From NCBI RefSeq assembly GCF_020520425.1, contig NC_079490.1:6324001-6388000 (forward strand): a stretch of 64,000 nt of DNA, given 5' to 3'. Origin of the DNA: Spinacia oleracea (taxonomy: Eukaryota > Streptophyta > Magnoliopsida > Caryophyllales > Amaranthaceae). A program made the translations under genes and the position numbers. Within the stretch, counting starts at the first letter, position 1; the number at the start of each line of letters is the position of its first letter. Of this stretch, positions 1 to 64,000 are shown one piece after another. Below the pieces are notes generated by a model. That model made no database searches. It was not told the DNA's origin and saw only the letters and a list, made by a program, of their open reading frames with translations.

Positions 1-1976
1 AACATATTTTGGGTAAATGCCTTCTTTGTGGCACCACTTTTGATGATTATTCTTCACGCTGTCGTTGTGCATTTTGCCGGATGCTTGTATTGGTCTGCAA
101 TGATTGTAAGGTAAGGGTAATGTATAATTACAGTTCAACACCACAAGAATTTGAACCTTCTTTTACTGTTTACTCATTTGACACCCACTTTATAAGTGAA
201 CTTTAATTGAATGGTGACGTGAATTGCGGAGAATAAAAAGCCGGCGTGATGTAATTTTGTACGGTTTCCCTTACTTGGTATAGCCGTATAGAGCTGTTCT
301 CGTATGAATTATTTATGCGGTGTGGTTGGGAGTGCGTTCAATGATGTATGCCAAGTGAATCTTTGAAAATCTCTTAAATCTCACTAAAGAGTTTGAATCT
401 TTTTAGTCATTACTAATGAGCTACTGGCAGTCTGTGTGTGAAGGGCGAGGACATCTCTTGTTTTAGGATGATCTTGGGGGCCTTGTCTTTGGGGTACCAA
501 GTCTGGTAGTCCTATGATCTCTAGAGTCCCTAAGCTATCTAGGAAAAACTTCTATTCATGTAAGGAGGTTGTTTAATGACCTATAAAATCGGCTTTCAGT
601 AGGTCGTGTATACAACAGGTTTATTTTGATGCTGATGTTTATGTGATTTAAGGTGACCAGGTCTGTTGTTTGTAATACGCCAGTTGTATAGAAGTTTTGC
701 CTTGATATTTAAATTGCGCCAAACTTGAGTTTTTGCCTGATAAAAAACCTCGACAATAATTCTTATTTGGATAACCCTTATTTCCGCCTCCTTTATCCTG
801 AATAATTATTAGTCTATGGAATTATCATGTTCTGCTTTCTAGTGTTTTATTTATTTATTTGGCTTCTTGTGTCTTCAGACGGAGAGTGCCCAATATGCTT
901 GTGAATTGTGCCAGAAACATGGGAAAGTTGCCCAGTCTGTTCCACTAGTTAATGATGATTGTTCTGAAGTAATTCCAGAATGTGATATTGGAACAGCTCC
1001 GACTGAGTGCCCAACCCATCTTAGCACAAACCAGATTCAAAGTCCCTTCATCCCTGGTAAGGTTTGCACATTCAGATTTTTTACTGTCTTAATTACAGTA
1101 AAACTGACTCTTTCCAAGTTTCCGTGGTTACACAATGAAACTGGATTTGTCTAATATGAATCACTTCACACCTTGAGCTACGTTTTGTTTTCTCTGGTAT
1201 GATGCTATGAATACCACTCAATTCTGTTATATTCCTTTTTAATCTGTATAGGGCCTCTGAAGAAACTGAGGATATTGTGTCTTCACGGATTTCGTCAGAA
1301 TGCTTCCAATTTCAAAGGAAGAACTGCCGCATTGGCAAAAAAACTTAAAAGCTTAGCGGAGCTTGTTTTTGTGAATGCTCCCCACGAGTTACCATTTATA
1401 TACCAACCTCGTAAATCAGAAAAGGAGTGCATATCAAGTTCACCTCCACCTACAAAAAATTGCAGCAAAAAATTTGCGTGGTTGGTAGCTCCCGATTTCC
1501 AACAAAAGGAAGCTATTCATTGGGAAAGTATTAATTCGTCCTTTGATCCTCTTCAGTATCAGCAGCAGACTGAGGGGTTTCCCGAGTCTTTATCGTATCT
1601 GAAATCTGTCGTGTCTAACGAAGGTCCCTTTGATGGCATTTTGGGATTTTCACAGGGAGCTGCAATGGCGTCTCTTTTGTGTGCTGAAAGAAAACGCCTA
1701 AACCTAGAATTAGGTTTCAGATTTGTGATATTGTGTTCTGGATTTGCCGTTAATCTAGCAGGATACGAAAAAGGGTCCATTACTTGCCCTTCGCTTCATG
1801 TTTTTGGAAATGAGGATGGAGGTGATCGTCAAATATCATCTGGTTTCAGCAGAGATTTATCATCATATTTTGAAGAAGGATGCAGAATGATTATTGAGCA
1901 CGACTCTGGTCATATAATTCCTACAAGACCTCCTTATATTGGCGAGGTCAAAGAATTTCTTCGGCAATTCATATAA
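1..1976 (+). CDS. STR6: Rhodanese-like domain protein 6 (STR6)-like, 3' part only: Cys-rich segment plus FSH1-type serine hydrolase
   Basis: Three exons are visible: window edge to 110, 879-1056 and 1252-1976. All introns are GT-AG and the phases agree; a Gly codon is split over the last junction. The first exon encodes a Cys-rich segment (CLLCGTTFDDYSSRCRC, then CRMLVLVCNDC) like the one that follows rhodanese domains of the UPF0176/STR6 type. The rhodanese domain itself must lie before base 1. The last exon is an alpha/beta hydrolase of the FSH1/OVCA2 family: it opens with LCLHGFRQNA, has the nucleophile elbow GFSQGAAMA, a likely catalytic Asp in HVFGNEDG, and the His in HDSGHIIP near the C-terminus. 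Arabidopsis STR6 (At1g09280) has the same fusion. The hydrolase substrate is not known from sequence. The gene reads towards ICP55, as its neighbour does in Arabidopsis. Confidence 0.88.
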
Positions 1977-3008
1977 TACGCTGAATTTATTTGATATTTA
2001 GAAACTATTTACTTCTTTTTGTATGAATGTATAGAAAGCTTGATTACCCAGTAGCTCTAGGTTAGTCAAGATTCTGGACCTGGTAGAGATGTCTCAAAAT
2101 TCCTTGATATTCCAATTGTTAATGAGTTGCCGACTTAACGTACATGTTTAGTTTGATTTTACTCTTATGTTCATGAGTTTCAATTTTTTTTTTTTTTTGC
2201 TCGATTTTGGTACTTTTTGTTAGCCTTGATCTGTTCTCATATTGAGTTTGTTTTGCCTTTTGATGATGGATTACTTTTGTAGTTCTACTGTCAATTGTTC
2301 AAGGGATTAGAATGTGATATGTGTAGGTGTTTTTGTAAGCCAATGATTGAGGTGGTTTTTTTTTACGCAAAGACGAGGATACTATATTACTTATGGCTTA
2401 TGCCTAATCGAGTTTGTTACAAAAGGGGCACACATCAAAAAATTGATGCCAAAATAATTACATATGGATCAACAACACCATATGAACAACCAAAATATTA
2501 TAAAAGTATCCAAAATGTACTCCTAGCCTGCACAAGTCGCACCGTAGTCATGGACAATTTGACTATTGATTAATGAATGCACTAATCTTTCCCTTCAAAA
2601 AAAAAAAAAAACAAAAACAAACAAACCTTATGCTTCCTTCGAAATGCCTTCGTCACCTTGACCATCTGCATTGCTCATTCTTCCTTTACCTGCACTTGTG
2701 ACGGATGTTGTAACAGTTGTGGGGATAGTACCAAACAAGATATTAGTGACATAGTTCACAAAGAAAGTTGTGTAAACTGAGAAAGGTCAAATCATTTTTT
2801 GCTCAAACACAACCCTATTTCTGGATTTCCAAATATGCCAAATGGCTACAGAAAACAAAACCTTCCAATCCATATTTTGACCCACATTCAAACGCATCTA
2901 ACCCTCCCAATTTTAAAGTGAAAAATGAAACCAAATTAACCGAAGGTTTGTGTGCTAGCCTTTGGAAAATATAGTTCCAAATGATACTAGATTCCCAACA
3001 ATCCCTAA
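1977..3008. other. Intergenic, no gene recognised
   Basis: AT-rich spacer after the STR6-like stop. The first few hundred bases probably hold the 3' UTR. Poly-T at about 2187-2200 and poly-A at about 2599-2613 are the only marked features. Short open frames at 2295-2573 and 2768-2974 have no motif, no intron signals and no family I recognise, so I do not call them genes. Confidence 0.5.
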
Positions 3009-3387
3009 GAATCCGTTTGGTAGGGAGTAAAACATTTTATGGGAAAACAGTTTCCCTCTATTTTCAATTTTACATTGTTTGGTTTGCGAAAGAGTGTAAA
3101 ACCATTTTTCCTAGGAGTAAAATTGATTTCTCAAGGATTGAAAATCATTTTCCTTTCAAAATGAAGGGAAATCTGTTTTTCTTTCTTTTGCCTTATCTCT
3201 ATTATACACTCTTCTCACTACGGAATACTTGCTTCCTTTCCCTTTCATTTTCCTTTTGTTTCTTCATTTTTCTTACATGGAACCAAACAACGGATACCTA
3301 ATTTTGGAATTGTGTTTTCCATTGTAAATTGTTTTCCATGAAAATTATTTTACATTGAAAATGTTTTACACCCAACCAAAGGGAGCC
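3009..3387. mobile_element. Tourist-like MITE (PIF/Harbinger), 379 bp
   Basis: The ends are inverted repeats: the left end starts GAATCCGTTTGGTAGGGAG and the right end, reversed, reads GGCTCCCTTTGGTTGGGTG. Both then run into GTAAAACATTTT. The element is flanked by TAA at 3006-3008 and 3388-3390, the 3-bp target duplication typical of PIF/Harbinger. No transposase is encoded. Its family resembles the two MITEs in the last ICP55 intron. Confidence 0.75.
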
Positions 3388-3489
3388 TAAATGTAAACGA
3401 GTTTCAGCATGAACACCACATCTAGTATAGAGAGAAGAAATGAAATCTAATTTTTTAGAGAGACTCTCAGCAACTGGCAGAGTCTCATA

Positions 3490-3821
3490 CTCCCTCCGTA
3501 TTTATTTAAGGAATACACTTGCCTTTTCCGATCGTATTTATTTAAGAGATACACTTGTCATTTTTAATAACTTATCAACCCCACCATCTAATTAAATAAT
3601 CTATCTAATATATCCTATGTCCCACCACCCTATTAAACAAATAATTTCAGAACTACACCCCACACCCCATCCCTAAAATGACATGGTCTTCACTTGTTTT
3701 ACTCATTAAAATATCTACCAAACCCCACTTGTTTTATTACGGAGTACTTTATTTCATTCAATTCTTCTTCTTAATACCCGTGTCAGGCCAAGTGTATCCC
3801 CTTAAATAAATACGGAGAGAG
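3490..3821. mobile_element. Stowaway-like MITE (Tc1/mariner), 332 bp
   Basis: Terminal inverted repeats start CTCCCTCCGTATTTATTTAA and match the right end (TTAAATAAATACGGAGAGAG). Both sides are flanked by TA (3488-3489, 3822-3823), the Stowaway target duplication. There is no coding capacity. Confidence 0.85.
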
Positions 3822-5939
3822 TACTACAGTAGTGATGTGCTCACATACTCACATCTTAAAACTGTCAAAGGATGAAAGGTGGGTATGAATCGTATGATCA
3901 ATGATTTATGGTTGTTTTGAGGACCTTATATGTTTTTTTTTGTTAAGTGCAGATGGTTAACGTCTGCAATTTATACCTCGTACTACTTTGAGAGTTTGAT
4001 GTCGTTTGGTATGTGAGAATGAGAGGGAACAGGGAATAGATTGGGAATTAGTGGATGGGAATTCATTAAATATTTCCATGTCCATTGTTTGACATGCTTG
4101 TGGAAATAAGTGGGAAATTGTTGTTTGGTATGTTGACTAAGATATGGAGTTATATAACAAAATTATTGGCTTACTTTTTTTTAACAATGATCACTTTCTG
4201 ATTTATATTAAATGAAAGGTAAAAGAAATATCATTTACAATTATGTATAACGTTTCCCATCCGTAAAAATGTGGGAATCGAGTGCCCTAATTCCCATTCC
4301 CTAACGCCTATTATCTCCCATTGCCTTCAAATAAACAAATAAAATTTGTTTATTCCTATTCCCACCTTCGGAATCATTATTATCCCCCTGCTTATTCCTA
4401 TTCCCACCTTCGGAATCTCTAATACTCTTATTTAATTTCCTTTTATTATATCTCTACCCAAGCTAAAACCCTACACCGTATGTTAGCTTGTACGTTGATC
4501 CAATTTTCGTCCAAAAGCTTAGTGTTGGATTCAAGTAATCCATCAATTCATCCTAGCTGAATTCCACCAACAACAATCCCTTCGAGTTGCACTATATCAG
4601 CCATCTCTTCACACTTTAGTACGTCTGTGTTATGGGATTACAATGTAGCTTATTTACTAAAGTTAGTTGCATATCAGTTTAGGCGTTTAGCGGGCGAGAA
4701 AGTTAGTTGACAAGCTATTAAATAAAATATACCTTAAAACTAGGAGAGTTTGTTAAAATTAAGTTTGTTAGCTGTCCACTCGGTTACAGAATCAGCTGTA
4801 TAAAACAAACGATGCATTTTATTTGGAAAACTAATTTATCAAATTACATTCTCTGAAATTTCTGATTCTCTCTTTCTCCTTCTCCTATGTCTAGGTTTTC
4901 TTCTTCTCTTATGCATACATTCTGCCATTAAAGGAGAGTTGGTGAAGCTCCCTTATCAATCCGAATCACAATCGTGGAAATTTCTCCCGCGAAAAATATC
5001 ACAATGCCTAACTGAAAGTAAATCACCAATCTTAAGAATGCCTAATTGAAAGTAATTTACACTCATCAACAAATTCAAAAATACCGAGACATTTTATTTC
5101 TTTTATCTCATGCAAACATTATTCTTTCACTTATTCGGCTACTCTTTCTAACCTCGAAAAGACAAACACTTGGTTTGATCTCAACCAAACAACACTCAAT
5201 TTAATTTATTCTACTAGTTTAATCTCATCAAAGCATTCAGTGAACAAGTTTTTCTCATCAAAGGAATTCTGGAAGGAATTTCCAATGCAATGATACATCT
5301 TTGTTGTTACTTTGGTTTCTTGCATATTATAAGTGGCGGTATGATACTTGGATACTTACGTATTCATATAGGCATATTGTAAAATGATACACTATTCCAT
5401 ATTGCATATGTTGTTTTGTTGTATTATCATTGAACGCTTTAACTTGGAGGGTATGGAGAATTTTTTCTGTTGAACTTGAGCTCTTAGGCTCTTTTGTGAA
5501 ACATACTCTTTTTTCTTTTTATATTTTTTCACAAAGACCCTTTGTCAGATTGTCACATATGGACTATTCAAGTTTCTCTTTCCAATAGCATCACATCCCC
5601 TCGGATCACTAGTCAAGATTACCCGATAATTTTATTATGTTAAATACGCTATGGAAATGGAAAATGGAGGAAGAAGTAATCCAGGCTGAGTTTCAAAAAA
5701 AACTTTAATTACTTTACAAATTCTTGTGTTGGTTGTTGTACAATGAATGTGAATGCCCTATATATAGACTTCTAGCTTGGTTCAAGGAACATTTAACACT
5801 AGAATATTCTATAATCTCTTCAAAAGTAAATTAACTAATTAACTCTCTAGAAAGTTCCCACCATTAAATAAAATAGAGAATTTTTGATTGAAAGGTTTTT
5901 TTTTTTTAAAAAAAAAAATTCTTTTGTTTTAATTAGTTA
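3822..5939. other. Intergenic; one possible degraded MITE, otherwise unassigned
   Basis: A fold-back-like stretch at about 4003-4334 begins GTTTGGTATG and ends CAAATAAAC, with GGGAATG/CATTCCC words inside; it may be an old Harbinger-type MITE, but I found no clean target duplication. At 4348-4417 a 26-bp unit centred on CCTATTCCCACCTTCGG occurs twice in direct orientation. A segment at about 5690-5890 has a TATATATAG and looks like part of an old LTR, without clear ends. No gene is seen. Confidence 0.4.
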
Positions 5940-8408
5940 CTAGTATGGGCCCGTGCTAATGCACAGGATTTCTATAAATTAGGAAACAAATAAAATAGTG
6001 CTTTAGATTTTTAAAAACACTTCCTTTGTAAATTATAGTAGTAATAACATAAATAAGGAGTAATTATGATTTTTTTAATGATGCTAGATAATTGAAATGT
6101 TGTTAGACGCCTAAGGCAAAATGTCATATTATAATAAAGTAGCTTATCAAAAAGTTGTTATCAATTGACTTTTCTAGGTATATCATTTCAGTTTTGATTT
6201 ACTTATTTAGCTAGTTTGAAGTACGCTTATAAGAATGATTACAATAGAGATATTGTATAATTTTATGGATGTTAGTTGATTTTTATGAAATAAATATTTA
6301 CTTGAAATGGTACTAATTTTCATATAATTATTCAAGATGTGACTTCAATAAATATATTTTGTCTGATTTTATAAATATGTTGGATTATTAGAACCAATAT
6401 TCCTTTTATTTAATTAATTTAAAAAATGAATTATTCATACACTTGAAATGGTACGTTTAATTATTCATTATTTTAATGGTGAGGCGTGGTACTGTTTGTC
6501 GTTGTACTGTTCTATATCCCTCATAAAGAATGATGTTTTATTCGAGTTTCCATATTGTTGACTAAGTGTATATGTAAATGATACTCCGTAGTACATAGAA
6601 TATTTTTTTCGTAGTGTACAATCATTTTTCACATATTTTCATTATTTCAATTTTAATGATCTCCTCCTAAATATATTCTTATTTTTCTCCATGTACTATT
6701 TATATAGTTGTTGGCATGTAGATATAGATTAAGGAGCATTTGCTTTAAGGTTTTCAAGAAAGATAAGTGAATCAATTGAGTTGATTCCCTTATGTATGTG
6801 TTGTTTATTAGTTAAATTTTGTGTCCTCCCTTTTACCCTTTCTTACCGCCAAACTTCTTCCCCACCCCCGTCTCTTCTTTTCCTCTACTCTAAGGCCACC
6901 TTGATCAGGTCCCCTCACATTATTCCACCACCTCTCGATCTAACGACCACATCCACCAGAATCATCTACCTTCCTAGCTAACCCTCCACCTCCAACCACC
7001 AAGATAGAAATCTTACCCAACTATCACGAATTTTACACCATCAATAAAAATATCCTAACGAACCCAACTGCAATCAAAATCCCACCATCGGCGACAAAAA
7101 TCTCACTCCGATCCACCAACGACCGAATGAGCTACACTCTTAATAATAACCCACACAATCACCAGTAAAAATCTCCCAGCTACCACGAAGCCAACAACCA
7201 TCATCTTCTCACATGTATTTCATAATAATATCTTCTTCAAATGACCGATGAATAGAGCTGTCAAAAATCGACCCGACCCGAAAACCGACCCGAACCCGAC
7301 CCGAAAACATTGGGTCCTGAACAAGATTTTGTGACCCGTAACCCGATTTTATCCGAACCCGAGCAACCCGAAAAGGAATGGGTCAAAACCCGACCGAACC
7401 CGTTTTGGACCCGACCGATTGAAAATCATTGTATTTATAGTAATAAATGAGATTATGAGAAAATTTAAGCATAATTGACACGTTGTTTTTACTATTGTTG
7501 TGTGTAATATGATTTTAATTTGAATTATACGCCATTTTATGGTTGAATTTGACTAAATATAAACTTTCGTAGGAAAATTTGTTAATTTGTGCCAATATTT
7601 TGTATATTTATAACCTAAATTAATGAAAATATAATGCGCGTTTTAAAATCTCTCAACCCGTTGGGTCAACCCGAACCCGAAAGTTCTGGGTCCCGAACAA
7701 ACATTTGCAAACCCGAACCCGAAAAAGTGACCGATCCGATTCAACCCGAACCCGAAAGTAATTTTTTACAACCCGACCCGACCGACCTGTTTGACAGGTC
7801 TACCGATGAAGTAATTTTACCTTGCTCCTTATTTTTTACTCTCTCCTACAATATTACTTTTTTTTGCTAGGGGGTGTTATGTATACTTTATTTTTTGATA
7901 GTGGAAAGGATTGTATGCTTATTCTACTTTTTTAGTAATAAATTATAAAATGTATGGTTTAATCATTTAACTGAATTACCTATTTTTTTTATTAAATTGA
8001 TTAAATATACGTTAAATGAATATTAAAAAAGTGACTTTCTATGTGCTAGATTGATTGGAATTATTTTTCAATTATTTCATAATATTTAATAATTTGTGTC
8101 GAAATAGTAAGTCATTATATTTGTGTTATTCAAATTTCCTTTCAAAAGATAAACAACCTAATTTTTTTCCCTTATTTATTGGTATGTATATTTCATTCAT
8201 TTAATACAATATTTTCTATTTCCTTTTTTGTCAATAGTTTGAATTCTCCCTTTTTCTTTTCTCTTCTTTTTTCCCCTTATTTATTGCTTAATTGGTGCAT
8301 GATTGAAGTTGTGATTGACTGTTTCCTTTTAATGGGAATATGATGTGGCAATTGACGTGACATATATCAAGCCTCATATTCACCAACACTCTGCTTTAAT
8401 AATATAGA
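5940..8408 (-). mobile_element. Non-autonomous Helitron, 2.47 kb, with a nested hAT element
   Basis: Read on the minus strand, the element starts TCTATATTATTAAAGCAG directly after a host A and ends with CTAG directly before a host T. A small hairpin (GTGCATTAGCAC) lies about 11 nt before the CTAG. A 5' TC, a 3' hairpin plus CTAG, and insertion between A and T without target duplication are the Helitron hallmarks. No Rep/helicase frame is visible, so it is non-autonomous. The interior is AT-rich and holds an inserted hAT element at 7253-7802. Short open frames inside it, including 6781-6981, show no recognisable domain. Confidence 0.78.
7253..7802. mobile_element. Non-autonomous hAT element with ACCCGA-rich ends, 550 bp
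   Basis: Terminal inverted repeats are TAGAGCTGTCAAA on the left and TTTGACAGGTCTA on the right. A perfect 8-bp target duplication CCGATGAA lies at 7245-7252 and 7803-7810, as expected for hAT. Each end is followed by about 130-150 bp built from repeats of ACCCGA/ACCCGAACCC, and the middle is plain AT-rich DNA. There is no transposase. It lies inside the Helitron, so it is the younger insertion. Confidence 0.85.
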
Positions 8409-8524
8409 TTTTCCAAACTCTTATTATTAAAAAAAAAAAAAAAAAAACTTTACAAACTAATTGAAAGTATCTTTTTGGTCTTCAATTGATTATCCAAATG
8501 CATGTACGGAGTTTATCATCCCTT

Positions 8525-8533
8525 AAACCCTAG
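8525..8533 (+). promoter_or_regulatory. Telo-box-like motif upstream of the ICP55 start
   Basis: AAACCCTAG occurs about 90 bp before the predicted start codon. Telo-boxes (AAACCCTA) are frequent near the transcription start of plant housekeeping and organelle-biogenesis genes. A role here is inferred from position only. Confidence 0.35.
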
Positions 8534-8624
8534 AGGCTAGAGTGAAGGGTTTTAGAAATTTTCTTTCCCCTCTAACTAAAATCCAGTCATCCGACATCCC
8601 CATTTCAGAGAGCCAATTTGATAA

Positions 8625-11600
8625 ATGACGCCATTTCTTACCAGAAGATTGTTGCAGAGAATCATAAGCAATAAAGTATGTATTTTGCGCCCCACCCCTT
8701 CTGTAATTTTACGATTTTTTTTTTTTTTCAGCTTCAATGTTCAATTCCCAGTTCCCGTATGGTTGGTTCATAGCTGAAATTGCTCAAATTCAAATCTTTC
8801 TTTTGATCACTTCATGTTCCATGATCTTCTGGGTCTATGTAGTTACTTGTTCCTGTTATATTGATTGAATTCCCCCCATTTCCTGCAGTAAAATCGTCTA
8901 CTCAATTGAAATTACATTAGTGATTGATGCAATAATTCAATTCTGTTGTTGGGAGTGTAGAAACCAGTTTTCAGTGTGCTTTGTTGTGCAAAATAATGCC
9001 TATGCAAATTTAATCATCTCTTTGCCTTCTATATTGGGTTGTTATTGCTTAATTGAACACAATTTTTCAGCTCATTTCTAGAAATCAATGTTTTCGATCA
9101 TGGAGTTTCAAGTGTTTTATATGGAAGATGCAAACTTGTTAATCTAGAAGCGGGTTATGGCATACGAATTAGGGAGTAGTTTTTGTAGAATTGGACCAAA
9201 TGGAAATTTCCTATTTTCAGATTTTGAGTCAGTGTAGACTTTTCACTGGAGAAGTGGGTTACTGATAAGCAATAAGTCATTGTATTACTATCCCTCGATT
9301 TAAGCTGTTTAGTGTTGGGTATTTTGATTTTCTAGGCAAATGGAAGCCGGACATATTGTTCAAAACAGATAATTGATGCTGGCCAGCCAACTGCTGCTTC
9401 TCACCCTGAGGTATTGCTAGCTCGAGCGAATGTGTTCCTTTTATTTCCCTTTTGTTGATTCTTAATTGTCCTGTTTGAGGAACAAAAACTAATGTTGATT
9501 ACTTTTTAATTTTTAATTTTTTAATTTTTATCGTAGTTACTGAAAGAAGGGGAGATGACTCCTGGTATAACTTGTGATGAATATATCTCCCGGCGAAAGA
9601 GATTGTTGGAGCTCCTCCCTGAGAAGAGTATTGCCATCATTGCAGCTGCCCCAGTTAAGATGATGACTGATGTTGTGCCTTACACCTATCGCCAAGATGC
9701 CGATTATTTGTATATCACTGGTTGTCAGCAACCTGGTGGTGTAGCTGTTTTGAGTCATGATATTGGTTTGTGTATGTTCATGCCTGAGCCAACACTTCAG
9801 GTATGTACAACAGAATCCAACACGTAATCTAGTAATAGCTGCAATCCCAGTCAAAAGAATGGGAAGTGAGTTCTTATAGTGGATTTTCCTTGGTATGATA
9901 AAGGAAAGGTGTAGTCATTATTCTGTTGTGTACTTCTGCTCCATTTATTTCATTTCCTTGTGAAAACATTATTCCATTTGATCCTAGGATATCACTTGGG
10001 AAGGGAATACCGCTGGCATAAATGAGGCAATTGAGATTTTCAAGGCTGATCAAGCAATACCTATGAGCAAACTTCGCCAGGTACTTTGTCAAAGTTTTTC
10101 TGTGGCACTTACCTGAATTCTTTTTCTGCTGCCCATCTCCATTAGCAGAGGTGTGGATGAAAACTTCCTCTCTTCCCTCCAATTTTTTTTTTGGGTATTG
10201 TATTAGGAGATGTTGAAGGGGGGCACTAGGATTGGATGACTTGTATGTTTGACATGTTTCTTATTGTATTAAATTAATAGGAGAAGCTAGAGATACATAA
10301 ATCGAAGGCAATACACATGTAGCTTAAAAAAGTTTCAACATTGGTTCCTTATTGCTGTAGTTTTGGTGTAACTTTCATGTATAGACCCTTTGTTTATAAC
10401 CACTTACAATGCAGGTGCTATCAGGCCTTTTAGAAAGATCTTCTGAAGTATTCCATAATGTGAAGACTGCTACAAAAACCTACGTAGACTTCGAATCCTT
10501 TCAAAAGATATCTAATGAAAAGAAAGTGAAAGATCTTTCTAAATACACTCATGAGTTGCGTTGGCTCAAATCACCAGCTGAAACTGAGCTGATGAGAAAG
10601 GCTGCTTCAATCGCTTGTCAGGTAATTTCTCTTTTACTGGCAAGTGTTTAAGGGTGGACATTGTTTTGTAGAAGTGGCACTATATGCTGCCGCTTGTGAA
10701 ACGGCATGGTTTCCATTTGGCTTTGCTATCATGTCTTACTTAGATTTATGGTAGGTATGGTTCTCAAAATTCTGGATTGCTTGAGAAGATACAAAGAAGT
10801 TTATTATCGAGGCCAAGCTTCTCTAATTCATGTCATGTTGATTTTTATCTTTCCACTATGTTTCTTAATTGTAATTTTTTAGCTTTCAATCAAATTATTG
10901 AGACTATATTTCAAAAATCAGTAATCATGCCTTTTACCATGGCAATGATGAATGATGTGACTATCTTTGTTGGATGTCCGAAATCAATTGCCATTTTTGT
11001 TTCATACATAGGCTCAGTTGCAGACCATGTTCCATTCAAAGACATATCCACATGAAGGTATGATGGCAGCTAAGGTGGAATATGAATGCAAAATGAGAGG
11101 TGCTCAAAGAATGGCGTAAGCTTTTTTCCCCTCCTTTGAAAACATTCTCCGGCATTGTATGTTTTTTGACGAAATGTTCTAACTTCTCTCTCCCCCCCTC
11201 CCCCCAATGGTAAAAAGAATATTTAATAAGAAGTTTGATTTTTGGTGACACTAGCAAAAGACAAAGTCCGTCAAAAATTTTCAATTACCCCTTATTTTGT
11301 AATAGGTGCGGGTACATATCTAAGCGTCCAATACATCAAGCCTGATTATTCAAGACATGGGTGTATGACATAAATAAACATACTTGTTTTTATATGACTG
11401 TTTTTGTTATAATCTGCCTAATTAGTTTGTCTCTACGACCGACCCAACACAGGGTCTCCTCTTACGTAATCAGTTTTCCTCAAGATTTATAAAACTTCCT
11501 CTCTTAGTGGACCACATAAATCTATGTGTTCTTTATTTGTTATTCTCAGTTAATCTTTCCTGCATCAGTTATAATATTATGCTTCTAATGAGTTAATCTT

Positions 11601-14600
11601 TCTTGCACCCATTATAGCAATTTTACACATGAGCTCTAATTTACAGATACTTATGCACACATTTAGGCTGGCTTGATTGTCAATTCTTGTTGAAGGGCTC
11701 ATCTGAAGCCATTTCTGAGCACATATAGGATATATTCTTCTTTCCTTTCCTTTCCTTTTCCTAATTTTTTTTCCTTCTACGGTCATGGGGTTCAAGGTAG
11801 TTGAAGGGTCGGGGTGAGCATTGATGTGTCGGGTATGGATTCCATACCCTTGTGCCTTCTTAGAATGTAATGTCAAGTGTCTGACACGGGTATGGAAGAC
11901 ATAGTGAAGAGTCGAAGGAAACATAGCTCATCACACCATTACCTTTTTTTTAATATCCATAGGAAGAGATGGTTTATTTAGAGAAGTTGTTTTAATTAGA
12001 GTGTACTGTGTTAAGTATTTTTACAAACTTTCCTGCATTGAATTTTGGCCCTCAGTTATATTGACTGCAGAGTATTGATTGAGGAGTTATATTTTTGTTT
12101 ACTGTTACTAGATTCAACCCTGTCGTGGGTGGTGGTCCTAATGGAAGCGTGGTACATTATTCTCGAAATGATCGTAAAGTGAGTTCATCTTAGCATTTAT
12201 CCTTTTATAGGTATGCGTATATGCATTCTATGACGCTATATAACTTTTCTGCAGGTTAGTGATGGGGAGCTTGTGCTGATGGATATTGGATGTGAGTTCC
12301 ATGGTTACCTTAGTGATATGACTCGTACATGGCCTCCATTTGGTAGATTTTTACCTGCTCATGTATGTAAACTGTTTCATCACGATTTCTCAGAGGCTCG
12401 TTTTCAAAGTCTTCTCCATCCCGTTTATGGATAAAAAGCTACCACTCTACCAGTATGTCTGTGGTTCTTAGACCAATCATGTCGAGATTAGGTGTTAGCC
12501 TGTTAGGCAATAAATGTTGCAAAGTAAGAGCAGCACTGGAGTGGTTGACTCAACTAGTATGTGGGACAATGGGTCTTTCGAGGCTTCTATTTTAAGATAA
12601 TGCAATCTTTCAACCAGAAGATTACTAGATATTTTGGTATCATAGAGTCGTATTTTGTTCTAAATCTTATTCAATGTACATCTTTCTGCTCATGGTTTCT
12701 TATTTACCTTGTTTCTGGTTCCACAATGGTGACATAGAAGCCTGTAATGTAATTCTATTTTGAAATTGTTTTCTCAAATGTATTGCTGTAATCCAAGATG
12801 ATGTGTACTTCTCACATGATTACAGGCTGAGCTTTACGATCTTATTTTGGAGACGAACAAAGAATGTATAAAGCTCTGCAAACCTGGCATAAGCATACGG
12901 CAAATACACGAGTGCTCGGTATGTTGTATTGCGGTGTTTATTTTTTTACTTGCCTGCACTTTCAGTTCATATGTTCATGTGTTTGGTAACTTTTGGATTC
13001 TTAGCTATGGTTGTCAGATTTGATGCTCACAAGCACGGTCAAAACTAACAATAACCTTTTTCTTTTGGTGGAGGAGGGATCATGAGAAATATGGAGTTTA
13101 TTTTATTCATTCTAATACTATACGTCGTATTTGCAAATGCTCACAAGAGGAGTAGTTTTTTGGTAGTTACTCTATATTCGTTGTCAATTGATCTACTTGT
13201 TTAACCTAATAAAGATCCATCTTTATTCTCAAGTCACAAGGTAGCAGTCATAAAGAACATCAAAAGCGTATATGCTTTAGATGGGGTGTTACCCTGGTTT
13301 ACACCCATGCTCCTAGTCCTATCACATCCAAAAGACAACTTTGTAGAATCTCAATTCCTATAATCAAATATGTGTCTTTGTTTCTATGTTGGAGTGGTTA
13401 AAAATAACTGTCTACAATCTACTTTTTCTGTAAAAGAAACTTTCTACTTTAAGTTAGTCTTGCTAATGTTTATGGAGGGCTTCTTCAAATCCACCACAAT
13501 TATTACATATATTTCCGTGAGAAAAGAGTATGATTTCTTCGTATAAATACTTTGATGGTAATTTATTTTTTATAATAGGATTTCTTCTGCAAGTATATAA
13601 GTGGTCACTTATCTCTTTGATTTCTTTCCTAGTAGAATAGTTGAATGTATGCTTTTACTATGAGTTTCACCTGTTGACCTGGTAATGCTACATTTTGATG
13701 TATATTAAATTATTAATTATTTCTATGGTTAATATAATTGTAGATTCAGAGGCTCTTCAATGGACTGCGAGAAATAGGAATACTGAAAAATAAACCGAGC
13801 AGTTACAAGACATACCATCAGCTGAATCCGACTAATATAGGTGTCTCTGTTTACTTCCTGTTTCTTATTAGATGAAGTTGATTGCGAATTTTGGAAACAT
13901 TTTGGGCAGATATATTTTGTCTAGCTAGTGTTGATACGTGTTCCACACTTGAACTTCCTATCTGGCTTCTTATCACATGCTTCTGATCTGCAGGACACTA
14001 TCTAGGGATGGATGTACATGATTGTTCTACGATCAGCACTGACCGCGCTCTGCAACCAGGGGCTGTAAGTTGTCGACTAATTTTCTCCATCTTGATTTCT
14101 TTTCTTTCTTTGTTTTTCCTCTCTCCCCAGCACATAACTAACAAGAAACCTTACGTAATTCACGTATGTATTTTTCTCTCCAGGTTATAACAATTGAGCC
14201 AGGTGTATATATTCCATCTACCTTCAATGTTCCAGAGAGGTATTCCCTCCAATCCTTATTAGTTTTCTTATTCTGTATTATTTGTCATGTTAAAATAACA
14301 ATCAAATCCTAATTGACACTTATAAAAAAAATAGCACTAGTTGGTAGTTCTCAGTTATATGTCCTTAATCTATGTGCATGACCATAAAATTCATTTATTA
14401 AGGAATGGGTTGAGTATTATGTTGCATCTGTTTCACCATGAATTTTCTTGAATTCATACTTTTATAAATGAATGTTGGTGATAAATGAGGCAGTCAATGA
14501 AATGGTTGTTGCTTGTTGCAATGTCGTCTGGATTTACTGGATTTACTGTGGTTGAATCTCTAGTATATAAATGAAAAGGTGAGGTTATTTTGGTAAATCG

Positions 14601-17600
14601 ACTTTTGGTGTCCCTTTGGATTACTAAAATACCCTCCACCCTTATAGAATAGAGAATATAATGACAACCCAAAGAAGCATCTTAATCAATCTTAGCCCCT
14701 TGAATAAATTCTTACCATTTTAATCAATCTGTTTATATGTGTTCGGCTCTATCTAACTTATACGTTTCTTATATTCGCACGCATCACATTTATATTATAT
14801 TCTTTACATGTTATTTCAAGTTTATATGTAATAACACAAATTTGTTCTTATATTCGCACGCATCGCGTGCATATAAGACTAGTCATTATATAGGCGAGGT
14901 TTGAAGTAAGAGAAAACTACCGGTTTGTATGTGGTTTCCATGAATTAATTCATTCTTAAGCTGTAAGATGCGTATCCATATTTACTAGTGGGTTGGGCCG
15001 TAAACTTGTGGGTTGGGCTATGGGCGGGCAAAGCATGAGGCTTGGCCCAGCGCCATCTTTAGTCAATAGTGTCTTGTAAGGGTACTATAAGTTTTCCATC
15101 TCAAAAGGAGCCCTTTGGAGATTGAGCTTCTAGAAGATCTGTTTACAAGATTGTTACAATTCATCACTTCTCATGTGTGATTGTGTGATTGTGTGAAGCT
15201 GTGAACCTTAATACCAGTAAATGGAAATTCTTGGCAGTGTTTGCATAAACTAAATGTTCAAAAGCTATTCTTTATCTTGACTGAACTCGTGCTCTCATGC
15301 ATGTATTCGGTATTCCTGCCAAGGCCAAGGTTGTGACTAACTGGTTCTATATTATGCAGGTATCAAGGTGTTGGGATAAGGATTGAAGATGAAGTCCTTA
15401 TAACAGACAATGGTTACGAGGTATAACTTCAACCAGTCCAAAATTTTGCCGTAACTGCTATAAGGTGTAGTTATAGGTCAACTTCTGTCCTTAAGAATCA
15501 TTAGAAAAAACAACTGACATCCCCTGGAAGAAAAAAAAGAGTCCAGGAAACATAATTTGATGTCCAAATATCTACTAGCCACACATTCTCTAAGGCTCTG
15601 TTCATTTCAAAGGAAAATAATTTTCAAGGGAACACCATGGGAAAATAGTTTTCCTTTGTTTGTTTCTTTACAAGAGAGAAAGAAAATAGAAGAGGAAAGG
15701 AGCTATGGATAGGAGGAGAGGGAAAACAAGGGTAAGGGAGGAAGGAAAACGTGGTATTCCTTCTTTTCTAAAAGAAAAATGTTTTCCATCCTTAACAAAA
15801 TAAAATAACAAATAAAGGAAAATGCATTTTTCGGGAAAGTGTTTTCCGTCAAAACAAACGGAGCCTAACAGATTAAGATCAACGTTTTCCTGCCTGAAAT
15901 AAGAGCCATTTTTATCAGATACAATTAGAAGATGATCTAAGTAATATGAAGCGACATAGTTACTTCGTTCATTCTTGGAATTTCTCACTTTCCTCTTTGG
16001 GTTGTCCCAAATTTTTCTTCGCACTTCTGTTTCCGGTTATACATTACTTTACTCTCTCCATAACACCAATCCTTTTTCTATCTCGGTTGCAATAGGTCCT
16101 CTTACTTTTTAAACTCTATTTGCTTGGTTTTTTTCGTTCTGTTTGACTACTCTTAGGCTCCGTTTGTTTTGATGGAAAACACTTTTCCGGAAAACGGTTT
16201 TCCTGTGTTTGTTTTGTTAAGGCTAGAAACCAATTTCCCCAAACGTGGAAAACAACTTTTCTTATTGGAAAACCAACCTTCCTTTTGAGAAAAAGGAATG
16301 CCACATTTTCCTCTCTTAATGCCTTACATTTCCTTTTATCTCCTTCTATTTATCTCTCTTTCCACTTCTATGTTCTTTTTCTCTACAACTTTTCTTGTAA
16401 GGAAACAAACAAAGGAAAATTATTTTCCCTTGATGTTTTTCCTTGAAAATCATTTTCCATGGAAAATCATTTTCCTTTGAACATATTTTCCATTGATACA
16501 AACAGAGCCTTAATCTCCGTGCCAGAGTCACGTGAGAAGAAATTTCGGGGATGAAGGGATTGATTGAGAAAATTATTCCTATTGTATAGTGTAGCCTCTC
16601 CTGTTGTTTTTGTTATAAATGAAGGACCCTTTTGGCTTGAATGTTGATTTGTATGACAATTTGATGTTGGAATAATGAGAAGAAATAAATGAAGAAATTA
16701 AACAATACACAAGGATTTAAGGTGGTTCACTCTTCAATGAGCTACATCCACCATGGGGGAGGGTTTGGAGCTTGTATTACTCTTCAATGGAGAAAGGATT
16801 ACAAAGAGGAATTTTCAAAGATGAAGAAGAGAGAATTCTATGTATGCTTAGACCTAGGGTTTCAACCTCACTTGTGTTTCTCCCTCTTCAATCTGAAAAT
16901 CTCATTACATTTGATATCTTTAGTGTTAGACATCAAAACAATCTAAGGGACAAGAAAATGCCACGTCGATTGAACCTTGCGGAGAGGAAAACAATTCACC
17001 CGCAGGGTTCGGTCGAACCTATAGCAGGTCCGGCCGAACCAAGGTCAAGTTTGGCCGAACCAACCAATGTTCGGCCGAACCTCAAGAATCTCCAAGCTAT
17101 TGATTCTTTTCTTGTTTGAACCATCAAAGCGTTCGGGCGACCTTCCAACAGGTTTGGCCGAACCTCAAACATGTTCGGTCGAAGCTCCAAAATCTCCAAG
17201 CTACTGACTCTTTTCATGTTCGGTCGAACCATCAAAGGGTTTGGTCGGTTCTTCCACTATAACAACCTAACATTCTTCAAGGAGGATTCGAGGCACCCAT
17301 AACAATTTTAGTAGTAGAGCTAAGGTTGTGTACTTGTGAACATTTCCAGACCCTGCCCTAACGGGGATTAGTATTGTCTTGTTGTGACATTCCATCTAAA
17401 TATCGATTATGATTTATGACCTTGTTGATCGATCTCTTGTTGGATGCATCAGATCTAACCACGGCTTTGAGTATCTTTTGGTCTTGTTTAATAATTCACA
17501 GAATTTACTGTAATCATTCTGCTAATGCTTCTTCTGATCTTGGAAAACAGGTCCTTACTGGGTCGATGCCTAAAGAAATAAATCACATCGAGTCCATGCT

Positions 17601-17658
17601 AAACGACTACTGCCCACAAACAGGATCAGATTGCATAAGAACTGCAGCTTCAAATTAA
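8625..17658 (+). CDS. ICP55: Intermediate cleaving peptidase ICP55, mitochondrial Xaa-Pro aminopeptidase (M24B)
   Basis: Fourteen exons join in phase to 484 residues: 8625-8675, 9336-9410, 9537-9800, 9988-10080, 10415-10621, 11012-11115, 12112-12178, 12255-12362, 12826-12918, 13744-13840, 13994-14064, 14184-14239, 15360-15420, 17551-17658. The start [17 protein letters not shown] is a basic amphipathic mitochondrial presequence encoded by exon 1 alone. An aminopeptidase-P N-domain follows (from about residue 45), then the pita-bread domain with metal ligands Asp297 (MDIGCE), Asp308 (SDMTRT), His388 ([10 protein letters not shown]), Glu415 (TIEPGVY) and Glu438 (RIEDE). His395 is the likely proton shuttle. 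ICP55 trims one residue from mitochondrial proteins after MPP cleavage, which changes their N-end stability. Length and order match Arabidopsis At1g09300. Introns carry several MITEs and a mini-Helitron, but all splice sites look intact. Confidence 0.93.
14557..14882 (+). mobile_element. Mini-Helitron in ICP55 intron 12, 326 bp
   Basis: The element starts TCTCTAGTATATAAATG after a host A (14556) and ends CTAG before a host T (14883). The 3' end has a strong hairpin, GCACGC-ATC-GCGTGC, ten bases before the CTAG. Part of the hairpin arm (TATTCGCACGCATC) also occurs about 85 bp upstream, a second near-terminus. It encodes nothing and lies deep inside the intron. Confidence 0.8.
15594..15865. mobile_element. 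Tourist-like MITE in ICP55 intron 13, 272 bp
   Basis: Ends GGCTCTGTTCATTTCAAAGG and (reversed) GGCTCCGTTTGTTTTGACGG, flanked by TAA at 15591-15593 and 15866-15868. The interior is filled with GGAAAA/TTTTCC words on both arms, so the whole element can fold back. It is of the PIF/Harbinger type and non-coding. Confidence 0.82.
16156..16509. mobile_element. Tourist-like MITE in ICP55 intron 13, 354 bp
   Basis: Ends GGCTCCGTTTGTTTTGATGG and (reversed) GGCTCTGTTTGTATCAATGG, flanked by TTA at 16153-16155 and 16510-16512. It belongs to the same family as the element 290 bp upstream, with the same TTTTCC/GGAAAA interior. Open frames across it come from this repetitive interior and are not genes. Confidence 0.85.
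16665..17272. mobile_element. Possible solo LTR of unknown family, about 0.6 kb
   Basis: The segment starts TGTTGG and ends CCTAACA, as LTRs do. Near its start it has the phrase ACACAAGGATTTAAGGTGG, common near the ends of plant LTR retrotransposons. I could not find a clear 5-bp target duplication, so both boundaries are uncertain. The second half holds the palindrome array listed separately. It is a fossil with no coding part left. Confidence 0.35.
16990..17260. repeat. Array of TTCGGNCGAA palindromes with a 104-bp duplication
   Basis: About nine variants of the palindrome GTTCGGCCGAAC (also TTTGGCCGAAC, GTTCGGTCGAAC) occur within 270 bp. The block from 17087 (AATCTCCAAGCTATTGA) recurs at 17191 (AATCTCCAAGCTACTGA), so part of the array is a tandem duplication with a period of 104 bp. 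It lies in the last ICP55 intron. Confidence 0.7.
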
Positions 17659-19235
17659 AGTGACGGAGGCCTTAATTTTTTCTAGGTTTTTTTCTGGAAT
17701 TGATAGGGAAACACACTCCCAACTCTAACGATGAGAACCTGTTAACGAGTAATTTTTGGGATTTCTTTGTTTATGGTAAAATTCTTGTGTAAAAATGTAA
17801 ACAAATTCTCGTACTCTATAGGTGGCTTATTGGTTGATCAGTCATTTTAATGGCTTATGGTCTATGGAGCTGTAAATGAAGATCATTCGAAAAGGGAAAT
17901 GTACCGATTAAATTTTTGAAATAACATTTCGTTCATTCTTCAATCATTTATGTTACTAGCACCCATGGAAGCTTTGTTTATATCTCGTGTATTACTATAA
18001 ATTTTCGAGCTATGTCACATCTGATAGTTTGATCACAGCTTTATATACTAAGGGCCGTAAAAAAAACTAACCCGATTTAACCTTCAAAAATCGAAGTGAT
18101 CTGGAAAAAAAAATTCACATTCAATCTGCATAAGCACAGGGACTCTTATTTGGTGGGTGACCCAGGGATGCCAGTAAAACGGGTTAAGTGGGAGACTTGA
18201 CCCGCATCTACCTTAATTAGGTGGGGATGAATGAAGGTTTGGGGGGTGATTGAGGCAGAGATGGAGGCTAAAATCATACTTGCCATGGACGGTGGGGGTG
18301 GGTATGGATTTTATGACATACCTGCCTCGAAATTCTTTTAGTTCTACATATACTCCATGTAATATATGTTCATGCCCTTATTTTACGTAATGGCTTTGTG
18401 AAATAATCAGTAAATCGGCAAGAAAATGTTAAATGCATTTTATTTGTGTTCTTTTATGATTAATTTTTTAGTATTAAAAAGTTTTAACTTGATAATACTA
18501 GGTGGATCTTGGGGCTGAAATATGTGACAAAAATGTACGAGTCGTGCCTGCGGCCTAGATTAAATGGTTACTGGAGTCGGGTTCGGATATGGTCATCTTG
18601 AATCTCGGCTCATGATCTGATCGGGTCATGTCGTGTTATTTTATCACCTGGGTGCAGGCCCTACGCCCTTATAGGTGTTAACACAAAAAATGTAGAATCA
18701 TATTTGTTGTGGTAACGTACTCGATACTTTGTGCCCTTTGTGGTACCATTAGAGGTGGGAGGCTGGTGGTAGCATAATAGCATTGAATTAGAAACGCTGC
18801 CCATATATTGCCCATGAACTAAATTCATTAATAGTTGTGGCAATCCATCACCACTTATTTGCAGTCTTAATTTGCTATGGTTGGATTCTCTGTACTGCTT
18901 AAATTTCGGGTTTCTTTATATTTGTAACACACCTTTTGGTACGCTATTTAAGGAAGTGATTAGAGATGATAAATGAACAAATTAATTAAAATAATTTAAA
19001 CCTCAAAACCTAACTCTTTCGTCTCATACGAATTATGTAGGGAGATGGTATGTGGTAAATTTATTTTAGTTAATTTGTTTGTTTACCTTATCCTCCTCAA
19101 ATTGCATAATAAGAGTATGTGATTGCAACTTACAAGTATAAAGCAAAAACTATAGTTTCTTTTTCTTGCAAATTTTTTTCTAGTCTTCAATGCTTTCCAT
19201 ACTAGGCCTTTAGGCATTAGGTGAATTAATTAGTA
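17659..19235. other. Spacer after ICP55, no gene
   Basis: The first 150-250 bp probably hold the ICP55 3' UTR. The stretch 18050-18660 has GGGT/ACCC-rich words (GACCCGCATC, GGTCATGTCGTG) like the worn ends of hAT elements, but I could not find paired termini. The rest is AT-rich DNA with no recognisable coding region. Confidence 0.45.
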
Positions 19236-19539
19236 CTCCTTCCGTCCCGGAATACTTGAAACGCTTTCCTTATCGGCCGTTCCGGATTACTTGAAACGCT
19301 TCTAAAAATGGAAACTTTACATAATATTTTATTATTTTCTCACCTTACCTAAGGGCCCACCAACAACCCTACTATCCCAAATAAACATTAAAAAATTCAT
19401 GACCCCCCACCACATCCCACTATCTATATTAAAAAAAATACCCCACTACTAACTACCTTTCAATTAAATAAGAAGTCAATTATAATGAATTAAACTCCGT
19501 GCCGGTCAAACGGTTTCAAGTATTCCGGGACGGAGGGAG
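19236..19539. mobile_element. Stowaway MITE, 304 bp
   Basis: Ends CTCCTTCCGTCCCGGAATAC and (reversed) CTCCCTCCGTCCCGGAATAC, flanked by TA (19234-19235, 19540-19541). The middle is AC-rich (CCCACC words). It is non-coding and related to the elements at 21198 and 53708. Confidence 0.9.
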
Positions 19540-19606
19540 TACGTAGTACGAAGTACTCCGTAGTAGCTTTCACCCACATAGGGCATCACACTTATAAATG
19601 ATGTTA

Positions 19607-19891
19607 CTCAATCCGTCCCAAATTAGTTGTTACACTTATCTTTGCACAAAGTTTTAGGTGATAAGTGGTTGTTTGGTTATCAATTGTTATTTTATTAAAA
19701 AAGTAGATGTGATAGAAGTTAGTAGAGTATTTTTTTAATTGAATGAGAGAGGGTGTTGGGACAAAAAAAATGTTAGTGGGAAGAGAGAGACAATATAATA
19801 ATTGTGGAGTCATTTCTAATTTAGAAGTGTAACAACTAATCTGAGACGGACGGAAAAGGAAAGTGTAACAACTAATTTGGGACGGAGGGAG
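19607..19891. mobile_element. Stowaway MITE with a doubled right end, 285 bp
   Basis: Left end CTCAATCCGTCCCAAATTAG; right end (reversed) CTCCCTCCGTCCCAAATTAG; flanked by TA (19605-19606, 19892-19893). Just inside the right end a second, more worn copy of that terminus occurs (AGTGTAACAACTAATCTGAG and then GACGG). The element therefore carries two right termini in tandem. It is non-coding. Confidence 0.85.
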
Positions 19892-19893
19892 TA

Positions 19894-20748
19894 TTATTTT
19901 TACTTTTTTCCCGTTTTTACCTTTCTATTTTCAGAAATTTCCTTTTACTTTTTCCTATTTTAAAGCGAAGGTCATTTTCAAAAATATGGAATTATACTTG
20001 AACCTTTTACATTAACCCTCATCATATACGAAATTGCTAGCAAGGTTCGAATTATATCAAATAAAGATTTGGAGGAAAAAAATAAAGATTTGGAGGAAAA
20101 ATTTGTAGAGTGACCTACAACTCCATCTTTCACTCTTTTAAGGCCTTGCATAGGACTATAGGAGTCGAACCTTGCTCTTGAGATGGACTTGAATAAGTGC
20201 ATGTGTACCTAAAAGTAAATTTAATGTACTATGTTAATCTCTCGCCAAAATGTTTATCTAGACATGTATTAATTAATTATACAGGTTGGATTAGGACCTT
20301 TAAAAAAATTGATCCAATAAGCTAAAAGTGGTTATTAATCGATCTTAATTAAAAAATCACCAAAATTTCATTTGAGGAAGTATGAAGTATGTATTTCTAG
20401 CTAGTACCACAAAATCATTTTTTCATACCATAAGATTAAAATTTTGTTAAGTTGACCCCAAAAAGTCAACTTTGACCAAAATGTAATGGACAGTTGGAGT
20501 GGTATTTATTAATCAAGGATTCACCCACACCTTTATCAGATTATCAGTTATCATTATTAATATCTTCTGCCTAAAAACTTAATAGAGAAGTTTTTCAATA
20601 AATATTCTCAACAGCCTCTTATTTATGCCACGCGGTGAGAGATCTCCTTTTTTAATTTTATTCTTTATGTTGTTTATTGATATACTCTGTATTCATCATG
20701 TACGTGTTTATAATTGGGCGGTTTAGGATCACTACATTATCTGTTATA
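19894..20748. other. Spacer, no gene; short direct repeat
   Basis: AT-rich spacer. Between about 20058 and 20102 the unit AATAAAGATTTGGAGGAAAA occurs twice in tandem. I see no coding region, RNA gene or complete transposon. Confidence 0.45.
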
Positions 20749-21005
20749 CTTCCTCAATTTTTTTTTAATTGCACCATCTGGGATTTCACGCTTGCCAATG
20801 CACTATTTTAACCACTGATATCTCTCATTATATATTTTGAAAAATTATAAAATTTTGATAATTTGAAAATATATTTCGAGACGAATCTAACAAGATCCCA
20901 CATGAATATATTTTTCCTTGCATATAAATCACAAAAAATAACTATATAAGAATATGTGAATAGTACTAAAACCAAGATGGTGCAATTATTAAAAAATGGA
21001 GGAAG
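20749..21005. mobile_element. Stowaway-like MITE, 257 bp
   Basis: Ends CTTCCTCAATTTTTTTTTAA and (reversed) CTTCCTCCATTTTTTAATAA, both continuing into TTGCACCATCT. TA flanks lie at 20747-20748 and 21006-21007. It is non-coding. Confidence 0.78.
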
Positions 21006-21197
21006 TAATACTTTACTGCTTTAGCCGAGACCTACTATTGAGCTAGTAAATCAGTCGATTCATTTTCGTTGTATAATCTTTTTTTTTATCACACTAATTT
21101 GGTCAATACATACGGTGTATTAAGCTAGTAAAATATTTGGTCTATTTGATACGGAGTACTTACATAGTTACATTGGTTTCTGGTGTACTATGTAATA

Positions 21198-21527
21198 CTC
21201 CATCCGTCCCGGAATACTTGATCTGTTTTCCTTATCGGGTCGTCCCTTAATACTTGACCTGTTTCTAAAAATGGAAATATTCTAACAATATTATATCATT
21301 TCTCACTCCACCCCTATTAACCCACCCACCCCCTACTCCATACAAAAAATAATTAAAAATTCAACCCCTACTCTCCCCCAACCCCACCTCTTAACCCACC
21401 TCCCACTAACTACATTAAAATAATACCCCACTATCAACTACTACCTATTAAATTAAATAAGTCAATTTTCAAGTTCCTTAAATTTTGTGCCGGTCAAATC
21501 GGGTCGAGTATTCCGGGACGAAGGGAG
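21198..21527. mobile_element. Stowaway MITE, 330 bp, close relative of the copy at 53708
   Basis: Ends CTCCATCCGTCCCGGAATAC and (reversed) CTCCCTTCGTCCCGGAATAC, flanked by TA (21196-21197, 21528-21529). The whole interior lines up with the 328-bp element at 53708-54035 with only scattered differences. Confidence 0.9.
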
Positions 21528-21759
21528 TATGTAATAGTAACGCCTAAATGCCTAATAGTTTGCCACTTAACATATCTCAAAATTCAACGGGATATAAAGT
21601 CTTAGAAGATGATCAAACTAAATGAAGACAATGACACTAGATGAATTCACCGCAAGATGTTTTCAGAGCACGGTGTTTATGCTCTATTCACGAGGAGGAG
21701 TGTCGAAATCAATTGCCTTTAGAGACAGGTTTTTCGTTCTACCGTGTTAAATTAACATC

Positions 21760-22331
21760 TGGGGATGGAAATGGGTGGGATTTGGATCGGGTGGAGCATC
21801 ACCCACATCCATCACCTGCCTTCATCCGCTCCACCCGGTCCATCCGTCACCCACTTTACTCATCACCCGCATTCCGTCCATCCATCACCCGCGGGTGAAC
21901 CGGGTGATATTCGGGTGAAAACTATTAACCACTAAAATGTCACCACCTTAGAATATGCATAATAATTAACCCAAAAAAAAAAAATCTTATATACCGATAT
22001 TTACTACCGAAACATATAATTGTTTCTCATCATGCATAACTTGTAACCCAAAAAATTAAACAAACACTAACTTTAATAAATAATGGATTTACTAACACAT
22101 TTTTATGTTTAAAACAAAAATAAAATAATATATATAAAATAAATGGGTGATGGATCGGATGATGGATCGGATGATATACGGGTGGTGGGTTGGGTGATGG
22201 ATGAAAAAACATCACCCGCATCCGACCCGCATCCATCACCCGCTTTTCATCCATTTATTTCGGATTTTCATCCGTTTAATTAGAGCGGGTGACCGGGTTA
22301 TTTGATCATCTACTGGATATTTCCATCCCTA
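21760..22331. mobile_element. Non-autonomous hAT-like element with ATCACCCG-rich ends, 572 bp
   Basis: Ends TGGGGATGGAAAT and ATTTCCATCCCTA are inverted repeats. Flanks TTAACATC (21752-21759) and CTAACATC (22332-22339) match in 7 of 8 bases, as an aged hAT duplication would. About 140 bp at each end are made of words such as CATCACCCGC and GGGTGATGGAT; the middle is AT-rich. Open frames across the ends come from these words and are not genes. Confidence 0.75.
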
Positions 22332-22339
22332 CTAACATC

Positions 22340-23649
22340 ATCGAAATAGATATCTACCTAGCACTAAAATTTAACAGCAAGTAATGCAATTAATTCATTT
22401 TCATGCCTGGTATTCTGCATTCAAAAACGGGAATACACATGACTATCAAATAAGGGATGTATCGTCAAGTCACGACATTATATTAATATGATGTTACCTA
22501 CCAAAGATTTTCCAAGTTTCACAAACTTCCCATTTCTTCAATGAATTTAAATCGTGCACTCAAAACTTGTACAATGTCTAAAGTTACTGCACTAGCAATA
22601 AGAAAACTGTGTTTGAAGTTAAAAATCTATGGAATAACCATCTACATGCATTTTTTATATGCTTAATGTTTCTATTTTTGGACATTAATCCGCTCTATCT
22701 GAACATTAAAATTCTTTTAAATTATAATCACAAAACCAACCATTACAACCCTAGGAGGGCCACGATCGAGTCCATGACCTAAACTAAACTCATCCATCAC
22801 CCGACTACAACCCAATATTGGAAGGGTCCGGGTGGCCCAATAACCGAACAAAGAACATCTCTAGTGCATATTTATCGGGATTGTACCTCCAAATGAGCTC
22901 TAACTTATCGGGAAAATAACCACTTGAGTTATATTAAACATATGCTTTTATAGTGCATATTTATTAATTAAACATATCATGGCGCCCCTGTCTCTAGTCA
23001 ATTAGTCAACGACCTCGCTCTACAAGTTCATACAAATGAAAAGCTGATAGAAGATAAACTGATAGAAGATATAATTCTTAAGATATACGAAGTAATTAAT
23101 ATATTGTCAAACAAACTGATAGAGAATAGAATTTTCTTAAGATAAGTACGAAGCCTATCGTTAAGCAAACTGATAAAGAGTAGAATTCTCTTACAAAGTT
23201 AATTGTATAATACTCACATTAAATTTACTAACGCAATTAAAACTAATGCACGACACTGTATATATATAATCAATAAAATACACTCCAACGCTGTGAGTTT
23301 ACACAATCTAACACAAACCCTTCACTGACAACACTCCATCAAAAAAAGGCATAAAAACAAATTCAAAATCGTTTTCATAAAAAAGGGAATGGACTCATGG
23401 ATCTTACATACACAATAAGAAGAGTGAGGTGATCTAGAAAAAGAAACAATTAATGATGTCAGTAATTAAATTTCAACAATCCAACCACCACCCAAATTCT
23501 CCATCTTGTAAATATTATTCAAGTCCAAGGGTAAATTTGTAACCCCCTCCCTATATATAACAAACCCCTTCCCCTCCCCTCCCCTCAGCTCATCTTCTTC
23601 CTCTAGAAACAAAAAAAAGCTCTAAAAAAAAAAGCAATAAAATCCAATA
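22340..23649 (+). other. Upstream region of the DUF538 gene
   Basis: No gene is visible. At about 23039-23192 the phrase AAACTGATAGA(A/G)AA...GAATT.TCTTAAGATA occurs three times at roughly 60-70-bp spacing, an imperfect tandem repeat less than 650 bp from the DUF538 start codon. Pyrimidine-rich DNA (CCCCTCCCCTCCCCTC at about 23571-23586) follows the TATA box and likely belongs to the 5' UTR or initiator. Confidence 0.5.
23551..23560 (+). promoter_or_regulatory. TATA box of the DUF538 gene
   Basis: CTATATATAA lies 90 bp before the start codon and is followed by a CT-rich leader (CTCATCTTCTTCCTCTAG), a normal layout for a highly expressed plant gene. Confidence 0.65.
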
Positions 23650-24243
23650 ATGTCTCAAATTACCGACGAAATCCGGGCCAAGGCGACGGAGCTATACTAC
23701 GGGAACGACGTATGCCTGGCCCAATCAAAGAGGCTCTTAAGAGAAGTGGGCCTGCCCAATGGGCTTCTCCCACTCCAAGACGTGGTCGAATGCGGGTACA
23801 TCGAGGAAACGGGTTTTGTATGGCTAAAACACAAGAAGGAGATCAAGCACAAATTCGAGAAGATTGGGAAGCTTGTAAGTTACGCATCTGAGGTCACTGC
23901 TTACGTCGAGCCTTGTAAGATAAAGAAGCTTACCGGTGTTAAGGCGAAGGAGTTGTTTTTGTGGGTGACGATTTCGGAAATCACTGTCGAAAGCCCCGAA
24001 AGTGCGAAGATCGTGTTTAGGAATCCTACGGGGATTTCGAAGGTGTTTCCGACGGAGGCGTTTGTTGTTGAGGAGGCGGAGGCGGTTACTAAGGTGTTGA
24101 GGAAGGACGCCGGAGAGAAGAAGGAGGAGGTTAAGGTTGATGATGCTGTCGTTGGTGGTGGTGGTGGTGGTGATGTTGCGAGTGTGAAGAGTGTCAATGG
24201 GGTTGAGGCGGGAGTGGCGAATTTGGCTATTAAGGATGTGTAG
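23650..24243 (+). CDS. DUF538 family protein (At1g09310/SVB type)
   Basis: A single-exon gene of 197 codons. The body (residues 1-135) follows DUF538: it opens with a TDEIRAKATELYYGND stretch, then LPNGLLPLQDVVECGY, an FVWLKHKK motif, KLVSYASEVTAYVE and KKLTGVKAKELFLWV. The C-terminal 60 residues are low complexity, with acidic/Lys stretches and a run of six Gly near residue 165. It has no signal peptide, which matches the At1g09310/SVB branch rather than the secreted DUF538 proteins. DUF538 proteins are linked to trichome size and stress responses, but the biochemical role is not settled. It lies between ICP55 and the Agenet gene, the place At1g09310 holds in Arabidopsis. The start is set by the TATA box and leader; no upstream in-frame Met is needed. 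Confidence 0.92.
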   Translation: MSQITDEIRAKATELYYGNDVCLAQSKRLLREVGLPNGLLPLQDVVECGYIEETGFVWLKHKKEIKHKFEKIGKLVSYASEVTAYVEPCKIKKLTGVKAKELFLWVTISEITVESPESAKIVFRNPTGISKVFPTEAFVVEEAEAVTKVLRKDAGEKKEEVKVDDAVVGGGGGGDVASVKSVNGVEAGVANLAIKDV

Positions 24244-24401
24244 TTTGTTTAACTGTTTGATTAGAAATGTACTAATTAAGAGAGTATAAGAGGGCAGTTT
24301 TGTTGCTCACTCTTTTTATTTGTCAAACTTAATTAAGTTCTATGTTACTAAATTAATCTACCAATTTGGATTTGATATGAGCAATTGAATATCGAACAAT
24401 T

Positions 24402-24970
24402 GTTTTCGAGTATTGGATTCAAAGGAATTATAAGTTGCCAATAAGTTTGATACCTAATAGGATTGTATTAAAACCACCAGTTGAATCAAATGCCCCTTAA
24501 AAAAGTTTTTTCAACTGTTTTCGAGTATTGGATTCAAAGGAATTATAAGTTGCCAATAAGTTTGATACCTAATAGGATTGTATTAAAATCACCAGTTGAA
24601 TTAAATGCCCCTTAAAAAGGTTTTTTCAACTGTTTTCGAGTACTGAATTCAAAGAATTACGAGCTGTCAATGAATTTGATATCTAACATGATTGTCTCAA
24701 AACCACGAGTTGAATCAAATGCCCCTTAAAAGGTTTTTTCAACTGTTTTTTAGTATCGGATTCAAGGAATTACGAGTTGTCAATGAGTTTGATACCTAAC
24801 ATGATTGTCTTAAAGCCACCGGTTGAATCAAATGCCCTTTAAAAGGGTTTTTTTTGACGAGTTACCACTTTAGATTTCATATGAGCAATCGAACAACTAT
24901 TTTCGAGTATTGAATTCTAGCTAAGTATCACGCGTTTTAAAACAATGAGTTTGATACCTAACAAGATGTC
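24402..24970. repeat. Tandem repeat, about 115-bp unit, four copies plus a worn fifth
   Basis: Units start at 24402, 24517, 24632 and 24744, each with GTTTTCGAGTATTGGATTC or a variant, followed by GTTTGATACCTAA and AAATGCCCCTTAAAA. Copies 1 and 2 are almost the same, while 3 and 4 share their own changes. A partial fifth copy follows from about 24896. The array starts about 160 bp after the DUF538 stop. Confidence 0.9.
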
Positions 24971-24989
24971 AATAAGTAGGAAATGAAGA

Positions 24990-25173
24990 CAGTGGCGGAT
25001 CTAGAAAAAATATTTAGTGGGCGCAAAATAGAAATTTAGATTTTAGTGGGTTCAAATAATTAATTTTATAACAAAATTTGAAGAAAGTCTTTAAAATATA
25101 AAGAAAATTCTAAATTTTCACAATTCAAGTGGGGTCTATTGATCCCATTTTTTCTACATTGGCTCTGCCCCTG
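24990..25173. mobile_element. Small hAT-like MITE, 184 bp
   Basis: The left end CAGTGGCGGATCTAG and the right end TGGCTCTGCCCCTG are near-inverted repeats (CAGTGGCGG against CAGGGGCAG). Flanks AATGAAGA (24982-24989) and AATAAAGA (25174-25181) match in 7 of 8 bases. It is non-coding. Confidence 0.65.
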
Positions 25174-25500
25174 AATAAAGATTTGAGTATTTGATTTGTT
25201 ACTACTCTGTAATTTTTCTTAAATAATGTACTCCGTACTAAATATAAGATGTTTGTAGGGTAATTCATCGTATTACTTGATCGGATGATTAATTAAACCA
25301 AACAAAAAAGGGGTCAGTGTCACACATACATAAAACAGGAATGTTTGTGATTCATAAAGATGGTTAAACACGTAACCGAATGAAAAGCTACATAACTACA
25401 TAAGTTGGTATAGACTCAACTAATTAAAAAGAGATGTCAACAAGTAGGACAAGATTTGAATATTTGATGCAAACAAATGGCAATTTATCTGTTTTTAGCA
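25174..25500. other. Spacer, no gene
   Basis: AT-rich sequence between the small hAT element and the poly(A) retroinsertion. I see no coding region or repeat ends. Confidence 0.4.
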
Positions 25501-25517
25501 AAAAAAAAATGCTATTC

Positions 25518-27172
25518 TTTTTTTTTTTTTTTTTTTTTTTGACAAAGGATTCAATTAACGAAATAACGATTACAACCTAAACAACTATAAAAAGGTACAA
25601 CATGCCGCAAACTAAATTACAAACTTTGGTTATACCACTACGGAGGAGAGCATGCCACCACCATCCTTTATTATAAGAACTAGAACCTGTGACACAAACC
25701 CTGTTAGACCTTACCTGCTTGTTATCAACAATAACGATGACAACACCAACTAGCAAATGCGACCACCCTTTGGAGAACGGAAGAAACCGAGAAAGCCGGG
25801 AAAACTGAAGCCGGACGCAACGAAGGAACATAACCAATAATCCAGAAGACCCTAACAATGGATAACGATGCGAGCTAAAGATGCCTTCAACCCCAAATTG
25901 CCATGACTCACTAGGCGAGAACTGATATTCGCCTATGACACAATCCCAAGTCCCTAAGGAACAAACATCTTGGGACCCAACAGTGTGAGTTACTTTTCCT
26001 AGTAACTCAACACACGACATCCCCGGATTACGAGAATGCCTCACCGAGGAGAAACTTGCTTCCCTCAACTTATTCAATTGAGGAGCCTCCTTCAAGATTT
26101 CATTAACAACGATGGTTGGACTGGCCATCACCAGACACAAAGAGGAGGTGATCCTTGAACACCCCCATTCGAACTTGGCAACCTGAACTGAAGAACATAC
26201 ACCCACAACTAAGACAAGCAACATACTTAAGACACTGCCTTGAACATCCACTAGCGGCACAAACCAGCCAAGGAACCAAAATACATGATTTGGAACCTGA
26301 AATCTACCCTCCACATCCTACCCTTGAACCCCCAAAACCTTAACCTCTTTAATCTCTTCTCTCACATGGAGCAACCAATTAAAACAAACTACCCCCAACT
26401 GAGGGAACACCCATAGCAGGATTAAACCAACAAGGTTATAGAACAACAAGCAATCAAAACTTTGACACCCTCCCAAACCCTCCATATACCAAAGCAAACT
26501 AAACAAAACCCAGACACAAACACTAATTAAGAACAAAAAGAAGGAAACCATTACAAGAACTAACCCATCGGCACCAAAGAAACGGTCAGAAAAACCTCCT
26601 GAGAAGCTGCAAAGACAGAGCAACCCGACAAGAAGGGCGGTGGAGGCGGTGGAAAAGAGATTCGGCCCAAGCAACCCAACCACCACCGAACCAGGCGGTG
26701 TAAGAATCCCTGGATCCGACTGAGCCCACCACGCCACCGACGAGAACACCCAACCACCTTCAGAACCGACCGAGACGGCGATAACCAAATAAACCACCAA
26801 CAAAAGAAGGTGAGGGCCGACTGACCCAAAAACCTTGAGGAGCAGCAAGGCCACCGTCGATGATACAAGGCCTGATGATAGCCACCACGCCATACCTACA
26901 ACAAAATCTAAACCTAGCCCGCCGACAACCCGAGGTGAGACCGGGCCATGAAAACCTTCTGAGAGCACCATCTGGCCGACGGGATCTAAATTAAAAGACA
27001 AAAACTACCTAAAAGACAAGCCTCGCCGACGATGGCGATCTAAAATCACCGATCGCCGGCGAGAATTTTTGAAGAAATTAAGCGGTGTATTAGACGGTGG
27101 TTGAAGAGAGAAGGGGGAGAATTTTTTTAGAGAGAGAAGCGGTGTATTCTAGAGAAGTTGGATAAAAAAAAT
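25518..27172 (-). mobile_element. Poly(A)-tailed retroinsertion, 1.65 kb, LINE-like without reverse transcriptase
   Basis: On the minus strand the insert begins near 27172, has a G+C-rich leader with CGCCGGCGATCGG, and ends TTAATTGAATCCTTTGTC followed by about 23 A. It is flanked by a 17-bp direct repeat (nine A, then TGCTATTC) at 25501-25517 and 27173-27189, the mark of target-primed insertion. Open frames of 227-245 codons on the minus strand are Trp/Val/Leu-rich and show no endonuclease, reverse transcriptase, RNA-binding or zinc-knuckle motif. It could be a LINE with its coding part deleted, a non-autonomous passenger of a LINE, or a retrocopy of an unknown transcript. Confidence 0.75.
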
Positions 27173-27340
27173 AAAAAAAAATGCTATTCATAAGATAGAT
27201 GTAGGAGAATTCTAGTGGAGCCGACTATTAAATGCGGCAATAAAAGCTGTTATATTTCAAAACCGACCGTCAATCCATAACAATATAATTTGTACAATGA
27301 ACATTTATCCAATTGAAGATTGATTTTGACACACCTTTGT

Positions 27341-27725
27341 GTAAATAGAGCATATAAAACTGTGATCTCACATAGAGTGTGTCAAAGTCACTGTGTCGAT
27401 TAAACTAGACACCAAATGAGTATGGCACATTCGCCAAAGTGAATGCCTCAGGCCGCATACCTAGTGTGATCGACAGAACGCTGGTTACAAGCTTGGTTAA
27501 TATTCGCATTTTTTAATGTAATAGAATGATCGTCTAGTATGAATAGAGCACATAAAACAATGATCTCACATGGGATGTGCCAAAATACTTTGCCGATTAA
27601 ATTAGAAGAAAAACGACCGGCATATGCACCGAAGCGAATGCCTTGGGCCGCATATCTAGTGTGATCATGTAATTTGGTTCAATAATAGAACGCTAGTTAC
27701 AAGCTTGGCTAATACCGAGAAACAA
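27341..27725. repeat. Diverged tandem duplication, about 200-bp unit
   Basis: The block from AATAGAGCATATAAAAC (about 27342) recurs as AATAGAGCACATAAAAC (about 27543). Later parts also pair: GCCGCATACCTAGTGTGATC with GCCGCATATCTAGTGTGATC, and ACGCTGGTTACAAGCTTGG with ACGCTAGTTACAAGCTTGG. Copies differ by perhaps 15-20 percent and small gaps. The origin is unknown. Confidence 0.75.
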
Positions 27726-28115
27726 CGAGAGTCTAATTTGATTTAGTATTTATTAAAAATTGAAAATTTTGCATTTCGCTATCGAAGAACAATGAGAGAC
27801 TTGATCTCATAGGGTTCAATTCTGGTTCTCGTCCTTCCACTACGGATGGACTTTTACCGTAACAAAAGAAACCTTTCTAGAGTCCTTTCATTTTTGCGGA
27901 AAGGTTCACGTCTTGACCATCCAACAGATACTGCATGATGCAATCACAGTTGTCCCTGTCCTCAACTGTTTTGGCTAATTCATCATAAATTCAGAGTTTT
28001 AATGCTTCGAAAATAGAACCATTAGATAAAGATGGCCATCATCTAAACTTAATGCACCCATAAACTGTAACTATCCAACTACCAACTCGCACATGTACAA
28101 TATATTTCACATAAA

Positions 28116-28662
28116 CAGGGATGGCAAAGATTGGATCTGGACCGGATTCTACTAGATCCAGATCAACATCCGTTTTCCATACATAAATCCAGATCCCGAT
28201 CCAGATTAACAAGTCCAAACAATTTATACTTCCCCCGTTCCAAAAATATCGTACCATTTGTTTTTACACTATTCACACTACGACTTTGGCCATTTCTAGC
28301 GATTCATATGTAAGGAAATTTTAGTCATGTGTGGTCATGTTAGATTCGTATCGATATATATATTTTCTAAATATTATTTTTTCTACAATTTTTTACTTGC
28401 ACACGATTTGATATATTAAGATCCTAAGTAATAGTTAGAGGAGTAAAGTCAATTATAGCGCAATATTTCCGCAACGGAAGAAGTACATATTTTTTTAGTG
28501 AAAAAAAAAAATATGTTTAGAGACAGATCTATTAAATGGACCCGGACCAGATTTGGATCAAAAAAATGGAATCCATATCCTATCTGTCAAAACATATATG
28601 GATCCAGATCCGCTGGATCCAAAGTTTGAAGATCTGGATCCAGATCCGGATCAAAACACCCC
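28116..28662. mobile_element. Worn hAT-like element with GGATCCAGATCC-rich ends, interrupted by a MITE
   Basis: The left side begins CAGGGATGGCAAAGATTGG and the right side ends GATCAAAACACCCC. Next to each end are tens of bases made of GGATCCAGATCCGG words, the layout seen in the other hAT-like elements here. No target duplication could be read, so the limits are approximate. A Stowaway-like element at 28229-28483 sits inside. Confidence 0.5.
28229..28483. mobile_element. Stowaway-like MITE nested in a hAT-like element, 255 bp
   Basis: Ends CTTCCCCCGTTCCAAAAATA and (reversed) CTTCTTCCGTTGCGGAAATA, flanked by TA (28227-28228, 28484-28485). It is non-coding and younger than the element it splits. 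Confidence 0.72.
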
Positions 28663-29304
28663 AAAAACGCAATTCAATCAAGTTAAAACTAGCACAACCA
28701 ATTGGTCCAATTGTATGTAGAGCTAGTCGAGTCTGATCCAGCCCGAACTGGTTCTATTGGCCAGGCCCTATATACGGTGTAGTTATACGGGATTACGGGG
28801 TGTGGCCCAGCCCAACTTCCTCGGGCCACTCTTTTTTATCCTGAATCGTGGTTTGTCGCATGGACTAAGTCCAGAACCAGAAGTATGATATCTAAGACAA
28901 AATCAATAATCTGTTATTCAGATTTTACAACAGAGAAATGAATGCAACTTAGTTACATGGGATTTTCAATTAATGAAAAAGTCGAAAATATACACAAAAA
29001 TATCAGCTAGGGAAGAAGATGCCACAGCTAACAGATAGTCTACATTACAACCATTACAATTCGGGCCATCAGACCCGAACCCCTACAGACATTACAACAG
29101 AGATCATATTAAGTGAGGAGCCATTTTACTAATTAACCTCCAGCAAATCGGCAAAAGTGAGATGTCAAATCTATAATAGAACTTCATGTTCATTCCGTGC
29201 ATGGCCTTGAAATGACTATGAACAAAATAATATTTCAGATTATAAATACAACGGTTACTTACTCATGGATCAGTTCAGCACACTCTCGAGGTAGACCAGT
29301 CTCT

Positions 29305-32300
29305 TCAACCTGATAAGTCCAGGGCCTGCAAAATGAGTTCGGTAATATATTAACTTCCGGTAACAGAAACAGTTAAACTTGTTTGAGCAAATATGTGCAG
29401 CAGTAGTGAAGCTAATGGGTTAGGGTCAGGTTGGGCCAAAGTTAAATGGGCTGGGCCTAATATGATTTTAAACGGGGTAGGCCGGGCTATACTCAGGCAA
29501 AAAACCAAACCATGTAAAAATCATAGTGAAGATAAAACTGCAATCAAAACTCATCTATATCAGTCCAACTCATATGGAGAAGCATAATACATAGTCCCAT
29601 TCAGCCATTAATAACCAAAAAGAACATACAGCTACATCGTATATTCAGCCTGTAAAAATCATAGTGAAGATAAAAGTGCAATCAAACTAATCATCTTCTA
29701 ATTATATCAGTCCAACTAATATGGGAAAGCATATTACATAGTCCCATTAAGCCATTAATAACCAAAAAGAACATAGGTTATATGCGGATATGCCTCAGAC
29801 TCTGTTTAAGTAATGTGATGGTACCGTATTTAACCAAAAATAAAAAACAAAAAGAATATACACCAACATCGTAAGCATATAGTATGAAGGAATCTGGAAC
29901 TCCTCTTCCGAATTTCCAAGTGAATGGAACTAGGAATTAACCAAGCTTCCTTTTCTCTGTGAACGAGTACACAGTAACGAGAAATAAGGACTTGCAGTCA
30001 AATTAATCGAGACTGCTCAACCTCTTCCATGCAGCAGCATAATGAAAATGAATGCAAAAAATGTTTTACACCGGGGAAAAAACTTTGCCAACAATTCAGT
30101 ATAACTGTTACTACCTTTGTTTCATAAAGATCTTTACGTTACTATTTGCACAAATATTAAGACAAAAATGGAAAAGTTGATTGAATATAATAAAATATGG
30201 ATAAAATAGGAGAAATGTGTAAAAAGACTGGTGAATATAAGAAAAAAAATGAATAAAGTAAAAGAAAGTGGAAAAATGTAGATATCGTGGGGTAAGAAGA
30301 ATAAGGTAGTAATATTCATGTTCAAAAATAGAATAAAGTAAAGTGTAAAGATCATTTTGAAACGAAGGTAGTATACCTTAGAAACCATAACCCATTTCCC
30401 ATCAATCCAATCTTGATGAACCCTCAGTTCGTCACCCTTAAACTCCAGTTCCTCGTCCGTGGTCTTGAAGAAAACTAGATATTTTGAGTGATCAAGGACT
30501 TTGGAAATTATTCCCACCCACCACCCATCATTATAAAGGGCATCAACTTCTTCAAACTCCTTGAAATTGTCAACTTTTCCAGCTTTTGGAGGACATGGCC
30601 TGATATGCAGGGCATCAACCTCTTCTCTCACAAACTCTTTATCATCATCTGTTTTTAGATCCCTGTATTCTACAAGGAATTTGTTCTTACCAATCACCTC
30701 AACAACAGATGCGGCGAACCAAGCACCCTCGAATCCATCTTCATCACTGCTTACTTCAATTAAGCTTCCTTTGATGAAAGTCTTCTCTTCTTTCTCCTCG
30801 TGAATCTTCTCTTCTGTTGGCCGCACTGCCTGTTAAAGTGTCAATTGTTGCAAAATAAACTTTCTTATAATCAGTTTACTCTAGCAAATGGAAACAAAAA
30901 CAACTCAATAATCATGCATGGAATCTGATAAAGTTTTTGCTAATCCGGTTATCACAAAAGAAGTAGCAAGAATTATTTTCATAGATTTTATATTCTGCTC
31001 ATATTTGAGTGACAATGTTTCAGATAATCCAAGCACAACCCAAATGGAAATACATGGCTTTATTCATGAGCTGCTGATATATGGAAGGCTCTTGCATATG
31101 ATAGATGCTCAGGAAATGAGCCAACTGAACTCAAGCCTGACTGCTGTAAATGAAAATAGCCATATCTTAAGTTAAATCTAAGAAACACCTATCTCAAATT
31201 TTTAGTCCAACTCGTTAGGCCTTCCACATTCGGAATATCATTAACCATATAGGACCATTTAGATCTCAGAAGCTCTTAGACATCCCTAAGATGAACATTA
31301 TTGATAATTGATATGGAATCATTTGCCAAGTCTTGGTGTAGCCTTCAATCCAGAAAATCACTAAGACAAGGGGCCTCAAGTTCACCCTCTGCCGACATAT
31401 GTGCTGCACTTCCATGCCATCCTCTTTGAGAGGTACTGACTGGACTCGTTGGCAGGCGGAATCAGTTGTTATAGTGAAACTAAATGAGAAGCAACGGAAG
31501 AACGTCGGGAATACCCTCACTTTACACTTTATTGTCAAGGTTCAGGGGAAAATTTAGCTACGTATGTTCTGTCTTAAATTAGCAATGAAATATACATGTG
31601 TTGACATATGTTTACCTAGAAATGAGCATATATTATATCATGCCTTAACGAACATACATCTTGATTCGGAATTTGTACCAAATACCTCTCTATGCAGTGA
31701 TGCACGTACACACTTATATGATAGATATACTACAGATAAGTGCTATGATATACCTAGCTATGATATACCTCAACCCAACATCTTGTGATAACATAGCAAC
31801 AACTACTCCCTACATCCCAAATTACTTGACACACTTTGACTTTTTTGCACAATTCACACCTCACTTTGACCATCTTATTTTTTTAATGTATGAAAACAAA
31901 TGTTCCAAACAAATGAAAATATGGGCCAGTGTGTCCAGTCAAAGTGTGTCAAGTAACATGGAACAAAAGAAGTAGCATACTATCTCTCCTATTGAATAAA
32001 CCTAACAAATACATCTAGATACGCTGCGCACACATATATGTAGTACTAGTGCATTCTTATCGGTTAGCAACATACATAACTAAGAGTGCCTAGAGAAGGC
32101 ACAAGAAACAAGAGCAAAGGGATGCTAGGAAGGGGATAAGGTCTAACATAGAAACATCACACTTGTTAAAAGTAGAAAATGCGGATGCTTAAAATCAACA
32201 CAACAACTAGATCACATATCAAATCCTATTTATTACAAGAATTGATATTAAAGAGGTCGTAAAGCATTGACAAACCCAATCCCTAAAAGAGGCTATTGTT

Positions 32301-35300
32301 ATTTCATAAAGCTTTTGCAAAGAAACATTGCAAAAGCATAGTTTTCATACTCCTAGTGATTGTAAACTATACTTCAAAGGCCAATATACAAAAAATACTC
32401 AGCTAGCAAAATTTATGGGCTTGTGGTGCAAGATCTATTACATTATACTAAAACAGACACCAGGAATGACACGTGTCACTTCCTAGTGCAACTTTTTTTC
32501 CGCCAAAAAACCCTTTTGGAAAAACATATCTACTTTATTTATTATTTACTTTCTCTTTTTTGTATAAACTACTATTTATGGAAGAAAAATACAGTATAAG
32601 ATTACAGAATATTACAACATTAAACGATTTTGGTAATATTTTAGTCAAATCGACATATCAATTATAGAAAATATATTTACTCAACATTTTGGTCAGATTA
32701 ACATATTAAGCATATCAAATATTTTGGTCAAATTATCATATATAACATCTAAAATATATAATATGTACGAGTACGTTTAAGATTTATTAGTTACGCATTA
32801 ATTAGCTTCAAAAGATAAATATTTCAGTTAAATATTTTATAAAAAAGCTAGTCAAATACTCCCTCCGTTCCATATTTATAGTCCCGTTTGACCAAAAATA
32901 CAAATTTTAAGAAAAATGGAATACATTACATAAAAAATGGAATAAAGTACAAAGGATGATTGAGTTGCATGGAAAAGTGGAATAAAGTACATGGAAAGAG
33001 AATATAGTACATTGAAAAATGGAATATAGTACATGGGTGGAGTTTTTAATGCATTTTTAATTAATATAGTACATGAGAAAGTGGGGACCTTAATAGCCAA
33101 AATTAAAAACATGACTATAATTTTGGGACGTCCGATTTGGAAAACAGGACAATAATTTTGGGACAGAGGGAGTAATAAATTTTGAATATCCGTACGTGTA
33201 CGAGACTTAATCTAGTAATAAACTATATACAAGGTGGAGTGGTCACCATACCAAGTTTAACAAGTATAATAACTACACAAGCCCAATGAAGGTCAAAGCT
33301 AAAAATATGACGAGAACAAGTCTCACAAGATAACAAGGAGTGGGGATAACCAAATTAAGGAAATTAACAATATTTCAACCTCAACGGAGCTTTAAGGTTA
33401 TGACAAGTCATCAATAATTGAAGCTTCCTCATAAAATCTAAAGAAACTTCGGCGAAATGCATCCTCCTTAAAACCCATGCAAGTAGACCTTATTCAACAT
33501 TGGTTATGTGAACCATTAATGGTAGACCCAAAGTTAGCACATCGTACCTCTACTATGAATGCAACAAATTCGGCTCTTATGCAACAAAATCATAGCCTTA
33601 CGCCCAAAGGGAAAACCATGACTCTTACGATACAACAACAACAACAAAACCTTAGTCCCAAAATGATTTGGGGTCGGTGTTTAAAAAAGCGCGCTTAAAG
33701 CGCTGAAGCTCGAAGCTCAAGGGCAAAGGGCTTAATCAGGTCTGAGCGAAGCGTTTGTGAAAAAGCGCACTGAAGCGCAATTAAGCGCATGAAGCGCAAA
33801 AGACGTATGAAGCGCGCTTTTTTGAGCTTCATTGAAATTCTTCTTCTTTTTAAAGTTTTCACATTAAAAGCTTTTTTTTTTATATGTTGTTATTGTCTAT
33901 TGGACCACATCCTATTAATCCTTAACAATAGAAAGTGGGCCAAGAGTCCAAAAGAAAAGAAAAAAAGAAGATGACATATCCTTTTGGAAATAGCATAGCA
34001 TATTTGTTTCCTAGTGGATATTACATGATAAACACTATGTTATATTCTTTATTTTGTTAAAACAAAGAGCAATAGGGAAGAAAATCTGATATTTATGTGT
34101 TTTTATCTATAATGGTAAAGAAACCTTGAATTCTTAAAAAGTGCGCTTCACTTCGATGAAGCTCGCACTTTGCGCTTAAGCTCTAGGACTCATATCGCTT
34201 TAGTGCGCTTTGCGCTTTTTTAAACACTGGGTTCGGCTAACATGAATCGTCATAGGAGATCGTCATTGTAACCAAATCAAACAAGAAAAAAGCGGGAAAT
34301 TATACGAATAAAAAATGAAGAGGAAGAAAGTGGAATTAATGAAACTATATATTACATAAAATTATTATAAGGGATAATATAGTTTAAAACAAATATAAGT
34401 AAAATAAGCACATTTTAAAATAGCATTTAAAAAAACAAAAAAAACAAGGAAAAATAAAAGAGTCAAAATGGAAGATGTATAAGTCAAATGAAGTCATCAA
34501 CATATATTTTCTCTCTTCACTCTGTCCTATCCAACGTCATATTCTCCTCAATCCCAATTAGGCTCATATCATGCTCAATCACCTTCCTCCAAGTTTTCTT
34601 AGGTGTTCCCCTACCCCTTGAAATTCTATCACTTTTCCACCCTTCTAGCCTCCTAATCGGGGAATCGCTTGATCTTCTGCTTACATGCCCAAACCATCTT
34701 AAACGATTTCCCATCATCTTAAACTCAATCGATGCAACCCCCACTTTCTTCCTAATAATCTCATTCCTCAAACGATCCATTCTTGTATGGATAACAAACA
34801 AAAAAACAAAGACTTGATTTTTCAATTAGCCGTGTAGATATTCCATTCGCTCATCTAAAAGGATAAGAAATCAGCCTTTATTGAACTTACTTATGTATTC
34901 ATAGAATTGCTAGTCTTACGTTTAGCTTGACATATAACTTGCATGTAATTGACCTATAATAGTATGTTCACCACTCCACCCCAAAAGCTCTGTTAAAATA
35001 TGTTCTCCTCAACTAATTTAAATAAGTTGAAACAGAAATAAGTGTTTCTCACAAACATAAGCTAAGTTAAAAATAAAAACAAATTCAACAAAAAAAAAGG
35101 TTATTTTAAGCAAAACACAAGATAAGGCTCTTTTTTCCTTAGTAGAAGTATGTATAGACTCCGTTTTATTCGACTTATTTTATATGAACTCGTCTGAACT
35201 AACTTATCTAACTTGTCCAACATAATAAATTATAGCTCGCATCTATGCTCTCTAGGACACCAACAATTAGTCCCAAATGATTAGGGGTCGGCTAATATGA

Positions 35301-38300
35301 ACCGTCCGTGAAACATGAAATAAAAAAGTAAAAGTTTATGTTAAAGAGAGTAAACACATAAAATTGAGAAAGTAAGGATGAGATTGTGAGAGTAACGAGA
35401 CATGAAAAATAGGGAACAAAAAAACATGGTCGGTTTAAACAAAAAAGACAAGGATGCTAAAAATAAAATAAAAAAGGTTTGCAATGGAAAATAGAAAAAC
35501 AAGTCATGTTAAGTTGGCGGTATATATTATCTCCCTTCAATCCGCTCTATCTCAAGCCATATTTTCTTCAATCCCCAATAAATTCATACTGAACTCTATC
35601 ACCCTCTTTCAAATTTGTTTTAGTCTTCCCCTACCACTCACAATTTCGTCAGTTTGCCACTCTTTGAGCCTTATAACCAACACATCATTTGGTTTTCGTC
35701 TTACATGGTTAAACCACCATAATCGATTTTCCATCATCTTGTTCTCACTCGGTGTAACCCCTACTTTCTTCCTAATTACCTCATTCCAAAAGCAAAGTTT
35801 TCTTGTATGGCGACACATCCAACGCAATATACGTATCTTCGTCGCATTCATCTTATGAGTGTGACATTGTTTCAGAAGTCCCAACTCCCAACCCAACATT
35901 ATGTATCATATAACATGCAAGTCTAATTGGCATAGAAATTCCCTTCGGTCTATAGGGCATGCCATAGAAACCCCGTAGCACTCTTCCAACCGGGCAACAT
36001 CTCCGACCAACCCCCCTTCCTTTTTAATAATAGATCCTAGATATCGGAAGAAGTTTGCACCTTGAAAGTCCTCCCATCAAAGGTGGATCGTCTCTGCCTC
36101 CCTCGCTAAACTTACACTCCAACGTTCTATCTTACTTCTGCTCTACTTAAAGCCACGGGATTCCAAAGTATGTATCCACAGTTCCAACTCACTTTCCACG
36201 CATTCTTTTGTCTCATCCACATGCACCATGGTATACTGGAATTGAACTTGTCAATTAGTTAATAATAATATAATCTACAAACAACATGCACCTTGGCATA
36301 CAGTTTTGAATTGAACTCTTCAATTCGTCCATAACCATGTCAAAAAGGGAAGGGGTAAGTGTGAATCATCTATGCTCTCTATGCAATGTAATTTCACACA
36401 TATCCTCAAAGACTTTTTGCATGTTTTCCTTTCACATTTTGTCATTTGACTTAGGGAATTATCACCCAATATACTTAAACAAAAAAGAAAAAGGAACATC
36501 AAGTACTCACAAGGTACCCTACACTACAATTTAATTCAAATAACACCACCTTAAAGTACTCCCTCCGTTCCACAATGATGTTCCAATTTAGAATTTTGAC
36601 ACTATTCATAATTGAAGAGAATCTTCTAAATTATTTCTTAATACATAAGAAAAAACATATTCATTTGGGGTGTTGTTTGATTTGATTCAATGAATACTTT
36701 AATAATATCAAAATTTTATAATTTTTATTAATGCAGAATTAGAAATAAGAACGATGCAAAATGTGCATTGGCAAACTTGAAAAGTGTAAATTGGAACTAT
36801 CATAAGAAGTAATAATATCAAACACAATTAGAAAGAAGTCAAATTCAATTAAGAAACCCAATCCGACTTGATTATGACACCATGGTGGGAATATTAAAAA
36901 TACATATCACCAAAGTGATTCCACCATAAGCTAGGCCATCAAAATGTTATAGGGAAAAGTAATGATCTCGACTCTTAAGTGCACAACCTAATTTGACTTT
37001 TATTATAAAACTACAATAATTTTCAACCTTTATCCAAGTATTGGTTGAGATGAGCCTAGCAAAAGTGTGTTTTCATAGTAAATCAATATAGTTTCTACTA
37101 AATAAATGGTCAAACTTATCAAGTTTTGACCCCAAAATCAAATATGCCCTATTATTATGTATTGAAAGAAAAAGATTAGAAAAAGAATGGTGTTTCTTTA
37201 ACCCATAAACGAGAACAATGCATAATATTTTCGGGGAAATCTGAAATGATAATGGCTTGCGTCCAATGCAAGTGGTCTTTTGGAACTATTTATGTGAATC
37301 AAGTCTATTGGTACGAACAAACCAGAGATTCTTATTGGTGCCAACAAATAAGTGTACCAATACTTAGTTTGTATCAATTGTGCACTAATTTAGTACCAAC
37401 GAACATACTCCCTTTGATTCGATTTAATGGTTACACTTTAACTTTTCACGCTTGCTAATGTAAATATGGTACGATAAAATTAAAGAGAGTTTAAAGAGTT
37501 ACAAGAGAGTTTGATCCCAAAATACATCCGAAACGAACCCCGGAGGTTGTTCAAAATATTCAAAATTAATACTCCGTGTCTTTAATTTTGTATTTGTAAA
37601 AAAAGTACAAAATTTTGATATTTCAAAGTACACATCGAGACGAATCAAAACCATAACACTATTATTTCCTTATATATATCACAAATAAACATCAAATTAA
37701 AATTTGTAAATAGTGTCAAAAATCAAATGTAACCATTATATCAAAACAAAACAAATGGGTAGTTGTTAGTACCAATAAAAGTTGTTTGTGTCCAAAATTA
37801 ACACAAGCCACCATTGATTTAGACAACCCTATATTCAATTTAGGGTTACAAATGCACTACCCATAATTAAAAATTATATAACTTGATATTTTGAAAATAT
37901 CACAAATCCAATCCAATAAGATCTCCATTGTTCTATACTATGGTACAATTAAAAAAAGAATTAAAAAAACACTTAATTCACAAAAATTAAACAATAAAAA
38001 AAAAATCCATACCTCATCTTCCAATGGAGGTACCCAATTTCCATGAACCCACTCTCTATGGAGCCGCAAATCTGAGTCCTTGAACTCATGTTGGTCTCTT
38101 GTAGGTCTAAAATACACAGAGTATTGATTATCTTGAAGAACTTGAGTGATCACACCTTCCCACCACCCATCATTATAGGAAACATCAACTTCTTCATCCA
38201 ATTTAAAAACCCTATTGATTTCCCTTGGTGCAGTTGGTCTAATCTGTACCAAATCGACCTTCTCTTTTAGAGGGGTTGATTCATCATCTGCCAACAATGT

Positions 38301-38438
38301 CTCATATTCAATCAACACTTTCTTGTCATTTTTTGCTGGTGCTTTAACCACTGTTCCACAGAACCATGCCCCACGAAAACCATCTTCATCTATGCTGATT
38401 TCGACTTTTGCGCCCTTTTTGAACTGGAAATCAGACAT
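29305..38438 (-). CDS. AGDP1: Agenet-domain chromatin reader, AGDP1/ADCP1-like
   Basis: Exon 1 is 38438-38013 and exon 2 is 30829-30377. The third coding piece is probably 29325-29305, adding six residues and a stop. Phases agree and the total is 299 residues. Exon 1 encodes Agenet 1 (about residues 6-68, opening KKGAKVEISIDEDGFRGAWF) and Agenet 2 (about 74-138, with VSYNDGWWEGVI). Exon 2 encodes Agenet 3 (about 160-220, EVSSDEDGFEGAWF) and Agenet 4 (about 228-288, LYNDGWWVGII). Tandem Agenet pairs in Arabidopsis AGDP1 (At1g09320) bind H3K9me2 and help non-CG DNA methylation and heterochromatin. That protein has three pairs; only two are found here, so the gene is short or a third pair was missed. 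The first intron is 7.2 kb and full of transposons. The last exon rests on a good acceptor and frame only; sequence down to about 28900 looks like 3' UTR. Confidence 0.82.
29514..29775. repeat. Tandem duplication in AGDP1-like intron 2, about 138-bp unit
   Basis: GTAAAAATCATAGTGAAGAT at 29514 recurs at 29652. Both copies run on through ATCAGTCCAACT, CATAGTCCCATT and AGCCATTAATAACC to AAAAAGAACATA. They differ by small gaps and substitutions. Confidence 0.85.
30111..30371. mobile_element. Stowaway-like MITE abutting a splice donor, 261 bp
   Basis: Ends CTACCTTTGTTTCATAAAGA and (reversed) CTACCTTCGTTTCAAAATGA, flanked by TA (30109-30110, 30372-30373). The right-hand TA is part of the exon 2 splice donor of the AGDP1-like gene (minus strand GTATAC, 30376-30371), so the MITE begins at intron position 6. 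Reading through into it extends the exon 2 frame by about 80 non-conserved residues. Confidence 0.8.
31806..31972. mobile_element. Stowaway-like MITE in AGDP1-like intron 1, 167 bp
   Basis: Ends CTCCCTACATCCCAAATTAC and (reversed) CTTCTTTTGTTCCATGTTAC, both continuing TTGACACACTTTGAC. TA flanks lie at 31804-31805 and 31973-31974. Confidence 0.78.
32434..33215 (+). mobile_element. Helitron in AGDP1-like intron 1, 782 bp, with a nested Stowaway
   Basis: The element starts TCTATTACATTATACTAAAAC after a host A (32433) and ends CTAG before a host T (33216). The small palindrome CGTACGTGTACG lies about ten bases before the CTAG. Without the inserted MITE (32859-33172) it would be about 470 bp. It is non-coding. 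Confidence 0.7.
32859..33172. mobile_element. Stowaway MITE nested in a Helitron, 314 bp
   Basis: Ends CTCCCTCCGTTCCATATTTA and (reversed) CTCCCTCTGTCCCAAAATTA, flanked by TA (32857-32858, 33173-33174). The interior repeats AATAAAGTACA(T/A)GG several times. It inserted after the Helitron did. Confidence 0.85.
33631..34830 (-). mobile_element. RTE-clade LINE remnant, split by a hAT element
   Basis: On the minus strand the frame near 34825-34517 encodes the end of a plant RTE-type polyprotein: RNEIIRKKVGVA, then RLRWFGHVSRR, GRGTPKKTWRKVIEHDM. The element ends with CCCCAAATCATTTTGGGAC, then AAGG and TTTTGTTGTTGTTGTTGTA, the TTG-type tail usual for plant RTE. Only the last few hundred bases of a LINE are present, so it is 5'-truncated. 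A 551-bp hAT element (33678-34228) sits near its 3' end. Confidence 0.75.
33678..34228. mobile_element. Non-autonomous hAT element with GCGC-rich ends, 551 bp
   Basis: Ends TGTTTAAAAAAGCGCGC and (reversed) AGTGTTTAAAAAAGCGC. Flanks GGGGTCGG (33670-33677) and GGGTTCGG (34229-34236) match in 7 of 8 bases. The interrupted sequence is known from the neighbouring RTE copy (GGGGTCGGCTAA at about 35284), which confirms the empty site. Each end is a run of AAGCGC/GCGCTT words; the middle is AT-rich. No transposase. Confidence 0.82.
35261..36250 (-). mobile_element. Second RTE-clade LINE remnant, about 1 kb
   Basis: On the minus strand, broken frames read as RTE reverse transcriptase C-terminus: VDETKECVESELELW, FFRYLGSIIKKEGG, ILRWMCRHTRK, NEVIRKKVGVTPSENKMMENRL, GRGRLKQI. 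It ends in TTAGCCGACCCCTAATCATT near 35281 and GGGACTAATTGTTGG near 35261. It is 5'-truncated, carries several stops and frameshifts, and lies in the same orientation as the other copy 0.4 kb away. Confidence 0.75.
36559..36810. mobile_element. Stowaway-like MITE, 252 bp
   Basis: Ends CTCCCTCCGTTCCACAATGA and (reversed) CTTCTTATGATAGTTCCAAT; the TTCCAATTT stretches pair inside the arms. TA flanks lie at 36557-36558 and 36811-36812. It is in the first intron of the AGDP1-like gene. Confidence 0.7.
37408..37759. mobile_element. Worn Stowaway-like MITE, 352 bp
   Basis: Left end CTCCCTTTGATTCGATTTAA and then TGGTTACAC; right end (reversed) CCCATTTGTTTTGTTTTGAT and then ATAATGGTTACAT. TA flanks lie at 37406-37407 and 37760-37761. 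It is in intron 1 of the AGDP1-like gene. Confidence 0.6.
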
Positions 38439-39117
38439 GTCTATCAGTCTATGTATGCTGGGTTTTGGTGTAGAAAGCAGGGGAAAACAGGGGTGTTGAA
38501 GTGAGATTGAAATACAAAGAGATTGAGGGTTTGATATAGAGTTGAGGAGGGAGACAACTATGGGGTTATTGTGAAATGAGGGTGTTGGAGAAGAGTGAGG
38601 ACCAAAGTAAGTTAGGGTTTTAGTTTTTGCTATTTAGGGCAATAGTCAAATCATGTTCTTTTGGACTTGTTTTTAAGTTAATTTTAAGTTTAGCTTGGTT
38701 CAGGCCTTCGGTCCTATTTGACCCGATAATAAAAAAGCCCAATAAGGTATAGATATGAAATAGTATAACACTACAAGAAGTATGATAAGGCCAATTACAA
38801 AGTGATCTGGTACGATAAATCACGTAAAATTGAGTTAATTTAGGCTAATGGACGTAAGCACGACATGACACAATGAGGGCACACGGGCTTCGATGGTCCT
38901 CTCAAAATTTTGAGCACGACATGAAGCTAATGGGTTTAGAATAGGGTAGGCTTATTTGAGGTCTAAGGTTTGTGGACTTAACACGAAACACGACCCACAA
39001 CCATCTTTAAGTTTTACTCTATAATACATTTCTATTTAGATACATTTGGTCCATAAAACCAAGGTCTTTGACCCACATTTCGATTTAGATTGGGAAAACC
39101 AATCTCACTCTTAAGTA
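38439..39117. other. Promoter side of the AGDP1-like gene; no other gene
   Basis: The first 150-200 bp after the AGDP1-like start codon should hold its 5' UTR and core promoter; no clear TATA box stands out. From 38690 to 39010 there are GGTCC/ACACGAC words resembling worn hAT ends, without termini that I can pair. Confidence 0.4.
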
Positions 39118-39779
39118 CTTCATCTGTTCTTATTTAGTTGACACACTTTGACTTTAGCAACATTCATACATCATCTTTTGTCCAAATTTTGTTGCTTATG
39201 CGTAAAATGAAATATAGTCATGTGAAATCTTGCTAAATTTGTCTTACTAAATATTTTTTAAAATACTAACTTTTTGTAATTTTTCCTTTTACATAATTAA
39301 ATGGATTTTTTTTCCATTTAACACCTTAAAAAAAATAGTTTTTGTAATTAAACACCTTACTTATTTTTTATTATATTTAAACACCTTAAAAATCTAAAAA
39401 TTTATAAATCAACACCGCTTAACGATTTCCATAAGAAAAAAAACGTTGATTTTTAATCTTGCTATAATTTCCAAATCATAATTTGATGGTAGAAGGAGTT
39501 GTTTACCACCATATCATGCCTTGGGAACTTTAGCATAGTTAAAAACTAATGTTTTTTCTAACAAAAATCGTCAAGTGGTGTTGATATCTAAAAAATTTCG
39601 TTTTTTAAGGTGTTTAAAAACAATAAAAAATAAGTAAGGTTAAATTACAAAAACTAGTTTTTTTAAGGTGTTAAATGACAAAAAATCCTAATTAAATATA
39701 TTAATAATAATAAATTATATTTCGTATATTGACAAATGTAACTAAAGCAATGTGTCAACTAGATAAGAATATGTAAGGA
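39118..39779. mobile_element. Stowaway-like MITE split by a Mutator-like MITE
   Basis: The left end CTTCATCTGTTCTTATTTAG, then TTGACACACTTTGAC, pairs with a right end holding GTGTCAACTAGATAAGAA. TA flanks lie at 39116-39117 and 39780-39781. Without the insert at 39303-39688 it would be about 270 bp. Confidence 0.68.
39303..39688. mobile_element. Mutator-like (MULE) MITE nested in a Stowaway, 386 bp
   Basis: The left end GGATTTTTTTTCCATTTAAC and the reversed right end GGATTTTTTGTCATTTAACA are near-perfect inverted repeats that continue inward (ACCTTAAAAAAA, TTTGTAAT). A perfect 9-bp direct repeat TAATTAAAT flanks it (39294-39302, 39689-39697), the length typical of Mutator-like elements. Confidence 0.82.
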
Positions 39780-39986
39780 TAGTATTAGACTATTAGTCAC
39801 ACATCCAAACTTATAATGGTTGGAAGATCCAGAATTAGCCTGACCCTTAAAAATAACATCTTGGAAGTTAAACGGTAAATTTAATTTGGCGGGACACTTT
39901 TACCGCGACAATAAGTTTGAATATTTATTAGTTGAAGTCTTACACCAGAACACAAACACACAGTTCTCAACCAGCTGCAAACACCC

Positions 39987-42002
39987 ATGAACATGGCAAG
40001 GCAAAACCTGCCTTTCGCCATTAAATCTGCATTAAAAACCACAATCAACTCCTTAATTTTAGAAACCCATTTGTCCAATTGCCAAAATTTGTTCCAATTC
40101 AATGAAATCCTTTGTCAAACAATCTCCACCGGCCTTATAAAAGACACTTACGCCGCGAGCAGAATCCTTCAATTTTCGGCAAGTTTGTCGTTCGCTAATC
40201 TTGATTACTCTCGCCGAATATTTGATCAGCTTGAGAATTCAAATGGGTTTATCTGGAATACCATGACGAAGGCTTATTTAGTCAGGAATTTGAATCAGAA
40301 TGTCATCACTTTGTATAAAAGCATGCGATACTGTAATATTAGTCCTGATAGTTATACTTATCCTATTCTGATTCAAGCTTGCTCTATTCGGTTTCCAGAA
40401 TTAGGAGGGAACGCGATTCATGGGCATGTATGGAAGATGGGTTTTGATTCTGACATCTATGTGAGGAACACACTGATCAAGATGTATGCTGTTTGTGGCT
40501 CTATGAGAGATGCACGCCAAGTGTTTGATGAAAGTCCTGAGTTAGATTCAGTTTCATGGAACTCAATTCTAGCAGGGTACATTCAGAGTGAAGATTTAGA
40601 AGCAGCCAAAGAGCTGTATGATCTGATGCCGAAAAGGGATATATTTACAGCAAATTCAATGATTGTTTTGTTTGGTAAATTGGGTCATGTAGCTGAAGCA
40701 CGCCAATTATTTGATGAAATGAGAGAGAGGGATAAGGTTTCATGGAGTTCTCTGATCTCGTGTTACGAGAAAAACGAGTTTTATCAAGAAGCTCTATCTC
40801 TGTTCAAGGAAATGGTGACTAATGGAGTTCTAATGGATGGGGTTGTTCTTTTAAGTAGCATTTCTGTATGTTCCAACTTGTATGATCTTCATTCAGGAAG
40901 AATGATTCATGGGTTAGCTATCAAAATCGGGGCTGATTCTTATGTAAACTTACAGAATGTCTGCATTCACTTATATGCTCGATGTGGGGATATAATGGCT
41001 GCTGAGAAGCTGTTTCAAAGCAGCCAGAAGTTGGATCAGGTATCCTGGAACTCGATGTTATCTGGGTACATGAAGTGTGGGATTCTGGAAAAAGCTCAAT
41101 CATTGTTTAACATCATTCCAATGAAAGATGTAGTTTCATGGAGTTCAATGATATCTGGGTATGCTCAACATAACCAGTTTTCTGAGACCTTGAAATTGTT
41201 CCAACAAATGCAACAAGAAGGGAAAATTAACCCTGATGAAGCGGTGTTAGCTAGTGTTGCTTCAGCCTGCACCAACTTAGCTGCACTTGATCAAGGAAAG
41301 TGGATTCATTCTTACATGAGAAAAAATGGGATAGAAATTAGTGACATTCTTGGTACTGCTTTGATAGACATGTACATGAAATGTGGATGTGTTGAAAATG
41401 CAGTAGAAGTGTTTCATGAAATGGATGACAGAGTGGTTTCTGTTTCTGTTTCTACTTGGAATGCTATCATTCTTGGTTTAGCCATGAATGGATTTGCTGA
41501 TAAAGCACTCGGGTTTTTCTCAGAGATGATAAACTATGGTGTGATTCCGAATGAGATAACTTTTACAGGAGTTCTTGGAGCTTGTCGCCATATGGGATTA
41601 GTTGATGATGGGCAACACCATTTCAGGTCCATGGTTAGAGATCACGGTATAGAACCGAATGTGAAGCACTATGGATGCATGGTGGATCTTCTTGGACGGG
41701 CGGGTTTTCTCAAAGAAGCAGAGGAACTTATAGTGAATATGCCAATGGAACCTGAAATGACCACTTGGGGTGCACTTCTTGGTGCTTGTAAGAAACACGG
41801 TGATAACGTTATGGGAGAACGGGTTGGAAGGAAGCTTGTTGAGCTGCATCCTGAGAATGAGGGGGTTCGTGTAATGTTGTCTAATATCTGTGCTTCGAAA
41901 GGTGATTGGGGTGATGTACTTGAGATCTGGCAAAAAATGGGAATGTATGGAACAGATAAAGCTCCAGGATGGAGTTTAATTCAAGGCAATGGATATTCTT
42001 GA
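39987..42002 (+). CDS. Pentatricopeptide repeat (PPR) protein, PLS class with E motif
   Basis: An intronless gene of 671 codons. After a short N-terminal leader (MNMARQNLPFAIKSALKTT) come tandem PPR motifs from about residue 75 to 570; typical motif ends are VSWNSILAGYIQSEDLEAA, VSWSSLISCYEKNEF, VSWNSMLSGYMKCGILEKA and VVSWSSMISGYAQHNQ. The C-terminus (PEMTTWGALLGACKKHGD and on) is an E motif; it stops after PGWSLIQGNG, with no DYW deaminase domain. Such proteins are usually imported into mitochondria or plastids and guide RNA editing or processing. The RNA target cannot be told from this reading. A second Met two codons later could also start translation. I cannot name the Arabidopsis orthologue. 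Confidence 0.9.
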   Translation: MNMARQNLPFAIKSALKTTINSLILETHLSNCQNLFQFNEILCQTISTGLIKDTYAASRILQFSASLSFANLDYSRRIFDQLENSNGFIWNTMTKAYLVRNLNQNVITLYKSMRYCNISPDSYTYPILIQACSIRFPELGGNAIHGHVWKMGFDSDIYVRNTLIKMYAVCGSMRDARQVFDESPELDSVSWNSILAGYIQSEDLEAAKELYDLMPKRDIFTANSMIVLFGKLGHVAEARQLFDEMRERDKVSWSSLISCYEKNEFYQEALSLFKEMVTNGVLMDGVVLLSSISVCSNLYDLHSGRMIHGLAIKIGADSYVNLQNVCIHLYARCGDIMAAEKLFQSSQKLDQVSWNSMLSGYMKCGILEKAQSLFNIIPMKDVVSWSSMISGYAQHNQFSETLKLFQQMQQEGKINPDEAVLASVASACTNLAALDQGKWIHSYMRKNGIEISDILGTALIDMYMKCGCVENAVEVFHEMDDRVVSVSVSTWNAIILGLAMNGFADKALGFFSEMINYGVIPNEITFTGVLGACRHMGLVDDGQHHFRSMVRDHGIEPNVKHYGCMVDLLGRAGFLKEAEELIVNMPMEPEMTTWGALLGACKKHGDNVMGERVGRKLVELHPENEGVRVMLSNICASKGDWGDVLEIWQKMGMYGTDKAPGWSLIQGNGYS

Positions 42003-42064
42003 TCCATGTCATATAACAAAGACAATACAAGCAAAATACAGGAGTAAACCTGATCAACTATAGC

Positions 42065-42899
42065 TAGGGGTGTAAGTGGATTAAGAAAAGTCCAAAGTCC
42101 AATCCAATCCAGTCCAAACTTGTCGGACTGGATCGGACTTGTAAAAATTTGGATCGGACTCGGACTCGGACTCAAATTACCAAGTCCAATTATTTTTGGA
42201 CTGGACTTGGACTCAACCTTTTGTAGTCCAAAAATCCAATTAAATAAAAAGTTTTATGATATTATTTATAGATAAACATATGCACTTTAAAAGTTTTGTG
42301 AAATATGTGATATTTGGGCCTTTAATAACTATGTGCAACAAAAAAAACAACCAAAATATTACATTCCATATAAAACCCACATCAACCTCTTTCTCTTTGC
42401 TTTTCTCGTCGGTTGTGATGGTTGATTATTGAGCTTTAATATATTTTAAAATTTTGTTTTTTTAAGAACTATAAACTTTTTTTGGCCAAGTATTTTGATG
42501 TGTAAGACATATTGTTATTTACAATTATATCTATTGCTTAATGGCTAGTTATTTAAGCTTTATGGAAGAGTCTTGTCGTTATAGGTATTAAAACATTTCA
42601 TACCCAATATTTAGTACTCGTACATTTTGTTTTATGTGGCAGAAAAGTTAGTCGGTAGCAATATTATTTGCATTATGATCGAACCATTTGAATTTACTTT
42701 TTTATATAAAAAAATTTAAAATGAAGTTTCTTTTCTAAAAAAAAAATGGACCAGATTGGACTGGATTCGGATTCAAGAAACTTTTCATGGATCGGACTCG
42801 ATAAAAGTTTGGATCGGACTCGGACTCAAATATCCAAGTCCAAAAAATTTTGGATTGGATTTGGACTGCAAAATCCAGTCCATCCAATTTACACCCCTA
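42065..42899. mobile_element. Non-autonomous hAT element with GGACTC-rich ends, 835 bp
   Basis: Ends TAGGGGTGTAA and TTACACCCCTA. Flanks ACTATAGC (42057-42064) and ACTATAAA (42900-42907) match in 6 of 8 bases. Each end has 100-150 bp of GGATCGGACTCGGACT / AGTCCAATCCA words, while the middle is AT-rich. It begins only about 60 bp after the stop of the PPR gene and may lie in its 3' UTR. Open frames at 42746-42965 are made of these words and are not genes. Confidence 0.8.
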
Positions 42900-44215
42900 A
42901 CTATAAACCAGCCCGACCCAACACGAAAAAGTACGGGTTTTGACAACCTAAAACACGCCTTTTAAGACTAAAGCCTGAGCCCGGCCCGAAGCCCATTCAG
43001 GACCGGAAAGCTTGTCCAAGTTAACGGGTTTGCGCATGATTTTTTGTGCTAAAGCATGATCCAAAGCCCATTAAGGCCCGGAAAGCCCGCTCCAAATTTA
43101 TGGGTTTGGGGATGATTTTTTGCGTTAAATCCCGGCCGGGCCTGAATCTTGATCACCTATGTACAGAAGGGATTGCTTTCCAAATTTGAACTGGAAAGCC
43201 ATGCCATAAAACAATCGAGAATTACTGAAATTCGGACATGAAGAAACAGCTTTCTGTGGATGTGTAGTGAGTATACATGGGAGATTTCTTATACAAAAAG
43301 AGTGGAAATTATACAAAATGCGAATAATATCTTTTCTGAAACCATGGCAGCCTATGATGACTGCTGCCTGCTGGTTTGAATCCGAGACATAGAAGGAAGT
43401 TATACAGGTTATTTACCTTCTCAAAAGGAGAAATATCAGGATTTCAGAAATTTCATGCACAAAGTACAGCTGAGTGGCATCTATCTGATTTCTGAGTTGA
43501 TGGTTCCATAATTCTTTCAAGTGACCTTTCCCCAATCATCTCTCTTTGCGCTTCTCTCCTTTAGATGCAAACAAAATGCTCCTAAACTCAACAGTTTCCA
43601 CTTCTGCAAATTCTCTTAAATATAAGTTTTGGGCTTCCTCGCTTCCTCCAATAACCAGTTGTGAAAGTTTTTTCAGAGAACAAATACTCTGAATATTCTG
43701 GCACATTTCAGATAATGTCAGGATCAAACTTACTATTAGGTTTTCCTGCTTCCAAAACAACCTGCTTGAGCTACCACAATTCCAGGATCAAACTTACTAT
43801 GATGAGAATGAGACAAAACTTGAGTGGATTTAATCAAGCAATCTGCATCAGCAAATAGTTCGATAACAGAGGCCTCAAGTCCTCAACCCTGCATAAAATG
43901 TTACCAAAGGATAAAGGATAGATGATTCAGAATGTAACTTTGTATAATTGTATGTGTTTCTGAGTTCCTGCTCTGAAATGTTTGCTTAGAAATGAAAATT
44001 TCACCTTCGGTTGACAAATCCTCCAGAATGACTTGATTTATACTTCCATGTCCTATATTCTACAACGCTCCGTTCCTTCAGTCAACACTCATTCTGCAAC
44101 AATTTGCTATGCAACCCAGATTTCCAATTTTCTCCCACAAAACAGATGCAATCCATGTATAAACAGATGCAATCCATGTATAAGCGTTACTGAACATGTG
44201 ATCAGAGTGTGCCTT
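42900..44215. other. Spacer between two convergent PPR genes
   Basis: 42908-43140 has GCCCGG/AAGCCCATT words and may be another worn hAT end. 43140-44215 is likely 3' UTR of the minus-strand PPR gene plus spacer. A 20-bp unit (ACAGATGCAATCCATGTATA) occurs twice in tandem at about 44143-44182. No gene recognised. Confidence 0.45.
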
Positions 44216-46798
44216 TCATGATATCCCGTCTTCAAATTCATGTAAAGAATAGTCTATATCAGGAACATATCCTGCTACTTCCATATGCAGAATCATCATG
44301 CTCAAAACCTCGTAAACCCTCTCAGTTTGAGGCCCTACCTTATCTCCAACCGCAAAGCTGTAAACATCATTTTTCAACTCAATCCAACTACAACCAGGCT
44401 CTTTCCTACCTCCTAATCCTTTCATTAATTTCCTCATTTTCGCAAAATCTTTCCATTCCCCTTCTGATGCATACAAATTTGACAGCAACAGGTAAGTCCT
44501 AGCCATATCCGGCTTAGCCTCTAACATAAATTGGGCAGCCAACTTACCCAGATTTGGAAGCTTATGTGCCTTACAAGATCCAAGAAGTGCCCCCCAAACA
44601 GAGTCATTGGGATTTACCGGCATATTTTGTATCAGTTCATAAGCTGCTTCAACTTTCCCAGCTCGCCCCAGTAAATCTACCACACATCCGTATATATCCT
44701 GATCTGGAATTATATTATACTCTGTTTTCATTGAGTCAAAATACATAAGACCTTCATTTACAAGACCAGCATGGCTGCAAGCACTTAGAACAGTCATGAA
44801 CACGACTCTATCAGGACGGATGCCTGATTTCACCATTTCGTCGAACAATTTGACAGATTCCACTCCATAACCATGTACTCCATAAGCAATCATCATAGAG
44901 GTCCAAGAAACCAAGTCTTTAAAAGACAACAACTCAAATATTTTCCTTGAATCACTAATACTTCCACATTTTGCATACATATCTATGAGGGAATTCCCTA
45001 TTGCCATGTTCCTATCAAGACCTTTACGGAGAATATTTGCATGAATTTGCTGCCCACAAGTTAAAATTGATAAATCGGCACATGCTGCTACAACACTCGT
45101 GAATGTGAAGCAATTCGGAGTAAAACCTTGTGACTCCATTGAGGTAAATAGAGAAAGACACATGGTAGAATTTGATCTTTTGTAGCCAGAAATCAAAGTG
45201 TTCCAGGATATTATGTCCTTCTGAGGCATCTCATTGAAGCATTGACTAGCTTCTGATAGACATTGAAACCAACAATACATGTCTATAATGGAATTCATGA
45301 CAGGTAGACTTGAATTAAGTCCATATTTAACACTTGTGGCATGTAGTTGCCCGCCATGGGAACTCGCGCCAGTCAAAGCACAAGCTTTTACAGCAATTGA
45401 GAAACTAAATGCACTTTGCTCAGCTCCCTCCTGATAAAAGCTAAATGAGTATGAGGAAATAGCACAAGCCTACTCCATTGAGGAAAACATTCAAACATTT
45501 ATTTGGCATTTACGGAAGTAAAATCACAATAAAATTCACCCTGAAGGCCACTGCCACATTCAAGTTTCACTTTTGATCGCATGACAAACATAACATAAGC
45601 TTCAAGGGTCATCATATGGCGAAGATTTCAACTCTTCAAGTGCACTCATTCATGTTATATTAGTGGATAAAGACACCTTCATTTCCTCATGTACAACCTG
45701 TTTGGTAAGTGGTAATGGGAATTAAAAATTAGTATGCGAATTTGTACAGTGAGTCTTATGTTTATGCTCATGGTAATGCTAGTTCACCCCAAAGTATCTC
45801 CTTTTCTCCATAACACAAATGCTGCAACGGTGGCTCCATACAGGTGAAATTGGATTTTCATTACCACCCATTACCATTTGGGGTAGTATTATGTAGTAAT
45901 GGAAAGAAAAACACAAGTTCGGAGATGGAGTTCTACTACCATGTACATTAGAATGATATTTTCCTTGCAAAATTAAGTTCATCTCCATTACCACCATTTA
46001 TCATCACCTACCAAACAGGCTGTTAGATTCTTAGTACTCAAAGCATCTTAATTTTTGATTAATTGGACCTTTTAGTCAGTTAAATATGCAATGTCATGAA
46101 ATGACATTACTAATCAAGCAGAAACACAAGCACTGCACTAAGCTTCAAACTGTAAACAACAAAGATACCACCTCATATTTGAGCTTTTAAATACTTACAG
46201 ATAACATCTGCTGGAAAGCTCTTAGTCCACCATATCCATCACCTCTATGAGTGTATCCTGCAATCAAAGTTGTCCATGAAACACTAGTTTTCGGATAGAC
46301 ATCGCGAAAAACCAAGCATGCCTCATCCATAGAACTACAACACGTACCATAAACATCCATCAAAGAGTTATCCACATAAATGGAACCCACCAAACCATGC
46401 TTAACAGAAAGTCCATGAACCAAAGCCCCACAAGAGTAACACTTCATCCCTTTACAACACTTCAACACACTGGAAACTGTAAATGCATTCGGCTTAACCC
46501 CTTCCTTCAACATCTCATAGAATATATTCCAAGCAAAGGATTCGTAATTGCAGGATGTGTAACCAGTTATCATGGCCGTCCAGGTAACAACATCTCTGTC
46601 AGGCATTTCGTCGAACAGTTTGCGTGCTTCCTTGATTACACCCTTGTCAAAGTATGATTTGATGATATTAGTAGCTAAAATTGATGGGTATTTGGGTGAG
46701 AATGATGGGTTAGGTTTAGATTGGGTACAATGAAGTGCATTGAGAACCATTGATGGGATTGGACGAATGTAAGGGGAAGATGGTTTGATAGTGTTCAT
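44216..46798 (-). CDS. PGN: PPR protein, orthologue of PGN (At1g56570)
   Basis: Two exons, 46798-46199 and 45430-44216, join in phase (donor GTAAGT; acceptor TTTTATCAG) to 604 residues. Exon 1 has a targeting-like leader and the first PPR motifs (LATNIIKSYFDKGVIKEARK, then LFDEMPDRDVVTWTAMITGY). Exon 2 carries about eight more (LVSWTSMMIAYGVHGYG, LSACSHAGLVNEGLMYFDSM) and ends with an E-type tail (GCSWIELKNDVYSFAVGD, then AGYVPDIDYSLHEFEDG) without DYW. Length and order match Arabidopsis PGN, a mitochondrial PPR protein needed for salt tolerance in germination and for pathogen resistance. The 768-bp intron holds a MITE. In Arabidopsis this gene is next to the invertase A gene, as here. Confidence 0.9.
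45694..46022. mobile_element. MITE in the PGN intron, about 330 bp, Tourist-like
   Basis: Ends CAACCTGTTTGGTAAGTGG and (reversed) CAGCCTGTTTGGTAGGTGA. Flanks are GTA and TTA, a possible worn 3-bp TTA duplication. The inside phrase CATGGTAATGCTAGTTCACC is shared with the MITE in the invertase intron at 57759-58058. Confidence 0.65.
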
Positions 46799-47107
46799 TT
46801 CTTGTGTGCAACGTCAAAAATAAAAACCCAGAAAACAAACAGTATGGAATTTGAATTTTACAGGTTTGACTTGCGGAAGTCATTTTGTGAAGAAATGAAG
46901 AATTTGGAGGGAAGCCATTGAAGCTGTCAGAAGTCAGAACCCAGAAGCTAGGAACAAGAAGAGTATGGTTCACATTTTAAATTAGTGCATTTTAAAGTTA
47001 AACCTTCGCTGAAAAATATGAGAGTGTTTTCTTATTTCCCAAAAAAAAAAAAAAATCAGTTCATTTTGTGTGGGAAAACAAAATACTCAACGAAAAATGG
47101 TTGGAAT
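46799..47107. other. Promoter region of PGN up to the copia insertion
   Basis: About 310 bp between the PGN start codon and the copia element. An open frame on the minus strand runs through it but lacks conserved residues. The insertion therefore lies about 310 bp upstream of PGN, within normal promoter distance. Confidence 0.5.
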
Positions 47108-47369
47108 TGTTATGAAATGACATGAAAACAAATAGTTTTGCAAGGAAGTTACAAGCAAATAACTATGGAAAGTTTTCTATCGGGTTTGCTCTTTTGCATT
47201 CCCCTCTATTTATAGTGCAAGTTTTACTATACTCTTATGTACTATAGTCAAATATTACAACACCTACATGTCTCCCCTATACATAGGTGAAAGAAATTCA
47301 AGAGAAGCATTAAATGAAGGAGTAGAATGTATTCAACTTTTGTGGGCATTCATACTTTGTTTCTCAACA
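47108..47369 (-). repeat. Copia 3' LTR (262 bp)
   Basis: It starts TGTTATGAAATG and ends TTTCTCAACA on the plus strand, that is TG...CA as LTRs require. It matches the other LTR over its full length outside the MITE. Confidence 0.92.
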
Positions 47370-50300
47370 CTCCCCCTTGAATGTCCACTCTTCATTGGGA
47401 TATTAGTTGCCTCATTAGAACCTTATTGGAATAAGAACCATAGTTCGGGAAGAAGAGTATAATTTCATGAGTTTATATGCCTTTGTATACTGCCTCATTA
47501 AAAACCTTGTCAGGAAAAACCCAGTGGGATAAAAACCTGATCGAAGGGAAAAAGAGTGCAGTGCATATAATACTCCCCCTCAATTTAATATAGCTCACGA
47601 AGACGACGCATTCCAATTTTATGTACCAACTGCTCAAACCTCTTTGAAGGAAGGGATTTGGTAAACAGATCAGCAAGATTGTCACACGACTGAATTTGTT
47701 GGACGTTTATCTTTCCTTCTTTCTGGAGATCGTGTGTGAAGAACAACTTTGGGGATATGTGTTTTGTTCGATCACCTTTGATGTATCCTTCAGTTACTTG
47801 TGCGATGCATGCAGTATTGTCTTCGTAGATGACAGTTGGATTTTCTGTTACCGAGTTCATTCCACATTCTTCTTGGATATTACTGATCATTGACCTGAGC
47901 CATACACATTCTCGTCTAGCTTCATAAAGAGCAATCAATTCTGCATGGTTTGATGATGTAGCAGTCAATGTTTGTTTTGTCGATTTCCAGGATATTACAG
48001 TAACTCCATAAGTGAACAAATATCCGGTTTGTGACTTGGCCTTCTGTGGATCTGATAAGTATCCAGCATCTGCATATCCAACGAGAGTAGCCTCTTTTCT
48101 TGACTGATAGAGTAGACCAAGATCTGGTTTTCCTCGTAGATAACGGAGTAAATGCCTTATTCCATTCCAATGTCTCTTTGTTGGCGAATTGCTATACCTG
48201 GCTAACAAGTTCACAGAAAAAGCAATATCGGGTCTAGTATTGTTAGCTAAATACATTAAAGCGCCAATTGCACTTAGATATGGTACTTCAGGACCAAGAA
48301 TTTCTTCATTTTCTTCTCGAGGTCTGAATGGATCATCTTTCATATTCAAAGATCGAACGATCATAGGGGAATTCATTGGATGTGATTTGTCCATGTAAAA
48401 GCGTTTTAGTACCCTTTCTGTGTAATTTGATTGATGGACAAAAATTCCCTCTTTCAAGTGCTCAATTTGTAGTCCAAGACAAAATCTGGTTTTTCCAAGA
48501 TCTTTCATCTCAAATTCTTTCATCAAGTATTTTGCAGTTTGTTCAAGTTCTCTTGGAGTTCCAATGATATTTAAATCATCCACATATACTGCAATGATAG
48601 CGAATCCTGACTGGGATCGCTTAGTGAAAACGCAGGGACTGATTTGGTTGTTTTTTAATCCTTCTTTCACAAGGTATTCACTAAGACGATTATACCACAT
48701 TCTTCCAGATTGTTTTAGCCCATAAAGTGACCTTTTCAGCTTTATGGAAAGCATTTCTTTAGGTTTGTGGTTTTCTGGTAATTTTAGTCCTTCAGGGACT
48801 TTCATATAAATGCCTGCGTCAAGTGACCCATATAAATATGCGGTCACAACGTCCATTAATCGCATTTGCAGTTCTTTCGAAACCGTCAAGCTTACCAGAA
48901 ATCTTAGTGTAGTTGCATCAACTACTGGAGAATATGTCTCCTCATAATCAATCCCTGGTATTTGAGAGAAGCCTTGGGCAACTAGCCTTGCCTTGTATCT
49001 TGTAACCTTATTGTTCTCATTCCTTTTTCTCACAAATACCCATTTGTGTCCGACAGGTTTTACACCCTTTGGTGTAGTGGATATTTTCCCAAAAACTTCT
49101 CGTTTTTCAAGGGATTTCAATTCTGCCTGAATTACCTCTTTCCATTTTGGCCAATCATGTCTGCGACGACATTCATCCACTGTTTTTGGTTCAGGGTCAT
49201 CATTATCAGATATCAATTCAATTGCAATGGAGTAAGCAAATATTTGATCTATGATAACGTTTTTTCGATTATAATGTTTCTTAGTTGAAACATAGTTCAT
49301 TGAAATTTCATCGTTATCGACTTCTTTATGATTTTCTTCCTCTTCTTTAGGAGGATCATCTTTATCAATATTTTCCTCTTCATTTGGTCTTTCATGACCT
49401 TCTTTTGGAGGATCAATGTTGATTTCATTTGTTACTCCATCATGCCTCTTTACTTTTCTTGGTTTAGAATCTTTTGAACCAAATGGCCTTCCACGTTTTC
49501 GTCGTGCCATAGACTCATTTTCGATGGCCTTATTATCAGTGGGAATTTCAATGCGTGCAGGTGCATTCTCTGCTGGAATATGTGACTTTGTCACTTTCTT
49601 TGTATCCGTGAATGCATCAGGCAATTGATTTGCAACACTTTGTAAATGAACAATTTTCTTAACTTCTTGTTCACATGAATTTGTTCGTGGATCAAATATT
49701 GATAGTTGTGTTGCGTTCCATATGATTTCAATCTCCTTTTTCCGTGGGTCCACTTTCTCTCCCCCTAAGGCTGGGAATACTGACTCATTAAAATGACAGT
49801 CAGCAAACCTTGCCTTAAATAAATCGTCAGTCATTGGCTCAAGGTATCTAATTATGGATGGGGACTCATACCCAACATAAATTCCCAGCCTTCTTTGTGG
49901 ACCCATTTTTGTGCGTTGGGGTGGAGCAATGGGAACATACACGGCACAACCAAATATTTTTAGATGTGAGACATTTGGTTCTCGACCTTATACCAACTGT
50001 AGAGGTGAGAACTCATGATAAGCTGTCGGTCTCAATCTTATTAATGCTGCCGCGTGTAAAATAGCATGGCCCCAAGTAGATGATGGTAACTTTGATTGCA
50101 TTAACAATGGTCTTGCAATCCATTGTAGCCTCTTGATCAGTGACTCAGCGAGACCATTTTGTGTATGTACATGAGCCACTGGATGTTCAACAACAATCCC
50201 AATCGACATGCAATAATCGTTAAAAGTTTGGGATGTAAATTCCCCAGCATTGTCGAGTCTTATTTTCTTTATTGTGTGGTCTGGGAATTGATTTCGTAAT

Positions 50301-53300
50301 TTGGTGATCTGGGCAAGTAGAATTGCAAATGCAACATTTCTACTTGACAAGAGACTCACATGTGACCATCGTGTTGAAGCATCGATCAATACCATAAAAT
50401 ATCTGAATGGTCCACTTGCAGGATTAATTGGCCCGCAGATGTCTCCCTGAATTCTTTCTAAAAATGATGGAGATTCAGTGGCAATTTTGTTTTTGGATGG
50501 CCTTATAATCAGTTTGCCAAGCGAGCATGCAGAGCATGTCAATTCATTTGATCGGGGTATTTTAACATTCCTTATTGAATGCCCGATTGAATTTGCTACA
50601 ATCTTGTGCATCATTCTTGTTCTAGGATGACCGAAACGGTCATGCCATAATGTAAGCAAATTTTTGTTATCAAACTTCTTGTTAGATATCATATTTATTT
50701 CAATTGGCCGTATATCCATACGATATAGCCCTGAAGAGTATGCTGGCAATTTCTCATAAATATGTTTCTTGCCACATTTTTCTGCCGTGAGGCATAAATA
50801 TTCTTTTTGATCCACTGTCATTGTTTCTAGATGATATCCATTTTGACGCACATCTTTGAAACTTAAGAGATTTCTTCGAGATTTACTCGAATATAAAGCG
50901 TCATTAATAGTCAATTTTGTTCCATTTGTGAGCACAATGCATGCTTTTCCGGATCCTTCTATTAGCTTTGCTGTCCCGGAAATTGTATTGACATTTGCTT
51001 GGTACATTGTTAGTTTTGAAAAATACTTCCTATCTTTTAAGATAGTATGTGTTGCTGCACTGTCCAGAAGACATTGGTACTTGGAATCAACTTCAGGTAG
51101 ATTCATATCTTCATAAATAAATATGCAATTAGTTTAGAGAAACGATTATAATAAAATACTTTATTCATGAAAATTAGAAATTCACAACAAGGTAATCGAA
51201 AAATACATAAAAAAAAACGATACATGACATAGTTTAGATGGGGTATTTATATGTTACTATTATCCCCAAATATCAGATCATTGCCACTGTCAAGGTTATC
51301 ATTGAAGAAATCAGATACATCAAAGCTTGGCCCTGAGGGATTTTCCTCATCTACATAATTTGCCTCAGCAACTTTTCCTTTGCCTTTTATGTAGGCTTGG
51401 TACAGATCTACCAAATGTTTTGCAGTACGACATGTTTTCCCCCAATGGCCAGTCATACCACATCTAAAACATGTGTCTTTCTCTTTTGAGGGGGTGTGCT
51501 TTTGATTTCCTTGTTGATGCCCTTTGTGATTATTATTTCTAGGGCCCAGATAACCCCTGCCACGACCACGACCACGGCCACGGTGGTTTCCGCGTCCTCT
51601 ACCGCGGTGGTTAAATCTTCCACGTCCACCTCTATGGGCAACATTTGCCTCAGGTGGGTTTGAGCTTTCAACGGCATTCGCTTCATTGAATGCCATAGAC
51701 CCAGTTGGTCTAAGATTATGGTTCTTTAACAGAAGATCATTATTCTGTTCAGCAACCAACAATAGAGAAATCAGCTCAGAATATCTCTTAAAGCCCCTCT
51801 CTCGGTATTGCTGTTGCAATAGAATATTATTCGCATGAAAGGTGGATAGGGTTTTCTCTATCATTTGATCTTCTGTGACCGCTTGATCACAGTATCTCAG
51901 CAATGATACAATTTTGAATAACGTGGAATTATATTCACTAACACATTTAAAATCCTGGAACCTCAGATTAGTCCAGTCAAATTGAGCCTTTGGCAGGAGC
52001 ACCCTTTTATGGTGTCCATATCTTTCTTTAAGACTATCCCACAACTCTTTGGGACTCTCCACCATCAGATATTCAGTTTTCAGGCTATCATGTAAATGAT
52101 GCCTTATGAGGACTGTGGCTTTGGCTTTTTCCTGCTCGGTGGCAGTTTTGATTTCTGTGGTGCCTGGAACCATTATATCTTTTATGGTATGATCCAGTCC
52201 TTGGGCCTTTAAGTTCATCTGTGCATCAACAGTCCATTCCAGAAAATTGTGCCCAGACAATTCTAGCACATTGAATTGTCTTTTCATCAAATCTCCCATT
52301 TTAACTACAATCAAATAATCATTAAACTTAGTAATCAAGATTATAATTAATTAATCATATTCATAATAATTAACTATTAAAATTTTATGTTTTCTTCTCC
52401 CCCTTAGTTTATTATTATGAATCCCACATAAATAAATCAAATAATTCATGGTAATGACGTTAATTAAAGGCGAAAAAAAATAATGATAACATTAATAATA
52501 ATATTATACATATGGTAAAAAAAATTAAAAATGCGACAAAATGCAATTAATACATCAACATGGAGAATGAAGTACTACAAAAATTATGCATTTTGTTCTT
52601 ACTTGCCGGAAATAAACAAAAAAAATGGAGATCTTCATTTGTTGAAAATTATGAAAATCATTAATGCCATAAGAAGGACTACTAAGGCCATCATTAAAAC
52701 AAAATATTGTTTTAATTTTCTTAAATCTTCCTCGAAGCTGAAGACGTGTGGAGGGTCGGGGTTGCCGGCCGGAAACATGTTTGATCGGAAAATTGGAGGA
52801 GGAAAATTTTGTGTGGTTTTGGATAAAAAGTAAGAAGGAGATAAGATGTTGTGTGGTGAAAATGGGACGGGTAATCCCCCTTTTATAGGGGATAAATCAT
52901 GATTGTATTATACAATTTGTTACAGTAAACTGGTATATTATAGTCTAAAGAGGTTAATAGTTTTATTACTTACTGCAAAAAAAAAATATCACTGTGGATT
53001 TGAAAAGAAATAATGGATATATAGAATTAAAATGGTAAAAAGATATCCCCCGGGATGCAAGCCGTAATGGTCCGAGAACCCTAGTCTGTTTAAGAGATCG
53101 TGGGTTCGAAAAACAAAAAAATAAAGATGTAGCTGAAAATAAAGGCTACATCGTTTTTACCAAAAAAATTATTTTATTTTAAGTATAGTCTAGCTATATG
53201 CATGTAGGCATGAAAAGGAATAGTATATATATATATATGTAATGATAATGCATGGCTAATATTATTATGCATGCAGGTAGTACGTAAGAGTGCATATATA

Positions 53301-53585
53301 CAACTATGCATGAATGAGAAAGAAAAAAAAAACAACCAAGTGTCATAAATGTAGTACACAAGCATATTCTCCTTTTACCAAGTTGATCATAATACCGGTA
53401 GCAATGTGAACTCTCTTTTATGATTAAAACGGGTGTTTAGAGTTTCTGATATAGAGGATCCCAAATATGGGCAACTATAGAGCATACTCCTCAAAATATT
53501 TTGTTAAGAATATATACTACATTTTATAAAAAAAAATTGAGTAACAGGTAAAAAATATACCCGAGGAAAATTGGTGCTGATAACG

Positions 53586-54177
53586 TGTTATGAAATGAGA
53601 TGAAAACAGATAGTTTTGCAAGGAAGTTACAAGCAAATAACTATGGAAAGTTTTCTACCGGGTTTGCTCTTTTGCATTCCCCTCTATTTATAGTGCAAGT
53701 TTTACTACTCCCTCCGTCCCGGAATACTTGACTTGTTTTCCTTATCGGGCCGTCCCTTAATACTTGACCTGTTTCTAAAAATGGAAATATTCTAACAATA
53801 TTAAATCATTTCTCACCCCACCCCTATTAACCCACCTACCCCCTACTCCACACAAAAAATAATTAAAAATTCAACTCCTACTCTCCCCCAACCCCACCTC
53901 TTAACCCACCTCCCACTAACTACATTAAAATAATACCCCACTATCAACTACTACCTATTAAATTAAATAAGTCAATTCAAGTCCCTTAAACTCTGTGCCG
54001 GTCAAACCGGGTCGAGTATTCCGGGACGGAGGGAGTATACTCTTAGGTACTATAGTCAAATATTGCAACACCTACATGCGTCCCCTATACATAGGTGAAA
54101 GAAATTCAAGAGAAGCATTAAATGAAGGAGTAGAATGTATTCAACTTTTGTGGGCATTCATACTTTGTTTCTGAACA
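53586..54177 (-). repeat. Copia 5' LTR, enlarged by a MITE (262 bp of LTR)
   Basis: The same 262-bp LTR as the other end, with a 328-bp Stowaway plus duplicated TA placed after GTGCAAGTTTTACTA. The MITE follows a TATTTATAG motif in plus orientation; whether it affects LTR function cannot be read from sequence. Confidence 0.9.
53708..54035. mobile_element. Stowaway MITE inserted in a copia LTR, 328 bp
   Basis: Ends CTCCCTCCGTCCCGGAATAC on both sides (perfect inverted repeats over 20 bp), flanked by TA (53706-53707, 54036-54037). The uninterrupted LTR at 47108 shows the empty site (TTTTACTATACTC), which proves the insertion and its TA duplication. Confidence 0.95.
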
Positions 54178-55114
54178 GGAATTTTTTTTTTTGTATAGAA
54201 AACTTAGCGAGGTTATTCAATAAAAACTTTATCCGCAAGGACAATAAGGATAATGGACAGAGACATTCCTCCGTCCAAACAATCGCTTTCTCAAAAGAGA
54301 ATGATGTTTTAACTTTTAACCATGCAGTGTGCCGCTTTACTACAAGGTATCTTAGCAAATTTAAATTCACAAACATCAAAAGAGAAAGTAAAAATGCAAG
54401 CATCATTAACAAATACGAAGTATTTAGGTATATGCGTCATACTCAAAGGAAAATGTTGTCCATGCCAATTTGCTTCCTATTTTACGTTTCAAAATATATA
54501 TTACCTTATTTACTTCGTATATTACTATTGTGGATCCTAATGATATTATAAAATGTATAAAAGAGTGTTGGGTCAATTCCGTTTTATGGTCCAAATGTCA
54601 AATGATTATTTTTAATAACAATATTTTCCTAGACTTTTGTCAAGATGATACCTTCCAAAAAAAACTAATGAGCATGAGTTGCTGTAACACTGCTTAAAGT
54701 TGACAAACCCGGGAATGGAAAAAACTTATTCAACACGACAAACATAATACAACAGATTTCTGAACTCATAACTTACAGAGAATATCAACTTTTACAAAGA
54801 AATGGATGTTTGAACGAAACATTTAGAAAAAGAAATAAGCTACTTGTAGAACTAAAGAACAGTAACCAACTAACTCAGTTGTCTGTATCAATTTCTGTCC
54901 TATTTTTCTCTGTAGATTACCCTAAATGTATTCAGTAAACTTCTGTCACAGTATATACAAAAATATGATCAGAGCTTCCAATATAGAAGTCGATGTAAAC
55001 TTCCCAAATTAAGCAGCTGATTATCAATTTTCAGAGAGGGACTGAAAAAACCACCCCCATTTCTCTAGCTAAGAATATGTAACTATACAATCTCTTTTTT
55101 CACCTCCAAAAATT
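54178..55114. other. Spacer and invertase 3' UTR
   Basis: AT-rich DNA between the copia element and the invertase stop. The part nearest 55114 is likely the 3' UTR. Open frames at 54135-54697 are AT-driven and partly overlap the LTR; no gene recognised. Confidence 0.5.
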
Positions 55115-58100
55115 CTAGATAATATGAGACTTTGCAGCCCAACGAGAGCACTTTCTGCGGCCATTTTTGGTTAGCCCACAAGCACAAATCTCGAGGAGCT
55201 CGTAATCTTCATCCCAGTACAGCAGAGATGCCATATCTGGATTCTGCAGTAGCATTTTGGAAGTGAGGAACCCAGCAATTGTCCACGTTTGGTAAAGCCG
55301 TGCTTGTTTTCCGACAAACTTGCCATGACGGGTATCATAATATTCAGGCCATCGATCTGCAGGAAGTTGTTTTTCTGCCATCTCAACTGCTTTTTCTGCT
55401 AGATCTGTTCGACCCATTTTCATACACGCCAATGTAAACTGAAATAAGATAGTAAAAGGTAAGATGGTTTATTCGAAAACCACACACATATGGTTCTGCA
55501 TCTGCAGACAGAATAAGTTTCTTTAATACAATCCAGTGAACAGACACAAAAACAAAGGTTCATTATTGGAGCACCAGATCAAACTTATCTAACCCAATCT
55601 ATGGGAAACGGACCTGAAAGAGGAGCTAGACACGAAACAGAAAGTACATCAATGGAGGAAGAGATCAAGGGGGAAGGGAAGAACAACAGAGGTACAGCTT
55701 ATATTTGGCATATCAAATTTGGTTGAGGAGTAGAGATAAATGTAACCTAGGAGATATACATGAAGAGTTTTAGTAGCTTTCTGAAAATTTTAAGGTAATT
55801 TTGACTTTTAATAGTGAAATGATCTTCAGCTGAGTTTTCAACAAGTATTTATTGATGTCATGGCCCATGACTCCTGGGGCTCAGAAGTCATTTTAAGGTT
55901 TTTGACTGTTCGCATACTCATCCCAAACTCCGTGTGTATACATGTGCAGCACAACTTCAACTATTGTTCTTGATAACATCTATCTACAACAAGGTGGGGG
56001 CAGGAGAAAAAAATTATGATCTTGAAGGAGCTGGAGATGTTAGACACTTAGACCTTGAAGGAGCTGGAGATGTTTTTTTTTTTTTTGAGATCTATCTACA
56101 ACTATTGTTTTTTTTTGAAGGAGCTGGAGATGTTAGACCAAAGATGAATGACAATTTCAAATTCACTGAAGGAGGCCTATCCAACATAAGAAATATTGTT
56201 GATGCACTCCCAAAAACAATAGGATGAACATAGGCTGAACAAAATTCTAATTGCAACGGAGGTGATTTACTTCCGCTGCAGCAACCTATCATAGCAACAG
56301 CCCACATATGATCCAATAACATGGAACTGATAGAAATGCCACAATGTTACAATTCAATACAGACAACGGCAACACAATACTGCATAGCCACCTTCACAAT
56401 CAAAATGCAAATCTACAATCAAGTTAACAAATATTAGTTCACCAACAGACTCTCGTTTATATATTAAGGGAACAGGTGGCAAGACAGATACAGGGTAAAA
56501 ATTTTCAACGTGGACAGACACACAAGTCTTTTCCAGGCTGTTTATATCCTGAACCAAATTGACCTTGTCGAAAGAAATTTTGTGACAAATAGCCCTAATC
56601 TGCTGCAGTCAAGCAGGTAACAAAACACCTGCTAGCTACCATGTTCATGTGGCCAAAAGGATGCATAATGCCATTTCCATGGCTTAAGATAATGCTTTTA
56701 GTAAACTAAAACCAAATTCAAGCTTACCTGCCAGAGTAACGTAGGCCAAGATCCACCATTGTGATACGACCAAGGGCTGTGAGAACAAGAAATCAATTCA
56801 TGTCAACAAATAATCAGAGATTATAAATTACCTAAATCAGAGAGGTTGTCTAAAAAAATAAACTCACGTGTTCTTCGGGTCACTGCCTGTGATTATACGC
56901 CATTCCTCATTCTCTACAGCAGGATAACATATCTTCAGAGGCATATGCCCAACAAAATCATCCCACTTGGCTTCAATCAAATTCAAAATTGCCTGATTTT
57001 GCTTTGGAGTACCCATGGAAGAAACAATACTCCAAAGATTTCCAAGTGTGAAGAATCGAAAATCCATGTGAGCTGGCTGAAGATTACCAAGCATATATCC
57101 ACCTTCACTTGGAATCCAATCCATCAGCCAATGAGGGATTTGTTCAGGGTAGATGTTAAATTTGTTAGTAGCATCCATTGAATATTCTTCTGTTTTATAT
57201 CGGTAAATTTCGTTGATCTTTTTCATGTCTACCCAATAATACTCTCGAATATGAAAAGAGAGAGCACTCAGTCTATTATTGACAGCCCTGATGAGATTCT
57301 TAGATCCTTCATTTTCTGCTAGCATCTCACGGGAACAACGCAGAGCTGAATAAAATAATGCCTGTTGAGAAAAATCATGGATTATAAATTAGAAATGACT
57401 TCATCATATCCAAACAAAAAACAAAAGGAATGATGTTTGTTGGATTAAATAAACAAAAATACAACTCCTTTTCATAGTTAATAATGCAGATTGTTAAGAA
57501 TGAGGTCGGTCAAGTGGTACAGCTACTCCATGGCTCCACCTCCGAAGTCCAAACCTCCAACCTGTTTATATGCAACAGTACTTGACTGGGCCATAGCACA
57601 TAATTCCTCTGCTCTAGGTATTACATACTGAATATTGGGTTAACTGAGGGTCACTCCTTACCCTTCTGGCCTTCTGATACAAGTACATAACACTCCCACA
57701 TCACTTAAATATTTTCTCATGTGCTCTTGGCCTATGCTGAAATGAATAAAATGTGTAGCGGCCCGCTTGGTAGCCGGCCATAAATGGTGTCAATGGGAAT
57801 GAATTTGTAGGTAATTTTGTAAGGAAAATCTATATCCACTCCCATGGTAATGCTAGTTCACTCAAAAATTATATCTTATTCTTTATAACTTTCATTACCA
57901 TTTAGGGGTGGTATTAGGTGGGAATGCAAATTTATGGAGAAAAACACCAAGTTTGAGACAAATTTTCATTACCATGAACATCATGATGTTATTTCTTGCC
58001 AAATAACATTTAGATTTATTCGCATTCTCATCATTTATTACGGCTACCAAATGGACTGTTAAGGTTCCATGTCAAATATAGTCCAGAGACTGATTAAAAT

Positions 58101-60077
58101 ATTAAAGGCTACTTCTGATCAAAGAGAAATTCCCCGAAGTTTAGCTTCAAAAGACTTTTAAGATTAAAGATACACTAGCTTGTCATAACAAATACCAGAA
58201 GATAGTCCATTGTGGTTACGAACTATCAACATCCCAGCTATAAATTAGAACATTCTGACCATCAGGTTCTCAAGATCTTCAATCCAACCAAAGAATTTAA
58301 ACTTACTTGAATCTCAAGGGGATGCCCATGGATACCCATTCGTCGATCTACCATGCAAGATCCATCAGTGACCAGAAGGGTAGGAAACATATCAAACCCA
58401 TCACTTAAACACAAATTTAGCACCAATCTAATTCCAGTCTGGACATCCGCCCTCTCTTGCAGTGAGAAATCACCAGTGAGCTTTCCATAGGCCCTCAGCA
58501 AGATAATCCACCATAATCCTACCAAAAAAATATCATAATTACGGAAAACAAATTAACTTAAATTCACGGTTGGCTAGCTTCTCACAAGTAAGCCTTTGAA
58601 CCAAATATAATTAACTTTAACAGAAGGGCTAGCCTGCAAGGTAAGAAAATAAGATTGTCTTGCCTAACGATTCTTGGTCTAAAGACTTGCGCTTTAATGA
58701 ATTTTTTTTGTATTCATAATTAATATAAGTTCTTACCAGAATCAACTGGTGCAACACGGCCAATAGCAGATTCACCAAAATCAGGATCTAAAACCTCTTC
58801 AAAGTTCCCGCTATTGTCATCAAGAGGCACATTTCTAACTTTGAAACTTGCAGGCATTAACCCTTGTCCTGGACTGTAACAGTCAACTGTTTTCTCCCAA
58901 CTCTGAGCACATGCAATGGCGAAAGCCACAAAAATAAGTACTTATAGCATTTAATAGCTAGTATACAAGGTAGATACTAGATAATGAAAAGCAAGTAAGC
59001 AAGGAATTGTACTGTGCATGAGGAAATCATAGATATTGTACATGTAAATTCTTTATTTGATTTCATACATTCTCTTTTAGATTAAATACCACAATATACT
59101 TTCTTATTCAAGATCTAAGGGGAGGACAGAGCTCCATGATCATGATTGAGATCACTAAAAAGGAAATCTATCAGAAAAAATGAACATTCACAATTCATAG
59201 GTCCCCCTTCTCTCGTTTTTCTAGAACAGATATAAGTTATTTCATTGTTCTCAGCAATCAACACGGTCTAACAAACAATAACATAAATATGCAAGGAGAA
59301 AAATGATAAAGACAAGAGAAGTTTATACATTATACACTAATTTAGAATAAGAATCAGAATCACCTGCAGATGCAAAGTATGGAGGAGGAAGTTCTTGACA
59401 ATCTCCCCTTCTCCCTTCATCAAGAAAGCGAGCGCCGAGGGGATAAAATCTCGAAGAAACACCTGATCATAATTAAGCGGTGTCTTATCGTTTGGATCAT
59501 TTGCAGCCACCGTCCCAACAGGGCTGTTGCAGTAAGTGACAACAGCATTCCGCAACAATCTCCAAGCCTCTTTCTCAATCTCAGACTCCTCTCTCTTTCG
59601 ACTTTCAACCCTGAAATCCCCTTTCTTCTCACCCTCATCAATTTTGTCAATAACTTCCCCTTTTTCCTCAATCAAATGTTCATCAATTGTAGCTGTTTTC
59701 TCAACAAATGGCTTAACATGTACCCCGCCCTTCAGATAAACACTCTCAAAATTCGATTCGTTAACCCTATGATCAACCGATGTCGAACAGTTCCTCACAT
59801 CAGGGGGGTCAAATCCAACCAAAAATCCATTTCTACCTAATCCAACCCTAGAAAAAAACCTAGATTGCCCATAAATTGGTGGATTTGAGCATGATTTTTT
59901 CTGGGTTTGATAAATATCGCCTCGAAACCCAAATAATTGAATCGGGTAGCTATGAATTTTGCGATTATGCTCGATATTCGATAAATTCCCACTTACCAAA
60001 TGTGTGCGAATTTGAGGTTGAGAAGCAATATTCGCTAGATTTCTACATTTTGAGAGGATTCTATAACAATATTTCAT
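55115..60077 (-). CDS. INVA: Alkaline/neutral invertase A, mitochondrial (GH100)
   Basis: Six exons join in phase to 652 residues: 60077-59364, 58902-58737, 58518-58307, 57361-56868, 56776-56728, 55438-55115. The protein splits sucrose into glucose and fructose at neutral pH. The N-terminus ([20 protein letters not shown]) is a basic mitochondrial presequence, and about 170 variable residues follow. The GH100 domain starts near [19 protein letters not shown] and includes [52 protein letters not shown] and [20 protein letters not shown]. Family knowledge puts the acid at Asp351 ([10 protein letters not shown]) and the base at Glu577 (WPEYYD). I chose the Met at 60077; the frame is open four codons further but without ATG. 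Arabidopsis INVA (At1g56560) is close in length and also neighbours PGN. Intron 3 holds a MITE. Confidence 0.93.
56021..56135. repeat. Three copies of a 20-bp unit in invertase intron 5
   Basis: TTGAAGGAGCTGGAGATGTT occurs at about 56021, 56054 and 56115, twice followed by AGAC. The second copy runs into a T-run, and TCTATCTACAACTATTG or similar lies near both T-runs. Slippage or local duplication around T-tracts is the likely cause. Confidence 0.75.
57759..58058. mobile_element. MITE in invertase intron 3, about 300 bp, kin of the PGN-intron MITE
   Basis: Ends CGGCCCGCTTGGTAGCCG and (reversed) CAGTCCATTTGGTAGCCG. The inner phrase CCATGGTAATGCTAGTTCAC is shared with the MITE at 45694-46022. 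The flanks (TAG and TTA) do not give a clean duplication. Confidence 0.6.
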
Positions 60078-60462
60078 CTTCCCCAACAAGAAACAATTAC
60101 TTGGAAATTATGATAATATGAGAAATAATTCACGCATCTGAATCAATAAGATATTCCTGAAGCTACTGATTTTTTTTCTAATTCGAGCAATTGGGGAAAA
60201 AAATTACACGAACAATTAGGACTTACAGGGATGATTAATCTTGCGAATAAGGCAAAGTATGAGTCAAAATTGTCCGAAGATTTGGAGAGAGGAAATGAAT
60301 TCAAGGCTGCGTTTTTATAGATGGGCTCCTGTTTTTAGGGAAGAAAGAAAGAAGCGTACCAGTTTTTTATTCTCGCGCTTTACGTCGTCGTTTTTTTCCC
60401 CCCCACCATTTTGCTTTGATATTGACGGATTAATAAAATGGATTAAGGAGCAATTACATGTT

Positions 60463-60468
60463 CACGTG
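60463..60468. promoter_or_regulatory. G-box core upstream of the invertase
   Basis: CACGTG within TTCACGTGTC, about 390 bp before the invertase start codon. The motif fits ABRE/G-box sites bound by bZIP or bHLH factors. A single site by chance is possible. Confidence 0.3.
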
Positions 60469-61720
60469 TCATGTAAGGGTTGTTCTGTTAAGATCCATTG
60501 GTAATAAGCCATGTGTTGACATCTGATTGGCTTCGCAAAAGCCGATACATATTGTCATTAATGATGGCACTGGACTGTGCCAGTCCAAAGCATGGCACGG
60601 CCCAACACGAAAAGGCACGGCCCAACACGAAAACCCAACACGTGTACGAAGTAATAGGTATGCTCGGCCTACACTCTTTTAAAAAAATCATAACAAACCA
60701 CGTTAAAATGATTATAATTAAGCATAGGGACGTAAATGCAATAGTAGCGTGGGCTTAGGCAGTGCCTATACCGTCCTTTTGAAATCTTCGACACCTACAC
60801 AACACGAAACTAGTGGCTTTGACGTGGGTCGAGCCTATTAGTCCCAAGGCACATCGGCCTGACCGCTCGAGCCCACAACCATGTTTAGTTGTCATGTGAA
60901 TATGAATGAAGCACATTAAACAACCATGTTTAGTTGCCGTGTGATTATATGAATGAAGCATATTGCGTATTAGCAAAACAATTACTTGTATGAGTAGTCC
61001 TTCGATCCTCCAACGCATTTGTTGGGGGGGGGGGATCAAACAAGATAGTAGTGGTGCATTCAACTTAACTAACTTGATTTTAACTTATTTTGGCGTAAAC
61101 ATGTTTATTTAACCTTTTAGAAAACATTAAAAATTATTTTTTTGCCAATTGAACACGGATAGTACTTATTTTATATACTTAATTAATTTTTATGGAGGTT
61201 TTTTATTTTTCAGAAATAAATGATAATAAAGTTAAGCAAACAAGACCTAAAGATTAATCACACAATCAAACATAAGGAGCATAAGAGTTTAAACTCAAAT
61301 ATTCTTATGAAATACAACTTTATGATTTTTTAATTTTAAATTGCGAACATTGAAAATTTAAATTTGCGTTTTTCAATAAACATTTCTATCTCGGTAGGCA
61401 ATACCTACCTATTTAAGTATTTATTCGCAATTCTCATTATTTCCATAAGATGAAATGAAAACATCACGTTGTAATTATTGTCTAACATCATTTCACATGT
61501 GAAAGTCATATTATTTGTTGAGGCATTCATGACTGCCTCGGCATATTGACCTCGAGTTAGAAAGTTAGTTTCCCTAAGTCAAAAGTTCACTTCTCCAACA
61601 ACGTTAATTCTATGACTACCCCTGCATTGGGAATGGAATCAACATTCCATTTAGGGACGTATCTTGGAGTGCCTTGAGTTAGTAACATATTGTACCTTCA
61701 ATTAGGACAATGATAGAGTA

Positions 61721-61870
61721 ACTCTAAGGGTTGCTAACCCTTTAAATATTGAATTATGATTGGTTACAAATGCATTGAAACTCACCTTACAACACTTTCT
61801 CTCTCCAATTAATTACACTTATATATTATTTTATGTTATATGTATCTTAAGGGTTGCTAACCCTTAGGGT
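61721..61870. repeat. Small fold-back element, 150 bp
   Basis: The same 17-base near-palindrome AAGGGTTGCTAACCCTT occurs at 61726-61742 and 61849-61865. With outer bases (ACTCT... and ...AGGGT) the ends form inverted repeats. It is probably a MITE, but no target duplication was found. Confidence 0.55.
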
Positions 61871-62657
61871 CAACCAAACATTTTCCCTTCAATTACCTTT
61901 GTAAGAAAATTGATCCCAATTGTCTGGTTAGAAAATCAAATATCTTTCTCTTATAGATTGAATTAACTTGGTCAAATCGACATGTCTACCACGACTTATT
62001 ACTCTGTCAAAACGGCTAAAAATATAAAGGTTGGTGTGTGATGACATTGACAAATAAATTAGACGATTTATTTGGGCAGACAATGACGAGAAAAAAAAAG
62101 CTTGTTAACCTTATTTCACGGGAAATACTTTCGTAATCGACTAACTGTAGATGGATGCATAAAAATCCGTTCGGTTAAACAAGTCATTATTCATTAAGCA
62201 ATTGAGACCATCTTATGTTTTAACTGATGAACATACAGTCAAATTGTTATGATTATTCTGTGGATGTCAACCAACTTAGTTGGTAAGGTATTAAGGAGGT
62301 GATACCCCTTACCCAAGAGTCCAAGACCTGAAATAGAATCATATGTACATAATTTATCGTATTGCCCTAGTTATAAATTTGCCCCGATCAACAATAGCCA
62401 GACCCGCTGGCTCGACCCAAAAATTTTTAAAATTTGACGGGGTTGGGAAACGTAAAACTATATTTTTTAGTTATAAATTTGTCCCCGGCGCGAAATGGTC
62501 CGAAAGCCCAATGTTTTAGGCCTGAAATAGCGGGTTTGAGCATAAACCCCGGCCTGAATTTTGACCCGGCCCGGTCCGGTCCGGCCCGGAAATACTCTGA
62601 AAACAAACGCGCCCTTAAAAGCAAGAGAGAGACTAGACTGGTAAGTAGATAACGAAA

Positions 62658-64000
62658 ATGGCGTCCATCGTCTTCCTCAAATCACTACCGGCGCCTTCTC
62701 TCTCTTCTTGTGGTAGCTATGTACCCACCACCACCACCACCGATTCCTCCAAGCTTCAAATGGGCTCGTTTGTTTCCCCGCACTTACCTCCTCGATTGAA
62801 GCCAGAATTCAGGACAATTTGCAAAGCTCAAACTGTAAGCTTTTTGCAATCTCCTATCCTCTTCAATTTTTTTACTGATTGTTCATTTTTAGCTTATGGG
62901 TAGTGTTATTACTCATAATTCTGCCTATTAATTGCTTAAATTTTTTATTTTTGGTGGGTTTTCTTGCACAATTTGAGCCGTATTTGTTTGGTATATTTGC
63001 TAAAAGGGTATGATAAGAACAATCAACCTAGTATGGAAATTAGCTTAGAAAATACTATGGAGTAATTGACAGTCTAATAAGATTTCATCTGAAATTCCGA
63101 TTAAGTTGGACTTCCCATTTCCCAACATCATGTGGTTATCCCCAAGAATTTAGTGTGACAAACCATGAAAGAGTTCTAATTGTGGTTATCAACTTGCATA
63201 ATGATGCTGGAGTCCGACACCCGTATTCGAGTCCGGCGTTACAAATATAGGGAAAGATCTCTTATTGCTATTGAAAATACATGAACTGTTGTTAGTTTTT
63301 TCAAAATATCTGCTGAAAAATAGAGAGAAAGATCTTGAATTGCCAGGATATATTGCATTATTGATTACTTGGCTTCTTTGGAGGTTGTGGAACCTGTGCT
63401 TTGTATTCTATAGATAAATTACAAAGATAACACACAAAAGATAACTATCTTACTGGGCTACAACTATCCAATAAAAGATAACAGAAGCTTGGCTTTTCTC
63501 ACCCAAAAGTGTAAAACAAAGCTAAGGAAACACTCTATCTATACATTCCTTCTCTATAATGTGTTAGAGAGGGAGTATTTACTAGAAGCAAAAAAAATTG
63601 TGATTTTTGATGGAGTTGATCAGCTTATAAATAGAAGTTTGATACGGACTTAAACGGTAAGTGGTAAGAAACTAAGAACTTTATGAAACGGAGGGAGTAT
63701 TTACTATAAGTCTATAGCCCATGTTTCTCACGGAGTTCAACCCTAGTCTTGTTGGTGTATTTTAGGATGTTTTGAACTTTTGATTAGCTTTCTTGTATTG
63801 TTTTTTATCCTACATCAATAGGTTCATTCACTCATTGCTTAGCTTCTTCAATGATTCTCATTTCTTTCATTAGTAACACTTGCATTATTACTGCAATGGG
63901 TTTCTCACAGGACATTTTCTACCATATAATCAGACTACAGCTTTTGCCGTCTCAAGAAGGAACGCATTGGCGGGGCTTTTCTCAGGATGCATTGCCACAC
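62658..64000 (+). CDS. Plastid-targeted, probably thylakoid-lumen protein, 5' part only
   Basis: Exon 1 is 62658-62834 (59 codons, phase 0, donor GTAAGC). It encodes a Ser/Thr/Pro-rich, acid-poor leader typical of chloroplast transit peptides (MASIVFLKSLPAPSLSSCGS). The best second exon starts at 63934 after ATAATCAG: in phase it reads TTAFAVSRRNALAGLFSGCI, a twin-Arg pair followed by a hydrophobic stretch, as in Tat-type lumen-targeting signals. An earlier AG (63909-63910) would give a different frame with no such signal. The mature protein lies beyond the window, so the family (PsbP-like, PsbQ-like, immunophilin or other lumen protein) cannot be told. The ATG has the context AACGAAAATGGCG, good for plants. 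Confidence 0.7.

Follow-up and report, generated by a model that had tools for sequence, protein, structure and literature searches.

A spinach locus that very probably keeps in one piece an ancestral eudicot gene block divided between two segments in Arabidopsis

Results

The genes of the window

The window, that is the whole stretch of 64,000 nucleotides analysed here (C4:6,324,001-6,388,000 of the 894 Mb Spinacia oleracea genome), carries the row STR6 - ICP55 - DUF538 - AGDP1-like - PPR - PGN - INVA described in an earlier note, and domain profiles combined with exon models recovered all seven genes in the order claimed. Throughout the window the exon models have predicted splice sites. Apart from those of STR6, G6PD4 and PCP, the Arabidopsis locus names come from papers, and the names PGN and INVA are putative ones, assigned here from position and from the hazelnut table discussed below.

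The left edge is occupied by the 3' half of the STR6-like gene (1..1976, plus strand; exons 9-110, 879-1056 and 1252-1976, with one unjoined gap in the model), whose counterpart we take to be At1g09280. Its FSH1 domain lies at 1203-1973 (E=4.4e-46), the model starts outside the window, some 5.4 kb to its left, and the UPF0176_N domain, one of 2 such matches among those returned for the genome, lies about 5 kb to the left; a search of NCBIfam with the STR6 exon gave no match. The following gene, an ICP55-like aminopeptidase P (9555..15426, plus strand; At1g09300, a locus name found in an extract of PMC4986872), contains an AMP_N domain (E=2.7e-19) that is the sole match among those returned by the genome search, and the best PDB relatives of its partial model are XPNPEP3, bacterial aminopeptidase P and Icp55.

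The DUF538 gene (23650..24243, plus strand; PF04398, E=1.7e-33) is a single open frame of 197 aa and one of the 16 DUF538 matches in the genome; it found no match in searches of the PDB and of NCBIfam, and DUF538, sought in bacterial and viral contigs as a sign of stray plant DNA, was not found there. The earlier note had made this gene the anchor equal to both Arabidopsis copies, SVBL (At1g09310) and SVB (At1g56580), which are mutual closest relatives, one in each Arabidopsis segment (main-text extract of PMC9966272). Its position fits this proposal, and by sequence it is a candidate orthologue of SVB/SVBL: a tree comprising 10 of the 16 DUF538 genes of the genome and provisional Arabidopsis letters joins it with SVB/SVBL at a support of 0.60, and against the same provisional letters it is 55.3 and 54.5% identical to SVB and SVBL, a paralogue on C5 being slightly higher (57.4 and 57.4%). 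Four genes of the genome are of the SVB type (C4:6.35, C5:56.29, C6:20.83 and C6:145.31 Mb).

The AGDP1/ADCP1-like gene (At1g09320; 30134..38438, minus strand; PF05641) has two agenet pairs, an intron of about 7 kb and a provisional 3' end. Against PDB chains it scores 143 bits with 6ie5 and 134 bits with 6ie4, agenet-protein chains that we take to be AGDP1, and 136 bits with AGDP3 (7yt9) over the whole span. A rival candidate for AGDP1, an agenet locus on C3, was weighed and discarded: it scores 129 bits against AGDP3, and 107 and 94 bits against the two chains taken to be AGDP1. No third agenet pair was found in 264 kb, whereas Arabidopsis ADCP1/AGDP1 has three pairs in tandem (extract of PMC6318295), and since two of the three are present we use the label "AGDP1-like".

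Two pentatricopeptide genes follow. The first (39936..42002, plus strand) carries PPR, PPR_2 and E_motif matches, and the hazelnut PPR gene at the corresponding place has a listed AGI match of 40.7% identity (table of PMC5880404). The second, PGN-like (44216..46798, minus strand; At1g56570, as named in an extract of PMC7352785), carries PPR_2 and E_motif, and its open model of 604 aa has one intron between the exons 46798-46199 and 45430-44216. The row is closed by an alpha-type alkaline/neutral invertase, INVA-like (55115..60077, minus strand; At1g56560, as named in an extract of PMC5612693), with a Glyco_hydro_100 match of E=4.2e-81 and five exon matches (C4:6379238-6383567, a TGA being counted inside one of them) in a model with two unjoined gaps. 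At the right edge, a PPD1-like PsbP-domain gene (At4g15510; 62658..64000, plus strand; PsbP, E=2.4e-27), whose model runs to 66052 beyond the window, links the row to the right-hand portion of the block.

Neighbours, clustering and gene order

Beyond the window, the predicted left neighbour, importin alpha (IMPA), was found, as were the predicted right neighbours PPD1, AP3M, ECHIDNA (ECH), CRB, two galactinol synthases (GolS), a G6PD and a PCP peptidase; for the last two we presume the counterparts to be At1g09420 (G6PD4) and At1g56700. Among the loci returned for the 894 Mb, the block holds one of three for ECH, one of two for PCP and one of four for G6PD, these families having been sought after the block was proposed. 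The predicted neighbours ACLA (At1g09430) and SEC24A (At3g07100) had no match on C4, where the best candidates alone were scored. SOQ1 (At1g56500), a protein with NHL repeats, was considered as well: of three NHL matches, one falls 423 kb to the left of the window, too distant and too weak to be counted as a block member.

The clustering of the seven genes is more than chance. Six families (DUF538, agenet, invertase, ECH, PCP and G6PD) all occur inside 335 kb here, and elsewhere in the genome not even two of them share one place. When they were placed at random, in a set without the predicted but unfound ACLA and SEC24 and with loci grouped by hand from match lists, five or six of them fell within 400 kb in none of 200,000 placements, and four did so in 2.

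From 31 kb left of the window start to 359 kb right of it, the counterparts of At1g09 and At1g56 genes alternate. With AGI numbers standing in for the Arabidopsis map order, the nine At1g09 genes are concordant with Arabidopsis in 36 of 36 pairs, an order equalled by 0 of 200,000 shuffles. The six At1g56 genes are concordant in 12 of 15 pairs, and in all 15 once a single inversion is applied, the three discordant pairs being those of INVA-PGN-SVB, which are reversed with respect to the AGI numbers; the At1g56 order taken by itself is not significant (27,431 of 200,000 shuffles are as good). Besides SVBL/SVB, GolS3 (At1g09350) and GolS2 (At1g56600) stand at matching places in the two segments.

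Comparison with other species

In hazelnut, scaffold 01048, a leaf-budburst QTL, is given in Table 5 of PMC5880404 as ten consecutively numbered gene models: LOX1, A/N-InvA (At1g56560), PPR, PPR, PPD1, ZIP4/AP3M (At1g56590), CRB (At1g09340), two genes whose best match is GolS2 (At1g56600) and PMEI. As in spinach, INVA, two PPR genes, PPD1, AP3M, CRB and two GolS genes lie at one locus; unlike here, INVA-PPR-PPR runs in the opposite direction relative to PPD1-GolS, and the table does not list STR6, ICP55, DUF538, AGDP1 or ECH. In bean, the extracted candidate list of a colour GWAS interval on chromosome 1 alternates At1g56 and At1g09 best hits (At1g56720, At1g09430, At3g07100, At1g56700, At1g09420, At1g09390, At1g09340, At1g56590, At4g15510, At1g56500; PMC10742591). 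PPD1, AP3M, CRB, G6PD (At1g09420) and PCP (At1g56700) are ordered there as in the spinach right flank, although the bean interval extends to At1g09430 (ACLA) and At3g07100 (SEC24A), families unmatched on C4; because the bean table is a list of candidate genes, some genes may be missing from it. In the tomato sources, as excerpted, the IMPA4 homologue (Solyc01g100720) and a mitochondrial A/N invertase (Solyc01g100810, its Arabidopsis match not being stated in the source) are nine gene numbers apart, and CSP41B/CRB is on another chromosome (Solyc06g073260).

Since hazelnut and bean show the same At1g09/At1g56 mixture, the joined state is not confined to spinach; the extracts and tables of the hazelnut, bean and tomato reports do not place all seven genes together. 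A literature search found At1g09300 and At1g56570 named together nowhere, and At1g09310 and At1g56580 in a DUF review. Of further AGI codes combined across the segments, one set of six yielded no paper and another the hazelnut and bean papers and a tomato transcriptome study. Nothing on the block stands in the extracts of two other papers, one on the evolution of invertases (PMC10661998) and one on raffinose in bean and soybean (PMC8309293).

Discussion

The model that we propose, and that we hold to be very probable, is that the window is part of an ancestral eudicot block which is whole here and divided in Arabidopsis, where the two copies made by the At-alpha doubling lost different genes. 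The window would be the left part of this block, which extends here over at least 390 kb, from IMPA to PCP. The lineage of this plant would have kept it in one piece, having no At-alpha doubling, and in the Arabidopsis lineage the block would have been doubled, presumably by At-alpha itself. One copy, At1g09270-At1g09420, would have kept the putative orthologues IMPA4, STR6, ICP55, SVBL, AGDP1, ECH, CRB, GolS3 and G6PD4, and the other, At1g56560-At1g56700, likewise INVA, PGN, SVB, AP3M, GolS2 and PCP. SVBL/SVB and, by position, GolS3/GolS2 would survive in both copies, PPD1 would be gone from both, and one inversion of the SVB...INVA stretch, of presumed direction, would set the At1g56 copy apart from the spinach arrangement. 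The earlier note had supposed that the ancestral order is kept here and that Arabidopsis retains complementary halves: the joined block, the halves and the At1g09 order bear this out, but the reversed INVA-PGN-SVB order does not. Against the model as a whole count this reversal, the families ACLA and SEC24A unmatched on C4, the five genes missing from the hazelnut table, the tomato CRB on its separate chromosome, and the agenet pair that the AGDP1-like gene lacks.

The reversal of INVA-PGN is the ground for a reading that we regard as rather unlikely, in which the block has ancestral content while its order ICP55-[DUF538-AGDP1-PPR-PGN-INVA]-PPD1 was derived here by inversion, rosids keeping an older order with INVA-PGN away from GolS. 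In hazelnut, and in the At1g56 copy if AGI numbers are followed, INVA-PGN indeed lies at the end remote from GolS, the reverse of what is found here. On the other hand, reading from ICP55, SVBL precedes AGDP1 in the At1g09 copy, as here, and between PPR and PPD1 the hazelnut table has neither DUF538 nor AGDP1. By reasoning, an ancestor ordered as here needs two inversions and a hazelnut-like one three; an At1g56-like ancestor also needs two, and in addition DUF538 and AGDP1 must have been lost from hazelnut or overlooked in its annotation. We tentatively entertain as a fair possibility, though still short of an even chance, that the ICP55-PPD1 stretch was inverted at least twice independently, in the At1g56 copy after the doubling and in hazelnut, with reuse of the INVA/PPD1 breakpoint, so that this plant and the At1g09 copy would keep the older order.

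It is improbable that the two Arabidopsis segments form an older pair, from At-beta or gamma. GolS2/GolS3 would be, judging from position, an At-alpha pair, yet the extract of the GolS paper gives it no date and does not call it a pair, the Brassicaceae duplication named there being GolS4/7. Against the older date, the complementary, interleaved genes and the pair kept in both segments are in keeping with the youngest doubling, and SVB and SVBL are 79.9% identical in the provisional letters, a figure to be taken as a lead only.

Far less credible still is a secondary joining of unrelated segments in the lineage of this plant. The split in Arabidopsis, and nothing else, speaks for it; the mixture on one hazelnut scaffold and one bean chromosome, albeit in tables without the STR6-AGDP1 part, speaks against it, as do the interleaving of the genes, which are not joined end to end, and the placing of the closest relatives SVBL and SVB one in each Arabidopsis segment. 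The lineages of hazelnut, bean and tomato are not known to have undergone At-alpha. Finally, PPR, DUF538, agenet and invertase are all multigene families, but that misidentified members should lie together by chance is next to inconceivable in view of the random placements, of the one AMP_N and two UPF0176_N matches among those returned for the genome, and of the strict order on the At1g09 side.

Blocks of the kind that we propose are already well known. Double-conserved At-alpha synteny blocks have been modelled with POInT over 7,243 ancestral loci, with Cleome violacea as outgroup (extract of PMC5891031), and there as here one undoubled region equals two Arabidopsis regions, each keeping part of the genes; unlike in that work, the comparison here uses a distantly related undoubled genome and traces one locus manually. 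The transfer of neighbours from Arabidopsis to crops would need both segments, and PPD1 and the first, unassigned PPR gene (39936..42002) would find their place in the old block, a place not visible from Arabidopsis alone. The locus would illustrate on a small scale how the copies of a doubled genome lose genes reciprocally, here with one or two anchor pairs and one inversion. The local inversion of INVA-PGN-SVB is the less ordinary detail of the block.

Gene content of the block

The model we favour supposes an ancestral eudicot gene block that would have been retained whole in spinach and doubled in the Arabidopsis lineage, where the two copies would have been thinned differently by gene loss. 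This is the simplest account of the split between the At1g09 and At1g56 segments of Arabidopsis chromosome 1. Such a split is a standard outcome of At-alpha, the genome doubling for which 7,243 ancestral loci have been modelled (PMC5891031), and the main claim of the earlier note, that the window joins both segments, is correct and ordinary in kind.

The window occupies C4:6,324,001-6,388,000 of a genome of 894,210,420 bases in 242 contigs, and open frames were read in the window and in 100 kb of each flank. The seven genes said to form one row were all found in that order, each by a Pfam match above cut-off: the 3' half of a STR6-like gene (to 1976, plus strand), an ICP55-like gene (9555-15426, plus), the DUF538 gene (23650-24243, plus), an AGDP1-like gene (38438-30134, minus), a PPR gene (39936-42002, plus), a PGN-like gene (46798-44216, minus) and an INVA-like A/N invertase (60077-55115, minus). 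The PGN-like frame appears split in the raw reading, and one intron joins the halves into an open model of 604 aa. The AMP_N domain of ICP55 has one match genome-wide and the UPF0176_N domain of STR6 two. Family and place suggest orthology of the block genes to the named Arabidopsis genes.

An old block matching two Arabidopsis segments would be expected to have flanking genes from both. Left of STR6 lies an importin alpha (Arm_3 at C4:6293127, minus, one of four genome matches); IMPA4 is At1g09270 (PMC7905647). To the right of INVA, PPD1 (62658-66052) crosses the window end, and beyond it stand AP3M (about 71.0-72.5 kb, minus), ECHIDNA (103.6-104.4 kb, minus; Arabidopsis ECH is At1g09330), CRB/CSP41B (108.2-111.6 kb, plus; recognised by motifs presumed typical of it, Pfam giving the epimerase family only), two galactinol synthases outside the window (from 116.3 and 132.0 kb, plus), G6PD (337 kb, minus) and the peptidase C15 PCP (359 kb, plus). 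ACLA and SEC24, neighbours predicted from table or Arabidopsis map, had no match on C4 among the best candidates scored. For SOQ1, one of three NHL matches stands 423 kb left of the window, too distant and weak to be counted as a neighbour. Extra ECHIDNA-like matches occur at loci L030 (C5:50.76 Mb) and L032 (C3:47.16 Mb), one of them a single, retrocopy-like stretch with an internal stop.

Six families (DUF538, agenet, invertase, ECH, PCP and G6PD) all fall within 335 kb at the spinach block. Under random genome placement five or six came within 400 kb in 0 of 200,000 trials, a test in which half of the families had been predicted beforehand and the two failed predictions, ACLA and SEC24, were left out.

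The joined block in other species

The joining is not confined to spinach, as the mixture recurs in hazelnut and bean tables. Hazelnut scaffold 01048 carries ten consecutively numbered models mixing counterparts of both segments: LOX1, A/N-InvA (At1g56560), PPR, PPR, PPD1 (At4g15510), ZIP4/AP3M (At1g56590), CRB (At1g09340), GolS2, GolS2 and PMEI (PMC5880404). Bean chromosome 1 candidates run At1g56720, At1g09430, At3g07100, At1g56700, At1g09420, At1g09390, At1g09340, At1g56590, At4g15510 and At1g56500, with unannotated entries interspersed (PMC10742591). In tomato, the spacing of the IMPA4 homologue Solyc01g100720 (PMC7905647) and a mitochondrial A/N invertase Solyc01g100810 (PMC8124378) is roughly that expected from spinach, where importin alpha and the invertase bound a row of eight genes, whereas CSP41B lies on chromosome 6, unlike CRB within the spinach block (PMC7905647). 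The available parts of the hazelnut, bean and tomato sources do not hold all seven genes together; no literature description of the block as such was found, and the hazelnut and bean tables hold part of it implicitly.

A PPR gene adjoins PGN in spinach and likewise in hazelnut, where the second PPR listed has At1g08070 as best AGI (Arabidopsis locus number) at only 40.7% identity; the gene was perhaps lost from both Arabidopsis copies. PPD1 lies inside the block in spinach, hazelnut and bean, and seems to have moved to its At4g15510 place in Arabidopsis.

Gene order and a proposed inversion

With AGI numbers taken as map positions, the nine At1g09 counterparts (270, 280, 300, 310, 320, 330, 340, 350, 420) were concordant in 36 of 36 pairs, an order equalled in 0 of 200,000 shuffles. 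The six At1g56 counterparts (560, 570, 580, 590, 600, 700) gave 12 of 15 pairs, a result without significance by itself (27,431 of 200,000 shuffles equally good), and 15 of 15 after reversal of SVB-PGN-INVA. The old order claimed for this window is thus exact on the At1g09 side, while INVA-PGN-SVB is reversed against AGI order. The count omits SOQ1, and also PPR and PPD1, because we know of no counterpart of these two in either segment. For STR6, G6PD4 and PCP the AGI numbers used are presumed ones. Those of SVB, SVBL, GolS2, GolS3, PGN, ADCP1, ICP55, INVA, IMPA4, CRB, ECH, AP3M and PPD1 are published.

The At1g09 copy agrees with spinach (ICP55, SVBL, AGDP1, then ECH), whereas INVA is on the far side in the At1g56 copy and in hazelnut. 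The available hazelnut table, whose draft models may miss genes, lists no DUF538 or AGDP1 between PPR and PPD1, so that its rearrangement is probably distinct from that of the At1g56 copy. By a hand count based on gene order alone in the other species, a spinach-like ancestor would need two inversions, an At1g56-like ancestor two plus the missing genes in hazelnut, and a hazelnut-like ancestor three.

Proposed anchor pairs

SVBL (At1g09310) and SVB (At1g56580) are reported to be closest relatives (PMC9966272). The window DUF538 gene, proposed in the earlier note as anchor for both, is one of four SVB-type genes among 16 DUF538 matches in the genome, and joins SVB/SVBL with support 0.60 in a tree of 10 of the 16 genome genes and presumed Arabidopsis sequences. 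Against these presumed sequences it is 55.3 and 54.5% identical to the two copies, and a C5 paralogue slightly more so, at 57.4 and 57.4%. The other five families are absent within 400 kb of that paralogue, so position favours the window gene; the anchor role fits by position, and sequence does not decide it. GolS3 (At1g09350) and GolS2 (At1g56600) look by position like a second anchor pair, one that the earlier note, confined to the window, could not take in; the available part of PMC5751367 does not call them a pair, names GolS4/7 as the Brassicaceae GolS duplication and reports no GolS3 orthologue in Solanaceae. Directly 3' of DUF538, 24397-24853 holds four tandem units of 113-115 bp; identity to copy 1 is 97% for copy 2, 70% for copy 3 and 74% for copy 4.

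The AGDP1-like gene and other features

The AGDP1-like gene scores 143 and 134 bits against PDB chains 6ie5 and 6ie4, titled 'agenet domain-containing protein', which we take to be AGDP1/ADCP1, and 136 bits against AGDP3 with the whole span covered. Its agenet pairs number two, against three in Arabidopsis ADCP1 (PMC6318295). Frames at about 36.0-36.5 kb in its intron resemble, by eye, putative reverse-transcriptase remnants.

Two long adjoining open frames at 25577-27004 (minus) were without match in the Pfam search. Between PGN and INVA, a Copia-type LTR element (47108-54177, minus) comprises three open frames that match copia gag, integrase and RVT_2; of the 262 bases shared by its end repeats, 8 differ. 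The repeat at 53586-54177 holds an approximately 330-bp MITE with CTCCCTCCGT ends, presumably of the Stowaway-like class, and a truncated second copy, 94% identical over 291 bases, lies upstream of DUF538 at 21177-21467.
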